From the NCBI GenBank assembly GCA_036227345.1, contig CP109468.1, positions 124,001 through 188,000 on the forward strand: 64,000 nt of DNA, read 5' to 3'. The notes under the pieces are model-generated. The model was given only the letters and a program-made list of their open reading frames with translations. It had not been told where the DNA came from and ran no database searches. Source of the stretch: Streptomyces sp. NBC_01463 (GTDB lineage: Bacteria > Actinomycetota > Actinomycetes > Streptomycetales > Streptomycetaceae). Below, one piece after another: positions 1-64,000 of the stretch. The position numbers and the translations under genes are program-made. Every line of letters starts with the position of its first letter. Position 1 is the stretch's first letter.

Positions 1-1
1 G

Positions 2-208
2 TTGTGGGACAGCAGCGCGGCGAACGTCGCCCGCTTCGCCGCACTGTTCACCGCGGCCCCCTTCGTGGACGCGAGTGTCGCCCGCGGCACGGGCCACTGC
101 ATCGACCACCACACACTCGGCTTCGCCACTCATCTGCGGCAACTGGCGTTCGCCGAGGAGTGCACGGCCTGGGCCGCGGCACAGCGGAGAGGCGAGAACA
201 ACAACTGA
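2..208 (+). CDS. Alpha/beta hydrolase, C-terminal fragment (cut by window edge)
   Basis: Only the last 68 codons are inside the window; the true start lies upstream. The segment GTGHCIDHHTLG followed by HLRQLAFAEEC looks like the region of an alpha/beta hydrolase around the catalytic histidine (GHCIDHH) and the last helix. The stop codon overlaps the ATG of the FAD monooxygenase (TGATG at 206-210), so the two are translationally coupled in one operon. Such a hydrolase beside a phenol hydroxylase and a ring-cleavage enzyme could hydrolyse an ester substrate or a meta-cleavage product. The family call is from pattern only and the nucleophile is not visible. Confidence 0.6.
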   Translation: MWDSSAANVARFAALFTAAPFVDASVARGTGHCIDHHTLGFATHLRQLAFAEECTAWAAAQRRGENNN

Positions 209-1827
209 TGCCCTCCGTCGAGAACAACCGGCTGCCGCGGAAGGTCCAGGTCCTCATCGCCGGTGGCGGCCCGGTCGGCCTGGCCGCGGCCATGGAGCTC
301 GGGCGGCGCGGTGTCGACTGCCTGGTCGTCGAACCCCGCCCCACCGTCTCCAGGGCCCGCCCCCGGTGCAAGACGCTCAACGTCCGCACGATGGAACACC
401 TGCGCCGCTGGGGACTGGCCGACCGGCTTCGCACACTGGCTCCGCTTCCCACGTCGTGGTCGCAGGACATCGTGTTCTGCACCTCGCTGACCGGCTGGGA
501 ACTGTCACGCTTCTCCGGCGTCCTCGGGCTCACGCCCGAGGGTGACCGCTTCCCGGAAGTCGGACAGCAGGCGCCCCAGTACCTCCTGGAGGAGATCCTG
601 CGCGAGGCGGTCGACGGGCTCGACACGTGCCGGCTCGTCCTCGGGTCGCGGGTCGTCGCCGTGGAGCAGGACGATGCCACGGTGTCCGTGACCGTCGAGG
701 ACTCCTTCGGGGGCCGGAGCGGCGTCACCGCGGACTACGTGATCGGCTGCGACGGCCCGCGCAGCGTCGTGCGGGACCAGATCGGCTCCTGCTACGTGGG
801 CGGCGCGGCCCTGCGCCCGAACTTCGGCATGGTCTTCGAGAGCACCGAACTCATGGACCACGTGCGGCACGGACCTGCCGTCCAGTACTGGATCGTCAAC
901 CCGTCCGCTCCGGCCCTGGTGGGCCCGCTGGACCGCGCCGGCTCCTGGTGGGCCATCGCCTTCGGTGTCGACCGGGAGACCGGGGAACGGGAGGCTCATC
1001 GCATCATTGACGGTGTGGCAGGCCGGCCGGTACGGGCCGACGTGCTCTCCACCGATCCGTGGACCGCCCAGATGCGCATGGTCGACCGGATGCGCGACGG
1101 GAGGGTGTTCCTCGCCGGGGACGCCGCGCACCTCAATCCGCCGTTCGGCGGCCACGGTCTCAACACCGGCATCGGGGACGCGGTCGACCTCGGCTGGAAG
1201 CTCGCGGCCGTGCTCGAGGGCTGGGGCGGCGCCGAGGCGCTCGACAGCTACGAGATCGAGCGCCGCCCCGTCCAGGAGCGGGTCATCCAGGAGGCGACCG
1301 CCAACATGCGGGTGCTCTCGACCGAACTGCTCGCCGACAACCTCGACGAGGGCGACCGGGCCGGAGGGCAGGCCCGTCGGGCTGCGGGTGCACGTATCCA
1401 GGAGACCAAACGGGTGGAGTTCCACTCGCTGGACCTGGTTCTCGGGCTGCGTATCGCTGCCTCCCCGATCGTCCCGGCGAACCCGGACGGACGGGACCAC
1501 GTGGCGCGGACCGGAGCCCGGCTGCCCCACGTGTTCCTCGGAGACGGCCGTTCCCTCTATGACCTGCTCGGCGCCGACCTGACGCTCCTGGTCCTGGAAC
1601 GCGGCACGTCGGAGAAGGTCATCGAGGAGGCTGCCCGAGCCCGGAACGTCCCGCTCAGGGTGGTGGACCTGTCGGAGGCGACGAGCCGCCACCCCTACGC
1701 CGAGGTGTTCGGCTCGCGTCTTCTCCTGATCCGGCCTGACCAGGTGGTCGGATGGCGGGGGGACGAGCCTCCCGAGCAGGTCCTGGCCCTCATCGACACG
1801 CTGAGGGGCTGCCCCCGACCGGGCTGA
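208..1827 (+). CDS. FAD-dependent aromatic hydroxylase (PheA/TfdB-type)
   Basis: A 539-residue flavoprotein monooxygenase. The N-terminal Rossmann motif GGGPVG is at about residues 19-24, the second FAD/NAD(P)H motif (CDGPRS) at 181-186 and the GD motif (FLAGDAAH followed by PPFGGHGLNTG) at 301-320; a thioredoxin-like C-terminal region follows, as in PheA/TfdB. The family inserts one oxygen from O2 into phenolic rings using NAD(P)H, in the cytoplasm. The ATG at 208 overlaps the preceding stop, which fixes the start; the open frame further upstream is a shadow of the hydrolase. Context with a decarboxylase, a VOC dioxygenase and an FAH-family enzyme suggests hydroxylation of an aromatic acid or phenol before ring cleavage. 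The substrate is not predictable. Confidence 0.9.
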   Translation: MPSVENNRLPRKVQVLIAGGGPVGLAAAMELGRRGVDCLVVEPRPTVSRARPRCKTLNVRTMEHLRRWGLADRLRTLAPLPTSWSQDIVFCTSLTGWELSRFSGVLGLTPEGDRFPEVGQQAPQYLLEEILREAVDGLDTCRLVLGSRVVAVEQDDATVSVTVEDSFGGRSGVTADYVIGCDGPRSVVRDQIGSCYVGGAALRPNFGMVFESTELMDHVRHGPAVQYWIVNPSAPALVGPLDRAGSWWAIAFGVDRETGEREAHRIIDGVAGRPVRADVLSTDPWTAQMRMVDRMRDGRVFLAGDAAHLNPPFGGHGLNTGIGDAVDLGWKLAAVLEGWGGAEALDSYEIERRPVQERVIQEATANMRVLSTELLADNLDEGDRAGGQARRAAGARIQETKRVEFHSLDLVLGLRIAASPIVPANPDGRDHVARTGARLPHVFLGDGRSLYDLLGADLTLLVLERGTSEKVIEEAARARNVPLRVVDLSEATSRHPYAEVFGSRLLLIRPDQVVGWRGDEPPEQVLALIDTLRGCPRPG

Positions 1828-2092
1828 GAAGCCCCCGGATCCCTGGGTGTTCCGGCCCGTCAGGACCGCGTCGCCCCGTCGATCCGCTCACGGCCGGCAG
1901 TGCCCCTGCCGGCCGCCGGCGCCCGCGCACCCCCACCAGACCCCGCCCCGGCCGTGCCCTGTCCCAACTGCCATACGGCCGGGGCGGACCCATCCCTGAA
2001 GACGAACCCGACCGGGCGGCTTGGGCGCACCGCAGCCCAGCGCCGCACCCGGCGTGGCCAGGAACACCTTCATCCCGACGGAAGCAGGAGAC

Positions 2093-3193
2093 ATGAGTGC
2101 TCACACATGGACGAGACGCCAGGTCCTGAACAGGGCAGCGGGAACAGGCGTCGCCCTCGGTGGTTCCTCCGCGCTGCTGAACACCGGCGTTGCCCAGGCC
2201 CACGGGGGCGGACACGGCACGAAGAACCGCATGAAGATCATCGCTATCGAGGAAGCGGTTCTGCTGCCCGGCCTCGTCACCCAGGGCACGGCGCTGAACG
2301 GCGCGATCCCGTTCAAGCCCGAAGTCGTTGCGCAGTGGATGAAGCGGCTGCCGGACATCACGGCGTACCGGCTCGCCGACATGGACGAGAACGGTGTGAC
2401 CATGCAGGTGCTGTCGCTCGCTCCCCCGGGGGTGCAGATGCAGCCCGACGCGGCCATCGCCGTGGCGGACGCCCAACGTGCCAATGACGCGCTGGCGGGC
2501 ATCATCGCCACGCACCCCACCCGGTTCGGCGGCCTCGCCGCCCTTCCGCTACAGGATCCCGAGGCAGCCGTACGCGAGGCCAGGCGCGCGATGGGCGACC
2601 TCGGGATGGCCGGGTTCCTGGTCAACGGCCACACCTGCGGGCACTACCTGGATGAACCGCAGTTCCGGAAGGTGTGGGCCGCACTGGAGGAACTCGGCGC
2701 CGCCCTCTACCTGCATCCCACGCCGGCCCCGGCAGGCGACTGGGGCCTGTTGAAGGACCGGCCCGAGCTCGTCGGCCCCTTGTACAGCTGGGCGGCCGAG
2801 ACCGCGGGGCACGCTCTGCGCGTCGTCCTCGGCGGAGTCTTCGACGACTTCCCCGGGGCCAGGCTCATCCTGGGCCACATGGGCGAGTTCCTGCCCTTCC
2901 ACATGTCGCGCCTCGACGTGCAGATCGACAACATCGTCACGCGGGTGGCGCTGAAGAGGAAGCCCTCCGAATACCTGCGGAAGAACATCGCCATCACCAC
3001 GTCCGGGGTGATGGACGACAACATGCTCCGGGCCGCGGTGGGGGCCGTGGGTATCGACAACGTGCTCTTCGCCATCGACTACCCCTTCGAGAAGAGCGCA
3101 CAGGCCGTCGGATTCCTGCGTCACGCGAGCCTGCCGAGCGCCCAGATCCAGAAGATCGCCCACCGCAACGCCGAGCGCATCCTGCGGCTGTAA
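2093..3193 (+). CDS. Amidohydrolase-family decarboxylase (LigW/gamma-resorcylate type) with Tat signal
   Basis: 366 residues. The ATG at 2093 follows GCAGGAG at 2084-2090. Residues 1-36 carry a twin-arginine signal (TRRQVLNRA, then a hydrophobic stretch), followed by a metal-dependent amidohydrolase-2 domain. Predicted metal and catalytic residues are E53 in IAIEEAV, H208 in LYLHP, H262 in LGHMGE and D329 in AIDYPFE. The E-x-A pattern, in place of the usual HxH or ExH, also occurs in 5-carboxyvanillate decarboxylase LigW as I recall it, and the segment HTCGHYLDEPQF resembles LigW. The family removes CO2 non-oxidatively from hydroxybenzoates. An export signal is unusual because family members are cytoplasmic. 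The signal could have been gained, or the enzyme may act outside the membrane. Confidence 0.85.
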   Translation: MSAHTWTRRQVLNRAAGTGVALGGSSALLNTGVAQAHGGGHGTKNRMKIIAIEEAVLLPGLVTQGTALNGAIPFKPEVVAQWMKRLPDITAYRLADMDENGVTMQVLSLAPPGVQMQPDAAIAVADAQRANDALAGIIATHPTRFGGLAALPLQDPEAAVREARRAMGDLGMAGFLVNGHTCGHYLDEPQFRKVWAALEELGAALYLHPTPAPAGDWGLLKDRPELVGPLYSWAAETAGHALRVVLGGVFDDFPGARLILGHMGEFLPFHMSRLDVQIDNIVTRVALKRKPSEYLRKNIAITTSGVMDDNMLRAAVGAVGIDNVLFAIDYPFEKSAQAVGFLRHASLPSAQIQKIAHRNAERILRL

Positions 3194-3354
3194 CCGCGTG
3201 CTGGCACCTCGAACCCGCCATTCCCCGGGAGAGGGTGGGCGGGCCCGGGTTCTCATGTGGGGCGCGGGTGGCCCGCCTGCCGCAGCGGCCGCCCGCGCCC
3301 CGTTCGACGACGGCCCTGACCGGCGGACGGAACTCCGTTCGCACGCCTCGCTAT

Positions 3355-3368
3355 AGTTGATATCAACT
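3355..3368. promoter_or_regulatory. Perfect 14-bp palindrome before the GntR gene
   Basis: AGTTGATATCAACT is a perfect palindrome 28 bases upstream of the GntR-family GTG start, inside a short AT-rich patch in otherwise GC-rich DNA. GntR/FCD repressors commonly bind such sites to autoregulate, so this is a reasonable operator. No second copy was found in the window by eye. Confidence 0.5.
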
Positions 3369-3396
3369 GACGGACAGCTGAAGCGAGGGACCGAGC

Positions 3397-4071
3397 GTGG
3401 CGACACCCAGAGGGGCCGTACAGCCCATCACGTCACGGTCGGTGGTGGAGCAGGCCACCGAAGAGCTGCGCCGGGCCATCCTGGCCGGCACGCTTGCACC
3501 CGGTGGGGAGTACTCACTGCGCGAGTTGGCGGGAATGCTCGACATCAGCTTCATCCCCATCCGCGAGGCCCTGCGGAGTCTGGAGAGCGAGGGCCTGGTC
3601 ATCATGCGGCCGGGCCGCAGCGCTGTCGTGGCCCCCCTCGACCTCGACGACCTGCACGGCATCTACCGTCTGCGACGCACCCTGGAACCGGAGATCGCGC
3701 GGCGTTCGTGCCGCCTCCTGACAGACGATGAGCTGGACGGCCTCGACGCGCAGGCCCTCGACTTCGGAGCCAGGGACCACGGCATGGCCGACATCTACGA
3801 CGGCCACCACGCCTTTCACCTCGCCCTCCTCGCCCCTGCCGCGACCGCCTGGGACATCCGGCTCCTGACGACCCTCTGGCGAGCGGGCGAGCGCTACATC
3901 CGGATCGGTTTCGGCCAGCTCGACCCGGATCCCGCAGAACACGAGCGACGCGGGAAGGCGCACACCGGCCTCGTCGCCACGTTCCGCACCCGCGACCCCG
4001 ACGCGGTCGCAGCCGCCGTCGAGGAACACCTCGCCCGCAACGAGAAGATCGCCGTGTCGGCGCTTTCCTGA
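3397..4071 (+). CDS. GntR-family transcriptional regulator, FCD subfamily
   Basis: 224 residues starting at GTG 3397. An N-terminal winged helix (about residues 10-75, with SLRELAGMLDISFIPIREAL as the helix-turn-helix) is followed by an all-helical FCD ligand-binding domain (about 85-215) with histidines in HHAFHLALL that typically bind metal in this subfamily. FCD regulators usually sense organic acids or aromatic acids. Position between two amidohydrolase genes makes it the likely controller of the aromatic island. Candidate operators are the palindrome just upstream and the ATCACATA elements at 4382 and 9341. Confidence 0.9.
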   Translation: MATPRGAVQPITSRSVVEQATEELRRAILAGTLAPGGEYSLRELAGMLDISFIPIREALRSLESEGLVIMRPGRSAVVAPLDLDDLHGIYRLRRTLEPEIARRSCRLLTDDELDGLDAQALDFGARDHGMADIYDGHHAFHLALLAPAATAWDIRLLTTLWRAGERYIRIGFGQLDPDPAEHERRGKAHTGLVATFRTRDPDAVAAAVEEHLARNEKIAVSALS

Positions 4072-4672
4072 GAAGCGGCGCCGAGTCCCTCATGACTTGC
4101 TGCCACGAAATCATGGGGGCCGGAGCGGCTGTCACCTAATCAGGCTGCGGCGTACTGAGGGTTTCATCGCGATGGTGCCGGGGCCGACCACCGCCGCGCG
4201 CAGACAGCCGTGCGGTGCTCGGCGGACGACATCGCGCGTCGTACAGGGCGTTCCGGTCGCCTCGCCCCACCCGTGACCCGTGGCCCGCTCTTCTTCGGCG
4301 CGGCAGCGGGTCGCCCTCCGTCCCGCCCGCCTGCGCCAGGCACCCCGCGACCCCAAGCCAACGAAGGAGGGGCACCAGAGGCTTGCTGTTATCACATATA
4401 GCAGCTAGGTTCCGGTGAAGGACATGGTGCTGTCGGCTCTCTTCACGGCATCGACCCGTCCTTCCGGCCTGCGTTCGCCTCGGCCGGAATCGCCGATGCC
4501 GCACCGGCCGGCCGCCCCACCGGACGCGATCCGAGTCCGGAACGCTCTGCCCCGTATGGCTTGCTCCCGCGAAACCTCAGGTGCCGTACTGCCCACCGAC
4601 ACCGTGGCCACGTACCGGCCCGAAGGCATGAACAGCCCACCTTCCGCGCTCGCCTGGCAGAAAGGCACAACG
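4072..4672 (+). other. Intergenic region with regulatory element
   Basis: 601 bases with no convincing gene. The frame of the downstream amidohydrolase stays open from about 4415, but its translation there is proline/arginine-rich and unlike the family, so it is treated as leader. The notable content is the AT-rich 21-bp element at 4382-4402, also found upstream of the FAH gene. Confidence 0.6.
4382..4402. promoter_or_regulatory. Shared 21-bp element, copy 1
   Basis: The string TTGCTGTTATCACATATAGC, preceded by C, occurs here and again at 9341-9361 with no mismatch. It contains the half-site ATCACATA in an AT-rich patch. Two exact copies upstream of two catabolic genes 5 kb apart argue for a common regulator, probably the GntR protein encoded nearby. 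Confidence 0.65.
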
Positions 4673-5863
4673 ATGTGCATCAATGACGGAAACCGACGTG
4701 CGTTCCTCAAGACGGCCGCGGCGGCCGGAATCGGTGTCGCCGGAGTACAGGCTCTGGCGGCGCCCACCACCGCACAGGCCCGGGAACGTGCCATCGGGTT
4801 CGACGGAAACGTGGCACTGACCAATGCCCGGGTCTTCGACGGCAACGGACTGACCGCACCGCGCACCGTGGTCATCGACAACGGCCGGATCGGTGTCAGC
4901 ACCTTCGGCGCCCGCAAGGTCGACTGCGGCGGCGCCGTCCTGCTGCCCGGACTGATCGACGCCCACCTCCACCTCAAGGACCTGAGCACACTGCAGCAGT
5001 TGACCGCCTACGGTGTGACGACAGGTCTGGACATGGCCTCGTTCCCGCCGTCGGCCGTCGACGCTCTGCGCCACCGGCCAGGCCTCACCGACATTCGCAG
5101 CGCGGGCACACCGGCCGTCGCGCCCGGAAGCCCGCAGAGCCAGTTGCCGACCTTCCCCGCGGACGGGGTCGTGACCGGACCGGAGCAGGCCCCCCGTTTC
5201 GTACGCGCCCGGGTCGCCGAGAAATCCGACTACATCAAGATCATCGTCGAGGAGCCGGGGCTGGCCCCGGAGACCGTCAAGGCCCTGGTGAAGGCGGCTC
5301 ACTCCGCCGGGAAGCTCGTCATGGCCCACGCGACCTCCGGCGTCACGGTGGAACGTGCGTTGGCCGCGGGCGTCGACATGATCCACCATGTGCCCCTGGA
5401 CAGTCCGTTGCCCCCCGCGGTCGCCGCGCGGTATGCCGCCGGCGGCCCTGTCGCGGTCCCCACCCTCACGATGATGGAAGGCTTCGCCGCTCTCGGCATA
5501 CCCGGATTCGACTACGCGGCTGCGGAGGGCAGCGTCACCGCTCTGCGCCACGCCGGTGCGCGGATCCTGGCGGGTACCGACTCCAACAGCACCCCGGGCA
5601 TTCCGGTCCAGCCGGCCTACGGCGTCAGCATGCACCATGAACTCGAGTTGCTGGTCCGCGCCGGGCTCACCACTCGGGAGGTTCTGAACTCGGCGACCAG
5701 CCTGCCGGCCCAGGCCTTCGGGCTACGGGACCGCGGCGCGATCCGCGTCGGATACCGCGCCGACCTCCTGCTCATCGACGGTGACCCGCTGGCCGACATA
5801 CGGGCGACGCGCAACATCAAGCGCGTCTGGGTGGGCGGCATCGAGTACTCCCCCGGCACCTGA
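4673..5863 (+). CDS. Metal-dependent amidohydrolase (imidazolonepropionase-like) with Tat signal
   Basis: 396 residues from ATG 4673; an in-frame ATG at 4628 is possible. The N-terminus has NRRAFLKTAAAAG and an AxA-type cleavage region (residues 6-38), a Tat signal. The mature part begins with the beta-sandwich strand typical of composite-domain amidohydrolases (VALTNARVFDG), then LLPGLIDAHLHLKD (the HxH metal motif), MAHATSGVTV, MIHHVPLD, and a final LAGTDSNS supplying the catalytic aspartate. The C-terminal GYRADLLLIDGDPL closes the sandwich. These enzymes hydrolyse amide, ester or cyclic bonds. It is a different subfamily from the neighbouring LigW-like protein. The gene follows the shared 21-bp element. 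Substrate unknown. Confidence 0.85.
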   Translation: MCINDGNRRAFLKTAAAAGIGVAGVQALAAPTTAQARERAIGFDGNVALTNARVFDGNGLTAPRTVVIDNGRIGVSTFGARKVDCGGAVLLPGLIDAHLHLKDLSTLQQLTAYGVTTGLDMASFPPSAVDALRHRPGLTDIRSAGTPAVAPGSPQSQLPTFPADGVVTGPEQAPRFVRARVAEKSDYIKIIVEEPGLAPETVKALVKAAHSAGKLVMAHATSGVTVERALAAGVDMIHHVPLDSPLPPAVAARYAAGGPVAVPTLTMMEGFAALGIPGFDYAAAEGSVTALRHAGARILAGTDSNSTPGIPVQPAYGVSMHHELELLVRAGLTTREVLNSATSLPAQAFGLRDRGAIRVGYRADLLLIDGDPLADIRATRNIKRVWVGGIEYSPGT

Positions 5864-5971
5864 CCGGCCGTCCGGCCTCCGTCCGGCCACCGGCACGGCG
5901 GGCGGACGGGAAGCGGCAGCCGGGGCGGGAACTCGTCACCTGTCGAGCCGGCCGTCCTCACATCACGAGCC

Positions 5972-6011
5972 CCAGCCCCCGGACAGCGGTGAACCGCCGT
6001 CCGGGGGCTGG
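5972..6011. terminator. Bidirectional hairpin terminator
   Basis: Inverted repeat with arms 5972-5990 and 5993-6011 and one mismatch (5985/5998). The stem is CCAGCCCCCGGAC plus GCGGT, with a minimal loop. It lies between the convergent amidohydrolase (ends 5863) and E1 dehydrogenase (ends 6063), where a two-way terminator is expected. No U-tract, as is common in actinomycetes. Confidence 0.8.
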
Positions 6012-6062
6012 ACTGCCGGCCGGGGCGGGCCCCGGCCCTCGACCGGGGCCGCGCTCCTCTCC

Positions 6063-8390
6063 TCAGTCGGCGAGATCGAGCGCGGCACCCACAATGCTGT
6101 CGGCGTCGATCCGGTGGTACCGGTAGACCTCCTCCAGGGAACCGGACTGACCGAATTCGGTGACTCCGAGCCTGCGGTTCGCGACACCGTTGACGGTGGC
6201 CAGGAACGCGAGCGTGTGGGGGTGCCCGTCCAGCACCGTGACCAGCGGAGTGGCCCGCTCGGCGGGGAAGACCTGGTCCAGGATCCAGTCGGGCGCATCG
6301 CCCTGCCCGGCCCGGGCGTCCAGCGCCCTGTACAGCAGACCCGGGCTGGTCACACACACGACATCGGCGAGGATGCCGATCTGCTGGAGGCGGTCCGCCG
6401 CGGTCAGCGCCTCGGTGACGACGGCCCCCATGGCTGCGATCGTGACGCGGGCTCCCTCCCGGCGGCGCAAAGGATAGGCGCCGGCAACGACCTGCCGGCG
6501 ACGGCGCTCGCGGGCTGCCGGGTCGGTGGGGACGCGGGTGAGCGTCTGGTCGACGGGGCGGGTCGACAGCCTCAGGTACGCCGAGCCGCCGTCGGGGCGG
6601 CCGAGGCGGGAGAGAGCGGCCAGCAGCACCCACTCGGTGTCGAGGGCGAATGCCGGCTCCCAGGTGGTGCAGCCGGGCTGTTCGATGCCGAGGGAGGGCG
6701 TGGTGATGGACTGGTGTGCACCGCCCTCAGGTGCGAGGGTCACACCTGAGGGGGTGCCCACGAGGATCGACTGTCCGCCTGCGTAGATGCCGAAGGACCA
6801 GGGCTCCAGGGCGCGTTGGACGAACGGGTCGTACATGACGCCGATGGGCAGCAGAGGCTCGCCCCATCGGCTCCAGGTCGTGCCGAGCTCCCCGAGCAGG
6901 CCGACCAGATTCGTCTCGGCGATGCCCAGTTCGATGTGCTGACCCGTCGGACGCTCCCTCCAGTGCAGGATGGTCTCGGCGTCGTCGGCGAACCAGTTCA
7001 CGCGCTCGGTGGGCGACCAGACACCGACTTTGTTGACCCAGCCGCCCAGATTGGTCGACGAGCTGACGTCCGGGCTGACCGTCACCACCCTGCGCGCGGC
7101 CTCGGGGGCGGCACGGGTCAGGTCGAGAAGCACCCGGCCCAGGGCGGCCTGCGTGGTTGCCACGCCGGCCGGCGTCCGGCCGATGTCCGTCGGAACCGCC
7201 GGCGCCTCGGCGGCCCGCACACCCTCGCGGTGCAGCCGGGCCGCGGCCTCGGCGCACAGCCGCCCCTCCTCCGAATCCGCGGCGAACTTCTCCCAGGGAT
7301 CGTCGAGATCGGTACCCACCGCATCCGCCAGCTCACGCATCTGCTGCTCCGTCAGAAGCGTCGAGTGGTTCTGCGGGTGCCCATGGGTGGGCAGGCCGTA
7401 ACCCTTGACGGTGTAGGCCAGAATCACCGTCGGCCGACGGTCGTCCACCTCGGAGAGTGCGGTGTCGAGAGCCGCGAGATCGTGGCCGGCGAGATTGCGG
7501 ACCGCCTCGGACAGCATCGCGTCGTCGATGTCCGCGAGCAGTGCGGCGACCTCTTGGGCGCGGGGGCCGATGCCGGGCAGCCGGTCCCGCAACTCGCCCG
7601 CCGAGCAGCGCAGCAGACGCTGGTACTCGGCGTTGGACATGCCGTCGATCCGCTCCCGCAGGGCCTCGCCGCCGGGCCGCGCGAACAGTTCCTCCAGGAG
7701 CGTGCCGTACTTGAGTACGAGCACCTGCCATCCGGCTGCGGCGAACGTGTCCCGCAGGCGGGTGGCGGCGATGGTCGGCACGACGCGGTCCAGCGACTGG
7801 CGGTTGAGGTCGACAATCCACACGAGTTCGCCGAGGTCGGCGACCTGCGGATCCCCGATCGCCTCCCACACCGCCCCCTCGTCCAGTTCCGCGTCCCCCA
7901 CCAAGGCGTACTGCCGGCCGGCGAACCCGCCACCGGTGTTCTTTCCGGCGTAGCGGCGGGCAAGCGCGCCCCAGATCGTCGCCGTGGCCCCGATGCCGAC
8001 CGATCCCGTGGAGTAGTCGACCGGGTCGGGATCCTTGGAGCGACTGGGGTAGCTCTGCAGACCGCCGAAGGCGCGCAGGGTGGGGAGGTAGGAGGCGTCG
8101 AGCTCGCCCAGCAGGTAGTTGATCGCGTGGAGGACCGGGGAGGCGTGAGGTTTCACCGACACCCGGTCCTGGGGACCCAGGTGACGGAACCACAGTGCGG
8201 TCATGATGGACACCATCGAGGCGCACGAGGCCTGGTGCCCGCCGACCTTGAGCCCCGAGGGATTGGGCCGTACGCGGTTGGCGTGGTGCACGATCGCGCT
8301 GGACAGCCACAGCGCACGGTCCTCGACGGCTTTGAGCACTTCCAGATCGGCGGCAGTGGCCGGCCGTGGGGTGATGGATACGTTGGGCAT
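6063..8390 (-). CDS. AceE-like homodimeric 2-oxoacid dehydrogenase E1 (transketolase-like)
   Basis: 775 residues. The ATG at 8390 is preceded by AAGGAGA at 8401-8407. It has the AceE-type order: N-terminal thiamine-diphosphate domain with GDAELDEGAVWEA (about 165-177) and LNRQ (N196), a pyrimidine-binding domain, and a transketolase C-terminal domain. The canonical GDG is GDA here. It is shorter than E. coli AceE (about 887). No E2 or E3 gene is adjacent. The divergent Lrp-type gene recalls mdeB/mdeR of Pseudomonas putida, where an AceE-like 2-oxobutyrate dehydrogenase sits beside an Lrp regulator; that comparison is inference. In this island it could consume pyruvate or another 2-oxoacid released by ring cleavage. 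Confidence 0.85.
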   Translation of the reverse strand: MPNVSITPRPATAADLEVLKAVEDRALWLSSAIVHHANRVRPNPSGLKVGGHQASCASMVSIMTALWFRHLGPQDRVSVKPHASPVLHAINYLLGELDASYLPTLRAFGGLQSYPSRSKDPDPVDYSTGSVGIGATATIWGALARRYAGKNTGGGFAGRQYALVGDAELDEGAVWEAIGDPQVADLGELVWIVDLNRQSLDRVVPTIAATRLRDTFAAAGWQVLVLKYGTLLEELFARPGGEALRERIDGMSNAEYQRLLRCSAGELRDRLPGIGPRAQEVAALLADIDDAMLSEAVRNLAGHDLAALDTALSEVDDRRPTVILAYTVKGYGLPTHGHPQNHSTLLTEQQMRELADAVGTDLDDPWEKFAADSEEGRLCAEAAARLHREGVRAAEAPAVPTDIGRTPAGVATTQAALGRVLLDLTRAAPEAARRVVTVSPDVSSSTNLGGWVNKVGVWSPTERVNWFADDAETILHWRERPTGQHIELGIAETNLVGLLGELGTTWSRWGEPLLPIGVMYDPFVQRALEPWSFGIYAGGQSILVGTPSGVTLAPEGGAHQSITTPSLGIEQPGCTTWEPAFALDTEWVLLAALSRLGRPDGGSAYLRLSTRPVDQTLTRVPTDPAARERRRRQVVAGAYPLRRREGARVTIAAMGAVVTEALTAADRLQQIGILADVVCVTSPGLLYRALDARAGQGDAPDWILDQVFPAERATPLVTVLDGHPHTLAFLATVNGVANRRLGVTEFGQSGSLEEVYRYHRIDADSIVGAALDLAD

Positions 8391-8416
8391 CGTGAATCGG
8401 TCTCCTTGCGCTGTGA

Positions 8417-8430
8417 CACACCCCTGTGTG
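8417..8430. promoter_or_regulatory. Small inverted repeat between E1 and Lrp genes
   Basis: CACAC-CCCT-GTGTG lies 26 bases upstream of the E1 start, in the region divergent from the Lrp/AsnC gene. Lrp proteins bind short imperfect palindromes in such places. The arms are only 5 bp, so support is weak. Confidence 0.3.
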
Positions 8431-8668
8431 CCGATATGCGGCCGGATGGGCAGGGAGCGGAATGCGGCGGTGTGAGATACGGGCGCACCGGCGGCACCCA
8501 GGCCAGTCAGGCGGGTTGACGACGGGTGCGCGGGCGGCTGCGGAGGCGCCGGCCGCGGGGACGTTGCTGATGAGGAGACCACCGGGCGAGGAAGGTGCAC
8601 AAGCACCTGTGGTGAGATTGCGCAGAACGCCCATCCACCCGCCCCCGCGACCCCGGAAGGTGCGCACA

Positions 8669-9148
8669 GTGCCCAATCGTGAGCGGATCGACTCCACCGA
8701 CGCGCGGCTGCTTCTCGCTCTCACCGCGCAGCCCCGTGCCACCACTGTCGCGCTCGCCGAGGAGAGCGGGCTGAGTCGCAACACCGTCCAGGCTCGTCTG
8801 GCGGGGCTCGACCGCAGCGGTGCCGTGGAGTCGTTCGAGCGGCGCATCGACCCGTCGGCCCTCGGCTATCCGCTGACCGCCTTCGTGACCACCCAGGTCG
8901 CCCAGCGGCGGCTGGCCGAGGTCGCGAACGCGCTCGCGGCGATTCCCGAAGTTCTCCAGGTCCACGGGCTGAGCGGTGATACGGACCTCCTGGTGCAGGT
9001 GGTCTCGACCGACGCCGAGGATCTGTACCGCGTGGCCGGCCTCATCCTCGACATCCCCGGAGTGGAGCGGACGAGCACGGCTCTCGTCATGCGCCGGATG
9101 GTCGACTACCGGATAGCGCCGCTCCTGCGCCGGTCCGCCGCACGTTGA
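8669..9148 (+). CDS. Lrp/AsnC-family transcriptional regulator
   Basis: 159 residues from GTG 8669, chosen for GGAAGG at 8655-8660 and because it gives the usual family length; the in-frame ATG at 8570 would add an unlikely proline-rich tail. The N-terminus is an AsnC-type helix-turn-helix (IDSTDARLLLAL, then LAEESGLSRNTVQARLAGL). The C-terminal RAM domain contains GLSGDTDLLVQVVSTD, the amino-acid/effector-binding alpha-beta sandwich. It is divergent from the E1 gene by about 280 bases and probably regulates it in response to an amino acid or 2-oxoacid. Confidence 0.9.
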   Translation: MPNRERIDSTDARLLLALTAQPRATTVALAEESGLSRNTVQARLAGLDRSGAVESFERRIDPSALGYPLTAFVTTQVAQRRLAEVANALAAIPEVLQVHGLSGDTDLLVQVVSTDAEDLYRVAGLILDIPGVERTSTALVMRRMVDYRIAPLLRRSAAR

Positions 9149-9340
9149 TCCAGGCGGGAACCGGTGCCCGAGGGTGGCAGTCGCCTGGCATCGCGGTGCA
9201 CACCCCGCCCGAAATCCGGCGCAGGTGACGGGCGCGACCGCGGAGCAAGTGTCCCCGTCCCGCACATCCCACCCTTCGTACCGCGCGGACTCGCGTGGCC
9301 GGCTGCACCCTCCCGTTCGGCAAGTTCATCCGCCTGAAGC

Positions 9341-9361
9341 CTTGCTGTTATCACATATAGC
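9341..9361. promoter_or_regulatory. Shared 21-bp element, copy 2
   Basis: Identical over 21 bases to 4382-4402. Unlike the first copy, it is followed by an opposed half-site, forming the inverted repeat annotated at 9350-9376. Confidence 0.65.
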
Positions 9362-9376
9362 GCCCTACTATGTGAT
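9350..9376. promoter_or_regulatory. Inverted repeat, likely operator
   Basis: ATCACATA (9350-9357) and TATGTGAT (9369-9376) are exact reverse complements separated by 11 bases, so the centres are 19 bp apart, about two helical turns. This fits binding by a dimeric winged-helix regulator, plausibly the GntR/FCD protein at 3397. Confidence 0.55.
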
Positions 9377-9782
9377 CAGCCCCGCAGGCACCGCGGGACG
9401 GCCCTCCCTCAAGCCGCCCAAAGGACCGGGCCCTCCGTGGGCGACGGACCGCGCCCTCCGGAACACCTCGCCGACTGGAGCCGACCATGGTGATCCCTCA
9501 GCACCCGCAAGCCTTCGGCCGGCATGGTCACCGGGTGGCCGGCCAGACTGCCAACTACCCACCCCCGTAAGCCCACGTACAGGCGCCCGCATCACCCCGG
9601 GGCGGCTACGGAAGACATCGGCGCCGCCACACACTTCGCCACACGACCGCCCCCGCCTGCCCTCCTGTACACGGTCCGTGACGGGGTCTCACCTGCTCGG
9701 CGCCCGAGGGAAGGGCTTCCTCGCCTGAGGCATTCGTCCCCGCCGGACACGTGCCACGCATCAGACACCCAGGAGCAACTTC

Positions 9783-10631
9783 GTGCGCATCGCCAACCTC
9801 GCCGGCCGCCTGGCACTCGTCGTCGACGGCCTGGCCGTCGACGTCGAACAGGCCAGCGGCGGCCTCTTCACCGCGGACCCGCAAGCCGTCTACGAGCGAT
9901 GGGAGGAGTTCCGCGACTGGGCGGCGCAGGCCCGACTGCCCGAAGGGGACGTCTTCGACCCCACACAACTGGACGCGCCCGCGCCCGCCCCGCGCCAGCT
10001 CATCGCGGCCGGGCTCAACTACCGGGACCACGCGGCCGAAGCCGGATTCGCGTTGCCCGACAGCATGCCGCCGGTCTTCACCAAGTTCGCCTCCAGCCTC
10101 AGCGGACCCCTCACCGAGGTCGTTCTCCCGCCCGACGGTCACACCGACTGGGAGATCGAACTCGTCGTCGTCATCGGGACCCGCGCCCACCACGTCACCG
10201 CGGACGCCGCCTGGAACCATGTCGCCGGCCTCACCGCCGGCCAGGACATCTCCGAGCGCATCACCCAACTCGACGGACCATCACCCCAGTTCAGCCTCGG
10301 CAAGTCCTTTCCTGGCTTCGCTCCGACCGGTCCGTGGCTCGTCACACCGGATGAGTTCGCCGACCCAGACGACCTGGAGCTTCGCTGCACGGTGAACGGC
10401 GAAGAGGTCCAGAAGAGCCGCACCAGCGACATGATCTTCCCCGTTCCGGATCTGATCGCCCGCCTCTCCTCGGTCATGCCCCTGCTGCCCGGAGACGTGA
10501 TCTTCACCGGCACCCCCGCCGGTGTCGGCCTCGCCCGGAACCCCCAGCGCTGGCTCGCGCCCGACGACGAGCTGGTCAGCACGATCGAGGGCATCGGCGA
10601 GCTGCGTCAGCGCTTCACCGCACAGCCCTGA
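9783..10631 (+). CDS. Fumarylacetoacetate hydrolase (FAH) family enzyme
   Basis: 282 residues from GTG 9783 with AGGAG upstream. The signature GLNYRDHA is at 77-84, metal ligands are E124 and E126 (DWEIELVVVIG) and D155 (GQDISER), a catalytic lysine K174 lies in SLGKSF, and the FTGTPAGVG loop is at 241-249. The family includes fumarylacetoacetate hydrolase, 2-oxopent-4-enoate hydratase and dioate isomerase/decarboxylases of meta-cleavage pathways, all cytoplasmic and Mg-dependent. With a VOC dioxygenase gene next, a role in processing the ring-cleavage product is the best inference; the exact reaction is open. Confidence 0.9.
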   Translation: MRIANLAGRLALVVDGLAVDVEQASGGLFTADPQAVYERWEEFRDWAAQARLPEGDVFDPTQLDAPAPAPRQLIAAGLNYRDHAAEAGFALPDSMPPVFTKFASSLSGPLTEVVLPPDGHTDWEIELVVVIGTRAHHVTADAAWNHVAGLTAGQDISERITQLDGPSPQFSLGKSFPGFAPTGPWLVTPDEFADPDDLELRCTVNGEEVQKSRTSDMIFPVPDLIARLSSVMPLLPGDVIFTGTPAGVGLARNPQRWLAPDDELVSTIEGIGELRQRFTAQP

Positions 10632-10795
10632 ACCCACCACCCGACGTCGGCCCGTGTTCCACGGGGCAGCACGCACGTCACGACCGTGACGAAGGCACCG
10701 AGAGTGCGGGCGCGCCGGTCGTCCACCGTCCCGCCGGGGCGGCCGCGGACGCACCTCCCATGGACGCACCCGCAGATTCGATCAAGGAGGATCGA

Positions 10796-11368
10796 ATGAC
10801 CGCCGCACCGAAGTTCGCGCATGTCGTCTTCCAGACCAGCAACCCGACCGCCATGCGGGACTGGTACTGCGCCGTCCTGGACGGACATGTGGTGTTCCAG
10901 AACGACACCCTGTGCTTCCTCACCTACGACGAGGAGCACCACCGCGTCGCCCTGCTCACCCCGCCCGTCCCGCTGGAGCGCAAGACGCCCACGACTGCGG
11001 GCGCCCATCACGTCGCCTACACCTTCGAGCACCTCGACGACCTTCTCGTGCGCTACGAACTCCTGCGCGACAAGGGCGTCACCCCCGCGGTGTGCATCGC
11101 CCACGGAGTCACCACGTCCATGTACTACCAGGACCCGGACGGCGGCTTCGTCGAGATGCAGATCGACAACTTCGCCGATCCCGACGAGGCCACCGGCTAC
11201 ATGAACGGACCGGAGTACGGGTCCGACGCCGTCGGCCCCGCCTTCGACCCCGAGGCCATGCTCACCGCCCGCCGCTCCGGCGCCGCCGTCGAGGACCTGA
11301 TCCCCCGGTCCTGGGCGCTCAGGAGCAGTCTGCCCGACCCGATGCTGGTCCTCACCGGAGCCGTCTGA
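10796..11368 (+). CDS. VOC-superfamily protein, extradiol dioxygenase-like
   Basis: 190 residues from ATG 10796 with AAGGAGG at 10784-10790. Two betaalphabetabetabeta modules make the vicinal-oxygen-chelate fold. The 2-His-1-Glu triad of type I extradiol dioxygenases is recognisable: H9 in FAHVVFQTSN, H72 (or H71) in AHHVAYTF, E120 in GGFVEMQID; DPDGGFVEM is the usual final strand. That favours an Fe(II) catechol-type 2,3-dioxygenase over a glyoxalase. At 190 residues it is a single-unit form, shorter than the two-unit BphC type. It follows the FAH gene by 164 bases and fits the ring-cleavage step of the island. Confidence 0.85.
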   Translation: MTAAPKFAHVVFQTSNPTAMRDWYCAVLDGHVVFQNDTLCFLTYDEEHHRVALLTPPVPLERKTPTTAGAHHVAYTFEHLDDLLVRYELLRDKGVTPAVCIAHGVTTSMYYQDPDGGFVEMQIDNFADPDEATGYMNGPEYGSDAVGPAFDPEAMLTARRSGAAVEDLIPRSWALRSSLPDPMLVLTGAV

Positions 11369-11506
11369 GCGCGGAACGGGGACCGGAGCCGGGGTGCCGG
11401 AAGCAGTCCCGGCACTCCGGCGGCAGCCCTCGCTCAGCGGTCGCGGCCGGTCACTCGCTTTCGCTCGAGCACCCAACCCCAAACCCCACTACCCCGAGGA
11501 CAATCG

Positions 11507-11974
11507 TTGAGCACACCCGCCCACCGGGCCGACTGCTTCATGTGTGGCCTGGAACAGAACGACGACGCTTCCGTTGTCTTCCGAGACCCCTTGTGGTCGG
11601 GGGATTCGGTTTCCGGCTACGACGTACCCGGGTGGTTCGTTCTGCGGGTCCGCCGCCACGCCGAGCGCATCACCGGGCTCGACGAAGCGGAACTGGCCGC
11701 GTTCGGCCGCCGTGCCCGGGATCTGGTCGCGGCAGTGACGGAGGTGACCGGTGCGCCCGCGACGTACCTGCTGGTCTTCGGTGAGAACCATCCGCACTTC
11801 CACGCGCTGATCACGGCGCGGGGCGCGGACGTGCCCGAGGCGCGACGGGGCGGGGACATCCTGAAGCTCCGGACGGAACACGCCGACGCCGAGGCCGCGG
11901 CCCGTCTGGTGCCCGAGGTCCGTCGCGCCTATCAGCGCCTCGCCGCGGAAGCCGCCCACCCGGTCCACGCCTGA
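11507..11974 (+). CDS. HIT-family nucleotide-binding protein
   Basis: 155 residues starting at TTG 11507 with GAGGA at 11496-11500. The histidine triad ENHPHFHALI gives H95, H97 and H99, and an N-terminal CFMCG (residues 10-14) is the usual zinc knuckle of the diadenosine-polyphosphate hydrolase branch. Such proteins hydrolyse or transfer nucleotides in the cytoplasm. It is the last gene of the forward run. Its link to aromatic degradation is unclear and may be only positional. Confidence 0.85.
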   Translation: MSTPAHRADCFMCGLEQNDDASVVFRDPLWSGDSVSGYDVPGWFVLRVRRHAERITGLDEAELAAFGRRARDLVAAVTEVTGAPATYLLVFGENHPHFHALITARGADVPEARRGGDILKLRTEHADAEAAARLVPEVRRAYQRLAAEAAHPVHA

Positions 11975-12153
11975 GAGCGGCGCTCACGCCGTACGGCGGT
12001 TCTGGCTGCACCAATGACCTGATCCTCTCCGTCCCCGCCCTGATCGCCTTGTCTTGTAGGGCACTGGTGGAAGCTCACGGGAGGTTCCGTTCTGCACGGG
12101 CGAGGTTCCGGATCAACCGAACGAGGTCCGTCCAGAACCATGAGACTGAGCTC

Positions 12154-13110
12154 ATGAGAAGCGTGAGAGTGCAAGACGTCACGTTCGCCAACGGGGAGGT
12201 AGAGCTGGCCGGTTCACTGCGCGTGCCGGTTGAGGCCGACCCGCCCGTTGGTGGCGTGGTGCTGGTCGGGGGGTCCGGGCCGACCGACAGGGACAACGGC
12301 ACATACTTCCAGCCGATCCAGCAGCACCTCGCAGAGGCTGGATTTGCCGTGCTCTCGTATGACAAGCGCGGTGTTGGCCGGTCATCTGGTGACTGGCGCG
12401 CAGCGACCATGGATGATCTGGCGGCCGATGCGGTCGCCGCGCTCAGCTTTCTCCGTGCTCAGCCTGAGGTTCGACGTCAAGCCGCGGGGCTTTTTGGGCA
12501 CAGCGAGGGAGGCTGGGTTGCTCTGCGCGCCTCTTCGGCACGGGGTGACCTGCCGTGGGTGGTCACCAACAGTTGCCCGGGCGTGAGCCCTGCTGAGCAG
12601 GAACGCTACGCCCTCGGCAACCACCTCAAGGTTCTACACGGTGATGGGCACCCTGAGGTCCGCCGCACCCTGACCCTGTACGACCAACTGGCGGAAGCAG
12701 GCCGACGCAACGCCGACTTCTCCACGGCGCAACAGCTCGTCGACAACGCGGGAGCGCCGCCGGGACTCGCCTACTACTGGGGCGACGTGGACGAACGCCT
12801 CTGGTCGTTCCTGAAGCGGAAGCAGGACCACGACCCGACTCCGGACCTGCTCCAGCTGCGCTGCCCGCATCTGGCGCTATTCGGTGGTGCGGACTCAACG
12901 GTGCCGGTCGCCGACAGCATCCGTGTCTTCGCCGCAGCCGCCTGCCACTCCGCCCGCCTTCACCGCGCCACCCTGACTGTGGAGGTGCTCCCGGGCGGTG
13001 ATCATCGTCTGCAGACAGAGGGCTCAGCGGCCCTCGTTCCCGGATACCTCGCCAAGGTAAGCCAATGGCTCACAAGCCATGTCACGCCGTCAACCGGCGG
13101 CAGCAGCTGA
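12154..13110 (+). CDS. Alpha/beta hydrolase (dienelactone hydrolase/esterase-like)
   Basis: 318 residues from ATG 12154; upstream in-frame starts exist but add sequence unlike the family. The nucleophile elbow is FGHSEGG with S117; the acid is probably the aspartate in GGADSTVPV and the base the histidine in LPGGDHRLQ. SYDKRGVGRSSGDW before the elbow is typical of small soluble serine hydrolases. Base composition is slightly less GC-rich than its neighbours. The 3' end overlaps the end of an IS5-type transposase remnant on the other strand, so the extreme C-terminus may have been altered by that insertion. Substrate unknown. Confidence 0.85.
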   Translation: MRSVRVQDVTFANGEVELAGSLRVPVEADPPVGGVVLVGGSGPTDRDNGTYFQPIQQHLAEAGFAVLSYDKRGVGRSSGDWRAATMDDLAADAVAALSFLRAQPEVRRQAAGLFGHSEGGWVALRASSARGDLPWVVTNSCPGVSPAEQERYALGNHLKVLHGDGHPEVRRTLTLYDQLAEAGRRNADFSTAQQLVDNAGAPPGLAYYWGDVDERLWSFLKRKQDHDPTPDLLQLRCPHLALFGGADSTVPVADSIRVFAAAACHSARLHRATLTVEVLPGGDHRLQTEGSAALVPGYLAKVSQWLTSHVTPSTGGSS

Positions 13111-13385
13111 GGGTGCATGCGATGCCGGTGAACGCAAGGAAGTGGTCTGCCTTGTGTTCGTGGCGACGGGGAAGGCGGCGACAACCGACGAGCCGGGCCG
13201 TGGTGCGCTTCACGGTCCAGCGGTGGCGGCCCAGTCGTTGCGACGACTCGACTCCCTTGCGGGCAATGCGGCGCGTGATGCCTCGCTCGCGCAACCATGG
13301 CCGCAGGCAGGCGTAGTCGTAGCCCTGGTCGGCATGAAGTTGCCGGGCCAGCACCGCCGTCGGCCGCGGCGGGCACAGATCGGCG
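13082..13385 (-). pseudogene. IS5-type transposase remnant (C-terminal part)
   Basis: The minus-strand frame ending at 13082 reads LHADQGYDYACLRPWLRERG, then RRIARKGVESSQRLGRHRW and HFLAFTGIACTL. This is the conserved C-terminal DDE region of the IS5-like transposases common in Streptomyces. No intact N-terminal half or inverted repeats remain; upstream the frame becomes arginine/proline-rich noise, indicating frameshifts. It overlaps the 3' end of the alpha/beta hydrolase. It is a decayed insertion, not a functional element. Confidence 0.8.
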
Positions 13386-13654
13386 GGGCGCCGGGACGTT
13401 GCTCGCTGTGACGGCACGCATTCTGAGCGACCGGTTCCGAGCGCGGGCAGCGTCGTTCCTGTTCGTCGATGATGTCGGCCAGCAGGGCGGTGCGGGTAAG
13501 TGACAAGCCCGCCACGCCGGTCGTATCCAACTGGCCGACGGCGTCTACGACCGAGTGCCGCGAGCATCGAGCGCGCACCCGCGCGCGACGCAGGTTGGTA
13601 GCGTCCCCGTGCCTTGCCTGCCGGCGTGGCACTCGATCCACAGAGAAGGCAACC

Positions 13655-13995
13655 ATGCCCACCAATATCCGCCGGGCCGTCATTCCTGCCGCAGGTATCG
13701 GCTCCCGGCTGCTGCCCCTGACCAAGGCCATCCCGAAAGAGATGCTGCCGATCGGCGAGAAGCCCGTCATCGAGCACACCGTCTGTGAACTCGTCGCCTC
13801 CGGAATCACCGACATCACCATCGTCGTCTCCCAGGGAAAGAACCTTATCCAGGAGCATTTCCTCCCTCCCCCGCGCTGGCCGAACAGCTCAGGGCCGACG
13901 GAAAGGCCCACCTTGCCGACGCGGTGGACGAAGTCGCGGACTGCATTTCCGTATCACCAGCCGAAACACCCAAGGTGCACCGCCGATCGCACCCC
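13655..13995 (+). pseudogene. galU: Truncated and frameshifted UTP-glucose-1-phosphate uridylyltransferase
   Basis: From ATG 13655 the frame reads RRAVIPAAGIGSRLLPLTKA, the nucleotide-binding loop of GalU, then MLPIGEKPVIEHTV and GKNLIQEHF. Near 13873, in a run of C, the GalU-like reading moves by one base and continues as ALAEQLRADGKAHL and DAVDEVADCISVS. Homology ends near 13990. About 110 of the usual roughly 300 residues are represented. It is a relic; a functional galU must lie elsewhere in the genome. Confidence 0.85.
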
Positions 13996-14070
13996 TACCC
14001 GAACGGCATTGCGCCCAGGGCGTGCAGCGAGAGTGCGAGCCGGGTGCCGGTCAGCGCTACGGGCCGGTGC

Positions 14071-14559
14071 TCAGCGAGGTCCAAGTCCCGTTCGGCCATC
14101 AAGGAGTTCGCGGACGACGTCCATATGGCCGGCGTGTCGCGCGGTCTCTTCAACAACATGCAGGATGATCCCGCGCAGGTCGGCGAGTTCGTCCCCCATG
14201 GGCTCGGGGTGCCGCCCCCGCGGGGGTGCCGACAACGGGGTGCGGGCGATGACGACGTCGGAACGGCGGCACTGGTCGTCGTAGAAGGCGAAGACCACCT
14301 CCGGCGCACGCGGTGTCGTCCACGGTGCATGGTCATCGGGCCATGGCAACGGCTCGGCCGCTCCGGTGACGACCTCCTGGAACCAGTGCCTCTCCACGTG
14401 CCCCAGATGTTCTATGAGTCCGAGGGGCGTCCAGCCGGAGGGCAGGATGGGTGTGGTCAGTGCCTGCGTGTCGAGCCCGTCGACGATGGCCAGGACACTG
14501 GATCGCTGCGCCGCGAGGAACGCCGACAGCGTCTTCTTCTCCTTGCTCTCTGTGTTCAT
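14071..14559 (-). CDS. DinB/DUF664-family protein
   Basis: 162 residues from ATG 14559. It has the four-helix-bundle pattern of the DinB-like family with three expected metal histidines: IEHLGHVERHWF in helix 2 and HVVEETARHAGHMD in the last helix. Members include mycothiol- or bacillithiol-dependent enzymes and many uncharacterised proteins. No strong ribosome binding site is visible before the ATG. It sits between a broken galU and an IS remnant and runs convergently into galU, so it may be a survivor in decaying DNA. Confidence 0.75.
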   Translation of the reverse strand: MNTESKEKKTLSAFLAAQRSSVLAIVDGLDTQALTTPILPSGWTPLGLIEHLGHVERHWFQEVVTGAAEPLPWPDDHAPWTTPRAPEVVFAFYDDQCRRSDVVIARTPLSAPPRGRHPEPMGDELADLRGIILHVVEETARHAGHMDVVRELLDGRTGLGPR

Positions 14560-14629
14560 GCGCGCATGGTGCCAGGGGCCACTGACAAGCACGGCAGCAA
14601 ACTGCCCACTGTGTGGCGGCCGCGGGTCA

Positions 14630-14765
14630 CCGCCACTCGTTGATACCGGCGACGAGGACGGTCGCCTCGTAGCGAACCGCGAGCTTGTGGTATCGGGTGG
14701 CGACCGCGCACTGTCTCTTGAGGCGGTTGATCCCGCACTCGACCGCGCTGCCAGCGAGCTATTCC
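14630..14765 (-). pseudogene. IS5-family transposase 3' relic
   Basis: The minus strand translates as SAVECGINRLKRQCAVATRY followed by HKLAVRYEATVLVAGINEW, the characteristic end of another Streptomyces IS5-type transposase. There is no start codon and no upstream part. It differs from the remnant at 13082, so at least two insertions affected this region. Confidence 0.75.
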
Positions 14766-14819
14766 ACGGCGGCGGCGCCAGTAGATGAGTCCGGTCGGGG
14801 GGCTGGCAGCTGCGCGGTC

Positions 14820-15713
14820 TCAGAACGCTGTGCGGGTGTCGCTGCGGGGGTCGTCGACTGGGAGCCGCTCTCCGTAGAGTCCGTCCCGGGCCGAGCGGCG
14901 CCACGGACGGGCGTAGCGAAGGGCCATGGTGATGTCATCGTCCTGCGAGTCGAGGTCGATGTCCGCGATTGCCAGGGCGGGCCGTCCGTCCGCGGGACAG
15001 CGTGCCAGCCACCGACCGCCGGGCGCCACGATCCCGGACGGCACGGTGGTGCTGAACTGGGCCGGGACCGAGTAGCCGAGCCAGTAGTTGCAGAGCGTCC
15101 CGTACGCCTGGGCGACGCGGGCCCGGGGCGCGTCGTCGACCATCACCGACAGCAGGACACAGTCGACGTCCAAGCGCTCGTACTCGGCGAACACCTCCGG
15201 GAAGTTGGCCTCGATGCACAGCGCGAAGCCGACCCGGATGCTGTCCACCTCGACGACGAGCGGCTGTTGTCCCGGGGAGTACAGGTAGGAGATCTCGGTG
15301 TGCGACAGGAAACGCTTGTCGTACCGTGCGACCAGCCGGCCACGGTCGGAGACGATGTAGAGGCTGTTGTGCGGCCGGTTCGGCGGTGTGAGCGGGTGGA
15401 TCGAACCGAACACCGTCCACAGGGCGAGCTCCCGCGACAGCGCGGTGATCGACTCCGCTTCCTCGCGCAGGACGTCCCACGCGGCACGGGTCCAGTCAGC
15501 CGGTGCCCACTCGCCGGCCGGGCCCGCCGCCATCACGTGCTTGCTCGGATAGGTGACCGCGCCCTCGGGGAACTGCACCAGCCGCGCACCCGCTCCGGCG
15601 GCCTCAACCATCAGAGCCCGGATCTCCTGCCCTGCCGCCCGCAGCGCTTCTCGATCAGTGGGGTCCTCCGGCACCGTGCTCTGTGCAACCGCCAGCCGCA
15701 GAGTCCTCGCCAC
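14820..15713 (-). CDS. Carbon-nitrogen hydrolase (nitrilase superfamily)
   Basis: 297 residues from GTG 15713. The Glu-Lys-Cys triad is present: E50 in VQFPEGAVTYP, K133 in YDKRFLSHTE and C166 in FALCIEANFPEV. These alpha-beta-beta-alpha enzymes hydrolyse amides or nitriles, or condense amines, in the cytoplasm. The sequence after the cysteine (SVMVDDAPRARVAQAYG) resembles amidases rather than true nitrilases. It stands alone on the minus strand beside a phosphatase gene with its own terminator. Physiological substrate unknown. Confidence 0.9.
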   Translation of the reverse strand: MARTLRLAVAQSTVPEDPTDREALRAAGQEIRALMVEAAGAGARLVQFPEGAVTYPSKHVMAAGPAGEWAPADWTRAAWDVLREEAESITALSRELALWTVFGSIHPLTPPNRPHNSLYIVSDRGRLVARYDKRFLSHTEISYLYSPGQQPLVVEVDSIRVGFALCIEANFPEVFAEYERLDVDCVLLSVMVDDAPRARVAQAYGTLCNYWLGYSVPAQFSTTVPSGIVAPGGRWLARCPADGRPALAIADIDLDSQDDDITMALRYARPWRRSARDGLYGERLPVDDPRSDTRTAF

Positions 15714-15922
15714 GCCATGGACGGTAGGGCATAACCAGTTCCGACACCAGCGCCCTCGACCCGAGGCCGGAGCTGGCCCAGACACGAGGCGGCCTTGTGG
15801 CCGACGAAGCATCAGGTGGCTTCGGTCACTCTTAACAGCAGAGTTTGTCCAGCACGTTGGGCAGCAGAGGGACGTCGACGGGCTCGGGAATGTTCACGAG
15901 AGAGAGATGACATCAGTGTGGG

Positions 15923-15954
15923 ACGGCCCGCCGCCCTCGCGGGCGGCGGGCCGT
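15923..15954. terminator. Strong GC hairpin after histidine phosphatase
   Basis: A perfect 14-bp stem (ACGGCCCGCCGCCC and its complement) with tetraloop TCGC lies 21 bases beyond the stop of the minus-strand phosphatase gene. It probably ends that transcript; there is no U-tract. Confidence 0.8.
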
Positions 15955-15974
15955 CGATGCGGGCCAGTCTGAGG

Positions 15975-16616
15975 TCAGCCAGCTTGTGCGGAGCCGAGAT
16001 GAAGAGTGTCACCGAGGCTGACGACTTGGCGGTTGTGGAAGAAGTCGTCTTCGCGGAGCGTGGTGATGCTCCCGGAGGGGGCCCGGAAACTGGCATAGCC
16101 GGCCGACTCGATCGGCATCTTGATCCAGGACGCCACGACGAACGTCAGGGAGCCTCCGTGCGTCACGATGATCTGATGTTCGCAAGGGTTCTGCAGGATC
16201 TCGTCGGTTGCTGCGTAGACGCGTTGCGCCCACGCAGCCTTGGTCTCGGAACCCTGCACGCCCTCGTCGTGGTCCATTCGCTCCCCGACAGCCGGCGGGG
16301 GGACGAAGCGCCGGTCCAGCCACTCCTGCGGTTTTCCCCCCGCCTCACCATAGGACTTCTCCCGCAGCCTGCGGTCCACAATCGGCTTCACTCCGAACAG
16401 TTCGGCCACCTCCTCGGCCGTCCGCAGAGTGCGCTGCAGATCCGAGGAGAACAGCTCCACTTCGGCGCCGTCCGGGACCTGGGCCCGCAACGCCTGCGCG
16501 ATGGAGACGGCCGCACGGACGCCAGCGGGCGTCAACTTCGAGTCATGCCATCCGCCAACGACTCCCTCGACGTGGTGCGTCGCCTCCGGATGGGTGACGA
16601 CGTAAAGAGTGCGCAT
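15975..16616 (-). CDS. Histidine phosphatase family protein with altered RHG motif
   Basis: 213 residues from ATG 16616, preceded by a strong AGGAGGGCAACTG. The fold is the phosphoglycerate-mutase/histidine-phosphatase type: [19 protein letters not shown] and [13 protein letters not shown] (second histidine) are present. The first catalytic motif, normally RHG, reads [10 protein letters not shown]: the nucleophile histidine (H9) is kept, but arginine is threonine and glycine is proline. The same variant may exist in a Streptomyces subfamily. Reduced or altered phosphatase activity is possible. A palindrome at 16634 may be its operator. Confidence 0.85.
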
Positions 16617-17399
16617 CAGTTGCCCTCCTGTAGATAACGTTATTCATCTCGGCACGGTGATCACGCCGGATCGCCTCTTACAGTTCGACCTTGGACATCT
16701 GCGGCATGACCGGGGCCTTTCACCAGGAGCACCCCGATGCTGCCCTGGCAAGTACCTCAGCGCTGCCGAGACTCGTGAATAAAGCCGATCAGGCGGTCGT
16801 GACCCACGGGCAACGCGATGGAGCGCAGCGAAAACGACCCCGCGGCCAATACGGCCGCCGCAGCGACGTGCCGGTCCGGGTGGCCCAGATCCCTCACCAA
16901 GTCCACATCCCTCAAGCCCTTTCTCAGTGCGCTTCGGTACGGCTACGGCATCATCGCGTATGCGTACGACCACGCCACGCCCCGCGCGGCGTCCCCCGGC
17001 AGGTTTCACCACGCTTCAGGACGACGCCGCCACGGCCCCACCCACACCGGTCGCGCTCACCGTCTGGGCTCCTGGCGGATTCCGGCATGCGCAGGCCAAC
17101 TACAGCGATCTGACCGGCCAACTATCGCGCTCAGCGGCCAGGTATACCGTTCAGAGTTGACGCGGTTCCGAAGCCGCCCTCGCCATCCGATGCCACTGCC
17201 GTACGGGCGAGGCCAACCTTCCGTACGCGCTCGGCCGGATCGGTGTACCGAAGACCGAGGGCCGCGGGTGGAAAGCGCTCGGCCCAGCAGCGCCTGCCAC
17301 AATGTCAGCGGAGTTCCTCCCTACCGGCGAGGCGCCTGCTGCCTCTCCGCCAACCATCAGTGAGGCACCAGACCTCGCGGTGTCTGCGACATATCAGGA
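16617..17399. other. Gene-poor stretch
   Basis: 783 bases with open frames on both strands but no frame resembling a known family and none with a good ribosome binding site. The 5' part carries an AT-rich palindrome, annotated separately. The rest may be degraded coding DNA; I see nothing else. Confidence 0.5.
16634..16643. promoter_or_regulatory. ATAACGTTAT palindrome
   Basis: A perfect 10-bp AT-rich palindrome 18 bases upstream of the phosphatase ATG on the minus strand. It could be an operator. No adjacent regulator gene is seen, so support is positional only. Confidence 0.35.
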
Positions 17400-17921
17400 T
17401 CAGATCAGGTCACCGAAGTACACCGGAGTGTTTGCGGCCTGACCCGTGCCAAGGCCGGCAAGCGGGGCCTGTAGCCCCAGTGGAAGCAGGACCAGCTGGC
17501 TCAGCGTAGCCAGGGGCTGCCAGACAATGGCCGTTTGCGTGCTATCCGGGGCAGTCGCCGGCAAGGCGGCTCCGGGCTCCAGTTGGGCCTTGAAGTACAG
17601 CTGGAGCTGCTGCAATTGCGTGCGGTGGTACGGATTGCCGGGGTGCCGCTCCGGTAGGTACTCACGGACCCAGAGCAGTTCACCGATGGTGACCTGCAAT
17701 CCGGTCTCCTCCAGCACCTCACGGCCGGCGGCCTCGGCAGCCGTCTCACCAGGGTCGACCCGTCCGCCGGGCAGCACGTGGAACTCCTGGCCCTTGTCGC
17801 AGTGCCGGATCAGAAGGACCCGACTCGCCTGATCCAGCACCACAGCGCGAGCACTGACCCGCAAATCAGCGTCGCGTGCGGGGGGTGCGGCGCGGGAATT
17901 TGACAGCGGATGATCATTCAT
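17400..17921 (-). CDS. NUDIX hydrolase
   Basis: 173 residues from ATG 17921. The Nudix box is a perfect match to GX5EX7REUXEEXGU: it starts at G53 in PGGRVDPGETAAEAAG and runs to L75 in REVLEETGL. The core domain spans about 22-150. Such enzymes hydrolyse nucleoside diphosphates linked to another group, with Mg. The remaining sequence gives no specificity motif. The gene is alone on its strand and divergent from the choloylglycine hydrolase-like gene. Confidence 0.9.
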   Translation of the reverse strand: MNDHPLSNSRAAPPARDADLRVSARAVVLDQASRVLLIRHCDKGQEFHVLPGGRVDPGETAAEAAGREVLEETGLQVTIGELLWVREYLPERHPGNPYHRTQLQQLQLYFKAQLEPGAALPATAPDSTQTAIVWQPLATLSQLVLLPLGLQAPLAGLGTGQAANTPVYFGDLI

Positions 17922-18263
17922 CCGCGAAGCCTATGAGGCAGCTGACACCGAGCGCTCAGAGTTCGCGGGCCAGCAGCACGAGATGACCCGGTCCCGTACC
18001 GCCTCGTTCCAGGCCGCCGGCCGCCGCCATCCCCCAGATCCGACACGCATCGCTCCGGCTGGCGGGCCGGCGCCACGTGGCACGCATATATCCAGGTCAC
18101 CATCCACGTCAGGCTCCACCTGCGCTGACTTCGCATCTGAAGTGTCACGCCCGATAGATGGGATTCTCTCTACCTAAAACGTCATAATGAGTCACGAATC
18201 GCGGGCAGAAACTGTCCGCCACGGGTCTAGTTCGGATCTCAGGCATCCGGAAGGCGAGAATCT
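17922..18263. other. Intergenic region between divergent genes
   Basis: 342 bases between the NUDIX gene and the Ntn-hydrolase gene. An AT-richer patch near 18160-18190 (containing CATAAT) is the most promoter-like part. No gene or repeat is seen. Confidence 0.4.
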
Positions 18264-19250
18264 ATGTGCACGCGAGCACTCTGGGCGGATGCGGGCGGGG
18301 CAGTTCTTGCCGGGCGCAACATGGACTGGATGGAGGACATGCGGACGAACCTCTGGGCGTTCCCCAGCGGCATGGTCCGCGATGACGGGCTCGACGCAGC
18401 CCTGACCTGGACATCCGCATACGGAAGCCTGGTCGCCGGCGCACACGACCTGATGACTGTCGACGGAATCAACCAGGCCGGCCTTGCGGCGCATCAGCTC
18501 TTTCTCCCGGAGTCCGACTACGGCGAGCGGGACGAGAGCCGCCCGGCGCTGAGCGCGGCGGTCTGGATGCAGTACGTCCTTGACAACTTCGCGACCGTCG
18601 CCGAAGCGGTGGAGTGGATCGAGGGCTCACAGCTCCAAGTGGTGGCGCAGAGCGACCCGTCGAGCGGGAAGTCGGTGACCCTACACATGGCACTGGACGA
18701 CCGGTCGGGTGACTCGGCGATCGTGGAATACCTGGACGGAACGCCGCGGGTCCACCATGACCGGGCCTACACGGTGGTCACCAACTCGCCTCCGTTCGAG
18801 GAGCAGCTCGCACACCTCCGGACCATCCAAGGTCTTGGTGGCAACGAGCCGCTGCCTGGCGGGACCGATCCCTCGGACCGTTTCGCACGCGCGGCGTATT
18901 ACCTGACGAGGCTTCCGCAGCCCCATGGCACGACCGAGGCGGTCGCCTCACTGCTGAGCGTGATGCGTAACGCCGCCCAGCCCTTCCGCGTGGCCGACCC
19001 TGACAAGCCCTACGCCTCACAGACCATCTGGCGCACGCTCGCGGACCTGAGCAACGGCATCTACATCTACGAGTCGACATCGCGGCCCAACATTGTCTGG
19101 GTCCGTATGTCCGGCCTCGATCTCTCCGAGGGTGCACCTGCGCTGAAACTCGATCTGGCCAACGACAGCGGACTCGAAGGCGGACTCGTCGGAGACGTCA
19201 CCGACCGCTTCATTCCGACGCCGCCGATGCACTTCCTCCCGGCGCGGTAA
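18264..19250 (+). CDS. Choloylglycine hydrolase-family Ntn hydrolase
   Basis: 328 residues from ATG 18264 with AAGGCGAG upstream. The N-terminus MCTRALW places Cys2 as the expected autocatalytically exposed nucleophile; AGRNMDWMED supplies the usual Arg and Asp, and NGIN-like VDGINQAGLAAH is the next conserved motif. The family cleaves linear amide C-N bonds (bile salts, penicillin V, acyl-homoserine lactones). There is no signal peptide, so it is cytoplasmic or leaks out. In a soil organism quorum-signal or amide cleavage is more plausible than bile-salt hydrolysis. It is not in an obvious operon. Confidence 0.85.
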   Translation: MCTRALWADAGGAVLAGRNMDWMEDMRTNLWAFPSGMVRDDGLDAALTWTSAYGSLVAGAHDLMTVDGINQAGLAAHQLFLPESDYGERDESRPALSAAVWMQYVLDNFATVAEAVEWIEGSQLQVVAQSDPSSGKSVTLHMALDDRSGDSAIVEYLDGTPRVHHDRAYTVVTNSPPFEEQLAHLRTIQGLGGNEPLPGGTDPSDRFARAAYYLTRLPQPHGTTEAVASLLSVMRNAAQPFRVADPDKPYASQTIWRTLADLSNGIYIYESTSRPNIVWVRMSGLDLSEGAPALKLDLANDSGLEGGLVGDVTDRFIPTPPMHFLPAR

Positions 19251-19562
19251 CCCCCACACAGGTGGCCGCCGGACACGGCACTGCACGGGCGCATGCCGTG
19301 TCCAGGTCTCCGAAGTCGTGAGGAAATGCCCGTCGCCCTGCGGCACGCATCGATTGGGAATCCCGAGCCCGAAAGTCCGTGAGGGAGGAACGTACGAGGA
19401 CGGGCCGGCGCGCCGCACCACCGGTCTTCCCGGGCGTGTGCCAGTACACCGTGACTTATGGACAGGTCCTGCCCGGCGGATCGCGGGGAGATCAACAGAA
19501 GAGTCGCAGGTCACGCGCGCTTGCTGAGCCGGTGTCTTGGCCGACTGTGGCAGGCTGCACAT
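19251..19562 (+). other. Intergenic region
   Basis: 312 bases between two forward genes. No convincing gene, repeat or hairpin was found. Confidence 0.4.
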
Positions 19563-20444
19563 ATGTCTGTCGTTGTGGTGTCTTCCGAGGTTTCCATCGC
19601 GTACGAGAGCTTCGGTGACCCCGTGGACCCACCCATCCTGCTCGTGATGGGTTTCGGAGCGCAGCTGCTCGCCTGGCCCGAGGACTTCTGCCGGGCACTG
19701 GCAGATCGTGGCCGGTACGTGATCCGGTACGACAACCGCGACTGCGGGCTGTCCACCAAGTTCGACGATCACCCTGTCGACATGGGCAAGTTCATCGCGA
19801 CTGTCAGCTCGGGTGACATTCCCGCCGCCCTCGCGATGGTTCCCTACCGCCTACAAGACATGGCCGACGACGGCCTCGGCCTGCTCACCGCGCTCGGTAT
19901 CGAACGCGCCCACATGGTCGGCACCTCAATGGGCGGGATGGTCGCCCAGACCATGGCCCTCTCCTCCCCGGAGCGGGTGCTGACCTTGACGTCGATGATG
20001 TCCTCGACCGGCGAGAGTGAGTACGGCCAGTCCAGCCCGGAGGCTCAAGCGGTGCTGTTCACTCCGAAGCCGGCGGACCGCGCAGGATATGTCGCGGCGG
20101 CGGAGAAGGAACTGGTGTGGGCCTCCAGGCGCTACGGCGATGCCACGGCTCTGCGTGAGCTGGCCGCCGCAAGCTACGACCGCTCCTACTACCCCGCGGG
20201 GATCGGGCGGCAACTCGGCGCGATGATCCTCAGCGGTTCACGCGAGAACGCCCTCCGCGACCTGCGCGTGCCGACGCTCGTGATCCACGGCCTGGACGAC
20301 ACGCTGATCGACCCCAGCGGTGGAAGGCGCACCGCGGAACTCGTCCCGGGTGCGGAACTGCTGCTGATCCCCGACATGGGCCACGACCGCCCCCGCGAAC
20401 TCTGGCCGCAGTTGATCGACGCCGTGGTCTCCCACACCGGCTGA
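19563..20444 (+). CDS. Alpha/beta hydrolase (RdmC/TAP-like)
   Basis: 293 residues from ATG 19563. RYDNRDCGLSTKFD and the elbow VGTSMGGMVAQ (S122) match the group containing aclacinomycin methylesterase RdmC and proline-iminopeptidase-like hydrolases. The acid is in IHGLDDTLIDP and the base histidine in IPDMGHDRP. It is a cytoplasmic esterase or peptidase of unknown substrate and monocistronic. Confidence 0.9.
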   Translation: MSVVVVSSEVSIAYESFGDPVDPPILLVMGFGAQLLAWPEDFCRALADRGRYVIRYDNRDCGLSTKFDDHPVDMGKFIATVSSGDIPAALAMVPYRLQDMADDGLGLLTALGIERAHMVGTSMGGMVAQTMALSSPERVLTLTSMMSSTGESEYGQSSPEAQAVLFTPKPADRAGYVAAAEKELVWASRRYGDATALRELAAASYDRSYYPAGIGRQLGAMILSGSRENALRDLRVPTLVIHGLDDTLIDPSGGRRTAELVPGAELLLIPDMGHDRPRELWPQLIDAVVSHTG

Positions 20445-20555
20445 GCAGGTCTTCCGTCGCACCTACGGCCCAGCTGAGGCCTCCTCTCCCGCCCTCGCCG
20501 CCGTGCATGCGACGAAGGGCCAGATCTCAAAGGCACGGCAGGTTCGTCGAGACCT

Positions 20556-20762
20556 GACCGCCCTCGCGCACAGGACGTCGACCTTGAGGCGACGTCGTCG
20601 CTGAAGCGGGCTCACCGAGAGCGGGTCGTCTTCGACCGCCAGGGGCACGAGCTGGCGCTGGGGGTCTGGTAATCCAACCGGAAGCGGCGCCGCGACAGGC
20701 TCAACCAGGAGCAGGTGGAGGCTCTGCGCGAGCTGGGCGTCACGTGGGCGGCAGGCGCCTGA
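20556..20762 (+). pseudogene. Helicase-associated (HA) domain relic with in-frame stop
   Basis: The forward frame reads LKRAHRERVVFDRQGHELAL, then GVW, a TAA at 20670-20672, and continues SNRKRRRDRLNQEQVEALRE up to LGVTWAAGA and a TGA at 20760-20762. The pattern 'LG-W-x-RxRRxx-L-x-EQ-x-AL-x-LG-W' is the C-terminal part of an HA domain, the small repeat also found in the protein at 24480. The stop codon and missing N-terminus show it is dead. Confidence 0.7.
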
Positions 20763-20835
20763 CCGGCACGGCAGCGATGCCCGCCCGAGTCTCCGCGGGC
20801 AGGCGCCTGACCGGCCCGGCGGCGATGCCTGCCCT
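20750..20835 (+). repeat. Imperfect 37-bp direct repeat
   Basis: GGCAGGCGCCTGACCGGC followed by a similar CGGC-GCGATGCC-GCCC tail occurs at about 20750-20786 and again at 20799-20835, with three or four differences. The first copy overlaps the end of the HA-domain relic. Origin unknown; it may be local duplication during decay. Confidence 0.6.
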
Positions 20836-21087
20836 GGGATGTGTCCACGGGCCGGCGCCGTGTTCGTTCCTGTGGCCTCAGGAATGCATTGCGGAGGCTC
20901 GGGGCCTGAGGCGACAATGCGTGAAGGTGCTGGGTGGTCTTCCCGGCGAAGTGTTGGAGGCGCTGCTTGTGAACACCGCATCGCGGTGCGCCTCGTCATG
21001 CGCGCCAGACGCTGACTCCTTCGCTTCGCCCGCCGGCTGACTTGTCCCGTACGCGGTGGGCGCTTCCCCTCATGGGAGACCCCCGTA

Positions 21088-22392
21088 GTGTCCGAAGACT
21101 TCCTGACGGGTGACCGTCGTCCTCTCACAACGGTTCTTGCCGCCAATCTCGTTTCGATCACTGGCAGTTGTCTGACGTATATGGGTGTGCCGTGGTTCGT
21201 GCTGCAGAGCACGGGCAGCGCCACCGCGGCCGGGATCGTCGCGTTCTGCACCCTGGTGCCCGTCGTGCTCGCTGCGCTCGTCGGTGGTCCGGTCATCGAC
21301 CGAATCGGGCGACGTCGGGTGAGTGTCGCCTCGGATCTCGCCTGCGGAGTCGCGGTTGCGGCGATTCCGCTGCTGCAGTTCGCCGGCGTCCTGCGGTTCT
21401 GGATGCTGTGTGCGCTGATGGCGTTGACAGGGCTGTTTCGTTCTCCGGGTGAGACGGCCCGCAGCGTGCTGTTGCCCACGCTCGCCGCGCGCGCCGGAAT
21501 GCCGCTGTCCAGAGCCGCAGGTCTGTACGACGGTGCGGCACGCTGTGCGGCGCTGACCGGATCGGCTCTCGGGGGCGTGCTGATCGCTGCGCTCGGTGCC
21601 GAAAGCGTCCTGTTGGTGGATGCGGCGACGTTCGTCGTGGCCGCGCCGCTGTTCGCGTTCGGGGTGCGCGGCCTGCCCGAGGCACAGCCCCAGCGGCAGG
21701 TCGAGGCGACATCGCTGCGTGCCTACCGCCATGAACTCGCGGAAGGCTACCGGTTCCTGGCGGCCACCCCGCTGCTGCTGGGCCTGTGCCTGATGACGCT
21801 GGTCACCAGGGGCCTCGACCAGGGATGGAGCGCGGTGCTCCTGCCCGTACATGCCCGTGAGGAGCATGGTGGTGCCATCCACCTCGGTCTGCTGAACGCA
21901 GCGTTCGGCATCTGTGCACTCACAGGGGCGCTGGTCTACGGGGCGATCGGCAGCCGCTTGCGGCGGTGGCCGGTGTTCACGATCGCGTTTCTCGTCGCGG
22001 GCCTGCCTCGTTTCGCAGTGGCCGCCCTCACCGACCGTTTCGCCCCGCTGGCCGTGATCATGGCAGTCGAGGGTCTCGCCTTCGGCGTCCTCAACCCCAT
22101 CATGGCCACAGTGACCTACGAAGCGGTGCCCGAAGAGCTGCGCAGCCGCGTGCTGAGTACGACAACGGCCGCGACCCAGCTGGTCACTCCCCTGGGCGGA
22201 CTGGCCGCGGGCTTCCTCGCGGATTCTGCCGGCCTGCAGTCCGCGCTGGTGACGTTCGGCGGCGTGTACCTGCTTGCCACGCTCAGCCCCGTGATCTTCC
22301 CTGTCTGGAAACGGATGGACCGTTCCGGCCCCTCCCACGACACCACGGCGACGTCTCTGTCGTCGCGAGGGACGGGGGCGAGACCGGTGTAG
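21088..22392 (+). CDS. MFS transporter
   Basis: 434 residues from GTG 21088. Twelve hydrophobic segments are visible, with the loop 2-3 motif VIDRIGRRRVSVASD, the A-motif of major facilitator transporters, after about residue 70. The charged linker near 200-215 (EAQPQRQVEATSL) separates two six-helix halves. The sequence resembles actinomycete drug exporters or the enterobactin-exporter-like group (MFS_3). No partner gene or regulator is adjacent, so the substrate is unknown. Confidence 0.9.
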   Translation: MSEDFLTGDRRPLTTVLAANLVSITGSCLTYMGVPWFVLQSTGSATAAGIVAFCTLVPVVLAALVGGPVIDRIGRRRVSVASDLACGVAVAAIPLLQFAGVLRFWMLCALMALTGLFRSPGETARSVLLPTLAARAGMPLSRAAGLYDGAARCAALTGSALGGVLIAALGAESVLLVDAATFVVAAPLFAFGVRGLPEAQPQRQVEATSLRAYRHELAEGYRFLAATPLLLGLCLMTLVTRGLDQGWSAVLLPVHAREEHGGAIHLGLLNAAFGICALTGALVYGAIGSRLRRWPVFTIAFLVAGLPRFAVAALTDRFAPLAVIMAVEGLAFGVLNPIMATVTYEAVPEELRSRVLSTTTAATQLVTPLGGLAAGFLADSAGLQSALVTFGGVYLLATLSPVIFPVWKRMDRSGPSHDTTATSLSSRGTGARPV

Positions 22393-22589
22393 GCACGCTC
22401 ACGACCCTCTTCGGCGTTGCGCACATGTCGTGAACCGGGTCCGGCGTTCACACACTCGTTCCCGAGGAGGGAAGGGCAGGCACCACCACGCAGCAGAGAA
22501 TGCCGTCGAGGTCGGAGTGCGGCGGCCGGGCCTCACCCTGTGGAGGGGCCGGATGTGGCGCCGCGTGGTGCGTCACCGGTCCCGGTGTC

Positions 22590-23639
22590 TCAGGTGTTGG
22601 CGTAGCCGGGGATGGAGGCCTTGATGCGTTCGATCTCGCGTTCGTCGGAGACGCCCTGGAAGTCGTGGCGGGGGGTGTAGGGGAGTTCCAGGCGGCGGGC
22701 CTCGTCGTCGGTGAGGTCGAGGTCGAGGGAGGCGACCGCGTCGTCGATCTGCTGGAGGGTACGGGCACCGACCAGGGGGGCTGCGACGACGGGGTTGCGG
22801 CGCAGCCAGGCGAGAGCGACCTGGGCGCGGCTGACGTGGTGGGCTTCGGCGATGGCGCCGGTCTCGTCGATGATCTGGCGGTCGCTGTCCGCGTTGGCCT
22901 TGTAGAGCATGTCGGCGAAGCCGCCGTCGGTCGCCGCGCGGGCGCCGGTGTTCGCTTCGTCGAAGGGGCGGGCGAGGCGGCCCCGGGCGAGCGGGCTCCA
23001 GACCATGGTGGCGACGCCCTCGTCGGCGCAGAGCGGCAGCATTTCGCGTTCCTCTTCGCGGGCGAGGAGGTTGTAGTGGTTCTGCATGGTCACGAAGCCG
23101 GCCCAGCCGTTGCGTTCCTGGATGTGCAGGGCCTTGGCGAACTGCCAGGCGTGCATGGAGGACGCGCCGAGGTAGCGGGCCTTGCCGGCCTTCACCACGT
23201 CGTTCAGCGCCTCGAGGGTCTCCTCCAGTGGCGTCTGGTTGTCGAAGCGGTGGATCATGTAGATGTCGATGTAGTCGGTGCCCAGGCGGCGCAGACTGGC
23301 GTCGATCTCGGACATGATCGCCTTGCGGGACAGCCCGCCGCTGTTCGGTCGGCCGGGTCGCATGGTGTGGCGGACCTTGGTGGTGATGACGACGTCGTCG
23401 CGGTCGGTGTAGTCCTTCAGGGCCCGGCCCAGGATCTCCTCGGACGAGCCGTAGGAGTACATGTTCGCGGTGTCGAAGAAGTTGATGCCCGCGTCCAGGG
23501 CGTGCCTGATCAGGGGGCGGCTGGACTCCTCGTCGAGGGACCACACGGGGTGACCGCGGCCGGGCTCGCCGTAGGTCATGGCGCCGACTGCGATCGGGGA
23601 GACATCGAGGCCGGTACGGCCCAGTTTGATGTAACGCAT
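22590..23639 (-). CDS. Aldo/keto reductase
   Basis: 349 residues from ATG 23639 with GGAGCTCTCCC before it. The catalytic tetrad is D56, Y61 (DTANMYSYG), K88 (TTKV) and H130 (YMIHRFD). The C-terminal ARTLQQIDDAVASLDL is the NADPH-binding end typical of the family. It reduces aldehydes or ketones. It is divergent from a TetR gene with two palindromes between them, so it is probably the TetR target and may detoxify the inducing compound. Confidence 0.92.
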   Translation of the reverse strand: MRYIKLGRTGLDVSPIAVGAMTYGEPGRGHPVWSLDEESSRPLIRHALDAGINFFDTANMYSYGSSEEILGRALKDYTDRDDVVITTKVRHTMRPGRPNSGGLSRKAIMSEIDASLRRLGTDYIDIYMIHRFDNQTPLEETLEALNDVVKAGKARYLGASSMHAWQFAKALHIQERNGWAGFVTMQNHYNLLAREEEREMLPLCADEGVATMVWSPLARGRLARPFDEANTGARAATDGGFADMLYKANADSDRQIIDETGAIAEAHHVSRAQVALAWLRRNPVVAAPLVGARTLQQIDDAVASLDLDLTDDEARRLELPYTPRHDFQGVSDEREIERIKASIPGYANT

Positions 23640-23669
23640 GGGAGAGCTCCTACAATGAGAGAGCAGAAA

Positions 23670-23683
23670 CGGAGATGTCTCCG
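23670..23683. promoter_or_regulatory. TetR operator candidate, site 1
   Basis: CGGAGA-TG-TCTCCG, arms of 6 bp around a 2-bp centre, in the 138-bp region between the divergent aldo/keto reductase and TetR genes. The same CGGAGA/TCTCCG arms recur 33 bp away. Confidence 0.7.
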
Positions 23684-23702
23684 CCTGACTCTTCGACGGT
23701 AA

Positions 23703-23716
23703 CGGAGAGCTCTCCG
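23703..23716. promoter_or_regulatory. TetR operator candidate, site 2
   Basis: CGGAGAGCTCTCCG, a perfect 14-bp palindrome with the same arms as the site at 23670. The centres are 33 bp apart, about three helical turns, suiting two repressor dimers on one face. Confidence 0.75.
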
Positions 23717-23777
23717 CTTAGCAAGCGAAGGCCGCCCTCCGCAGCCCCTCACCGCCGCATCACCACCAGGAGGACCC

Positions 23778-24329
23778 ATGCCCGAGGCCTCACGGCAGCG
23801 CGCCGACGCACTCAAGAACCGGGAGCTGATCCTCCAGGTGGCCCACGACGCACTCACCGAGTCCCCCGATGCCTCGCTCAACTCGATCGCCAAGCGGGCG
23901 GGCATCGGCCCCGGCACCCTCTACCGGCACTTCCCGACCCGCGAAGCACTGCTCCTCGAAGTCCACCAGCACGGCATCGACCGACTCACCGACGCCGTGA
24001 GCGACGCCCTCGCCGCCCAGCCCCCACTGGAGGCGCTGCGCACTTGGTTCATCACCCTCACCGGCTACGTGCGCATCAAGCACGGCCTCGGCGAAGCGCT
24101 GCACTCCGCCGCCGCCAAGGACGTGATCAGCGCCTCCTGGCCCCCCGTCACGGCCGCGGTCCAGCGCCTCCTCGACGCCTGCGTCGAGGCGGGCGAGGTG
24201 CGCCCCGGCATCGACCCCGTCGACGTGATCATGCTGTTGAGCTGTTTGTGGCGTACGCCGGACGGCCCGGAGGGTGCCGCCCAGGTCGACCGCCTCCTGG
24301 ATCTCGCGATCGAAGGGTTCCGCCCATAG
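23778..24329 (+). CDS. TetR/AcrR-family regulator
   Basis: 183 residues from ATG 23778 (AGGAGG at 23770-23775). The N-terminal three-helix domain ends with SIAKRAGIGPGTLYRHFPTR, a clear TetR recognition helix; the C-terminal domain is helical with no specific motif. Divergence from the aldo/keto reductase gene and two matching palindromes in the gap suggest it represses both genes. Confidence 0.93.
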   Translation: MPEASRQRADALKNRELILQVAHDALTESPDASLNSIAKRAGIGPGTLYRHFPTREALLLEVHQHGIDRLTDAVSDALAAQPPLEALRTWFITLTGYVRIKHGLGEALHSAAAKDVISASWPPVTAAVQRLLDACVEAGEVRPGIDPVDVIMLLSCLWRTPDGPEGAAQVDRLLDLAIEGFRP

Positions 24330-24479
24330 GTGAGCGGCACGGCACTGCACCTGACAGCGAGCAGCCGACCCGTTCAAACGAACCTCGGCCCGCACCGTCA
24401 CCGCCCTCGCCCCGTTCCACTCCAACCCCCGGCAAGGCACCGTGGCCGGGCGCAGTCCGAGCCGGAAGGAAGCAGTTAC

Positions 24480-26048
24480 GTGGGGACCGTACGGATCACG
24501 GACGCGAACCGGTTATCGACAGTGAAACCGGACCTGGCCGCGACACTGAACGTCGAGAGGTCAGGGGTCACCCCCGACTCACTGACGGTCGCCTCCAACC
24601 GAAAGGTCTACTGGAACTGCCCGGACTTTCCCGCGCACGATCCGTGGGAAGCCGTGGTGAACAACCGCAGCGGAGGGTTCCGCAAGCGCTACGGCACCGG
24701 ATGCCCCACCTGCCGCCTGCGCCAGACATCAGCGCAGGAGCTGCGGCTCAAGGCCGAACTCAGCACAGTCCTCGCCATCGACGCCTACCGTGATGCCGTT
24801 CACTCCGGACGGGTCGAGCGGGTCGACATGGTGATCGACGCCGACGGTCTGCGCATGGTCCTCGAGTTCGACGGCTCCTACTTCCACGGGAACGAGCAGT
24901 CGGCCAGGAGGGACAGTGAGAAGTCCCGACGGCTGCGCGAGTCCGGTTGGATCGTGGTGCGTATCAGGGAGGCCCCGCTCGACCTCCTCGACCCGGCCTA
25001 CGACGTAAGGGTCGGTTTCCTCGCAGAGCCGGAGACCGCTGCGGCCGACGTCCTCGACCACCTGGTGGTGCTTGGTCTGCTGAACCCGGCAGCGGCCGAG
25101 CAGTACCGGGCCCTGGACGCTCCCCAGGCACAGGAAACAGCGAGCAGGTGGATCCGCGAGCGCATCGGCGAGCAAGCGGCACGGCGGCTGGAGTACTCGG
25201 CGCAGAACGACGCGTGGGGCTTCATGTTCGAGGAGCTGGTGGCGTACGAGGCCGACACCAGCGACTGCTACCCCACGGACCAGCTCTGCGTCGACGGACG
25301 CAATCTGGGACTCTGGTGCCGCAAGCAGCGGCGACTTCAGCGCACCGGTCGCCTGCGAGCCGACCGGGCCGGGCGCCTGGCGACGATCGCCACCTGGTCC
25401 TCCCGGACTGCGCACGAGGCAGGTTTCTGGGCCGGCCACGACCGGTACCTGCGGCGGGCCGAACCTGGAGATCCGCGCGAGCGGGAGGAACTGCCGTCCA
25501 GCCGCGATGCGACCGTGTGGGCGAACAACCTCCGAAAGCGGCGGGCCGAGCTCATCGCCTGCGGCGGCGATCTGCCGGGCGATCAGCTCGAGGCCATGGA
25601 GAAGGTACCCGGCTGGTCCTGGGACCCCTATCAGGACGCCCACGACACGAAGGTCGAGGTGATGCAGCAGTTCTGTGCCGCCACCGGCCGTGCCGTCTCG
25701 TCGGTCAAACAGCGCGAGCAGTGGAACAGCCACCCCGTGGGAGTGTGGCTCAACTCCTGGCGCACCCGCCGCGATGTCCTGTCTGCCTCACAGGAGGCCG
25801 AGCTCGAGGCGCTCCCGGGATGGACCTGGGATCAGCAGGGAGACCAGTGGACCGCAATGCTTCAGCACCTTCAGGACTTCGGGGCGGCACGGGGCCACAT
25901 ACAGCCGAGCCTGACCCTCGGCGACGAACACGAGAAGGCGCTCGCCAGGTGGAAGCGCAACCACAAGAACCGTCTCCGGGGCCGCGGAGACGACAAGGCT
26001 CTCCGCCTGCGGGCGCTGCTGGCCCAGTACGGGGAGACACTGCCCTGA
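24480..26048 (+). CDS. Zinc-ribbon, Vsr-like nuclease and helicase-associated repeat protein
   Basis: 522 residues from GTG 24480 (GGAAGGA at 24464-24470). Residues 36-80 form a DUF4379-like zinc ribbon: YWNCP, HDPWEAVVNNR, GTGCPTCRL (C47, H53, C75, C78). Residues 110-165 carry a Vsr/DUF559-type endonuclease core: VDMVID (D116), LEFDGSYFHG (E129, D131, H136), then RRLRESGWIVVRIRE. Residues 240-520 contain about four helicase-associated (HA) repeats marked by LGLWCRKQRR, VWANNLRKRR, VGVWLNSWRTRR and PGWSWD/PGWTWD. HA repeats are thought to bind nucleic acid, so this looks like a DNA-targeting nuclease. No ATPase or methylase is adjacent. A role in defence or DNA repair is inference. Confidence 0.75.
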   Translation: MGTVRITDANRLSTVKPDLAATLNVERSGVTPDSLTVASNRKVYWNCPDFPAHDPWEAVVNNRSGGFRKRYGTGCPTCRLRQTSAQELRLKAELSTVLAIDAYRDAVHSGRVERVDMVIDADGLRMVLEFDGSYFHGNEQSARRDSEKSRRLRESGWIVVRIREAPLDLLDPAYDVRVGFLAEPETAAADVLDHLVVLGLLNPAAAEQYRALDAPQAQETASRWIRERIGEQAARRLEYSAQNDAWGFMFEELVAYEADTSDCYPTDQLCVDGRNLGLWCRKQRRLQRTGRLRADRAGRLATIATWSSRTAHEAGFWAGHDRYLRRAEPGDPREREELPSSRDATVWANNLRKRRAELIACGGDLPGDQLEAMEKVPGWSWDPYQDAHDTKVEVMQQFCAATGRAVSSVKQREQWNSHPVGVWLNSWRTRRDVLSASQEAELEALPGWTWDQQGDQWTAMLQHLQDFGAARGHIQPSLTLGDEHEKALARWKRNHKNRLRGRGDDKALRLRALLAQYGETLP

Positions 26049-26195
26049 CCACGGTGGGCCCCGGCCGGCCCGCGCCTCACCGCGGTCCCGTGCGCGGGCC
26101 CGGGTCGCGTGTCCATGCATGAGGCCCCTGCCGGGCGCAGGCAGTGGGAGGGCCGAGCCTCTGGAAATCCTCAAGTTGCTTGCCATACGGAGATC

Positions 26196-26552
26196 ATGAC
26201 CGTCACGCTGATCCACATGGCAGCCATCACGGGACTCAGTAAAAAGCACAACTTCGTGCTGGTCATCCGGGACGCGGACGAGATCGCGGCAACCCTGCGT
26301 CAGGCATTGGCCGAGGCATCGCCCGAGGAGCGTCCAGGCCTGGAACGCGCCGCCGCGCTCGTGGAGTCGACCGCCGCAGACACCGAGGGCCTACTGCGCG
26401 CCCGCTGGGTCCGCTCCCGGCTGGCAGCCGCCGGGTTCACCGGAGACATCGCCTCAGTCGCTGCGGTGAAGGCGCTGCGTCAGGCGGAACCGAAACTGAG
26501 CCTGCTGGCGGCGGCACAACTGCAGAAGGACGCACTGGCCCATCCGGAGTGA
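26196..26552 (+). CDS. Small helical protein of unknown function
   Basis: 118 residues from ATG 26196 with ACGGAG upstream, 147 bases after the nuclease gene on the same strand. The middle (DADEIAATLRQALAEASPEE to DTEGLLRARWVRSRLAAAG) is alanine-rich, amphipathic and probably helical. I recognise no family. Codon use matches its neighbours and the frame is clean, so it is probably real. It could be a partner of the nuclease protein but has its own leader. Confidence 0.6.
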   Translation: MTVTLIHMAAITGLSKKHNFVLVIRDADEIAATLRQALAEASPEERPGLERAAALVESTAADTEGLLRARWVRSRLAAAGFTGDIASVAAVKALRQAEPKLSLLAAAQLQKDALAHPE

Positions 26553-26746
26553 CCCGGCAGCGCATGGCGGATACGCCCATGGGGCCAACCGTCAGCTCAT
26601 TCGCCGGGGACGGGTTCCCACCTCATGGTGAGCCGGCTTCCCCCCGGGGGCGTCGGAAGTCGGGCGATTTCGGCCTCAGCGGCACTGGCGTCCGACAGCC
26701 ACGCGCATGCCAAGCTGGACCCTCTGGCCCGAAACGGCGTTCGAAG

Positions 26747-27166
26747 TCACTCAGGCAGCGCCACGGTGAGATCCACCTCGACGAGCTGTCCCAGAAAGCC
26801 CAGCTGGGCGACGCCCAGGAGCGTGCTGGCAGTGGTGAATGCCGGACCGAGGCCGGACTCGGTGAGCCGACTCCATGCGGCACCGAGAGTGTCCCTCTCA
26901 TCGCTTCGCACGTAGATCACCGACCGCACCACATGTTCGGGCTTGGCGCTCACTGCTGCCAGGGCAGTGAGCGCGTTCGCGACCACCTGGTCGATCTGCG
27001 TCTCGAGGGAGTCGGAACCGACGAGGTCGCCGTTCCCATCAAGCGGGCACTGCCCCGCCAGATAGGCGGTACGGCCTGCCTCCACCACGGTGATGTGGTG
27101 GTAGCCGGGTGTCGCATGCAGTTGCTCGGGGTTGATGCGGGTGATGCGGGTGATCTTCTCGGTCAT
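26747..27166 (-). CDS. RidA/YjgF-family protein lacking the catalytic arginine
   Basis: 139 residues from ATG 27166. TAYLAGQCPLDGNGDLVG and VVRSVIYVRSD are typical of the family, which hydrolyses reactive imines/enamines in the archetype RidA. Where RidA has PAR (Arg105 in E. coli), this sequence has PAFTTAST, with F110 instead. It therefore belongs to the subgroups without imine deaminase activity, some of which accompany catabolic enzymes. The gene ends a minus-strand stretch and is separated from the quinone reductase-like gene by about 270 bases. Confidence 0.85.
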   Translation of the reverse strand: MTEKITRITRINPEQLHATPGYHHITVVEAGRTAYLAGQCPLDGNGDLVGSDSLETQIDQVVANALTALAAVSAKPEHVVRSVIYVRSDERDTLGAAWSRLTESGLGPAFTTASTLLGVAQLGFLGQLVEVDLTVALPE

Positions 27167-27432
27167 GTCAGCGAGTCTGACCAGCGTGGTGCCGGCACGC
27201 ACCTCATTTTCCCCACGGGTCAGCACTCCGCAGTGACGTGCAGCGGTTCGAGGACGAGCCCAGTGCCTGTTCCTCAAGCTTCGACCCGGGTTCCGCCAGG
27301 AGCCTGCTGACTGTCTTGCCGGTACGACAGAACTGGACCCCACAGCCCTTGCCGCCCGATCCGATCCGGACGGAGCGGCTCGTGCTCCCTCATCCCGGAT
27401 CCGCGCTGTCCGAGTCCGGTGCGCGCGACGGG

Positions 27433-28383
27433 TCAGGCGACGGTCAGTACGGCTTTGCCGCGGACGGTGCGGGCGCGCAGGTCGGCGATGACGTCGGCGG
27501 TGCGGGCCCAGTCCCGTACCGTGCCGATCTCGGGGTGCAGGCGGCCGGCGGCGACCAGTCGCACCAGGGCGGACAGGTCCCCGCCGAAGGTCGCGTCCGA
27601 GGTGGTGTAGTCGAAGTGCGCGATACGGGCCTGGTTCGGGCCCCTGAAGAAGTCGAAGAAGTCGAGGGTGACGGGCTCGCGGCTCGCCTGGCCGAACCAC
27701 ACCAGCAGGCCACCGGGAGCCAGCTGGGCCAGAGCGGCGGGCAGGCCGGCCCCGCCGACCGACTCCAGCACCACGTCGTACGGGCCTGCGGCGTCGTCCA
27801 CCGACGTGATCAGTTCGGTTGCCCCCAGCTGCAGCAGCTGCGCGCCGCGGTCCGCGGTGGCGCTGACCGCGGTGACGGCAGCACCGCCTGCGGCGGCGAG
27901 TTCCGTCACGTAGTGGCCGACGCCACCGCTGGCACCGGTGAGCAGGACCCGACGGCCGGCCAGCGGACCGGCGGCGCGCAGCAGTCGCAGCGCGGTGATC
28001 CCCGCCAGTGGCAGGGCCGCGGCGGTCACGGCATCGACGCTGTCGGGCAGCTCGGCGAGACTGGTGGTGGGCACGGCGACGCGCTCGGCCCAGCCGTATG
28101 CGGGCGGATGGGCCACGACCCGGGTTCCCGTGGCCGGCCCGCTGCCGTCGGCCGCGGCCCGTACGACGGTACCGGCGACGTCCTTGCCGGGCCGCCAGCC
28201 CGCCCAGCGGCGATCGAGACCGCCGTCGAGCTGGAAGGTCTCCCCGCGGTTGACGGAGTACGCCTCCACCGCGACAACCACCTCGTCCGTGGCGGGCTCC
28301 GGCTCGGCGGCCTCACCGAGGACGACCGATTGGCCGGTGTCGGCAGTTGCTCCGGGCAGTATCGCCTTCATCATTCCTGACAT
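27433..28383 (-). CDS. Zinc-independent medium-chain oxidoreductase (quinone reductase-like)
   Basis: 316 residues from ATG 28383 (GAGAGG upstream); ATGs at 28374 and 28371 are alternatives. The fold is MDR: an N-terminal GroES-like domain with EAYSVNRGETFQ and a Rossmann domain with LLTGASGGVGHYV. No catalytic or structural zinc cysteines are present, as in quinone oxidoreductases. It probably uses NADPH to reduce enones or quinones. It forms a small operon with the two SnoaL-like genes at 28424 and 28890, divergent from a LysR gene. Confidence 0.88.
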   Translation of the reverse strand: MSGMMKAILPGATADTGQSVVLGEAAEPEPATDEVVVAVEAYSVNRGETFQLDGGLDRRWAGWRPGKDVAGTVVRAAADGSGPATGTRVVAHPPAYGWAERVAVPTTSLAELPDSVDAVTAAALPLAGITALRLLRAAGPLAGRRVLLTGASGGVGHYVTELAAAGGAAVTAVSATADRGAQLLQLGATELITSVDDAAGPYDVVLESVGGAGLPAALAQLAPGGLLVWFGQASREPVTLDFFDFFRGPNQARIAHFDYTTSDATFGGDLSALVRLVAAGRLHPEIGTVRDWARTADVIADLRARTVRGKAVLTVA

Positions 28384-28423
28384 CGCTTCAAAGGCCTCTC
28401 GCTTGTGTGCGGGTGCTCGGGGT

Positions 28424-28840
28424 TCAGGCGACAGGCGCGACGAGGGCGCGCTCCCAGTGCTGGGTGTCGGCGTACTCGCGCATGTTCGTGATCTTGCCGT
28501 CGCGGACCGTGAAGACGCCGACGTTGTTCTCCTGGTACGGACGGCCGGTCCGGCCAGTGGCCCAGGAGTCCCATTCGACGAGGACCTGCTCGCCGGCGCC
28601 GAAGTGGTTGGTGATCCTGATTCCGATCTCCTTCACCGGGTCCAGGTGGGCGAAGGCGGTGGCCAGGAAACCGTTGATCACCTGGTCGCGGCCCTGCCAC
28701 GTACCGGAGATCGGCAGGTCGCCGCCGTACCAGCAGCTGCCTCCCTCGGCCCAGGAGTCGAGGATGGCCTCCTGGTCGCCGGCCTCCAGTGCCTCGAAGT
28801 AGCGCAGCACCACAGCGGTCGGTTCGGTTTGCGCGGTCAT
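28424..28840 (-). CDS. SnoaL-like (NTF2 fold) protein 1
   Basis: 138 residues from ATG 28840. A cone-shaped NTF2-like fold is inferred from YFEALEAGDQEAILDSWAEG, GGDLPISGTWQGRDQV and VFTVRDGKITNMREYAD. Members are isomerases, cyclases or hydrolases in polyketide and steroid metabolism, or binding proteins. It is clearly paralogous to the next upstream gene. Catalytic residues cannot be assigned. Confidence 0.85.
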   Translation of the reverse strand: MTAQTEPTAVVLRYFEALEAGDQEAILDSWAEGGSCWYGGDLPISGTWQGRDQVINGFLATAFAHLDPVKEIGIRITNHFGAGEQVLVEWDSWATGRTGRPYQENNVGVFTVRDGKITNMREYADTQHWERALVAPVA

Positions 28841-28889
28841 GCCGGTTCTCCTTGGTTCGTCGCAGGCGGGGTCGGGGGGGCAGGCGTGA

Positions 28890-29303
28890 TCAGGCGAAGA
28901 CGACCGTCTTGGCGTGCAGGGTGTCGAAGTATTCGCGCACCGTCGCGATCTTGCCGTCGCGGACCGTGAAGACTGCGAGGCAGTGCTGGTCGTAGCGGCC
29001 CCCGGTCTTGGCCAGGGCGCGGGTGTTCCACTCGGCGAGGACCTGGTCGCCCTCGGCGATCAGCCCGTCGAAGGTGAACTCGATCGTCTCCGGGCGCAGC
29101 CGGGCCACCATCCGCGGAACGAACTCTCCGAGGATCTCGTCCGGCCCGGTCCAGGTCCCCGACAGGGGCAGGTCACCGGCCAGCGTCCAGGTCGTGTCGG
29201 GGGTGAAGAAGTCGCGCAGCGCGTCGACATCACCGGTCATCAGGGTGTCCATGTACGCCTGGACGACTGCCTTGCCGGCCTCGGTGTGCTCCCGCTCGTT
29301 CAT
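28890..29303 (-). CDS. SnoaL-like (NTF2 fold) protein 2
   Basis: 137 residues from ATG 29303. It shares with its neighbour the segments AGDLPLSGTWTG and VFTVRDGKI, pointing to tandem duplication. It is first in a three-gene minus-strand operon (two SnoaL-like proteins, then the quinone reductase-like enzyme) facing a LysR regulator. The trio may act on a ketone or quinone substrate. Confidence 0.85.
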   Translation of the reverse strand: MNEREHTEAGKAVVQAYMDTLMTGDVDALRDFFTPDTTWTLAGDLPLSGTWTGPDEILGEFVPRMVARLRPETIEFTFDGLIAEGDQVLAEWNTRALAKTGGRYDQHCLAVFTVRDGKIATVREYFDTLHAKTVVFA

Positions 29304-29378
29304 GTTCTGCCCCTTCGTGGCGGTGTTCTTTCCGATGCCTCGAACCTACGGATCCTCCGCCTCGGAAGGGAAAGACCT

Positions 29379-29399
29379 GTTCCGGCTCGGCCCAGAACA
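29379..29399. promoter_or_regulatory. Possible LysR binding site
   Basis: TGTTC and GAACA are exact reverse complements 11 bases apart, in the 139-bp region between the SnoaL operon and the divergent LysR gene. The layout fits an interrupted dyad for a LysR dimer, but the arms are short. Confidence 0.35.
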
Positions 29400-29442
29400 C
29401 AGCGGCATAACGGCAGTTCAACCCACCTGTACGATGTTCGGC

Positions 29443-30351
29443 ATGTCAGAGCTCCGCCGCCTTCGCTACTTCCTTGCCGTCGCCGAGGAGCTCAATTTCA
29501 CCCGGGCCGCCGCGCGCCTGCACCTGGCCCAGCCCGCGCTGAGCCGCCAGATACGCGAGCTGGAGAAGGAACTGGGTGTGCAACTGCTGGAGCGCACCAC
29601 CCAGTCCACCTCGGTCACCGAGGCCGGCCGACTGCTTCAAGAGCGCGGCCAGGAACTCTGCGCGGAAGCCGACCGGCTGTGGCGCGACGTACGCGCCTTC
29701 GCCACCGGGGCCCAGGGGAAGATCTCCATCGGCTACAGCGCGAGCACCAGCTACGACACCGCACCCACCCTGCTCGCAGCACTCGCCGAGGCGCACCCGG
29801 ACATCAGCGTCACCACGCGGCTGCTGCCCACCGCCGAGGTCGTAGCCGGCGTCGCCGAGGGCACCCTCGACGCCGGCCTGGTCCGCTGCCCGCCGCCGAC
29901 GCCCCAACTCGTCCGCACCTTCGTGCGCCTGGAGCCCCAGGGCGTACTCATGGCGGAAGGACATCCACTGGCCGAGCACTCGGAGGTCGATGTCGCCGCA
30001 CTCGCCGGCCAGACGGTCCTCCTGCACGCCCGCAGCGACAACCCCGGGCACCACGACGCGATCACCGGCATCTTCGAACGCGCCGGCATCGCACCGAGGC
30101 TGCGCGAACGGCAACTGTCCTTCGACGTCGCGCACATGCCCGTAGCTCAAGGCAACGCGGTCTCCGTGGTCGGTGCATCCGTTCTTCCCGGTCTGCCGGC
30201 CGGACTGGTGTGGCGGCCGCTGTCCCCGGTCTCGGCCATCGAGATCCACCTCCTCACCCGCGGCGGCACCGGGCAGCCCGTCACGGCCCGGCTGCTCCAG
30301 GTCACCGCCGACACCGCCCGCACCCATGGCTGGCTCCGCTCCCCGAGCTGA
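29443..30351 (+). CDS. LysR-family regulator
   Basis: 302 residues from ATG 29443; an in-frame ATG at 29434 adds three residues and neither has a clear ribosome binding site. The winged HTH (residues 1-60) includes ELNFTRAAARLHLAQPALSR; the rest is the periplasmic-binding-like effector domain. Divergence from the SnoaL/oxidoreductase operon makes that its probable target. The gene converges on the beta-propeller gene with a strong shared hairpin between them. Confidence 0.93.
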   Translation: MSELRRLRYFLAVAEELNFTRAAARLHLAQPALSRQIRELEKELGVQLLERTTQSTSVTEAGRLLQERGQELCAEADRLWRDVRAFATGAQGKISIGYSASTSYDTAPTLLAALAEAHPDISVTTRLLPTAEVVAGVAEGTLDAGLVRCPPPTPQLVRTFVRLEPQGVLMAEGHPLAEHSEVDVAALAGQTVLLHARSDNPGHHDAITGIFERAGIAPRLRERQLSFDVAHMPVAQGNAVSVVGASVLPGLPAGLVWRPLSPVSAIEIHLLTRGGTGQPVTARLLQVTADTARTHGWLRSPS

Positions 30352-30555
30352 CCCTTCAGCCGGGTGGTGGGCGTCCCCGACGCGACCGAGGCGGCAGGTG
30401 AGGACCGTGCACGCGCGTCTCTCGTCCCGGGCAAGCAGCGCGTCCACCGTGTGCAGGTGGTCCTCGGCCGACGCGTCTGCCGGCCTCCGCGAGAGTGCGG
30501 CGTTCCCGTACGGCCCGGACCGATGGTGAGGGTCGTCGGTCGTCCATGCCGTCGT

Positions 30556-30605
30556 GACGCTCTCCTCGGCGTTCCGGCACACGTCGGAACGCCGAGGAGA
30601 GCGTC
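30556..30605. terminator. Perfect 20-bp stem, bidirectional terminator
   Basis: Arms 30556-30575 and 30586-30605 are exact reverse complements of 20 bp (starting GACGCTCTCCTCGG) around a 10-base loop. It lies between the convergent LysR gene (ends 30351) and the beta-propeller gene (ends 30616), so it should end the long minus-strand sugar operon and probably the LysR transcript. Confidence 0.85.
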
Positions 30606-30615
30606 GTGAGTCACC

Positions 30616-32604
30616 TCAGCAGCGGCTGACGTCGATCCGGATCAGATTGCGGCCGCGGATGGCATAGAACCTGCCGCGCTCGTCCACCGCGGCTCGCGGG
30701 ATGCCGTACCAGTCGGCGTCGAGCTCCACCAGGTCGGTGCGTGCGAACGTCTTCTTGTCGTAGCGGACGAAATCCGAGCTGGACGCCCCGTACACGTACC
30801 CGCGATCGGCGAGCAGCGTCCCGTAGTTCGGCACCACCGAGCCGTGGTTGGCGGAGTGGATCACCTTCCGGGTACGCAGGTCGATCACGAAGAAGTCGCC
30901 CCTGAAGCACATGACGTACAGGTGGCGGCCGAGCACGGTGAGGCCCGTGATCCCGGTGGGCCTGGACTGCGGCGTCATCCGCCACAGCTCTCGCCTCCGG
31001 ACCGGATCCCACGCGACCAGGGTGCCGGCGGTCGCGGCGACGTTCTGGCCGCCGAGATAGGTCACGCCGTCGTGCGCGACGACCGCACGGACCATCTGTT
31101 CGTCATCGATCGGGTTGACGGCGGTCGTCGTGGCACCGCTCTTCGGGTCGAACGTCATCAGCGATCCACCCGACTCGTAGTCGGACTGCAGCCCGATCAC
31201 CATCAGCCGGTGGCGGTCGTCCCAGACGATCTGGTGCGGGCGGTTCTGCTGCGGCGGCAGATCGGCCAGCTTGCGGGCCCACTCGTCGTCGACGCGCGGG
31301 TTGAACGCCAGGAGGCCGATCGCGTTGTACTGGGCGAAGTGGGCAGTGCCCCGGTGCAGCAGGATGTCCTTGGCCTCGCTCGTCGCGAGCACCCTGTTCT
31401 GCTTCCCGGTACGCAGATCATGCCGTGCGACCGAGTTCGTCCCGCCGACGTACACGTTGTGCGTGTCGGCGGCTACCGACATCGCCAGCTGGGGCCCGAT
31501 CGGGGCGCCCGCCTCGATCAGATCCCATGAGGTGTCCGAGCCCGTGCCGGGATCGACCTCGAAGATCAGGCCGAAGGCCGAGACGACGATGACCTTGTCG
31601 TCGCGGATCCACAGGCCCCAGATCTCGCCGAAGTCCCCCTCGTTGGGCTTGATCTCGCGGAACGTACCGGTGCTCAACGTCAGCTCGATGAGGGCGGCGC
31701 CGTTGAAGTACATCTTGTCGCCGAGCTTGCGCGGCAGTCGCAGGAAGTGCTGCTCGCTCTGCGCGAGCGTGTACCGGGCCGGGTCGTCGGCGTCCATGAC
31801 GGCGACCGCTGCGCCGGCGTCGGTGGTGGAGCACACGTACAGCGTGCCGTCGTGGAGACCGATGTCGCGGACCTCCACCTGCCCCGCGAATTCCTTCGGC
31901 AGGATCGGCGTGATCTTCTTCGTGGCCCGGTCCATGACGAAGAGTCCGGCCTTGGTACTGGTCGGAGTGGCGCCGAGTGACGCGCCGGTGCCGATGTAGA
32001 TCTTGTCCTGTGTGGCCAGCAGGCAGCGGATCATCGGTACGTCCGGATCGGGGATCGCGATCTCGGTGAGCTCACCGGTGGCCGGATCGTACTGGCGCAG
32101 CTTGGGCTGGAGCTCTCGTCCACCGAAGAAGATCTTGTTGTCCGGTGAGGCGCTGATCGCGTACGGATCGAGGCCGGGGATCGAGTGGAGGTCCTCCTTG
32201 GGCGCGCCGGCCACGGAGAGGTCGAGCCGGATGAAGCCGGGGCCGGGGGCGGAGTCGTACTCCCGGATCGCTGAGTACAGATACCGCCCGTCCGGGTCGA
32301 CGGCGAGCAGCTGGGTGCTGATCCCGGGCCCTTCGGTAACGCTGGTGACCTTCTGCGTGTCGAAGTCGAAGCCGATGATCCGCATCGGATCGATGTTGCG
32401 TGAGGCGATGTAGGCCTTGTTGCCCACCGGAATGGCAGCGGCGAGGGAGAAGTTGTTCACCCCCGGTCCGAGGTCCGTCACCCGCGCCCCCGACCTCGCC
32501 GTCGCCAGGGCCTCGGTCGCGGGCAGGGCGGAGAGGGCCAGTGCACCCGCACCGACGGCCCCCCACTGCATTATCTGGCGTCGTGTGATCGATCCGTCCT
32601 GCAT
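30616..32604 (-). CDS. Tat-exported beta-propeller protein (PQQ-like repeats), paralogue 1
   Basis: 662 residues from ATG 32604. Residues 5-36 are a Tat signal (ITRRQIMQWG, hydrophobic core, ATEALATA). The rest is a string of about eight beta-propeller blades with recurring strands such as LLAVDPDGRYLYSAI, DKIYIGTG and KVIVVSAFG, and a C-terminal GRFYAIRGRNLIRID. No WD40 signature or PQQ ligands can be fixed. A second copy lies at 39076 in the same locus. It is last in the transporter operon. Several polysaccharide lyases and glycosidases use propeller folds, so an extracellular role on glycans is plausible; a binding protein is the alternative. Confidence 0.85.
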   Translation of the reverse strand: MQDGSITRRQIMQWGAVGAGALALSALPATEALATARSGARVTDLGPGVNNFSLAAAIPVGNKAYIASRNIDPMRIIGFDFDTQKVTSVTEGPGISTQLLAVDPDGRYLYSAIREYDSAPGPGFIRLDLSVAGAPKEDLHSIPGLDPYAISASPDNKIFFGGRELQPKLRQYDPATGELTEIAIPDPDVPMIRCLLATQDKIYIGTGASLGATPTSTKAGLFVMDRATKKITPILPKEFAGQVEVRDIGLHDGTLYVCSTTDAGAAVAVMDADDPARYTLAQSEQHFLRLPRKLGDKMYFNGAALIELTLSTGTFREIKPNEGDFGEIWGLWIRDDKVIVVSAFGLIFEVDPGTGSDTSWDLIEAGAPIGPQLAMSVAADTHNVYVGGTNSVARHDLRTGKQNRVLATSEAKDILLHRGTAHFAQYNAIGLLAFNPRVDDEWARKLADLPPQQNRPHQIVWDDRHRLMVIGLQSDYESGGSLMTFDPKSGATTTAVNPIDDEQMVRAVVAHDGVTYLGGQNVAATAGTLVAWDPVRRRELWRMTPQSRPTGITGLTVLGRHLYVMCFRGDFFVIDLRTRKVIHSANHGSVVPNYGTLLADRGYVYGASSSDFVRYDKKTFARTDLVELDADWYGIPRAAVDERGRFYAIRGRNLIRIDVSRC

Positions 32605-32676
32605 GGTTGTGTGCTCCTTCGTCGGTTTCTGAGGATGCGCACGGGGAGTTCATGGCCCTCCCCGTGGCCGGAGGGG

Positions 32677-33357
32677 TCAGCCCGCGGTCCAGCGCAGGCC
32701 GCCCAGGAGGTGGCCGCGGAAGGCCGGGTCGGTATAGGCGTTCTCCGCGTGGCCCAGCGATGTGTAGAACGAGCGGCCGGCGCCGGATTCCCTGCACCAC
32801 ACCAGTGGGTGATCGGCGCCCATGCCGCCTCCCTCGTAGCCGGCCTCGTCGATGGTGGCGAGGACCTGCACGCCGGGGCGTCGCGGGTTGCTCCGGAAGT
32901 CGTACCACTCGTCGTTCCAGTCCCATCGCGACGGCAGATGGCGCGTCGAGGGGTGGCTCCGGTCCTCGACCAGCACGGTGCCGGCCTGGAACTCCGGGTG
33001 GCCGGCGAAGCGTGCGCCGAGCAGCTCCCCGTAGTACGGCCAGGCGTACTCGGTGCACGCGGCCGAGTGGATGCCCATGAAGCCGCCGCCGTCCGAGGTC
33101 CAGCGGCGCAGCGCCAGCCGGCCGTCCGGATCGAGCACCTCGCCGCTGGTGGAGAGGAAGACCACCGCGCTGCGCCCCGCCAGCGAGGCATCGGTGAAGA
33201 CCGAGGGGTCCTCGGAGGTCTCCACGGAGAACCCGTGCTCCTCCCCCAGCTCGCGCAGAGCCGCCTGCCCGGCGGGGATCGAGTCGTGCCGGTAGGCCGT
33301 GGTGCGGGTGAAGACGAGAACGTCCGACAGGCGGTCGGTCTGGGACATGTGGGACAT
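32677..33357 (-). CDS. ThuA-like domain protein
   Basis: 226 residues from ATG 33357 (CGGAG eight bases upstream). VLVFTRTTAYRHDSIPAG, GGGFMGIHSAACTEY and GRSFYTSLGHAENAYTDP are typical of the ThuA family, a class-I glutamine amidotransferase-like fold found in trehalose and other sugar catabolic operons. There is no signal peptide. The biochemical role of the family is poorly known; a sugar oxidation or isomerisation step is usual in such operons. It lies between the 2-hydroxyacid dehydrogenase and the propeller gene. Confidence 0.9.
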   Translation of the reverse strand: MSHMSQTDRLSDVLVFTRTTAYRHDSIPAGQAALRELGEEHGFSVETSEDPSVFTDASLAGRSAVVFLSTSGEVLDPDGRLALRRWTSDGGGFMGIHSAACTEYAWPYYGELLGARFAGHPEFQAGTVLVEDRSHPSTRHLPSRWDWNDEWYDFRSNPRRPGVQVLATIDEAGYEGGGMGADHPLVWCRESGAGRSFYTSLGHAENAYTDPAFRGHLLGGLRWTAG

Positions 33358-33459
33358 GTCGACACTCCGGGTTCTGATGGACAGGGTGGTGGGGCGGCAC
33401 GGTGGCCGCCCGGGCACTCAGGCCGAAAAGCTCAGGCCCAGGCGCTCGGGCCGAAGTGC

Positions 33460-34470
33460 TCAGGCCGAGGTGGTCAGGGCCGCTCGGGTCACGGGGTACG
33501 CGAACTCCCGCCCCGCGCAGTAGCGTTCGACCTCGTCCAGAGCGCTTCGGGTAATACGCAGCAGCTCACCGCCGAGTGAGCCGGCGATGTGCGGGGTGAG
33601 CAGCACGTTCGGCAGCGAGTACAGCGGTGAGGTTGCCGGCAGCACCTCGGGCTCGGTGACGTCGAGGACGGCGTGAATGCGTCCCGACAACGCTTCCGCG
33701 GTGAGTGCCTCGGTGTCGATGAGGCAGCCGCGCCCCGTGTTGACGAGGGTGGCGCCGTCCCGCATGAGTGACAGCCCGCGGGCATCCAGCAGGTGGTACG
33801 TCTCGGGCAGGGCGGGCGCGTGCAGCGAGACGATGTCGGAGGCGGCCAGCAGTTCGTCGAGCCCGACGAGCCGGGCGCCCATCGAACGGGCCGTGTCGGG
33901 ATCGAGGTGCGGATCGGCCACCAGGATGTCGAAGTCGTGGGGGCGGAGCAGTTCCAGCACCCTGCGTCCCACGAGGGACGCGCCCACCAGACCGATCGTC
34001 CTGCGGTAGTTGCCGAAGCCGGGGAAGTGAGCCGCCCAGTCCAGGGCGTTCCGGTGCTCGCGGTAGAGTCCGCCGATCTCCAGGACGCGCTTGTTGGCGA
34101 AGAGGATGGCGGCGAGCGTGTACTCGGCGACGGGTACGGCGTTGGCGGCGGCCGCCGTGGAGACGAGGAGCCCGCGGTCCCAGCAGGCTTCCGTCACATG
34201 GTGTTTGACACTTCCTGCTGCGTGCACGACCGCCTTCAGGGCCGGCATGCGGGCCAGCACGGCGTCGTCGAGCGGGCGGCATCCCCAGGACGTGATCAGG
34301 ATCTCGACATCTGCTAGGTGGGGCACGTGGTCGAAGTCCTCGGCGACGACCTGGGGTTCGATGTCGACGAGACGGATCAGCCGGTCGATCGCGGCGGGCG
34401 GGAAGAGGGCGTCCCGGTGCGGACGGCCCATCGCGAACAGGGCACGCGGGCGGGGCGGAGTGGGTGGCAT
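33460..34470 (-). CDS. D-2-hydroxyacid dehydrogenase, paralogue 1
   Basis: 336 residues from ATG 34470. The substrate domain contains ITSWGC and VHAAGSVKHHV; the NAD domain has a non-standard glycine motif LVGASLVGRRVL instead of GxGxxG. The catalytic trio appears as R in NTGRGCLID, E in DVTEPEV and H in TPHIAG. It would oxidise or reduce a 2-hydroxy/2-oxo sugar acid with NAD(P)H. A related protein (53285) sits in the other operon of the locus and shares the TSWG and HAAG-VKH signatures. The stop of the upstream permease is 24 bases away, so they are cotranscribed. Confidence 0.9.
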   Translation of the reverse strand: MPPTPPRPRALFAMGRPHRDALFPPAAIDRLIRLVDIEPQVVAEDFDHVPHLADVEILITSWGCRPLDDAVLARMPALKAVVHAAGSVKHHVTEACWDRGLLVSTAAAANAVPVAEYTLAAILFANKRVLEIGGLYREHRNALDWAAHFPGFGNYRRTIGLVGASLVGRRVLELLRPHDFDILVADPHLDPDTARSMGARLVGLDELLAASDIVSLHAPALPETYHLLDARGLSLMRDGATLVNTGRGCLIDTEALTAEALSGRIHAVLDVTEPEVLPATSPLYSLPNVLLTPHIAGSLGGELLRITRSALDEVERYCAGREFAYPVTRAALTTSA

Positions 34471-34494
34471 GGGGATGATCCTCAGGACGATGGC

Positions 34495-35454
34495 CTACTT
34501 GACGGCGCCGGCAGTCATGCCGGACTTCCAGAACCGCTGGAGCATCAGGAACAGGATGACCAGCGGAACCACGGACACCAGCGATCCGACGATGGCCAGG
34601 AGGTAGTCCTGCGGGTGTCCCTGGGAGAGCGCGGAGGAGTACCAGACGTACAACCCGAGGTTGACCGGGAAGAGATCCTTGTCGGACAGCATCACCAAGG
34701 GCAGGAAGAAGCTGTTCCAGATCTGGGTGAACTGGAAGAGGAAGATGGTCACGAAGCCCGGTGCGATCATGGGCAGACCGATCCTGCAGAAGGTCCTGAA
34801 CTCGCCCGCCCCGTCCACACGTGCGGCCTCCAGGACCTCGTTGGGTATGTACGAGGCACTGAAGACACGGGCCAGGTACACGCCGAACGGGAAGACGAGG
34901 CCGGGGATGAACACACCCCAGAAGGTGTTCACCAGACCGGCCTTGGCGGCGATCAGGTAGAGCGGGATCGCCATCGCCGTGCCGGGCACCATCACACCCA
35001 GCAGGACGAAGGAGAAGAGCTTCTCCTTGCCGGGGAAGTTCAGTTTGTCGAAGGTGTACCCGGCGGCCACGCTGAACACGGTCGCCAGCAGCGAGCCGAC
35101 ACCGGCGTACAGGACCGTGTTGAGCAGCCAGCGCAGGAAGATCCCGTTGTCGACCTCGAACAGGTACGTGAGGTTGTCGCCGAGCGCGAAGTCCTTGCCC
35201 GGGGCGAAGCCGTTGGTGGCGAAGAGGTCCTGACGGCTCTTGGTCGACGAGAGGAGCAGCCACAGCATCGGCAGCAGCGTGTACAGGGCAGCGAGGCCCA
35301 GCATCGCCGTCACTCCCGCCCTGGACAGCAGGACCGATGGGCGGTTCCCGGGGCCGCGCCGGCCCGGCCGGTTCCTGTCCGTCGGCCTGCCGTCCGTCTG
35401 CTCCGGAGCCGGAGAGGAGCCGGCGGGGGCAACGCGTGTCATGGTCTTGGTCAC
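34495..35454 (-). CDS. Sugar ABC transporter permease (MalG/UgpE-type)
   Basis: 319 residues from GTG 35454, which overlaps the TGA of the other permease (GTGA); ATG 35442 is an alternative. After a 40-residue polar N-terminus there are six membrane segments. The EAA loop EVLEAARVDGAGEFRTFCRI contacts the ATPase. It pairs with the MalF-type permease at 35451 and the lipoprotein at 36459 to import a sugar. No ATPase gene is present, so a shared MsiK-like ATPase is expected. Confidence 0.93.
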   Translation of the reverse strand: MTKTMTRVAPAGSSPAPEQTDGRPTDRNRPGRRGPGNRPSVLLSRAGVTAMLGLAALYTLLPMLWLLLSSTKSRQDLFATNGFAPGKDFALGDNLTYLFEVDNGIFLRWLLNTVLYAGVGSLLATVFSVAAGYTFDKLNFPGKEKLFSFVLLGVMVPGTAMAIPLYLIAAKAGLVNTFWGVFIPGLVFPFGVYLARVFSASYIPNEVLEAARVDGAGEFRTFCRIGLPMIAPGFVTIFLFQFTQIWNSFFLPLVMLSDKDLFPVNLGLYVWYSSALSQGHPQDYLLAIVGSLVSVVPLVILFLMLQRFWKSGMTAGAVK

Positions 35455-36347
35455 GGCTTGCTCCTGCTGCGCGAAAAGCGGGTGACGAGGAACGACAGCA
35501 GCGCGGCGAACAGCGCGATGAGCAGCGAGGCCGCTGCCGCCAGTCCGAAGTCGTTGTGGGTGAAGGCTGCGGTCTGGACGAACATGTTGGGCGTCCAGCT
35601 GCTGCCGATGGAGCTGGACGCGCTGTAGATGACCTTCGGTTCGGTGAAGAGCTGGACCGAACCGATGACGGTGAACAGCACGGCCAGGGCGATGGCCGGG
35701 CGGATCATCGGCACCTTGATCGACAGGGCGGTACGGATCTGGCCGGCGCCGTCGATCTTCGCCGCGTCCAGGGCCTCGGTCGGCACCGCCTGGAGGGCGG
35801 CGTAGAAGATGACCATGTTGTACCCGATCCACTCCCAGACGGCGATGTTCGCCGCGGAGAAGACCGCGTTGTCCGCCGACAGGAAGTCGATGTCGAGACC
35901 GCCCGCGGCGAGGAAGTCGATCACCGGGCTGAGTCCGGGTGTGTACAGGTAGACCCAGATGAGTGCCGCGATCAGACCGGGCACCGCGTGCGGGAGGAAC
36001 AGGGCCAGCTGGAAGAAGGTCCGCGCCCTGGTCAGTGCCGAGTCCAGCAGGAGGGCGAGGACGAGGGCCCCGCCGATCATGACCGGGATGTAGATCGCGA
36101 CGTACGCGGCGATGGTGAGGAATCCGCCGCGGAACGCGGGGTCCGACAGTGCGTGTACGTAGTTGTCCAGTCCGGCGAAGACCTCTTCCGTCCCGCCGAA
36201 GCCGAGGCCCGAGGTGTGGGTGGTGAACAGGCTCATCCAGCCCGCGTAGACCAGCGGGGCGAGGGTGACGGCGGCGAAGAGGACGAAGAAGGGGGCCAGG
36301 AGCAGGGCGGCGGTGCGGCGCTGGGCGCGGGCTGACGGAGTTGTCAT
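35451..36347 (-). CDS. Sugar ABC transporter permease (MalF/UgpA-type)
   Basis: 298 residues from ATG 36347 with GAAAGG upstream; the longer frame to 36425 gives an unlikely arginine-rich leader. Six membrane segments are visible, and the ATPase-contact loop is EALDAAKIDGAGQIRTALSI. It is translationally coupled to the next permease. It belongs to the carbohydrate uptake transporter-1 family, which takes oligosaccharides, glycerophosphodiesters or sugar acids. Confidence 0.93.
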   Translation of the reverse strand: MTTPSARAQRRTAALLLAPFFVLFAAVTLAPLVYAGWMSLFTTHTSGLGFGGTEEVFAGLDNYVHALSDPAFRGGFLTIAAYVAIYIPVMIGGALVLALLLDSALTRARTFFQLALFLPHAVPGLIAALIWVYLYTPGLSPVIDFLAAGGLDIDFLSADNAVFSAANIAVWEWIGYNMVIFYAALQAVPTEALDAAKIDGAGQIRTALSIKVPMIRPAIALAVLFTVIGSVQLFTEPKVIYSASSSIGSSWTPNMFVQTAAFTHNDFGLAAAASLLIALFAALLSFLVTRFSRSRSKP

Positions 36348-36458
36348 ACCGGGCCTTTCTCGAAAGGGGAGCGGGAGGCGTCGGGGCGGGAGCCGATGCC
36401 GGCCCCGGCCTTGCGGGGCGGGCATCGGCTCACCGGGGTTCGCGAACTGCTTCGCGTA

Positions 36459-37763
36459 CTACGGGGCGACTTTCATCCCGCGCCGCTCCATGTCCTGGAC
36501 CGTCGCCTGCTGGGCGCCGGTGAGGACGTCGAAGAGCTTGACCTTGCCCTGGGCGACCTTCGGAAGCTGATCGACGATGGCCGTGTTCGTGGTCCCCATG
36601 ACCGGGCCCCACGTCCAGCCGGGCCGGACCGCCGCGTAGGACTTGTTGCCCAGGGCGTACACGTCCTGCCCGCCGAAGTAGTCGGTGGGGAAAGCGGCCT
36701 TGGTGACCGGCACGAGCTTGGGATCCGCGGGGAACATGCTGCTGGTCCCGGAGGAGACCCACGCCTTCATGCCTTCGGGGTCGGTGGTGATCCACTTGAT
36801 GAACTCGGCGGCGGCTCCGCTGTTCTTGGCGCCCTTCGGTATGACGAAGGAGGAGCCGCCGTACATGGCCGAGGCCGGCTTGCCGTCCCAGGTGGGCACC
36901 GGGGCCACCGACCACTTGCCCTTCTGGTCGGCGACCGTCGCCTGCTGCGCTCCCGCACACCAGCTCGCGCAGACGTAGGCGACGGTGCGGTTCTGCTGAA
37001 CGCCCGTCCAGAACGGGTCGAGCGAGCTCACCGAGGTGACGAGGTCCTTCCGGGCGAGGTCACCCCAGTAGTCGGCGACCTTCCGGGACGGAGCGTCGTC
37101 CAGCGACACCTTCCAGGCATCCTTCTCCGTGCCGAACCACTGCGAGCCGGCCTGCCAGGCGAGGGCGGTCAGCAGACCCGGGTTGTCGGTGTAGAGAACG
37201 CCGCCGCGGGCCTTCGGATCCGCCTTCTTCACCTGAGCGGTCATGTTCCGGTACGCGTCCCACGTCTTGGGGACGCCGATCCCGTGGCTCTTGAAGAAGT
37301 CGTTGCGGTAGTACAGCATCAGCGGAGCCGCGTCGCGGGGAACGCCCCAGGTCTGACCACCCAGCTCGACCAACTGCCTTACGGACTTGGGGAAGTGGTC
37401 CTTGACCAGAGGTCCGAGCGAATCACTCAGCGTCTCCAGCTTGCCCTGGGTGGCGAACTCGGGCAGCTGCGGGTACTCGACGACCGCGGCATCGGGGGCG
37501 GTGCCGGCCTTCACGGCGTTCGTGAGTTTGGAGTAGTACTCCTGGCCCGAGGGCACCGCCTCGAAGGTCACCTTGATGTCCGGGTGGGTCCGGTTGAATG
37601 CCTTCGCCACTTCGTCGGAGCCCTTGACGAAGGACCAGAAGGTGACCTTCCCGGTGCCCTTCTCCGCCGCGGAACTCCCGCCGTCCGAGCTCCCGCATCC
37701 CGTGGCGAGAAGGCCGATTGCCGCGACGGAGCCGACCAGTGCTGTCAGTCGTCTACGAAACAT
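36459..37763 (-). CDS. Sugar ABC transporter substrate-binding lipoprotein
   Basis: 434 residues from ATG 37763. The signal peptide ends with the lipobox LLATGC, giving C23 as the lipid-modified residue. The rest is a cluster-B extracellular binding protein (KVTFWSFVKGSDEVAKAFNR; later APLMLYYRNDFFKS). It delivers substrate to the two permeases downstream and is first in the operon after the DeoR/LacI-like regulator gene. Ligand unknown; context suggests an oligosaccharide with uronic acid. Confidence 0.93.
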   Translation of the reverse strand: MFRRRLTALVGSVAAIGLLATGCGSSDGGSSAAEKGTGKVTFWSFVKGSDEVAKAFNRTHPDIKVTFEAVPSGQEYYSKLTNAVKAGTAPDAAVVEYPQLPEFATQGKLETLSDSLGPLVKDHFPKSVRQLVELGGQTWGVPRDAAPLMLYYRNDFFKSHGIGVPKTWDAYRNMTAQVKKADPKARGGVLYTDNPGLLTALAWQAGSQWFGTEKDAWKVSLDDAPSRKVADYWGDLARKDLVTSVSSLDPFWTGVQQNRTVAYVCASWCAGAQQATVADQKGKWSVAPVPTWDGKPASAMYGGSSFVIPKGAKNSGAAAEFIKWITTDPEGMKAWVSSGTSSMFPADPKLVPVTKAAFPTDYFGGQDVYALGNKSYAAVRPGWTWGPVMGTTNTAIVDQLPKVAQGKVKLFDVLTGAQQATVQDMERRGMKVAP

Positions 37764-37831
37764 GATGTGCCACCGATCGTTTGCTTGGGTGTCACCGCAA
37801 TCATTCGTTACGTACGACAGCGAGTCAATGC

Positions 37832-37867
37832 ATGTGGTTTCGTTTTTTTGATTACGAAACCACATGA
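37832..37867. promoter_or_regulatory. 13-bp inverted repeat in front of the sugar operon
   Basis: CATGTGGTTTCGT (37832-37844) and ACGAAACCACATG (37855-37867) are exact reverse complements with a 10-base loop. It lies 69 bases upstream of the lipoprotein ATG and 10 bases after the regulator stop, both on the minus strand. It may be an operator of the regulator (GTTTCG/CGAAAC arms are LacI-like), a terminator, or both. There is no U-tract on the transcript side. Confidence 0.6.
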
Positions 37868-37877
37868 CATCACCTGC

Positions 37878-38966
37878 TCATGCGTCGGTGTGCCGCTCGG
37901 CGCCGCAGGACGCTCGTACCCGCAGCTCCGGGCGGAGCAGGATCTCGGCGAGAGGCGTGGCCGGGTCGGACAGCCGGCGCACCGCCAGGTCGAGCGCCCA
38001 CGCCCCCACCGCCTGTTTGGGGGGTGCGACGGCGGTGAGGGGGACGTCGCTCAGCTCGGCGACCTCGTCGTCGTAGGTGACCAGGGCCAGATCCTCCGGT
38101 ACGCGCACACCGCGTGCGCGGAGGATGCCGACGAGGGCGATGGCATCGATGTCGTTGTGCACCAGAGCGGCTCTGACCTCGCCGGACTCCACGGCGCGCA
38201 CCACTTCTTCGAAGCGCGCGTCGGCCGGAGCCGCGTCACCGGCGGTGCTGATGAGGAACTCCGGCCCCGGCGTCAGCCCCATCGCCTTCACCGCGTCGGC
38301 GTGACCGACGCTGAGAAGCGCCGTGTTGGGGCTCTCGACCCTGGCGACGAGGGCCACCTTGTCGTGCCCGAGCCCGGCCAGATGGCGCACCGCGAGGGCC
38401 GCCCCGTAGGCGTGGTCCGAGGCCACCTGCTCCAGCCGGCCGGCCTGTATCCCGGCCCTGCGCTCCACCAGCACGGCCGGCACGTCAAGAGTGCTCAGCC
38501 ACTGCTCGGCCTCGTCCAGCGGGCGCAGGCCCGGGTGCAGCATCAGCAGCAGGCTGTCGATCCCGCCGGCCACGAGCCGGCGGACCTGCTCCTGGTTCTC
38601 CGCCAGCGATTCCCCGGAGACGGCCAGTACGACGCGGACGCCACGCGCGCGGGCCGCGTTCTGGACGCCCCGGATCACCTCGGCGTAGTAGTAGCCGCCC
38701 GGCGGCACGACCAGTCCGACGGCGTGCTTCTCCCCGGCGGGGGCCGGTGCCGCGGCATGGACCTCCACGGGAGCGGGAGCATCCGGTGACAGGGCCCTGG
38801 CACCGCCGTGCACACGGTTCAGCAGTCCCTGGCCGGCCAGCTCCCGTACGTCCTGGCGCAGGGTCACGGCGGAGACACCCATCTCCTCCGCCAGCGCCTT
38901 CACGGTGATCGAACCCTGGCGCTCCACCGCGCGCAGGATCGCTTCCCGCCGCTCGTTAGCCAACAC
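37878..38966 (-). CDS. DeoR-type HTH / LacI-type sugar-binding transcriptional regulator
   Basis: 362 residues from GTG 38966, chosen because AGAGGGG precedes it and ANERREAILRAVE is the usual start; ATG 38999 is the alternative. Residues 1-58 form a DeoR winged helix (ITVKALAEEMGVSAVTLRQD). Residues 80-350 form a LacI/periplasmic-binding ligand domain (VGLVVPPGGYYYAEVIRG, LVTYDDEVAELSDVPLT). This hybrid is common among actinomycete sugar regulators. It should control the adjacent transporter operon, releasing DNA on binding a sugar. Confidence 0.9.
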   Translation of the reverse strand: MLANERREAILRAVERQGSITVKALAEEMGVSAVTLRQDVRELAGQGLLNRVHGGARALSPDAPAPVEVHAAAPAPAGEKHAVGLVVPPGGYYYAEVIRGVQNAARARGVRVVLAVSGESLAENQEQVRRLVAGGIDSLLLMLHPGLRPLDEAEQWLSTLDVPAVLVERRAGIQAGRLEQVASDHAYGAALAVRHLAGLGHDKVALVARVESPNTALLSVGHADAVKAMGLTPGPEFLISTAGDAAPADARFEEVVRAVESGEVRAALVHNDIDAIALVGILRARGVRVPEDLALVTYDDEVAELSDVPLTAVAPPKQAVGAWALDLAVRRLSDPATPLAEILLRPELRVRASCGAERHTDA

Positions 38967-39075
38967 CCTGCAGTCCCCTCTCGACAACGAGTGAGTCATC
39001 GATCTTCACTCGACAATCGAAAAGATATCAATCAAAGGACAACGATGGCCTGGAGCGGCGGATCCCGTAGCGGGG

Positions 39076-41097
39076 TCAGTGCGACGGCCGGTCGTCGACG
39101 GCGACGAGGTTGCCGCCGCGGAGCGTGTACAGCAGACCCGCGTCGACGTTGACATGCGGGCCGCTGTACCAGGCCCCGTTGATGTCCGCGACGACGGTGG
39201 TGACGGCGAACGTCTTCGGATGGAAGCGGAAGAGCGTGGTGTCCGAGACCCCGTAGACCGCGCCCCGGTTGGTGACCATGGCGGCGAAACCCTTGCTGAC
39301 ACCGCTGACGTCCGCGGTGTGGACCACCTTCCTGGCCCGCACGTCGATGACGAAGAGCCCTCCCCCGGTGGTGAGGCCGTAGAGGTTCCGGCCCTGCACC
39401 GCCAGAGCCGCCACGCCGGCCGCCTGCTTCGTGTCGACGCGCCACAGCTCCTTGCCGGTGACCGGATCGACGGCGACTACGGTGGCGCGTGCGCCCTCCT
39501 TGGCGGCGTTGTCACCGCCCAGGTATGCGATGCCCTCCCGGTTGGCCACCGCCCGTACGAGTTGGACGTCGTCGATCGGATTGACGTAGGACACCGACTT
39601 CCCGGTCCGGGGAGAGTACGTCCAGAGTGCGCCGCCGCCCTCGGTGTCGGACTGCACGCCGACGAGGAGCAGCTTGTTGTCCGGGTCCCACGAGAGGTCC
39701 AGCGGTCGGTTCTGCTCGCTGGGGAATCCCGCCGCCTGCTGCGGCTGCCGCCGCCGGGAGGAGTCGTACCGCCAGATGCCCTGCGCGTTGTACTGGCCGG
39801 TGTGCAGGACGCCTTCGATCACTTCGGCGTCCTTGGCCTCCCCCGGTGCCGACAGGTTGACGACCTCGCCGGTCCTGAGGTTGCGCCGCGAGATGGCGCC
39901 GTTGCCGCCGACGTAGACGTACCCGTGGCCGGCGGCGATCCCCATGCCCGCCTGTGGTCCGGCCTCGGCTCCTGCCTCTTTCAGGTCGGTGACCGCGGAG
40001 GTCTTGGCCGCAATGTCGATCTCGGCGACGAAACCGTAGCCCGAGACGACAGCGAGCCTTCCGTCGGCGTGGTCCAGCCCCCAGATCTCGCCGAGATCCG
40101 GCCCGGTGAACTCCACGTGGGAGATGGTCCTGTCGGCCTTCGAGTAGGCCTCGACTCCCGACTCGGAGGCGAAGTAGATCCGCTCGGCGTCGGAGGCGAA
40201 CGCCTTGACGACGGTGCCCTCGGTCTTGACCACGGTGTACGAGGAGTGGTCCGCCAGGTCGATCACGGCGAGCTTCGCGGGATCGACCGCACCCGACGTG
40301 CCGACCAGCAGCTTCCCGTCATGAACGGCGAGTTCGCGCAGGCTGGGGTCCTTCTCCATCTCCTTGGGCACGATCGAGGTGAACTCACGGCTCTTCCGGT
40401 CGAAGGCGAACAGGGACGCCTTGCTCGCACCGCTTCCACCGGAAAGGACGCTGCCAGCGCCGAAGAAGACGGTGGTGTCCGTGGCCGCGACCGCCCTGGC
40501 CAGCGTCGCCTTCGGGTCCGGGGCACCCAGGTTGGTCACGGCACCTGTGGCGGGGTCGTACTGCCACAGGACGGGTGGCTCGTCCGGGACGCCGCCCACG
40601 GCGAACACCGTGCCGTCGGGCGCGACGGCGAGATCCCGGATGTCGCGGTCCTCGGTCCTGCCGACGGGCACGGCGGGTGTGCCGGGCGTCTTCAGGTCCC
40701 ACCGGTAGAGATTCGGCTTGCCCTGGTCGGACTTGACCAGGACTCCGATGTAGAGGTAGCGGCCGGTGGGATCCGCTGCCAGCGCCTGGACGGAAGGCTC
40801 AGGCCCCGCACCGAGGCTGGTGGACGACACCACTTTCCGGCTCGGCAGATGGAAGCCGACGACGCTGGAGGGGGTCAGGTTGCGCGAGCCGATGTAGACG
40901 GTGTCGCCGACCTGCAAGCCGCTCATCAGCGAGAACTGGACCAGGCCCGGCCCCAGGTCCGTCACCGTGGTCGTGGCCGCCGCCGCGAGTGCTGCGCCTG
41001 CCTGCGGGGTGAGAAGAGCTCCGGCGGCAGTGGCCAGCCCGAACGCACCGCCGGTCTGGATCAGCCGGCGCCTGCTCAGGGAATGAGAAACGGTCAT
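39076..41097 (-). CDS. Tat-exported beta-propeller protein (PQQ-like repeats), paralogue 2
   Basis: 673 residues from ATG 41097. A Tat signal covers residues 1-40 (SRRRLIQTGG, hydrophobic core, AALAAAA). The mature protein begins TVTDLGPGLVQFSLMSGLQV, matching VTDLGPGVNNFSLAAAIPV of paralogue 1, and keeps the pattern throughout (GEIWGLDHADGRLAVVSGYG, DLSWDPDNKLLLVGVQSD). About eight propeller blades are expected. It lies between the regulator and the lyase-like gene, so the locus exports two related propeller proteins. A catalytic role on a glycan is inference; no family with known activity was recognised. Confidence 0.85.
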   Translation of the reverse strand: MTVSHSLSRRRLIQTGGAFGLATAAGALLTPQAGAALAAAATTTVTDLGPGLVQFSLMSGLQVGDTVYIGSRNLTPSSVVGFHLPSRKVVSSTSLGAGPEPSVQALAADPTGRYLYIGVLVKSDQGKPNLYRWDLKTPGTPAVPVGRTEDRDIRDLAVAPDGTVFAVGGVPDEPPVLWQYDPATGAVTNLGAPDPKATLARAVAATDTTVFFGAGSVLSGGSGASKASLFAFDRKSREFTSIVPKEMEKDPSLRELAVHDGKLLVGTSGAVDPAKLAVIDLADHSSYTVVKTEGTVVKAFASDAERIYFASESGVEAYSKADRTISHVEFTGPDLGEIWGLDHADGRLAVVSGYGFVAEIDIAAKTSAVTDLKEAGAEAGPQAGMGIAAGHGYVYVGGNGAISRRNLRTGEVVNLSAPGEAKDAEVIEGVLHTGQYNAQGIWRYDSSRRRQPQQAAGFPSEQNRPLDLSWDPDNKLLLVGVQSDTEGGGALWTYSPRTGKSVSYVNPIDDVQLVRAVANREGIAYLGGDNAAKEGARATVVAVDPVTGKELWRVDTKQAAGVAALAVQGRNLYGLTTGGGLFVIDVRARKVVHTADVSGVSKGFAAMVTNRGAVYGVSDTTLFRFHPKTFAVTTVVADINGAWYSGPHVNVDAGLLYTLRGGNLVAVDDRPSH

Positions 41098-41219
41098 CTG
41101 TGCTCCAAGGGGTGTTGAGTCTGTGCCGAGCGACGAGTCCCCGAATCCTCTGGATCCCCTGAATCCCCTGAATCGAGGGGCTCGGAGGAACGTGGGATTC
41201 AGCGATTCAGTGGTCCGCG

Positions 41220-42062
41220 TCAGGACAGGTCGAGAATGCGGATGTCGTCGTGCTGGACGATCCGCGTGGCTACGTCACCGTTCTCGATCGACTCCGAGGG
41301 GCGGTAGAGCCCCCACTTGATGTATCCGTGATCGGCCGGGTTCTCCGGCTGGTACGTGCGCACGTTCTCGTACGACGCGGCGGGCTTGTAGTCGGACTCG
41401 CCCGGAAGGCGCACGGAGACCTTGAAGTAGCCCGTCTCGTCGGTGGTCCAGCGCGCGTCCACGCGGAAGCTCATCCACTGGTTCACGTACGGACGGAGGT
41501 CCGGCACCACCGTCGTCTGCTGGTTCAGGTGCGGCGACCGGAACGCGACCTCGTTGCGCTTCGCCATGAGGTAGAACGCCGGGACGTTGCCACCGCCGTA
41601 CTTGCCCTGGAAGACGATGTCGCCCGAGTCGCTGTCACCGGGCGTGTAGGTCTTCCAGTCCTTGAGCAGCACACTGAACTCGTAGCGCTGCACGTCACCG
41701 ACGTCGAACTGCCCGGACGGAAGCAGATCCGTCGCGCTCTCGCTCCGGGGCGCGCCGTTGGACTCGTATCCCCCGTCGCCGAGCGTCACCTTGTGCTGAA
41801 CCGCGTACGAGCCCTCGTGCCCGGGCTGCACGACGCCGGAGGCGTCCGCCGCCGTCGCATGCGTGGTGCTGAGTCCGTCCACTCCGGAGTCCAGGGCTCC
41901 GTTCTCGTAGTCCACCTTCAGCTTCTCCGCGGTGGACTGCGCGTGCGCGGAGCCGGGCAGCGAGGCGCCCTCCGGTTCGGCTCCCGCCGAATACGACACC
42001 AGAACGGGAACCAGCAGTGCTCCTGCGCACAGGGCGGTCGACACCTTGAGAACCTTGATCAT
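41220..42062 (-). CDS. Secreted polysaccharide lyase-like protein (heparin lyase I type fold)
   Basis: 280 residues from ATG 42062 with GAGGAG upstream. Residues 1-28 are a Sec signal peptide. The mature part is a beta-jelly-roll of the heparin lyase/glucuronan lyase group: QRYEFSVLLKDWKTY, DIVFQGKYGGGNVPAFYL, WMSFRVDARWTTDETGYFKV and the C-terminal HGYIKWGLYRPSES. These enzymes cut uronic-acid polysaccharides by beta-elimination. Exact residues cannot be assigned without an alignment. It is first in the minus-strand series of this half-locus and supports a uronic-acid glycan as the target. Confidence 0.8.
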   Translation of the reverse strand: MIKVLKVSTALCAGALLVPVLVSYSAGAEPEGASLPGSAHAQSTAEKLKVDYENGALDSGVDGLSTTHATAADASGVVQPGHEGSYAVQHKVTLGDGGYESNGAPRSESATDLLPSGQFDVGDVQRYEFSVLLKDWKTYTPGDSDSGDIVFQGKYGGGNVPAFYLMAKRNEVAFRSPHLNQQTTVVPDLRPYVNQWMSFRVDARWTTDETGYFKVSVRLPGESDYKPAASYENVRTYQPENPADHGYIKWGLYRPSESIENGDVATRIVQHDDIRILDLS

Positions 42063-42493
42063 TTTGACTCCTCGACATCGTGGGGCTGCGAGAACGGGCC
42101 GAAGGCCGCCAGATGGTGCTCGTTCAACACCGGCACGTGCGGTCGACACCCAACGAGAAAGCGACATCGTTCGAAAGATGTTGGGGGCGCTTCATCGCGT
42201 CTGCATGCTGGCACGATTCCGAACGAAACCGAAAGACCGATGGCGAAACTTAATTCAAGTCAAGGAGAAGTGCCATTCAAGCCATGTGTTCGTAGGAGGC
42301 GGGAAGATCATGACCATCGATCCGATGGTCCGCTGAGCTTGGGAGGCTGCGCCTTCGATGGGCTCCGATGCGGATTTCGATGTCGAGTGGTGTGAAAGTG
42401 ATGAGCGAGGAGAGCCATACGGCTACGCGCCGAGCTCGGCGCGTAGCCGTATGGCGGCCTCCGAGGCCTGGCGGCGGACCGAGGGCAGGGGGG
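42063..42493 (-). other. Intergenic region between the two operons
   Basis: 431 bases separating the end of the dehydrogenase operon (stop at 42494) from the lyase-like gene. It should contain the lyase promoter; an AT-rich segment near 42225-42290 with several CGAAA motifs (such as CCGAACGAAACCGAAAG) is the likely place. The terminator at 42415 is the other content. Confidence 0.5.
42415..42454. terminator. Perfect 40-bp palindrome, terminator
   Basis: CCATACGGCTACGCGCCGAG (42415-42434) is followed at once by its exact reverse complement (42435-42454). It lies 40 bases beyond the stop of the dehydrogenase at 42494 on the minus strand, so it should end the long operon read from 54.3 kb. Confidence 0.85.
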
Positions 42494-43534
42494 TCAGAAC
42501 CGCAACAGCACCTTCGACGAGCGCGAGGCGTCCTTGGCCATCGCGAAGGCCTCCAGCGCCTCACTGACCGGGTACTCGTGGGTGATCACCGCGTCGACCA
42601 CCAGACTGCCCTCTGCCAGGGCCGCGATCACCTCGTCGATCTCGTCGTTGAACCGGAACGAGCCCACCAGCTCCAGTTCGCGGGTGACGGCCAACGACAT
42701 CGGCACCGGCTGATCGCCGGCCGGCAGCAGTCCCACCATCACCACTCGTCCGCCGCGGGCAGTGCCGCGCATGGCGGCGGCAAGACCCTGGTGACTGCCG
42801 CTGGAGTCGATCGCCACGTCAGCCTGCACCGCGGCGATCCCCTCGGTGTCGGTGGCGCTCAAGGTCCGGGTGGCACCCAGGGCCCTGGCCACCGTCAACG
42901 GTTGATCATGGAGGTCGACCGCGACGATCTCCGCCGCGCCCGCGCGCTTGAGCACGGCGACGACCAGCGCACCAATCGGTCCGGCACCGATCACCAGGAC
43001 CGTTCCGCCGGTCACGTCTCCAGCCCGGGTGACGCTGTGCCAGGCCACTGACGCGGGTTCGACCACGGCTGCCGTCCGCAGGCCCAGAGCATCGGGCAGC
43101 GCCCGCAGCATCCTGCTCGGCAAGGTTGCGTAGCGGATGAACGCCCCGTCGGTGTGCGGAAACCCGGCCGCGGATCCCAGGTAGGTGCAACCCGGTGACA
43201 GGTTCGGCCGGTCGGCCGGCCAGCGGGTGACCTCATCACCGGCGGGCGAGGCCGGATGAACCGCGACCCTCGTCCCCACACCGGGCCCGGACCCATCGGC
43301 GGCCGCTGACGCGACGATGCCGGCCACCTCGTGACCGAGCACCATCGGTGCCCGCAGAATCGACTCGCCGGCCGCGCCGTGCGTCCAGTAGTGCAGATCG
43401 GAGCCGCAGATGCCGCCGTAGACGATCTCGACCACGGCCTCGTCGGGCTCGGGTGATCGGAGCGGAACGTCGTCGATTCGCAGGTCGTCCGCCGCGTGGA
43501 CGACGACAGCCGGGGACGAGACAGGCACAGTCAT
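42494..43534 (-). CDS. L-idonate 5-dehydrogenase-like zinc alcohol dehydrogenase
   Basis: 346 residues from ATG 43534. It keeps the catalytic zinc site, C43 (GICGSDLHYW) and H68-E69 (LGHEVAG), and the Rossmann motif VIGAGPIGALVV. SAAGFPHTDGAF strongly resembles IdnD. The lobe that normally holds four structural-zinc cysteines (residues 94-118) has only one cysteine, so structural zinc is probably lost. IdnD oxidises L-idonate to 5-ketogluconate; a gluconate 5-dehydrogenase-like SDR just upstream fits that pathway. It is the last gene of the operon. Confidence 0.88.
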   Translation of the reverse strand: MTVPVSSPAVVVHAADDLRIDDVPLRSPEPDEAVVEIVYGGICGSDLHYWTHGAAGESILRAPMVLGHEVAGIVASAAADGSGPGVGTRVAVHPASPAGDEVTRWPADRPNLSPGCTYLGSAAGFPHTDGAFIRYATLPSRMLRALPDALGLRTAAVVEPASVAWHSVTRAGDVTGGTVLVIGAGPIGALVVAVLKRAGAAEIVAVDLHDQPLTVARALGATRTLSATDTEGIAAVQADVAIDSSGSHQGLAAAMRGTARGGRVVMVGLLPAGDQPVPMSLAVTRELELVGSFRFNDEIDEVIAALAEGSLVVDAVITHEYPVSEALEAFAMAKDASRSSKVLLRF

Positions 43535-43808
43535 GATCGGACCACCGGATTCGAGAGCGTGCCGATGTCGTCGACCAGGAGCTCGACGACGTCACCGGGC
43601 TGGACGGGTACGGGAGTGCCGGGCGTGCCGGGCGTGCCGGGCGTGCCGGTCACGATCACGCCGCCGGGGCCGAGTGGCACCGTCATCGGTTCGTCGTGGC
43701 GGACGGTGGAGCACGCCCGCCTGTGTCGAGCCACACGCGTGGCAGATGGCCGCTCGGGGTGTTGCCGTGCACGATCCCCGACGCGGGTGCGCGGCAGAAT
43801 CTCCATGA
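43531..43808 (-). pseudogene. Fumarylacetoacetate hydrolase-family C-terminal fragment
   Basis: The frame ends GVIVTGTPGTPGTPGTPVPV, then QPGDVVELLVDDIGTLSNPV, the C-terminal core of FAH-family enzymes (normally VxxTGTPxGVG, then GDVVE-IxGIG-L-N). Only about 60 residues match; the metal-binding centre is missing and the start MIMEILPRTR leads into unrelated arginine-rich sequence. The glycine loop has been expanded by 9-bp repeats. The stop overlaps the next gene's ATG and the start overlaps the previous stop region, so it is kept in the operon spacing. It may be an eroded dehydratase gene. Confidence 0.6.
43612..43650 (+). repeat. 9-bp tandem repeat
   Basis: Four units of GGG(A/C)GTGCC in tandem (one variant, three identical) inside the FAH fragment; on the minus strand they encode repeated Gly-Thr-Pro. 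The length invites replication slippage and marks the damaged glycine loop. Confidence 0.8.
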
Positions 43809-43811
43809 TCA

Positions 43812-44576
43812 TCACACCACCGCCGTCATGCCACCGTCGACGTAGATCGTCTGCCCGTTCACGAAGTCCGAGGCCGGCGACGACAGGAACACCAGTGCGC
43901 CGACCAGTTCGTGTACCCGGCCCCAACGGCCGGCCGGTGTCCGCTGCGCGACCCAGGCGCTGAAGTCGGCGTCCTCGACCAGAGCCTGGGTCAGCTCGGT
44001 CGCGAAGTAACCGGGAGCCAGCGCGTTGGCCTGGATGCCGTGCGGACCAAGGTCGGCGCACATGCCCTGCGTCAGCATCACCACGCCTCCCTTGGTGGCG
44101 CTGTACGGGGTGATGTTGGGCCGTGCCAGTCGGCTCTGGACCGACCCGATATTGACGATCTTGCCACTGCCACGGGCGACCATGCCGCGGGCGACCCGCT
44201 GCCCCACCAGGAAGGCACTGGTCAGATTGGTGGCGACCAGATCGTTCCAGTCGGCGATCGGGAACTCGGTGAAGGCCGCACGACGCTGGATGCCGGCGTT
44301 GTTGACCAGGATGTCCGGGGTGCCGCAGACAGCCTCGATCCGCCCGACGCCTGAGTCCACCTCGTCCGGTGAGGTCACGTCGAAGGTGGCCACCCGTACC
44401 TCGCCGCCGGTGATCTCCCGCAGTCGGGCCGCGGCGGCCTCGGCCGCCTCGACGCCGCGCCCGTGGACGACGACCCGGGCGCCCGCCTCGAGCAGGCCCT
44501 GGGCAAGGGCGTACCCGATACCGCGGCTGGAGCCGGTGACGAGCGCGGTCCGCCCGGTCAGGTTGAACAGATTCAT
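43812..44576 (-). CDS. SDR oxidoreductase (gluconate 5-dehydrogenase-like)
   Basis: 254 residues from ATG 44576. The cofactor loop is TGSSRGIGYA (14-23), followed by NNAG (92-95), S145 and the YxxxK pair Y158/K162 (PYSATKGG). The start MNLFNLTGRTALVTG and the general pattern match gluconate 5-dehydrogenase (IdnO), which reduces 5-ketogluconate to gluconate. Together with the IdnD-like enzyme this suggests interconversion of idonate, 5-ketogluconate and gluconate, though related SDRs use other sugar acids. Confidence 0.88.
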   Translation of the reverse strand: MNLFNLTGRTALVTGSSRGIGYALAQGLLEAGARVVVHGRGVEAAEAAAARLREITGGEVRVATFDVTSPDEVDSGVGRIEAVCGTPDILVNNAGIQRRAAFTEFPIADWNDLVATNLTSAFLVGQRVARGMVARGSGKIVNIGSVQSRLARPNITPYSATKGGVVMLTQGMCADLGPHGIQANALAPGYFATELTQALVEDADFSAWVAQRTPAGRWGRVHELVGALVFLSSPASDFVNGQTIYVDGGMTAVV

Positions 44577-44741
44577 CGGACTACCTCCGTCGGGTACTGC
44601 TCTATCCGCTCATCATTCAGCCCGGTGAGGACGCGTTTCCGTACACGCCACGGCCTGAGTGGCCCATGTCGGCGCCTATCATCAGCACTCCTCGATACTC
44701 GCGGGCCACATCGGCACCTGATCACGAGACGACCCGTCGCC

Positions 44742-46049
44742 TCATGCGCCGGTCACAGTCTGCAGCTCGGCGAGCTCGACCCAGCGATGCTCCTGTCGCG
44801 CGAGTTCGGCGGCGAAGACCAGCAGATGGCCGTTGACCGAGTCTGCGAACTGCGTACTCGACACGCTGGCCGGCTCTCCGCGCACGACTCGGACGAAGTC
44901 CGCGACGAGCGGACGATCACCGCCACCGTGCATGTCGCCGGTCACCGACGTCTTGATCATCTCCTCGTCGAACGAAGCAGCCGCGTCGGTCCGGATACGA
45001 CGGACCCGGAGCGTCCCCTCCTCCAGGGCGCCGGAGATCTCACCGGCGGTTCCGACCACGTGGAGCGTGCGGCTCGGAGCCGGCGTGTTGGTCGCCAACG
45101 CGAAGGATCCGAGGACACCGTCGGCGAACTCCACGCTCACGCTCTGGCGATCGAGCACGTCGTTGCCGGCGCGCCACACACAGCGGCCGTAGCGGTTGTC
45201 GGTGCGCAACGACTCGAGCTTCTGGTCCAGGTCGAGCTCCGGGCTCACGTGCTCCTCCTGCTCCCAGACGTACTCCTGCCACCCGTTCAGTTCGACGTAG
45301 AGCCGGCGTGCCGAGTACGAGCACGTCGCCTCGATCGAGCAGTCGGACAGGCACCGCGTCCCCGCACCCTGCGGCGCCCGTTCGGGGATGAACATGCCAC
45401 GGGACCCCGAGCTGGCGACGCGGGCCGGGGCTGCGGAGTTGCACAGCCAGGTCATCAGGTCCAGGTCATGGCAGCACTTGGCCAGCAGCATCGACGAGCC
45501 CGACTGCTCGGAACTGCCCCAGCGTCCTCGGACGTACGCCATCGACATGTGGTCGTAGCTGACGTGCTCGGCCATCTCGATACTCAGGGGCTCGCCTATC
45601 TCACCGGCGAGGATGCGGCGCTTGGCCTCGGTGTAGAAGGGTGCGTAGCGCAGCACGTGACAGATCATCAGGATCCGTCCGGACGTCCGCTGCGCCTCCG
45701 CCAGGGTCATGAGTTCCTGCGCGTTCTGTGCGCTGGGCTTCTCCAGCAGCACGTCGTAGCCGGCGGCGAGCAGTCGGGTGGCGGTCCGTACATGATCCTG
45801 GTCCATCGTGGCGTCGATCGCCGCCTCCGCGACCTCGCCGGCATCCGGAAGGTCGGTCAGCGATGCGTACCGGGCGGCATGCGGGATCCCGAACTCTGCG
45901 CCCCACCGCTCTCGACGCGTCGGATCGGGCTCGACGATCGCCGTGATCGCCAGCTGATCGGGCGCGACCTGCGCGTAGCGCGAGTAGAGCACGCCGCGAT
46001 GCCCGGCGCCGACGAGGACTGCGCGCACCGGGGCGGATGAGCGCGTCAC
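44742..46049 (-). CDS. Gfo/Idh/MocA-family oxidoreductase
   Basis: 435 residues from GTG 46049, overlapping the previous stop (GTGA). The Rossmann motif VGAGHRG and the signature EKPSAQN (E103-K104-P105) are present; the C-terminal domain has HDLDLMTWL. The family oxidises or epimerises sugars and cyclitols with NAD(P). A cysteine-rich patch (CLSDCSIEATC) in the second domain is unusual. It belongs to the minus-strand sugar-acid operon; the substrate may be a sugar or uronic acid intermediate. Confidence 0.9.
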   Translation of the reverse strand: MTRSSAPVRAVLVGAGHRGVLYSRYAQVAPDQLAITAIVEPDPTRRERWGAEFGIPHAARYASLTDLPDAGEVAEAAIDATMDQDHVRTATRLLAAGYDVLLEKPSAQNAQELMTLAEAQRTSGRILMICHVLRYAPFYTEAKRRILAGEIGEPLSIEMAEHVSYDHMSMAYVRGRWGSSEQSGSSMLLAKCCHDLDLMTWLCNSAAPARVASSGSRGMFIPERAPQGAGTRCLSDCSIEATCSYSARRLYVELNGWQEYVWEQEEHVSPELDLDQKLESLRTDNRYGRCVWRAGNDVLDRQSVSVEFADGVLGSFALATNTPAPSRTLHVVGTAGEISGALEEGTLRVRRIRTDAAASFDEEMIKTSVTGDMHGGGDRPLVADFVRVVRGEPASVSSTQFADSVNGHLLVFAAELARQEHRWVELAELQTVTGA

Positions 46050-46840
46050 AGGTAGGCACCCCCGTTGACGTCGATGATCTCTCCGGTGCAGAACCCGCCG
46101 AGGTCGGACGCCAGGTACAGCACCGCGCCGGCGACGTCTTCGGGCACACCGGCTCGGCGCAGTGGCGTCGACTCGATCACCGCACGCCGGGTCTCGGGCG
46201 GCGTGAAGGTGGCGTGGAACGGGGTGTCCCCGATGAAGCCCGGCGCGATCGTGTTGACGGTGATGTTGCGCGGGCCGAACTCCTTCGCCCAGGCAAGCAT
46301 GAGGCCGTGCATGCCCGCCTTCGCCGCGGCGTACGCCGAGGCGCCCGGTCCGCCGCCGTTGCGTGCGGCCTGGGAGCTGATGTTGACGATCCTGCCGCCT
46401 CCGGGGCCTATCCGGCGCACCACTGCGCGGGTCACCAGGAACGCGCTGGTGAGGTTCAGATTCAGGACGGTGTGCCAGTGTTCGTCGGGCATGTCGACCA
46501 GACGGTGACGGCCCACGAGACCGCCGGCGTTGTTGATCAGGATGTCGATCGGGCCCTGGAGCTGCTCGGCGGCGTTGCTGACCGCCTCCTCGACAGCTGC
46601 CGGATCGGTGGCGTCGAGCTGCTCGGCGTGCGCGCGCCTGCCGGTGGCGGCGATCCGCTCCGCGGTCTCACGGCCGTCGTGGGCCTTGTACGTCAGCGCC
46701 ACGTCGGCACCGGCGTCCGCCAGTGCGACCGCCACCGCCGCTCCGATGCCCGTACCGCCGCCGGTCACCAGGGCCCTGCGCCCCTGGAGGCTCAACGAGG
46801 GGATCCCGGTCGTCCGCACGTGTGTCGGTGTCTGGCTCAT
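46046..46840 (-). CDS. SDR oxidoreductase 2
   Basis: 264 residues from ATG 46840 with GGGAGGTTGGC upstream. TGGGTGIGAA (26-35), NNAG (103-106), NISS and Y170/K174 (SAYAAAKAG) define an active classical short-chain dehydrogenase, FabG-like. Its ATG overlaps the TGA of the small upstream frame and its stop overlaps the Gfo/Idh gene, so it is fully operon-bound. It probably oxidises or reduces a sugar-acid carbon. Confidence 0.9.
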   Translation of the reverse strand: MSQTPTHVRTTGIPSLSLQGRRALVTGGGTGIGAAVAVALADAGADVALTYKAHDGRETAERIAATGRRAHAEQLDATDPAAVEEAVSNAAEQLQGPIDILINNAGGLVGRHRLVDMPDEHWHTVLNLNLTSAFLVTRAVVRRIGPGGGRIVNISSQAARNGGGPGASAYAAAKAGMHGLMLAWAKEFGPRNITVNTIAPGFIGDTPFHATFTPPETRRAVIESTPLRRAGVPEDVAGAVLYLASDLGGFCTGEIIDVNGGAYL

Positions 46841-47184
46841 GCCAACCTCCCGGTCTGATCGGCCTTCATTTCGTGGTGCGACGGCTCGCGTTCGAGCGGT
46901 CGTCCGATTGCGTACGCCGTGGGCCCGCCTTGACGCGGGTATGCACCAGTCGAGTGTCCGGCGGTGCACCGCGGAGGCTCTGCGTTCGGCACTGCGCGCC
47001 GCGGGCTGTGGGCGGCCACCCAGTTGCCGGAGAACACATCCGGCGCTGCCTCCCAGGTGTCGCCGTCGCCCTGCCCGTCGGGCACGCGGGCGAAGCCGGC
47101 CGGGCGAGCGGCGGCCCGGGGACCGGACTTCCCGGTGCGCGTGCGATCGGTCGAGGGAGTGGCGGATTCGGGTTCGGCGCTCAC
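46837..47184 (-). CDS. Small uncharacterised operon ORF
   Basis: 115 residues from GTG 47184, which has an excellent GGAGGAGAT before it; its TGA overlaps the ATG of the next SDR (ATGA). Those signals suggest translation, but the protein (polar, rich in Arg, Pro and Gly, with DTWEAAPDVFSGNWVAAHSP) resembles no family and may be the remains of a displaced gene. If it is not a gene, the 366-base gap between the two SDRs is otherwise empty. Confidence 0.4.
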   Translation of the reverse strand: MSAEPESATPSTDRTRTGKSGPRAAARPAGFARVPDGQGDGDTWEAAPDVFSGNWVAAHSPRRAVPNAEPPRCTAGHSTGAYPRQGGPTAYAIGRPLEREPSHHEMKADQTGRLA

Positions 47185-47206
47185 ATCTCCTCCTTCGGTA
47201 CGGCGG

Positions 47207-47953
47207 TCATGACCGGCTGGGGCAGAGCATCAGCTCAGGTACGTGCGCCCGCGGCGGGAGCTGCAGGATCGCGGCGACCATCGCCGCCACGTCCTCCGGC
47301 TGGAGTGCGTGTGCCAGCTGATCGGCCGTGGGAGGGGTCGGACGCTTGGCGATCATCGGGGTCCGGGTGAATCCGGGGTAGATGACGCTGATCCGGACAC
47401 CGTCGGCGCGAGCCTCCTCCATGGCGGCGTGGGCCAGTGCGGCCACGGCTGCCTTGGCCGCCTGGTAGCCGACGCCGGACAGGTCCGGCCTCTTCGCTGC
47501 CGATGACGACACGTGGATGAGCACTCCCCCGCCCTGTCGCTTCAGCGCGGGGAGCGCCGCCCTGGTCAGGGAGAACGCAGCGTCGACGTTCACCCGGAAC
47601 AGCTCACGCCAGTCGCTCTCGGAGAGGGTGTCCAGGGAGCGTCGGGTCACGTTCGTACCGACGCAGTTGACCACCGCGTCCAGTCCGCCGAACTCGGCGG
47701 TGGCACGGTCGACTGCCGTCAGAGCTGCTTCGAGGTCGGCCAGATCGCCGGGGACGCAGAGCACTCGTGTGCCGCCGCCCCGCAGGCGGTCCGCCACTTC
47801 GGCCAGTTCCGGTGCCCGCCGGGCGGCGATGACGAGGTCGGCACCGAGTCCGGCCAGCGTCTGTGCGGTCGCTCGCCCCATGCCGCTGCTGGCACCCGCG
47901 ACGAGAACCGCGTGCCCGCTCAGCGGGCCCTGTGGTGATGGTGGGATGCTCAT
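47207..47953 (-). CDS. SDR oxidoreductase 3
   Basis: 248 residues from ATG 47953, overlapping the preceding stop (ATGA). AGASSGMGRA, a VNCVGTN in place of the usual NNAG, HVSSSAAKR and Y163/K167 (GYQAAKAAV) make it an NADP-type SDR. The altered NNAG motif (NCVG) is a mild deviation that other SDRs also show. It is one of three SDRs in the operon, which suggests several oxidation steps on different carbons. Confidence 0.88.
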   Translation of the reverse strand: MSIPPSPQGPLSGHAVLVAGASSGMGRATAQTLAGLGADLVIAARRAPELAEVADRLRGGGTRVLCVPGDLADLEAALTAVDRATAEFGGLDAVVNCVGTNVTRRSLDTLSESDWRELFRVNVDAAFSLTRAALPALKRQGGGVLIHVSSSAAKRPDLSGVGYQAAKAAVAALAHAAMEEARADGVRISVIYPGFTRTPMIAKRPTPPTADQLAHALQPEDVAAMVAAILQLPPRAHVPELMLCPSRS

Positions 47954-48762
47954 CCGGCCACCAGCCGCCGGATGTACGCCGCGTCGGTCCGGGTCTGGTC
48001 GAGCACCTGTGCGTAGGGCAGCGCGTAGTGGCTGTGCAGGGTGAGCACGCCGTCGAAGTCCGCTGCCCGGAGATGGGCGACGATGGCGGGCCACGGGACC
48101 ATGCCGTCGGCGAGTCCGAACCAGTCGGAGGCCCACGCCCGCCGGCCGTTCGGATCGAGGGCTGCCGGGTACCACCCCCCGTTCTTCACGCCCACGCAGT
48201 CGAGCCAGGTATCCAGCAGGTCGAAGGTCAGCCGCCAGTCCTCCCGCCCTTCCTGCACAGCCTGGTTCCCGGGGTCCGGGTAGGCGACGAACGTGGCCGG
48301 ATCGCGCCCGTCGAGCAGCCGGTGCGCGAGCGCACCGGAGCTGTGCACGGTGCCGCCGTGCAGTTGGAGCGCGAGGCGGACACCGGCCCGTTCCGCGATC
48401 TCGCCCAACCTGTCGAGATCGTGCCTGGCCCGGTCGATCTGCTCGGTGACCCGAGTGTGCGGGTCGTACTTCCAGTAGCCGAGCCGAACCGTGCCGATCC
48501 CGGCCGCGGCGCAGGCTCCGAGCACGGACTCGGCCGGGTGGGCCGCCGGATCGCTGAGGTCGGTCGTCGCCAGCGGCACCGACAGTCCGCCTTCGCGGCA
48601 GCGGGAAACCGCCGCGGAGATGCCGGCAGGACTTGCCGGGGAGGCGGTGAACCCGTCCCGGATGAGGAGATCGACGCCGTCGAAGCCGAGATCGGCGATC
48701 GTGTCGACGGTCTCGGCGACTTCGCGGTCGCCGAACAGCTTGGTGAACAGGACCGTTTGCAT
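47950..48762 (-). CDS. Sugar phosphate isomerase/epimerase (AP endonuclease-2 fold)
   Basis: 270 residues from ATG 48762 with GGAGAAAGG upstream. A TIM-barrel of the xylose-isomerase-like group: TIADLGFDGVDLLIRDG, RLALQLHGGTVHSSG, FVAYPDPGNQAVQ and VKNGGW. The DPGN and H/E residues at strand ends are the usual metal ligands. These enzymes isomerise or epimerise sugars or act as dehydratases in uronate and inositol pathways. It lies between the transporter and SDR genes of the operon. Confidence 0.88.
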   Translation of the reverse strand: MQTVLFTKLFGDREVAETVDTIADLGFDGVDLLIRDGFTASPASPAGISAAVSRCREGGLSVPLATTDLSDPAAHPAESVLGACAAAGIGTVRLGYWKYDPHTRVTEQIDRARHDLDRLGEIAERAGVRLALQLHGGTVHSSGALAHRLLDGRDPATFVAYPDPGNQAVQEGREDWRLTFDLLDTWLDCVGVKNGGWYPAALDPNGRRAWASDWFGLADGMVPWPAIVAHLRAADFDGVLTLHSHYALPYAQVLDQTRTDAAYIRRLVAG

Positions 48763-49041
48763 CCAGTGTTGCCTTTCTCCGGAGGGGGATGGTGCGGTGG
48801 GCTCGCGCACGATCGGTCGGGCTGCCGTCGACGACGGTCCCGGCACCGTTTCGGCGCGGCCCGGCGGGGCGGCACGGACGTCGGGTCGGACGGTGCGTCG
48901 TACCGCTCGGCCGGAACGAGCGCGGGTTCAATCAGCCGGCGTGCGTCACGCCGTGTCGTGCACCGGCGCCTCGGCGGTGCCGCGCACGGCTCCGCCCATG
49001 GGCCGCCCGGGGCTTGGTGAAGTCGGGCCGCAGATCCGGCA

Positions 49042-49878
49042 TCAACGGCCGCCCAGACCACTCATGGTGATTCCGCGGACGAACCACCGCTGGGTGAGGA
49101 AGAACAGAATGATCAGGGGGATCGTGGTGAAGGTGGCCGCCATCAGCAGCAGGTTCCACTGGGTACCGTTGATGTCCTGGAACACCTGCAGGCCGACCGG
49201 GACGGTGCGGGTGGCGTCGCTGTTCGAGATGACCAGCGGCCAGAGCAGGTTGTTCCACTGCCCGATGAACTTGAACACGGCCAGGGTCGCGATCGCCGGC
49301 AGGGCGAGCGGCACGATCACGCGGACGAACGCCTGCCAGCGGTTCGCGCCGTCGAGGCGGGCCGCCTCCTCGTAGTCGCGCGGGATGCCGAGGAAGAACT
49401 GCCGGAGCAGGAACACCCCGATCGCGGTGAACGCGTGCGGCACGATCATCCCCGGCCAGGTGTCGATGCCGTGCAGTTTCGCGACCAGCACGAACTGTGG
49501 AATCAGCGTCACCTGAGAGGGGATCATCAACGTGGCGAGGTAGACCCCGAACAGCCAGCTTCGGCCTCGGAAGTTCAGCCGGGCGAACGCGTACGCGGCC
49601 AGCGCCGCGGTGACCGTTTCGAGGATCGTCGTCCCGGCGGCGAAGTAGACGGTGTTCAGCAGGTACCTGCTGAGCGGGACGAGATCGAACACGCGGCCCA
49701 GGTTCTCGGGGTGCCAACTGCTCGGCCAGAAAGCCGGCTTCGCGGCCATCGACTCGTCGTCGGACTGGAAAGCCACCAGCACCATCATCACGACCGGGAT
49801 CAGCGTGACCGCGGTGACCAGGAAACAGGCGAAGACAACCAGTTTGCGCCTGACGACAGGTTTCGTGTCACTTGTCAT
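49042..49878 (-). CDS. Sugar ABC transporter permease (second system, MalG-type)
   Basis: 278 residues from ATG 49878, overlapping the other permease by 11 bases. Six membrane segments; ATPase-contact loop YEEAARLDGANRWQAFVRV. After it there are 279 non-coding bases before the isomerase gene. With the permease at 49868 and the lipoprotein at 50812 it forms a second CUT1 importer in the locus. Confidence 0.93.
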   Translation of the reverse strand: MTSDTKPVVRRKLVVFACFLVTAVTLIPVVMMVLVAFQSDDESMAAKPAFWPSSWHPENLGRVFDLVPLSRYLLNTVYFAAGTTILETVTAALAAYAFARLNFRGRSWLFGVYLATLMIPSQVTLIPQFVLVAKLHGIDTWPGMIVPHAFTAIGVFLLRQFFLGIPRDYEEAARLDGANRWQAFVRVIVPLALPAIATLAVFKFIGQWNNLLWPLVISNSDATRTVPVGLQVFQDINGTQWNLLLMAATFTTIPLIILFFLTQRWFVRGITMSGLGGR

Positions 49879-50806
49879 AGTGCACCAGCTTCCGTTGGAA
49901 GAGGAACTGGCCCGCAGTGATCAGCACGATGAACGCGAACAGCGCCAGTGACTGCGCGGCGGCGTACCCCTGGTCGTAGTTCTTGAAGCCGGTCTGGTAG
50001 ATGTACATGACCAGCGTGGTGGTCCGGGTGCCAGGTCCGCCGTTCGTCATGATCAGCGCCTGGTCGAAGACCTGGAACGAGCCGATCACCGATGTGACGA
50101 CGACGAAGAACAGCGCAGGGGAAAGCATCGGCAGTGTGATGTGCCGGAAGCTGTGCCACGGCGACGCACCATCCACGCGTCCGGCCTCGTAGAGCTGCTG
50201 CGGAATCGCCTGGAGCCCCGCCAGGATGACGACCATGCCGAAGCCGAAGCTCTTCCACACGCTCATGATGATCAGCGCCGGCATCGCCCAACTGTCCGAG
50301 ACCAGCCATGCCGGTCCACTGATGCCGAACCAGCCCAGGACCGCGTTCACCAGGCCGTCGTGCGGGATGTAGAGCCAGATCCAGACGAACGCCACCGCGA
50401 CCGTGATGGTCGCGTACGGCAACAGCAGGAGCGATCGGAAGACGGCGATCCGCCGGAGTCCCTGGTTGAGCAGCAATGCCAGTGCCAGGCTGACCAGGAT
50501 CGTCAACGGCACGCTGACCAGGGTGAAGTAGGCCGTGTTGCCGAGCGCCGACCAGAACGTCGGATCGGGACCGAGGCGTGCGAAGTTGCGCAGGCCGACC
50601 CAGGTGGGAGAGCTGAACAGGTTCCAGTCCAGCAGCGAGATCACGCCGGCCGCGACGACCGGACCGGCGGTGAAGACGAGGAAGCCGATCAGGCTGGGAA
50701 GGAGGAACAGCCAGGCGGTGAGCGCCTCACGGCTACGCCGGCGCCGGGTGGGAGCGGGTGTGAGCTGTAGGTAAGTGCTGGTGGCGGGTGGAGTGTCGAC
50801 AGCCAT
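49868..50806 (-). CDS. Sugar ABC transporter permease (second system, MalF-type)
   Basis: 312 residues from ATG 50806 (GGAAGAGG upstream); a GTG at 50815 overlapping the lipoprotein stop is an alternative that would add three residues. It has a basic N-terminus (TRRRRSREA) and six membrane segments, with contact loop QLYEAGRVDGASPWHSFRHI. Partner of the permease at 49042. Confidence 0.93.
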   Translation of the reverse strand: MAVDTPPATSTYLQLTPAPTRRRRSREALTAWLFLLPSLIGFLVFTAGPVVAAGVISLLDWNLFSSPTWVGLRNFARLGPDPTFWSALGNTAYFTLVSVPLTILVSLALALLLNQGLRRIAVFRSLLLLPYATITVAVAFVWIWLYIPHDGLVNAVLGWFGISGPAWLVSDSWAMPALIIMSVWKSFGFGMVVILAGLQAIPQQLYEAGRVDGASPWHSFRHITLPMLSPALFFVVVTSVIGSFQVFDQALIMTNGGPGTRTTTLVMYIYQTGFKNYDQGYAAAQSLALFAFIVLITAGQFLFQRKLVHYDK

Positions 50807-50811
50807 CGCGG

Positions 50812-52122
50812 TCACCTCTTCCTGGCCGTGGCTTGGCTGACGGTGTCGCGATGCTGACGCATCAGTACGTCGAGGCGCGGCGTGAGCCCGTCGATGACCT
50901 CGCGGATGCCGACCTGGCCGAGGAAGGCGCGCGGCAGATCCTGACCGAGCAGCTGCTCGACCTGGTTCCAGTTCGTGGTGACGTCGTAGGCGTGCCCGCC
51001 GGCGAGCTTGCCGGCCAGGATGTTCCGGACGATCCCGAGGTTGGCGGGCGGCGGCTGGAAGGCGCTGCCCGCGCTGCGCCGGGCCGGATTGTTGCGGCCG
51101 GCCTTTGCGTAGATGTCGAGCGCACCGGTACTGGTCAGTGTCTTGAGCAGCTTCCACGCGAGGTCGAGCTCGGCGCCCTCTCGTACCCCCGACGGAATCG
51201 CGAAGCCGGTCCCCGAGACGCGCGGCGTACTCCCGGCGGCACCGGCGGGGAACGGGATGACGTCCCAGTCGAACTTCGCCTTACGGGCGTTGACCACCTG
51301 CCACGGCCCGTTCTGCAGGAACGCGACGTTGCCCTGCAGGAAGTTCGACAGCGAGTTCTCGGTGACGAGGTTCTTGATCGGCGGTGTGACCTTGTCCTTC
51401 ACGAACAGGTCGATGACGAACTCCAGGGCCTCCATCGCCCGCGGCTCACCGAGGATGCTCCGGCCGCCGTCCGCACTCATCACGTTTCCGCCGGCGCAGT
51501 AGATCCACGACACCAGGTCGCCGATCGCCGGCGCACAGGTGAAGCCGTACTGCTCACCGGGTTCGGTGAGCTGCTTGGTGAGTTCGCGGAACGCTGCCCA
51601 TGACATCGGTTCGGTGCGTGACGGCAGGGGAACGCCCTGCTTCTTCAGGAGGTCCTTGTTGTAGTACATGACGGTCGGCGCGACATCGAAACCGATCGCG
51701 TACGTCTTCCCGTTGAAGGTCGAGATCCGCTGACTGGTCTCATAGAAGTCGTCGAGCTCGAAGTCGGGGTCGGCGGCGATCAGGTCGTCGAGCGGGCGGT
51801 GGGCGCCGCGGGCGGCGTACGTCGGGATGAGGGTGCCGTTGAGCGCGGTGACCAGGCTCGCGGTACCGCCGACGAGTTGCAGATCGAGCTTGGTCGAGTA
51901 ACCGCTCGACGGGGTCAGAGTGGCGACGGAGCGCACGCCGAGTTGCTGCTCGACATACGTGCCGAAGTCCTCCCAGACCTTCATCTCCTCGGCGCTGCTG
52001 GACCACATGGACCACGTCGCCCTGCCGGAGGTCGGGGCGGACGAACAGCCGGCTGCGGCGAGTCCGAGGCCGGCGAGGCCGCCGAGCTCAAGGAAGCTGC
52101 GGCGGGACAGCTTGCTGATCAT
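50812..52122 (-). CDS. Sugar ABC transporter substrate-binding lipoprotein (second system)
   Basis: 436 residues from ATG 52122. The N-terminus combines a twin arginine (SKLSRRSFLELG) with a lipobox LAAAGC (C26), a Tat-exported lipoprotein, whereas the first system's lipoprotein has a Sec-type signal. The mature protein is a cluster-B binding protein (YAIGFDVAPTVMYYNKDLLK, NVAFLQNGPWQV). It sits after the enolase gene by nine bases. Ligand unknown, likely the same class of sugar acids or oligosaccharides. Confidence 0.93.
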   Translation of the reverse strand: MISKLSRRSFLELGGLAGLGLAAAGCSSAPTSGRATWSMWSSSAEEMKVWEDFGTYVEQQLGVRSVATLTPSSGYSTKLDLQLVGGTASLVTALNGTLIPTYAARGAHRPLDDLIAADPDFELDDFYETSQRISTFNGKTYAIGFDVAPTVMYYNKDLLKKQGVPLPSRTEPMSWAAFRELTKQLTEPGEQYGFTCAPAIGDLVSWIYCAGGNVMSADGGRSILGEPRAMEALEFVIDLFVKDKVTPPIKNLVTENSLSNFLQGNVAFLQNGPWQVVNARKAKFDWDVIPFPAGAAGSTPRVSGTGFAIPSGVREGAELDLAWKLLKTLTSTGALDIYAKAGRNNPARRSAGSAFQPPPANLGIVRNILAGKLAGGHAYDVTTNWNQVEQLLGQDLPRAFLGQVGIREVIDGLTPRLDVLMRQHRDTVSQATARKR

Positions 52123-52130
52123 GGTTCTCC

Positions 52131-53273
52131 TCAGCGATAGAGCAGGTTGATCGACTCGGCGCGAATACGCTCCTCGTCGACCTCGACGCCCAGTCCAGGG
52201 GCTGTGGGGACCGTCGCGACGGCCTTGGTGATGGTCAGCCCGTCGACGTACAGATCGGTCAGGAGTTCCGGCCCGTTGAGTTCGGCGGGCAGAGCGAGCT
52301 CGAGCTGACTGAAGACGTGCAGTGCGGCGGCGAACGCGATTCCGCAGTCGGTGAGACCGCTGGCCAGGATCTCCAGACCGCCGGCGAGCGCGGTCTGGGC
52401 GGTCTTCAGGGCGTTGCGCAGTCCGCCGGACTTGCAGACCTTGATCACGACCAGGTCCGCCGCGTCCAGCCGCATCGCACGCGCCAGGTCCTGGGCGGAG
52501 AAGCTGCCCTCGTCGATCGCGATCGGCAGGTCGATCAGCTCACGCAGCCGGCCCATGGCGAGCGTGTCGGTGCTCGGCACGGGTTGCTCGACACAGTGGA
52601 TCGTCCGGACGTGCGCCGTCCGGTCCAGGAGTTGTCTGAGCGCGGCCGGACGGTACGACTGGTTCGCGTCGAGCCACAGCGGTCTGCCGTCGGCGACTTC
52701 GGCGGCGGTCTCGATCGCCGCCGTGTCGGCGTCCAGATCACCACCGATCTTGATCTTGTACGCCGAATAGTCAGACGACTGAAGTACGTGCTCGCGGACC
52801 GCGGCCCGGTCGCCGACACCTATCGCCGAACAGAGCGGGATCTCGTCGTACACCTTGCCGCCGAGCAGCGCGTGGACCGGAACGCCCGCGAGCTTGCCGG
52901 CCGCGTCGTGCATCGCGACGTCGACCGCGGCGCGGGCGAACGGGAAGCCGTTCGAGACCGCGGGACTGAGACGCTGGGCGGCGCGCCGTTGGAAGAGCTC
53001 GACATCGAACGGTGTGAGGCCGAGCAGGATCGGCGTGAGATGACGGCGGATCACGACGGCCATCGTCTCGGCGGTCTCGTAGCTCCAGCTCGGGAGTGCG
53101 CGCTGCTCTCCCCAGCCGACCACGCCGTCCTCGGTGGTCAGCTTGACGAAGATCACCGCCGCGGACTGGTCCGGCGCGGTGCCGGGTGTGCCGACGGCTC
53201 CGCTGCCGAGCACGAAGCGGCGGGCGAACGGGACGGCGACGGGGAAGACCTCGACCTGGGTGATGCGGGACAT
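52131..53273 (-). CDS. Enolase-superfamily enzyme (muconate-lactonizing/mandelate-racemase type)
   Basis: 380 residues from ATG 53273. A capping domain is followed by a barrel with K173-x-K175 (AYKIKIGG), metal ligands D202 (WLDANQ), E229 (CVEQP) and D254 (AIDEGS), and K278 (VVIKVC). The KxK on strand 2 and K on strand 6 are those of the MLE subgroup: lactone-forming enzymes, epimerases and acid-sugar dehydratases. With sugar-acid dehydrogenases on both sides, dehydration, cycloisomerisation or epimerisation of an acid sugar is the likely step. It is 11 bases from the upstream dehydrogenase. Confidence 0.92.
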   Translation of the reverse strand: MSRITQVEVFPVAVPFARRFVLGSGAVGTPGTAPDQSAAVIFVKLTTEDGVVGWGEQRALPSWSYETAETMAVVIRRHLTPILLGLTPFDVELFQRRAAQRLSPAVSNGFPFARAAVDVAMHDAAGKLAGVPVHALLGGKVYDEIPLCSAIGVGDRAAVREHVLQSSDYSAYKIKIGGDLDADTAAIETAAEVADGRPLWLDANQSYRPAALRQLLDRTAHVRTIHCVEQPVPSTDTLAMGRLRELIDLPIAIDEGSFSAQDLARAMRLDAADLVVIKVCKSGGLRNALKTAQTALAGGLEILASGLTDCGIAFAAALHVFSQLELALPAELNGPELLTDLYVDGLTITKAVATVPTAPGLGVEVDEERIRAESINLLYR

Positions 53274-53284
53274 CTGCGGTCCTT

Positions 53285-54316
53285 TCAGGCGCTGATCGAC
53301 CAGGCGGCCGGGTCGACGAAGCTCGGTCCGCGGGTGCCGTCGGCCAGCCACTGCAGGGCGTCGCGGAGCACATAGCCAGCGAGCGCGAGGTGTCCTTCGG
53401 CGGTGTCGCCGGCTATGTGCGGGGTGAACAGGAGGTTCGGGGCCCGGAGGACGGTCGCGTCGAACGTCGTGGGCTCGGGGTCGTAGACGTCCAGGGCCGC
53501 ATAGATCCGGCCGCCGAGTGCGTGGTCCAGGAGTGCTTGCTGGTCGATCGCGGGGCCGCGTGACGAGTTGACCACGACCGCCCCTTCGGGCAGGTTCTCG
53601 ATCAGCTCGCGGGTGATCATGCCCTTGGTCTCGGGCACGTTCGGGACGTGGATGCTCAGGAACGGACTGTGTGCGGCGTCCTCGAGCGTCGTCGTCCGTA
53701 CGCCGAGTTCCTGCGCGCGTGCGGGCGGCAGGTACGGGTCGTAGACCGCGATGTCGCAGCCGAACGGTTGGAGCATGGCGATCAGTGCGCGGGCGGTGCT
53801 GCTCGCGCCGATGATCCCGACCTTGGCGCCTGCCAGCTCGTGGCCGCGGTACGCCGTCTGCTTCCAGCCGCCGGACCGGATCGCGCCGTCGAACCGCGGA
53901 AGCCGGCGGGCGAGGGTCAGCAGGGCGCCGAGGCAGTACTCGCCGACCGACCAGGCGATCCGCTGACCGGCAGAGAAGACACCGACGCCGTGGTCGAGGA
54001 CGACCGGGTCGATCAGGTGCTTCACCGTGCCGGCCGCGTGCGCGACGACCTTGGGGCCCTGGCCTCCGGCCCACAACTCCTCGCCGAGCTTCGGCGTACC
54101 CCAGCTGGTGAGCAGGACGTCGGCGCCGGCGGCCAACTCGGGCAGGGCGGCCGGGTCGAGAGCAGGAGGGTTACCCGCCCCGGCCGGGCCCGCCGTGTGC
54201 CTGTCATCCGCCCAGACGACCTCGAAGCGTTCGTCGAGAAGTCGGCGCGTGGCTGTGTCGATGACATCGGCGGCACGTTCGGGTGAGATGAGGGCCGCGA
54301 GTCGGGGGTTCGGCAC
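53285..54316 (-). CDS. D-2-hydroxyacid dehydrogenase, paralogue 2
   Basis: 343 residues from GTG 54316 (GAAGGAG upstream). It shares LTSWGTPK and AHAAGTVKHLI with paralogue 1 at 33460. The glycine motif is further changed to GIIGASSTARALI (last glycine replaced), and the usual glutamate of DVxE reads DVYDPEP. Arg (NSSRGPAID) and His (TPHIAG) are kept. It heads the operon opposite the LysR gene and probably handles a sugar-derived 2-hydroxy or 2-oxo acid. Confidence 0.9.
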   Translation of the reverse strand: MPNPRLAALISPERAADVIDTATRRLLDERFEVVWADDRHTAGPAGAGNPPALDPAALPELAAGADVLLTSWGTPKLGEELWAGGQGPKVVAHAAGTVKHLIDPVVLDHGVGVFSAGQRIAWSVGEYCLGALLTLARRLPRFDGAIRSGGWKQTAYRGHELAGAKVGIIGASSTARALIAMLQPFGCDIAVYDPYLPPARAQELGVRTTTLEDAAHSPFLSIHVPNVPETKGMITRELIENLPEGAVVVNSSRGPAIDQQALLDHALGGRIYAALDVYDPEPTTFDATVLRAPNLLFTPHIAGDTAEGHLALAGYVLRDALQWLADGTRGPSFVDPAAWSISA

Positions 54317-54344
54317 GGGAGCTCCTTCGGGTTGGCGTGAATCT

Positions 54345-54360
54345 GAAGGTAGGCGCCTTC
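54345..54360. promoter_or_regulatory. Possible LysR box
   Basis: GAAGG and CCTTC (exact complements, 6 bases apart) in the 93-bp gap between the divergent LysR and dehydrogenase genes. The position suits control of both promoters; the arms are short. Confidence 0.4.
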
Positions 54361-54409
54361 CGTCATGCAGGTCCAAGCCCGTTTTCGCATGAACCGATAC
54401 CGTGCGCGC

Positions 54410-55285
54410 ATGGATTTCACGCTTCAGCAACTCCGTGGCTTCATCGCCGTCGCCGAAGAACTGCACTACGGGCGGGCGGCGCAGCGCCTGAACCTGACCC
54501 AGCCGCCGCTGACCCGCCAGATCCAGGCCCTTGAGCGGATACTTGATGTCCGACTGTTCGACCGCCCCGGCCGCGGGGTCCGGCTGACCGCGGCCGGCGG
54601 AGTGTTCCTGGAGCACGCCCGCCGCGTGCTCGCGCTGCTGGAGGTCGCTCCGGAGGCGACCCGGCGCGCGGCCGACGGGACGACCGGGACACTGCGGCTC
54701 GCGTTCACCGCGATCGGCGCGTACGCCGTACTCGCCGACTTCCTGACCTTGGTCGCCGAACGGACGCCGGGTGTGACGGCGGAACTGACGGAGCTGGTGA
54801 GTCCCGCGCAGTTCGAGGCACTGGCGAATCTCGATATCGATCTCGGGCTGGTGCGGCCGCCGATCCCGGAGAAGTTCGAGTCGCTGCTGGTGCACTCGGA
54901 GGACCTGGTCCTCGCCGTACCGGACTCGCATCCGCTGGCGTCCGGAGAGGGGCCGGTGTCGCTGACCGATGCCACCGCCGACTACATCGGGTACAGCCCG
55001 GAGGGCTCGCAGTATCTGCACGACATCTGCGCGGCGATGATCGGCATGGACCGGTACGCCGTGAGTCAACTGGCTTCACAGGTACCGACGATGCTCGCGC
55101 TGGTGCGTGCCGGACTGGGATGTGCGCTGATCCCACGGTCGATCACGGCGATGCGGGTCGAGGGCATCCGGTACCGCGAACTGGACGCGGCCGACGCGCA
55201 TTCGGTGACGCTGCACGCCTGCTGGAGCCCCGACAACCCGAACCCGGCGCTGCGGCGGCTGGCCGAGGCCCTGCGCGAGGAATAG
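54410..55285 (+). CDS. LysR-family regulator of the sugar-acid operon
   Basis: 291 residues from ATG 54410; MDFTLQQLRGFIAVAEELHY is the normal LysR start, so the longer frame is ignored. The recognition helix region is GRAAQRLNLTQPPLTRQIQA, followed by the effector-binding domain (RLAFTAIGAYAVLADFL, DLGLVRPPIP). Being divergent from the twelve-gene operon starting at 54316, it is the natural regulator, probably an activator that senses a pathway intermediate. Confidence 0.93.
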   Translation: MDFTLQQLRGFIAVAEELHYGRAAQRLNLTQPPLTRQIQALERILDVRLFDRPGRGVRLTAAGGVFLEHARRVLALLEVAPEATRRAADGTTGTLRLAFTAIGAYAVLADFLTLVAERTPGVTAELTELVSPAQFEALANLDIDLGLVRPPIPEKFESLLVHSEDLVLAVPDSHPLASGEGPVSLTDATADYIGYSPEGSQYLHDICAAMIGMDRYAVSQLASQVPTMLALVRAGLGCALIPRSITAMRVEGIRYRELDAADAHSVTLHACWSPDNPNPALRRLAEALREE

Positions 55286-55685
55286 CCGGAGCTGCCCTGC
55301 GATCCGGTCCGCATGCGTCGGCTCGGCCGTGGCTCCTGGGCTCGGCTGCGTGCAGTTGCCCCGCTTTTCCCGTCAGGACCTCGCGGTCATACGGAACGCG
55401 TAGCCGCAGGGGTGGGAGCGGCCTCGGGCAAGCCACCGACCGTTCGCCGCGGCAGTGAGTGAGTGTCATCACGAGTCGAGGCGCAGTCGTCAGCGCGGCC
55501 GGGCAAGGTGTGCCCCCAACGGCGTCAGCGACGCGGGAGCACCTTGCGCGGCGCCAACTGCGTGGCGCGGACCGCGAAGTCCGCGAGCCCAGGATCGGGA
55601 CCGGGAGCACCGGCAGCAGAATCAGTGCCGGGCCGTGTGCACGCCGTTGCCCGGTCTGCGTGCCATGGCCCGGCCAACTGTCCCT
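55286..55685 (+). other. Intergenic region
   Basis: 400 bases between the LysR gene and the convergent alcohol dehydrogenase. Short frames are shadows with no family resemblance; no hairpin or repeat of note. It marks the end of the sugar locus. Confidence 0.45.
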
Positions 55686-56726
55686 TCAGTCAAGGTCGGA
55701 CATGTCGAGCACGAAGCGGTAGCGGACATCGTTTCGCCGGAGGCGGTCGAGTGCCGTGTCCACCTGTGACGACGGGAGTACTTCGATGTCGGCGGCAATG
55801 CCGTTGTCGGCGCAGAACTGGAGCATCTCTGCTGTCGCCGGGCGGCCTCCGCTGCCCGCGGAACTGAGCTTCTTGCGGCCGATGAGCAGGTCCATGGCCT
55901 CGACGGTGACGGGGCCCAGGTACCCGAGGAGGCTGAGGGCGCCGTCCATCGCCACCAGCTTGAGGTACGGCGCGAGGTCGTGAGGGGCGGAGATGGTATC
56001 GATGACGACGTCGAAGGTGTCGCGTGCCGAGGCCATGAGCCGGGCGTCGGTGGAGTCGATGAGGTCGTGAGCGCCGAGCTTGCGGGCGTCGTCACGCTTG
56101 TCCTGGGATCGGCTGATGACAGTCGTGGTGGCGCCGAGTGCCACGGCCATCTTGACTGCGAGGTGGCCAAGCCCGCCCAGCCCGGCCACAGCGACGCGAC
56201 TGCCGGGGCCGACGCCGAGGGAGTGCAGGGGTTCCCACACAGTGACGCCGGCGCACATCAGCGGGGCCGCCCCAGCCGGGTCAAGTCCGGCAGGGAGCGG
56301 GTAGGCGAAGGCATCGCGCACGACGTACTCGCGGGAGTAGCCACCCAGGGTGGTCGCCCCGTCCTGCCGGTCAGCGCCGCCGTAGGTCAGCGTCGGGAAG
56401 GAGTGGCAGAAATTCTCCTGTCCGGCTTCGCACATGGCGCACTCGCCGCAGGAGTCGACGATGTTGCCCACCGCGACGCGGTCGCCGATCGAGAAGGTGG
56501 TCACGTCGGGGCCGGTCGCGGTCACCACACCGCTGAATTCGTGACCAGGCACCAGGGGCGATCCCGCTTGCTGGTCGTACGCCTGCAGGGCATGCAGGTC
56601 GCTGTGGCACACGCCGCAGTAGTCGACCTGCACCGCGATGTCATCCGGGCGCAGGTCACGGCGCTCCAGTGACGTGCGCCGCAGCGCAGTCGGTCCGGCC
56701 GCCTGCCATCCGGTGGTCGTTCGCAT
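55686..56726 (-). CDS. Zinc-dependent alcohol dehydrogenase (YahK/CAD-like)
   Basis: 346 residues from ATG 56726. Catalytic zinc ligands C40 (GVCHSDLH) and H62 (PGHEFSG), four structural cysteines C93, C96, C99 and C107 (DSCGECAMC, then ENFC) and the cofactor motif AGLGGLGHLAV are all present. GGADRQDGATTLGGYS is typical of the YahK/cinnamyl-alcohol-dehydrogenase group, which reduces aldehydes with NADPH. It is divergent from a TetR gene with two repeated operator-like sites between, so it is probably induced by a toxic aldehyde. Confidence 0.92.
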   Translation of the reverse strand: MRTTTGWQAAGPTALRRTSLERRDLRPDDIAVQVDYCGVCHSDLHALQAYDQQAGSPLVPGHEFSGVVTATGPDVTTFSIGDRVAVGNIVDSCGECAMCEAGQENFCHSFPTLTYGGADRQDGATTLGGYSREYVVRDAFAYPLPAGLDPAGAAPLMCAGVTVWEPLHSLGVGPGSRVAVAGLGGLGHLAVKMAVALGATTTVISRSQDKRDDARKLGAHDLIDSTDARLMASARDTFDVVIDTISAPHDLAPYLKLVAMDGALSLLGYLGPVTVEAMDLLIGRKKLSSAGSGGRPATAEMLQFCADNGIAADIEVLPSSQVDTALDRLRRNDVRYRFVLDMSDLD

Positions 56727-56743
56727 GGTGACTCCTTAAACAG

Positions 56744-56756
56744 ACTGTTCGGTCTG
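56744..56756. promoter_or_regulatory. TetR site candidate, copy 1
   Basis: ACTGTTCGGTCTG, inside the dyad CAGAC-6-GTCTG, 18 bases before the dehydrogenase ATG. It matches the copy at 56794 in 11 of 13 positions. Confidence 0.65.
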
Positions 56757-56793
56757 CCAAAGACTAGACCCGGCCGCCCACCAAAGCAAACCA

Positions 56794-56806
56794 ACTGTTC
56801 TGTTTG
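56794..56806. promoter_or_regulatory. TetR site candidate, copy 2
   Basis: ACTGTTCTGTTTG, within ACCAA-n-TTGGT, 14 bases before the TetR ATG. Two related sites, one beside each divergent gene, fit a repressor that controls both. Confidence 0.65.
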
Positions 56807-56819
56807 GTAGGCTGTCGGC

Positions 56820-57428
56820 ATGCCGGAACAGCCCCAGACCTCGCGAGGCGCCGCGACGTATCAGCGCATCCTGGACGCCGCCACCGAAGAGTTCGCGCAG
56901 CACGGCATCGCCGGGGCACGCATCGAACGCGTCGTGAAGGCAGCGCGCACCAACAAGGCACAGCTCTATGCCTACTTCGGCGACAAGGAGCGGCTCTTCG
57001 ACGCGATCTTCCTCAGTTCGCTGGAGCGCATCACCAACGTCGTGCCGATCGACGCCGACGATCTCGCGGAATGGGCCGTTCGTCTCTACGACGAGTACCT
57101 GCGCCGCCCCGACCTCATTCGGCTTGCGACCTGGACACGGCTGGAGCGCCGGCCTGCCGGGCACCTCGTCGAGACCCACCAGCACTACGACGACCGCAAG
57201 CTCGCGGCCATCGCCGCGGCCCAGGCCGCCGGGCGGATCCGCGCGGGTGACCCTTTCGACATCATGGCTATGGTCATCGCCATGTCCATGGCCTGGTCAC
57301 CGGTCAGCAACGTATATGCGGCCAGCAGCCAGGAACCCGATGCCGTACATGACCAGCGCCGCGCGCTGCTCCGCGGCTGCGTCCAGAGCGCCACCGCGGC
57401 TGGTGAGGGCGGCACGTCCCCTTCGTGA
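56820..57428 (+). CDS. TetR-family regulator
   Basis: 202 residues from ATG 56820. The HTH is in the first 60 residues (ILDAATEEFAQHGIAGARI, then RTNKAQLYAYFGDKERLFD). The C-terminal domain resembles the TetR_C group of aldehyde/xenobiotic regulators. It is divergent from the alcohol dehydrogenase gene, its likely target, with matching sites between. Confidence 0.93.
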   Translation: MPEQPQTSRGAATYQRILDAATEEFAQHGIAGARIERVVKAARTNKAQLYAYFGDKERLFDAIFLSSLERITNVVPIDADDLAEWAVRLYDEYLRRPDLIRLATWTRLERRPAGHLVETHQHYDDRKLAAIAAAQAAGRIRAGDPFDIMAMVIAMSMAWSPVSNVYAASSQEPDAVHDQRRALLRGCVQSATAAGEGGTSPS

Positions 57429-57648
57429 GCGTCACCGACATGCCGGATTGACCGAAGATGACCATCGAGTCGGGACCCACCGGAGCGGACAGCGCCTCAT
57501 CGGATGCGGCAGTGCCGTCCAGGCGGCGCGTCTTGGGGAGTGGTGGAGCTGCGCGAAGGCCCGCTCCGCGACATAGAGCAGCCTTCCCATGCCTTTGATG
57601 GTCGGGGGCGCCTCTGCGAGTGATCTCGAACAGATGCTCATCCGTCGT

Positions 57649-57924
57649 TCAGCCTGGGCGGCCGATGAGGCGTGTCAGTGCCTCCGAGGGCCAGCAGAGC
57701 CAGTTGAACAGGGGGTGGGTGAGGACGAAGTATTGGGCGCTGACGAACCCCCGCTGCTTGTCGAGGATGTGCGGGGCGCCATCGCGGTACATGTAGCGGC
57801 GGTAGCAGCGGTTGATCGGCGCTCCTGATATCAGCAGCACCGGTGAGACTATGAGGATGGCCAGCGAGATGAGCGCCTTCACGGCCCTGAGCTTGGCTCG
57901 CTCGGACCGATTCCCATATCGCAT
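57649..57924 (-). CDS. Small membrane protein, unknown
   Basis: 91 residues from ATG 57924. After a basic start (MRYGNRSERAKLRAVK) comes one hydrophobic segment (about 17-34, ALISLAILIVSPVLLISG), then an aromatic-rich tail (CYRRYMYRDG, FVLTHPLFNWLCW). It probably has one or two membrane segments. I recognise no family. It is not in an operon. Confidence 0.6.
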   Translation of the reverse strand: MRYGNRSERAKLRAVKALISLAILIVSPVLLISGAPINRCYRRYMYRDGAPHILDKQRGFVSAQYFVLTHPLFNWLCWPSEALTRLIGRPG

Positions 57925-58207
57925 GCGCTCAGTGTGCTGACCCCGGTTGACGTTTGTCAGCGTGTTCAGCGGGTTGGGTGGTTGGCGGGACGGCCATATC
58001 CCTTACCGGCGACTGCACTCGGCCCACGCTATGACGGTGGCGGGCGCTTGTCCCTTGATTGAGTTATTGTCAAATCCTGTGGATCTGATCAACGCGGTCG
58101 TTCCATCGGAGCCTTGTTTTGGTTCCCTCGGGCAAGAGCGGTCGAATCCGGTCTCACAGAGCGGCGTTCGCCTGCTGCCTGGTAAATGAGCTGGTAGCTT
58201 CCGCGAC

Positions 58208-59158
58208 ATGATCGACCACAGAGACAGCACGGCTCTCCGGACGCTGGTGACCAACGCCGACGCCGAGAGCGGCATCCTGCTGTTCGGGATCACGCCGCCG
58301 CGTCTGAGCACCGCTCCCGAGCGGATACGGGAGATCACCGCGGCCACGTTGGCACGGTTGGACTTCCTCGACCTGGACGGTCTGGCGCTCTACGACATCG
58401 ACGACGAGAGCGACCGCAATCCTGCGGAGCGGCCGTTTCCGTACCTGCCCACCATGGACCCCGCCGCCTACCACGCGGAATACCTCGGCGACTGGAACCG
58501 CCCTGCGGTTATCTACCGATGCGTCGGCAAGTACCCCGAGGCGGAGCTGCGGACTTGGCTGCAGATGGCCGACACGGACCGAGTGCTCAGCGTCTTCGTC
58601 GGTGCGGCCTCGAAAGACAAGACGGTGCGGACCCGCCTGTCCGAGGCGCAGGCCCTGCGCCGTGACGTCCGCCCGGAGCTACTGCTCGGCGGCGTCGCCA
58701 TTACCGAGCGGCCCGACGAGCATCTGCGGCTGCTCGCCAAGCAGGAGGCGGGATGCGCGTACTTCATCTCGCAGGTCGTCTACAACGCCAACGCGGTGAA
58801 GAGCATGGTCTCCGACTACTACTACGCCTGCCGCGAGCGGCGGCTCACACCCAAGCCCGTCGTGTTCACGCTCTCGGTATGCGGCTCGGTGAAGACGCTG
58901 ACGTTCCTCAAATGGCTCGGAGTCGACGTGCCACGCTGGATTGAGAACTCGCTGCTCCACGCCGATGACACCCTGGCCGAGTCGTACGAGCACTGCTTGG
59001 CCAACGCCCGTGACCTGGTCGCCTTCTGCCGCAGGCTCGGCATGCCGTTCGGCTTCCTCGTAGAGAGCGTATCGATCCGCAAAGTCGAGATCGATGCCTC
59101 GGTCGCCCTCGCCCGCGAGGTGAGCGGACTGCTCGGGCGCGGTCGACCATCCGTATGA
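58208..59158 (+). CDS. Methylenetetrahydrofolate reductase-like (MTHFR fold) protein
   Basis: 316 residues from ATG 58208. The TIM-barrel pattern and SGILLFGITPPRLSTAPERI (N-terminal strand), GLALYDIDDESDRNP, GCAYFISQVVYNANAVK and LSVCGSVKTLTFLKWLGV recall the MTHFR superfamily, which binds FAD and reduces a folate C1 unit. The usual D and E of the folate site cannot be confirmed by eye. It is outside a methionine operon, and an IS256 element has inserted just after it. A role in another flavin or C1 reaction is possible. Confidence 0.7.
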   Translation: MIDHRDSTALRTLVTNADAESGILLFGITPPRLSTAPERIREITAATLARLDFLDLDGLALYDIDDESDRNPAERPFPYLPTMDPAAYHAEYLGDWNRPAVIYRCVGKYPEAELRTWLQMADTDRVLSVFVGAASKDKTVRTRLSEAQALRRDVRPELLLGGVAITERPDEHLRLLAKQEAGCAYFISQVVYNANAVKSMVSDYYYACRERRLTPKPVVFTLSVCGSVKTLTFLKWLGVDVPRWIENSLLHADDTLAESYEHCLANARDLVAFCRRLGMPFGFLVESVSIRKVEIDASVALAREVSGLLGRGRPSV

Positions 59159-59180
59159 GGCCAGCCATGAACGTGCAGGT

Positions 59181-59191
59181 GTCAAGTCCTC
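59181..59191. repeat. Putative left inverted repeat of the IS256 element
   Basis: GTCAAGTCCTC, matching the complement of 60503-60513 with one mismatch. The outer limit is uncertain. Confidence 0.5.
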
Positions 59192-59206
59192 TGATCATGA
59201 AGTAGC

Positions 59207-60460
59207 TCAGGCTGCTGAGACTTCCTCGCGCTCGACGAGGACTCCCTTCTCGAAGCGGGCTCCGACACGGACCAGGGAGACCAGGTGAGGCGCGTTGACC
59301 GCGCGCCATCGGGCCTGGGCGGACTCGACGAGCTTGAAGACCATCGCGAGGGCAGCGGCCGGGCTGCCGGCCCCGCGGGTGACCTTGGTTCGAAGCTTGA
59401 CCGTGCTGAAAGTCGATTCAATCGGATTTGTCGTGCGCAGATGGACCCAATGCTCCGCGGGGAAGTCGTAGAACGCCAGCAGCTCGTCGACCTCGCCGGT
59501 GATCTTCTTGACGGCCTTGGGCCACTTTGCCCCGTACGTCTTGTCGAACGCCTTGACCGCCTTGTCCGCGTGCGTGCGGTCCTCAGCGTTGTAGATCTCC
59601 TGGAGAGCCTTCTTCGCGCCGGGCTGCGCGGACCTCGGCAACGCGTTCATGACATTGCGGGTCTTGTGAACCCAACACCTCTGGTGCCTGGCCTGCGGAA
59701 ACACCTCCGCCAGTGCCCGCCACAGGCCCATCGCGCCGTCACCGACCATGAGCATCGGGTCGCGCATGCCGCGTCGGCGGCAGTCCCGCAGCAGGTCGGC
59801 CCAGGACTCGGTGGACTCGCGCAACCCCTCGGCGATCGCGATCAGTTCCTTGGTGCCGTCGACGCGGACGCCCATCAGGACCAGGAGGCAGGAGTGCGTC
59901 TCGGACAGGCGGACCTTTGGGTGGACGCCGTCGGCCCAGACATAGACGTAGTCGGATTCGGCCAGGTCACGGCGCTGGAACTCGGCGTGGTCAGCGGTCC
60001 ACTGCTTCGTCAGCCGCGTCACGGTGGCTGGCGACAGGCCGGCCGAAGAACCCAGGAACTGTTCCATTGCGGGCACGAAGTCGCCGGAGGACAGGCCGTG
60101 GAGGTAGAGCAGCGGCAGGACCTCGCTGATCTTCGGGGACTTTCGACACCACGGCGGGAGGATCTTCGAGGAGAACCGCTTGCGCTCACCGGTGGCCTCG
60201 TCGACGCGCTTGTCGTTCACACGCGGGGCCGCGACCTCGACGGGCCCGGCGGCCGTGGTCACCGTTCGGGGACGGTGCCGGCCGTTACGGACCACCAGTC
60301 GGCGACCGGCCTCATCCCGCTGCCCGGCGAGCTCGGCTATGTACTGGTCAACTTCCGCCTCCAGTGCGGCGGCTAGCATCCGCCTCGCGCCCTCCCGGAC
60401 GATCTCGTCAATCAGGGAACCGGCCTCGGTGGTGCCGTCTTCGTTGACTACGCTGAGCAC
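59207..60460 (-). CDS. IS256-family transposase
   Basis: 417 residues from ATG 60460, complete with no stop or frameshift. The DDE acids are D177 (VYVWADGVHPK), D241 (MVGDGAMGLW) and E348 (TTNPIESTFS); the C-x2-H motif CWVHKTRNV is typical of the family. It is probably functional or recently active. It copies or moves the element by cut/copy transposition with DNA circles, as known for the family. Confidence 0.97.
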   Translation of the reverse strand: MLSVVNEDGTTEAGSLIDEIVREGARRMLAAALEAEVDQYIAELAGQRDEAGRRLVVRNGRHRPRTVTTAAGPVEVAAPRVNDKRVDEATGERKRFSSKILPPWCRKSPKISEVLPLLYLHGLSSGDFVPAMEQFLGSSAGLSPATVTRLTKQWTADHAEFQRRDLAESDYVYVWADGVHPKVRLSETHSCLLVLMGVRVDGTKELIAIAEGLRESTESWADLLRDCRRRGMRDPMLMVGDGAMGLWRALAEVFPQARHQRCWVHKTRNVMNALPRSAQPGAKKALQEIYNAEDRTHADKAVKAFDKTYGAKWPKAVKKITGEVDELLAFYDFPAEHWVHLRTTNPIESTFSTVKLRTKVTRGAGSPAAALAMVFKLVESAQARWRAVNAPHLVSLVRVGARFEKGVLVEREEVSAA

Positions 60461-60784
60461 GGGCGTGCCTTCCCGACCCGCGTTCGCAGCGCGGGCCTAC
60501 TCGATGACTTGACGATCACTCACTCGGGAAGGTACGCCCTTCGTGCGTCCTCCAGAGGAGCCGATCCACAAGTCCTGAGCATTGCTCCCCTTGATTTCGC
60601 GGACGGCTCCAGGCCTGCGTGGACCAGCCGTGCGATGAGGTGATGGGGAGGGTGCGACCGTCCTCGGACGAAAGAGATCGACGGGTTGGTCAATGCGGAT
60701 GGCCGTGTCCTCAGAAGCGGTCAGCCAGTGGCACGCTCGTGGAGCGGCCGGGCACCGGAGTTGTCACCAAGCAGGTCTCTTGTC
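60461..60784 (-). other. IS right end and non-coding DNA
   Basis: 324 bases holding the putative right inverted repeat (60503-60513); the rest shows no gene and separates the IS from the broken acetyltransferase. Confidence 0.5.
60503..60513. repeat. Putative right inverted repeat of the IS256 element
   Basis: GATGACTTGAC, complement of the left repeat with one mismatch, 43 bases before the transposase start codon. Confidence 0.5.
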
Positions 60785-61303
60785 TCACGCCACCTCGTCG
60801 CGGAGCAGGCTGTAGCGCACCACGTCCCGCCACTGCCCGTCCCGGAACACGAAGCTGCGCAGCACGCCCTCGCGAATGAAGCCCGTCTTTTCGAGCGCGC
60901 GCTGCTCAGCAATGTTTCCCGTCTCCGTGTCCGCCTCGAGCCTGAACACCGGCGTGTACGCGAACAGGTACCGCGTCAGCAGCCGTTGAGCCTGGGTGCC
61001 GAGACCTCGGCCACGGGCTTCCGGCAGCAACTGGGCTCCGATGTTCCAGCAGTACGAGCTCCTCGATGCCGTGACCTTCCGCCATGCCACGAAGCCGAGC
61101 CGGTCGGCGCTGGTCACCACCATCAGCTGACCGCCTTCATCGCTCAGCAGGCCGTCTTACGCCCAGCGCCGCCGCCAGCGCCCCGGATCTGACCAGCCCA
61201 GCCACTGAAAGGGCCCGGTCGCCTGCGGTTCTGTCAGGAACCGCTCAAGCACCGGCAGATCGTCCTCGGCCACTGGACGCAGTTGCAGGGCATCGTCAGT
61301 CAT
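60785..61303 (-). pseudogene. GNAT acetyltransferase broken by one nonsense codon
   Basis: From ATG 61303 the frame reads DALQLRPVAEDDLPVLERFL and QWLGWSDPGRWRRRWA, meets a TAA at 61159-61157 (codon 49), then continues without shift as DGLLSDEGGQL and on to GFVAWRKV, ARGRGLGTQAQRLLTRYLF (acetyl-CoA loop) and ALEKTGFIREGVLR. The reconstructed protein of 172 codons is a full RimJ/RimL-like GNAT; a GAA to TAA change explains the break. A restart at ATG 61123 would give 112 residues lacking the first strands, so function is doubtful. The mutation looks recent because nothing else is damaged. Confidence 0.85.
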
Positions 61304-61435
61304 CGAGCCACTCTAGGACGGCCACTCATCGGTACCGGGTCAGGGTAGGGCCCGTCGATGCGCTTCGGATCGGCTCTCCCACTCGGTGCCCGCTCTTGCC
61401 ACATGCTGCCGCCGGCCCCGGCTGTGCTCGTGGGG

Positions 61436-62206
61436 TCAGGCGTGCCAGGCGAGGTAGGAACCGAGCACCAGCAGGCTGGCTACCAAGGCGTACTTGAGCC
61501 GCTCGGCCGGCACGGCATGGGCGATCCGCCAGCCGATGAGTACCCCTGCCAGTTCCGGTACGCCGACCACGGCCGCCAAGGCCCAGTCCACAGACCCGTG
61601 AGCCACGTAGGCCACTGTGCCGACGCTCGCGATCACGATCGACTGTGCCTGGGCCGCGGCAAGCGCCGCAAGGACCGGCATGCCGGACACGACGAGGAGG
61701 GGAACGGACAGCATCGGGCCGCCCAGCCCGAACAGGCCTGCCGCGACGGACACCACCAGGCCAACCACCGCCACGCGTACGGCCGGCACCCGGCCTGGCG
61801 CCGATGCGTCGCCGCGCCGTTCCCGCGCATCGCGCACCCACACGAGAATCCCGCTCACTGCCACCGCGGAGGCCAGCAGGATCCCGAACCCGCGGCTCGG
61901 GACACGCGTGTTGAGCAGGACGCCCAGTGGTGCGCCGACCAGCGCGATCCATGCCAGGATCGCCGCGCAGCGTCGGGTATCCGCCTCGCGCAGCTGGCCG
62001 GAGCGGTCGTACGCGGCCGTGCCCAGCAGGCCCGTGGCGACATGCGTGACGATGGCGGTGCCGGCCACCCCGGCGGGCGTAAGGCCGGAGAAGAGGAAGA
62101 GGCCGATGGTGGGCAGCACTCCCCCGGGTCCGAGTGCGGTGATCCCGATGCCGCCGAGCAGTCCGGCCGCGGCAAGGACCACGAGGTGCAGAACGTCCAT
62201 GGTCAT
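61436..62206 (-). CDS. TauE/SafE-family anion transporter
   Basis: 256 residues from ATG 62206, overlapping the GntR stop (ATGA). Eight or so membrane segments are visible with the duplicated glycine-rich motifs of the family (GLLGGIGITALGPGGVLP and AGLFGLGGPMLSVPLLVV). Members export or import sulfite, sulfoacetate or other organic anions. Coupling to a GntR/UTRA gene suggests regulated transport of an anion sensed by that regulator. Confidence 0.92.
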   Translation of the reverse strand: MTMDVLHLVVLAAAGLLGGIGITALGPGGVLPTIGLFLFSGLTPAGVAGTAIVTHVATGLLGTAAYDRSGQLREADTRRCAAILAWIALVGAPLGVLLNTRVPSRGFGILLASAVAVSGILVWVRDARERRGDASAPGRVPAVRVAVVGLVVSVAAGLFGLGGPMLSVPLLVVSGMPVLAALAAAQAQSIVIASVGTVAYVAHGSVDWALAAVVGVPELAGVLIGWRIAHAVPAERLKYALVASLLVLGSYLAWHA

Positions 62207-62952
62207 GCCCGCTCGAGCACGGTATGCAGGGCGAACCGGTCGCCGCGCACTCGCAGCGACTCGAGGTCGACGGGACGGCCGTCCGCGAGGCGGGTGAGAC
62301 GGTCGATGGCGAAGAGAGCGGATCCGTTCGGGATACCGAGCAGTTGGGCGGTGTCCGGTTCGGCGGTGACGGCGTGAACGGTGATCTCGGCACTGCCGAG
62401 GCGCACGCCGCTGTTCTCCTCGATGAGCGCGAACAGGTCGCGCCACGCCAGGTCGAGTCCCAGCAGCGGGCCGCCGATGTCCGGCGCGAGCCAGGTCGAG
62501 TCGAGCGAGAGAGGGGAACCGTCGAGGTGGCGCAGCCGCTCGATGTACACAGCAGCGGAGCCGTCGGGAAGCATCAGCCGTTCGGCAACGGCCGGAGGTG
62601 CGTGCTGGACCAGGCGGGCCTCGCGCACCTCGTTGGTCACAGTCCCGTACGGGGTGAGTTCCTCGGCGAGACCGGTGAGGCGGCCGAGTCCGTGCCCTGC
62701 CTTGCGTGCGGTGACAAGCGTGCCGATGCCGCGTCGCCGCGTCACCAGACCCTCGTCGCGCAACAGGTCCAGTGCCGCGCGCACGACGTTGCGCGTGGCG
62801 CCGAGGCTGCGGCCCAGCACGCGCTCGTCCGGCAGTGTGCCGCTCTCGTAGTCGCCTTCGACGATCCGCTGGCGCAGGACATCGGCGACACGGCGCGCAC
62901 GCACCGCCCTGCCGTTGGCCTCGTCTGTACTGCTCGACCGGGCATCGGTCAT
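62203..62952 (-). CDS. GntR-family regulator, UTRA (HutC) subfamily
   Basis: 249 residues from ATG 62952 with GGAAGGAGG upstream. The winged helix covers about 15-85 (LPDERVLGRSLGATRNVVRAAL, then GLVTRRRGIGTLV); the UTRA domain follows (AAVYIERLRHLDGSPLSLDS and LFAIDRLTRLADGRPVDLE). UTRA regulators sense small sugars, amino acids or alkyl-phosphonates. It is cotranscribed with the TauE/SafE transporter and probably controls it. Confidence 0.93.
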   Translation of the reverse strand: MTDARSSSTDEANGRAVRARRVADVLRQRIVEGDYESGTLPDERVLGRSLGATRNVVRAALDLLRDEGLVTRRRGIGTLVTARKAGHGLGRLTGLAEELTPYGTVTNEVREARLVQHAPPAVAERLMLPDGSAAVYIERLRHLDGSPLSLDSTWLAPDIGGPLLGLDLAWRDLFALIEENSGVRLGSAEITVHAVTAEPDTAQLLGIPNGSALFAIDRLTRLADGRPVDLESLRVRGDRFALHTVLERA

Positions 62953-63273
62953 GCTCCGCCTCCTTCCAAGACGGAGCGACCGTACCCAACCCAAGGTTTC
63001 GCCGAAGTTACGCCACCCAACCTGACCTGCATGAACGTCTGACCTGCGACGACATCCCTGCCCCCCGCCGCAACGCCGGCCGGCCGCCGGACGGAGGGGA
63101 CGGAGCGCGGGATTCGACCCGCTTCTCAGCGAGGCGCAGCTCAGCCTGCTGCGAGCGGCTTGGGATGCCACGTGATCATGATCGCCGGTAGCTCATCGGC
63201 ATTCACTTGGCAAGAAGGGGCGGCAGGCGCAGGAGGAAGCGCACAGGGGGCGCAGAACCAAAGCGTGGTCCCA
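62953..63273 (-). other. Intergenic region
   Basis: 321 bases between the GntR gene and the GNAT gene, both on the minus strand. The GntR promoter must lie here; no palindrome or gene was found. Confidence 0.45.
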
Positions 63274-63789
63274 CTAGGCGATGGGCACCGGATGCGCGGA
63301 AAGGTCGATGGTGAACGCCACCCGATCAAGTCCCGGACCGTCGTAGTCCGGCTGCACGGCTGAGGCCGCGAAACCGAGCCGCGCGTGAAATGCCCGCGAC
63401 GCGACGTTCTCCGGGCTGGTGATGCAGTGCACGTAGCGGCGCCCGTGGGACTGAGCGAGTGTGAAGAATGCCCGGTAGAGGGTGCTCCCGATGCCCTGAC
63501 CATGCAGTACGGGGTCGACACCGACGAAGTGCACGTAAGCGGTGTCGGGCTGTGCCGGCGACAGGAAGCCGACCAGGAAGGCGGCTATCTCGCCAGTGTC
63601 GTGCTCGACGAGAAAACTGGTGGTGGTGAAATGCTGGAAGTACAGCCGGGGCAGAAGCAGCGCCCGTTCGGCCGAACCTGCCTTCCCCTTCAGGCCACCC
63701 CACCAAGTGTCCAGTACGGTGAGCACCCGGAGATGGTCTTCGTTGGCGAGATGTCGAGCCGTCAGGCCGGCAGGAAGATCGTCGATCAT
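63274..63789 (-). CDS. GNAT-family N-acetyltransferase
   Basis: 171 residues from ATG 63789; the frame continues upstream, but WQTEQ before it is not family-like. The acetyl-CoA loop is VHFVGVDPVLHGQGIGSTL, and later TSPENVASRAFHARLGF is the usual terminal strand/helix. Acceptor unknown. It is monocistronic. Confidence 0.88.
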   Translation of the reverse strand: MIDDLPAGLTARHLANEDHLRVLTVLDTWWGGLKGKAGSAERALLLPRLYFQHFTTTSFLVEHDTGEIAAFLVGFLSPAQPDTAYVHFVGVDPVLHGQGIGSTLYRAFFTLAQSHGRRYVHCITSPENVASRAFHARLGFAASAVQPDYDGPGLDRVAFTIDLSAHPVPIA

Positions 63790-63872
63790 CTGTTCAGTCT
63801 GCCATCCGTCCGACGAGCTGCGCGGGTCCGGCCGGAGATGCACAACAACTCACGAACCGGCCCCTCAACCTT

Positions 63873-64000
63873 GTGCTGCTTGTGGCTTCCACTGAGCGGC
63901 AGTCCGACGCCCCACAGCGGCCTGAAGGCAAGGCGAGTTGGCGGGTCGACCTGGCCGACGCGATCCTCCCTCGTCGCGACCACATCATTGCTGCCCTGCC
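63873..64000 (+). CDS. Possible 5' end of a gene running off the window
   Basis: A forward frame beginning at GTG 63873 reads VLLVASTERQSDAPQRPEGK and then ASWRVDLADAILPRRDHIIA to the window end with no stop. The residue mix is protein-like but no family is recognised and no ribosome binding site is seen. It is reported only as a possibility. Confidence 0.25.
   Translation, partial: MLLVASTERQSDAPQRPEGKASWRVDLADAILPRRDHIIAAL

What the first reader, a model, noticed from the sequence alone, without database searches (positions are those of the whole stretch)
30616..55285. A 24-kb two-operon sugar-acid/glycan utilisation locus
Seen: secreted lyase-like protein, two propellers, two complete CUT1 importers, a DeoR/LacI and a LysR regulator, two 2-hydroxyacid dehydrogenases, an MLE-type enolase, three SDRs, Gfo/Idh, isomerase and an IdnD-like enzyme. 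The combination predicts a full route from extracellular uronic-acid glycan to central metabolites, and I do not recognise it as a described pathway.
Basis: partly seen in the sequence, partly recalled or inferred. Interest (0 to 1): 0.75.

Follow-up and report, generated by a model that had tools for sequence, protein, structure and literature searches.

The report
Two separate sugar-acid operons side by side
The 24-kb stretch is two independent sugar-uptake operons that happen to be neighbours in this soil bacterium; one belongs to a widespread, apparently undescribed type in which an importer and an unusual dehydrogenase travel with glycan-degrading enzymes, and that dehydrogenase may be the missing step by which such bacteria digest uronic-acid glycans.

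Summary
The gene list is right; the single pathway is not. Operon A (30.6-42.1 kb) and operon B (42.5-54.3 kb plus divergent LysR) are separated by a perfect 21-bp palindrome and occur independently. Operon B orthologues lie within 10 kb in 0 of 74 propeller loci; the propeller is absent from 4 of 4 other Streptomyces with the operon B enolase; two genomes hold both, on different contigs.

What the halves share is an HADH with GxxGAS instead of GxGxxG in the NAD loop. In five genomes 21 of 24 such HADHs, but 1 of 26 ordinary ones, lie near CUT1 permeases; 18 of 24 against 0 of 26 lie near a glucuronate-dehydratase-family protein, PL8, tandem propeller or sulfatase (genomes chosen for holding propellers). 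This genome has no GH88/105, UxaC or KduI detected. I propose that the HADH processes the alpha-keto acid left after lyase action. Published xanthan loci carry an HADH without a role and lack GH88; their authors call the uronyl-removing enzyme unknown (PMC12772297). Substrates are untested.

The parts
41220..42167 (-). Operon A, first gene: PF14099 polysaccharide lyase (NCBI name 'heparin lyase I family'), likely start 42062
   Evidence: 55.0 bits, cut-off 29.9; homologues; alignment A2 (invariant R141 S142 E143, Q187, Y282, K284, Y288 in 14 sequences); start
39076..41097 (-). Operon A: 673-aa tandem beta-propeller (prop2), twin-arginine-like start by eye
   Evidence: AlphaFold model pLDDT 88.4, pTM 0.86; propeller folds only in the rows shown; 349 homologues scored
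37878..38999 (-). Operon A: regulator, DeoR HTH fused to LacI-type sensor domain
   Evidence: PF08220, PF13377
36459..37865 (-). Operon A: CUT1 solute-binding protein
   Evidence: PF01547
35451..36425 (-). Operon A: CUT1 permease 1
   Evidence: PF00528
34495..35460 (-). Operon A: CUT1 permease 2
   Evidence: PF00528
33460..34470 (-). Operon A: GAS-type D-2-hydroxyacid dehydrogenase
   Evidence: PF02826; NAD-loop and substrate-loop motifs
32677..33417 (-). Operon A accessory: ThuA-domain protein
   Evidence: PF06283, 259 bits
30616..32604 (-). Operon A accessory: second propeller (prop1), 37-38% identical to prop2
42218..42236 (-). 19-bp element conserved upstream of the lyase gene (candidate operator)
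   Evidence: 8 upstream regions aligned, with substitutions in some; 1 match in window, 0.08 expected
42414..42455 (-). Perfect 21-bp inverted repeat without loop, behind idnD: likely end of operon B
   Evidence: fold z-score -6.4; the terminator scan found nothing (no T-run)
53285..54268 (-). Operon B: GAS-type D-2-hydroxyacid dehydrogenase (start approximate)
   Evidence: PF02826; 36% to operon A HADH
52131..53276 (-). Operon B: MR/MLE-type enolase-superfamily protein
   Evidence: best solved relative 2p88 E 7e-46
50812..52122 (-). Operon B: CUT1 solute-binding protein
49868..50824 (-). Operon B: CUT1 permease 1
49042..49878 (-). Operon B: CUT1 permease 2
47950..48846 (-). Operon B: xylose-isomerase-like TIM barrel
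   Evidence: PF01261
47207..47959 (-). Operon B accessory: SDR1
46046..46969 (-). Operon B accessory: SDR2 (start probably near 46840, by inspection)
44742..46049 (-). Operon B accessory: Gfo/Idh oxidoreductase
   Evidence: highest identity among 294 other genomes of the genus 41%
43812..44576 (-). Operon B accessory: SDR3, gluconate-5-dehydrogenase-like
   Evidence: PRK08085 330.9 bits, cut-off 408: below
42494..43534 (-). Operon B accessory: zinc dehydrogenase, IdnD-like
   Evidence: PRK09880 235 bits, cut-off 469: below
54365..55285 (+). Operon B: divergent LysR regulator
   Evidence: stands beside the operon B HADH and enolase in 6 of 6 other genomes looked at

Best explanation
Two independent catabolic operons are neighbours. 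Operon A is a depolymerase-importer-HADH operon: a secreted PF14099 endolyase cuts a (glucur)uronate-containing polysaccharide by beta-elimination, leaving a 4,5-unsaturated uronyl end; the secreted tandem propeller acts on or binds the same glycan (perhaps as an exo-acting lyase, a guess from other propeller lyases, recalled); a CUT1 importer brings fragments in; the GAS-type NAD-dependent HADH, the one metabolic enzyme listed in the minimal cassette, handles the 5-keto-4-deoxyuronate unit, whose C5 ketone beside the C6 carboxylate is an alpha-keto acid, the substrate class of HADHs. Operon B is a HADH-enolase-TIM module for an imported sugar acid, here extended by an idonate-like end (IdnD-like plus gluconate-5-dehydrogenase-like SDR), Gfo/Idh and two more SDRs. 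Shown: gene content, independence, the HADH subfamily and its neighbourhood. Inferred: secretion, every substrate and every reaction.
For: Independence; palindrome. Short cassette on a Streptomyces plasmid: lyase, propeller, regulator-like protein, SBP, two permeases, HADH, then a small DUF5954 protein; PL8 analogues with SBP-perm-perm-HADH-PL8 in a row on two Arthrobacter plasmids (PLSDB gene tables are incomplete). HADH subfamily: 24 GAS-type, 21 near CUT1; 26 ordinary, 1 near CUT1, Fisher p 7.6e-10. Neighbours of the 24: DUF2264 in 9, propeller in 7, never both; PL8 2; sulfatase 4; none of these near the 26 ordinary ones. A DUF2264 protein matches solved beta-D-glucuronate dehydratases (9o4u E 3e-24, 9nwf E 2e-23; PMC12269599). 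Own genome: no GH88/105 (3 of 14 control genomes ring), no UxaC, the one KduI-family hit is IolB, three KDPG aldolases. Published xanthan loci with HADH and without GH88: PMC12772297.
Against: No substrate was tested. The PF14099 lyase was detected in 19 of 74 propeller loci, all Streptomyces, so elsewhere the propeller cassette works without it and the lyase may not define the substrate. The propeller's fold search gives only generic propellers. Six of 24 GAS-type HADHs lie near none of DUF2264, propeller, PL8 or sulfatase (three of them near the operon B enolase), and plasmid cases include GH36-like and GH35 neighbours, so the substrate may be broader than uronyl products. The four comparison genomes were picked because they hold propeller loci, and the DUF2264, PL8 and sulfatase queries came from HADH neighbourhoods. 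The closest solved DUF2264 relatives include 8oi4, deposited as beta-galactosidase (PMC12269599 argues that the family are dehydratases). Whether the published xanthan HADHs are GAS-type, or were among the induced proteins, was not seen. Absence of Pfam PF07470 in one genome does not exclude an unknown uronyl hydrolase.
Confidence: 0.5

Rival explanations
1. One reading: A and B form one pathway that takes a uronic-acid glycan to central metabolites, A depolymerising and importing, B catabolising.
For: Same strand, adjacent, both with CUT1 genes and HADHs of one subfamily (36% identical); in Streptomyces G343 and Kribbella G336 both exist in one genome.
Against: 0 of 74 propeller loci have B orthologues within up to 10 kb; 27 of 29 propeller genomes searched have no operon B enolase at E 1e-60 (G039 and G337 look like one genome; Arthrobacter and Microbacterium propeller genomes were not in that search); 4 of 4 other enolase genomes have no propeller; separate regulators and a hairpin between them; the plasmid copy of A has no B beside it.
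Confidence: 0.08
2. The GAS-type HADHs are 2-ketoaldonate reductases of the GluC/GhrB kind (2-keto-L-gulonate to L-idonate); operon B then runs L-idonate to 5-keto-D-gluconate (IdnD-like) to D-gluconate (SDR3), a bacterial version of the fungal D-glucuronate route.
For: GluC of Aspergillus niger is a D-2-hydroxyacid-dehydrogenase-family 2-keto-L-gulonate reductase needed for growth on D-glucuronate (PMC4870679, passages); operon B has IdnD-like and gluconate-5-dehydrogenase-like enzymes; an IdnD (70%) and SDR3 (55%) pair lies near an HADH in Arthrobacter G346 (L207).
Against: IdnD and SDR3 score below the NCBIfam equivalog cut-offs (235 of 469; 331 of 408); in the six other operon B copies looked at (20-kb stretches) no orthologue of IdnD, SDR3 or Gfo was seen (only weak SDR hits of 29-35% in Kribbella) while HADH and enolase stay; the HADH in L207 is of the ordinary type; the enolase and TIM barrel have no place in this route.
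Confidence: 0.25
3. The HADHs are general carbonyl or redox housekeepers carried along with sugar operons and have no specific role in uronate handling.
For: Neighbourhoods are varied (GH35, GH36-like, Gfo/Idh, enolase), and the substrate-loop motif is not the same in all members.
Against: The subfamily shares its NAD-loop type, has seven copies in this genome, each near its own CUT1 genes, and is the only metabolic enzyme listed in short lyase gene rows.
Confidence: 0.15

Closest known systems
Xanthan utilisation regions of Paenarthrobacter ilicis 6C and Microbacterium sp. XT11 (PMC12772297)
   Same: Polysaccharide lyase, CUT1-type importer genes and an HADH beside the importer genes, LacI-family regulators in 6C; no GH88 gene; 6C region induced by xanthan (13 of 15 detected proteins significantly overabundant at OD 1.0, as the paper says)
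   Different: PL8, GH9, GH38 and GH3 instead of PF14099 lyase and tandem propeller; the paper's proposed pathway gives the HADH no role; its motif type was not checked here
Bacteroides caccae chondroitin PUL25 with beta-glucuronate dehydratase (PMC12269599)
   Same: Lyase plus the dehydratase family (DUF2264) that neighbours sister HADHs; both make 4,5-unsaturated uronyl ends
   Different: Uses GH88 to remove the end; no HADH was seen in the passages read; operon A has a propeller and no dehydratase
Fungal D-glucuronate route with GluC (PMC4870679)
   Same: HADH-family enzyme on a sugar-acid keto acid, L-idonate intermediate, comparable to HADH plus IdnD-like in operon B
   Different: Fungal; no enolase, importer or lyase in the route described; sequence relation between GluC and operon B HADH not tested
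Enolase-superfamily MLE subgroup (muconate cycloisomerase, N-acylamino acid racemase)
   Same: Both Pfam domains and sequence similarity
   Different: Below the NCBIfam cut-offs of all 16 families matched; context is sugar import

Membership tests
Polysaccharide lyase PF14099 (heparin lyase I / PL13, PL20-like) | Pfam gathering score | tested here: met
   55.0 bits against 29.9
Polysaccharide lyase PF14099 (heparin lyase I / PL13, PL20-like) | Conserved cleft residues (R-S-E, Q, Y-x-K-W-G-x-Y) | tested here: met
   Invariant in 14 of 14 aligned sequences; that these are the catalytic positions is recalled
Polysaccharide lyase PF14099 (heparin lyase I / PL13, PL20-like) | Lyase activity on a uronate polymer | not testable with these tools
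   Needs enzyme assay; no solved relative by sequence; structure job unfinished
Propeller polysaccharide lyases (PL11, PL22, PL24, PL25, PL42) | Structural match to such a lyase | tested here: inconclusive
   Only generic WD40/YVTN and other propellers among the rows shown
D-isomer 2-hydroxyacid dehydrogenase | PF02826 NAD-binding domain over gathering score | tested here: met
   148.4 and 147.8 bits against 25.1
D-isomer 2-hydroxyacid dehydrogenase | Active-site Arg, Glu and His | tested here: met
   Arg and His in 11 of 11 HADHs of this genome; the Glu position (placed by recalled numbering of E. coli SerA) is Glu in 10 of 11, both window HADHs included, and Asp in L129
D-isomer 2-hydroxyacid dehydrogenase | Usual GxGxxG NAD loop and G-x-D-N-I/V-D-like substrate loop | tested here: not met
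   GxxGAS (or GFS, SAS) NAD loop in 24 of 50 HADHs and HAAGSVKH-like loops in many but not all of them; a separate subfamily within the family
Known uronate catabolism after lyase (GH88/105, KduI, or UxaC route) | GH88/GH105, KduI and UxaC genes in the genome | tested here: not met
   PF07470 0, PF02614 0, PF04962 only IolB
L-idonate pathway (IdnD, IdnO) | Equivalog cut-offs for IdnD and gluconate 5-dehydrogenase | tested here: not met
   235 of 469 and 331 of 408 bits; it may still work like it
CUT1 ABC importer | SBP, two permeases and ATPase | tested here: inconclusive
   SBP and permeases met; no ATPase among the proteins scanned; a shared ATPase elsewhere was not sought

The most novel reading that the evidence does not exclude
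GAS-type HADHs are the missing step of actinobacterial (and some alphaproteobacterial) uronate-glycan use: a redox-driven replacement for GH88/GH105 plus KduI/KduD, in which the enzyme captures the hydrated, ring-opened 4,5-unsaturated uronyl end as an alpha-keto acid and reduces it at C5 with NADH, pulling the release of the aglycone sugar, instead of reducing the aldehyde at C1. The tandem propeller and the DUF2264 dehydratase, never seen together near one HADH (0 of 24) and DUF2264 in 0 of 74 propeller loci, would be alternative suppliers of that end.
Probability: 0.25. Interest if true: 0.85.

Novelty: new variant of a known kind. Interest (0 to 1): 0.55.

Why it matters
Authors of a 2025 xanthan study say that the enzyme removing the glucuronic acid in two actinobacterial xanthan loci is unknown, no GH88 being present, and that the region very likely holds a novel activity or a secondary activity of one of its enzymes (PMC12772297, passages and section 15). 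The same loci contain an HADH without an assigned role. The neighbourhood counts here point to one HADH subfamily as a candidate across lyase, dehydratase and sulfatase operons, which makes that open question testable with a handful of recombinant enzymes. It also gives a marker gene for finding undescribed uronate-glycan operons, and a warning that adjacent catabolic operons need not be one pathway.

Tried and rejected
One 24-kb pathway: rejected by independent occurrence. Glucarate route for operon B: a glucarate dehydratase (L094; 767 bits, under the 828.7 cut-off; L095 and L096 alike by eye) lies 4-5 kb beyond LysR in three Streptomyces, but other genes lie between and none was seen in the window, so it was left as a side observation. 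Gfo/Idh plus ThuA plus TIM as a 3-keto-sugar pathway: the Gfo gene (followed by DUF993 in L077) is in only 6 of 74 loci, so not core. Fold search for a named lyase family: no such row among those shown, which shows nothing. AlphaFold of the lyase: still unfinished at the last poll. Simple promoter and terminator scan found nothing at 41.9-42.7 kb. Paper searches: 23, 67, 68, 69, 71, 75, 83, 95, 108, 109; searches found no paper, so absence from print is claimed for that library and those terms only.

Counting choices: one search used 27 of the 74 loci as genome handles plus G019 and G039 (G039 and G337 look like one genome); all are Streptomyces or relatives such as Kribbella, Catenulispora, Nonomuraea and Janibacter, none Arthrobacter or Microbacterium. 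One search used all 39 matches and 11, flanks of up to 7 kb; one Kribbella frame (L189, first match) has an intermediate motif and was counted as ordinary. In the plasmid search 12 of 40 listed rows (189 records in all) were opened, mostly chosen for carrying annotation, H11 after its listing already showed DUF2264; one had no annotation; motif check on 10.


Full report
Setting. The window lies at 124-188 kb of a 9.0-Mb contig in a genome of 9.07 Mb in 2 contigs; the closest homologues are Streptomyces proteins, so the genus is inferred to be Streptomyces. GC is 0.65-0.72 throughout.

Observation. Additions: a ThuA protein, no ABC ATPase among the 20 proteins scanned, and the correct end of operon A, which starts with the PF14099 lyase near 42062. 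Between the idnD stop (42494) and the lyase lies a perfect 21-bp inverted repeat without loop, 42414-42455, folding far better than shuffles (z -6.4). The terminator scan did not flag it, but its place suggests the end of operon B.

Are the halves one unit? A propeller-alignment scan of the genome-contig collection gave 74 loci. Mapping the window's proteins on them shows a recurrent cassette of propeller, DeoR/LacI-type regulator, SBP, two permeases and HADH in Streptomyces, Arthrobacter, Microbacterium, Agromyces and others: HADH in 65 of 74, CUT1 in 66, regulator in 56, lyase in 19 (all Streptomyces), ThuA in 9, operon B orthologues (at least 60%) in 0 of 74, within up to 10 kb of the propeller (13 loci are cut short). 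On a plasmid of Streptomyces sp. NBC_00708 the listed genes run lyase, propeller, substrate-binding-domain protein, SBP, two permeases, HADH, then a small DUF5954 protein.

Conversely, the operon B enolase (at 79-81%) is in 4 of 294 other genomes of the genus. There LysR, HADH, enolase, SBP and the two permeases stand together, followed by a TIM barrel that is at most weakly similar to the window's (27-29% in L095 and L097; PF01261 in L094), without orthologues of IdnD, the SDRs or Gfo in the 20 kb taken; the propeller is absent from those genomes. The accessory end of operon B is rarer still: among 294 other genomes the highest Gfo identity is 41%.

What the halves share. The two HADHs are 36% identical and both have an unusual HAAG[ST]VKH loop and GxxGAS in the NAD-binding loop. 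The genome has 11 HADH matches; 7 carry the GAS-type NAD loop, 4 the ordinary one. All 7 lie near CUT1 permeases, none of the 4 does. Their partners differ: PF14099 lyase with propellers (operon A), PL8 with DUF2264 and an M60 peptidase (L140), DUF2264 (L139), sulfatase (L142), Gfo/Idh and others (L141), no glycan enzyme seen (L138), enolase (operon B).

I repeated this in four more genomes (Streptomyces, Kribbella, Arthrobacter, Microbacterium). Over all five, 50 HADHs: 24 GAS-type (GAS, GFS or SAS) with 21 near CUT1, 26 ordinary with 1 (Fisher p 7.6e-10). Of the 24, 9 lie near DUF2264, 7 near the propeller, never both, 2 near PL8, 4 near a sulfatase, 3 near the operon B enolase; 18 of 24 have at least one of DUF2264, propeller, PL8 or sulfatase, against 0 of 26. 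The genomes were chosen because they hold propeller loci; leaving the 7 propeller cases out, 11 of 17 remain. The substrate-loop motif is less uniform than the NAD loop. The query proteins for DUF2264, PL8 and sulfatase came from such neighbourhoods, so I looked at independent annotation: among 11 annotated plasmid neighbourhoods (12 of 40 listed rows opened, 189 records in all, not a random choice), DUF2264 is next to the HADH in 5 (two with ThuA as well), PL8 in 2, lyase plus propeller in 1, an MLE-type enolase in 1, a GH36-like protein and TIM barrel in 1, GH35 with NagA and NagB in 1 (for the last ones). Ten of ten checked have the GAS-type loop. The DUF2264 pairing reaches Alphaproteobacteria (Chelatococcus, Martelella, Sinorhizobium, Terrarubrum).

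Meaning of the partners. The DUF2264 protein of L140 matches solved beta-D-glucuronate dehydratases (9o4u, 9nwf) and 8oi4, deposited as beta-galactosidase. The paper on 9o4u and 9nwf reports that a member of this former GH154 family makes a 4,5-unsaturated glucuronyl end which GH88 then removes, and proposes the same for the whole family (PMC12269599; abstract and passages read). PL8 lyases make the same kind of end. Thus dehydratase and PL8 partners converge on one chemical group, and a PF14099 lyase would too. Yet this genome has no GH88/GH105 detected (3 of 14 control genomes ringing), no UxaC and no KduI, its only PF04962 protein being IolB, while three KDPG aldolases exist. In the two Arthrobacter PL8 gene rows and the NBC_00708 cassette the HADH is the only metabolic enzyme listed in the row (PLSDB tables are incomplete).

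Mechanism proposed. After beta-elimination, hydration of the double bond and ring opening give 5-keto-4-deoxyuronate, whose C5 ketone next to the C6 carboxylate is an alpha-keto acid (established chemistry; the known DEH reductase A1-R reduces the C1 aldehyde and is an SDR, PMC8778563 passages). HADHs act on alpha-keto acids. I therefore propose that the GAS-type HADH reduces this unit, possibly while it is still attached, so that reduction drives release of the next sugar. This is inference; no activity was measured. A rival with a biochemical precedent is GluC, an HADH-family 2-keto-L-gulonate reductase needed for D-glucuronate growth in Aspergillus niger (PMC4870679 passages), which fits the idonate-like end of operon B better than its core.

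Link to an open question. In Paenarthrobacter ilicis 6C and Microbacterium XT11 the xanthan region holds PL8, ABC sugar-importer genes and an HADH, and the authors state that a GH88 enzyme is missing and that what removes the glucuronic acid is unknown (PMC12772297; abstract, sections 13 and 15 and passages read). Their proposed pathway gives the HADH no place. I did not obtain those HADH sequences, so their subfamily is untested, and I did not see whether the HADH was among the induced proteins. A 2018 survey of the HADH family lists 13 biochemically unstudied subfamilies (PMC6303947, section 23 and passages); whether this one is among them was not checked.

The propeller. Both proteins have a twin-arginine-like start (by eye). 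The prop2 model is good (pLDDT 88.4), about twice the length of one seven-bladed propeller, but fold searches return only generic propellers. Many invariant charged and aromatic residues in 43 aligned sequences suggest a binding or catalytic site. An exo-lyase role is a guess.

Regulation. A 19-bp element upstream of the lyase is recognisable in 8 aligned upstream regions and occurs once in the window; operon B has no copy. With separate regulators this argues for separate control, but expression was not measured.

Verdict. Two neighbouring modules of known general kind, one of them a representative of a widespread, apparently undescribed importer-HADH operon type with exchangeable glycan enzymes (searches of the held library). 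The mechanism is open and quickly testable.

Noticed in passing
L140:8812-16916 (G000:C1:1166812-1174916): Same genome: HADH, M60 peptidase, PL8 lyase and DUF2264 (glucuronate dehydratase family) in a row, CUT1 genes divergent; likely a hyaluronan/chondroitin/xanthan-type operon.
   Followed up: partly
L142:3959-10884 (G000:C1:239959-246884): Same genome, about 56 kb past the window: ROK-like regulator, GAS-type HADH, sulfatase (74% to the one of L014), SBP and permeases; a sister of the propeller-sulfatase clusters of Arthrobacter.
   Followed up: partly
window 42414-42455: Perfect 42-nt palindrome with no loop between the operons, strong RNA hairpin.
   Followed up: yes
window 59207-60460: Mutator-family transposase about 4 kb beyond the LysR gene.
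   Followed up: no
window 29008-30351: A second LysR-type regulator on the + strand just past the end of operon A.
   Followed up: no
L094:18714-19985, also L095 and L096: Glucarate dehydratase 4-5 kb from the operon B LysR in three Streptomyces, with other genes between.
   Followed up: partly
L077:12058-14387 and five other loci: A Gfo/Idh gene (with DUF993 behind it in L077) next to operon A in 6 of 74 loci, perhaps an accessory sugar-oxidation step.
   Followed up: partly
L207 (G346:C137:1756001-1771000): Arthrobacter pair of IdnD (70%) and SDR3 (55%) near an ordinary-type HADH: the idonate-like end of operon B exists as a module of its own.
   Followed up: no
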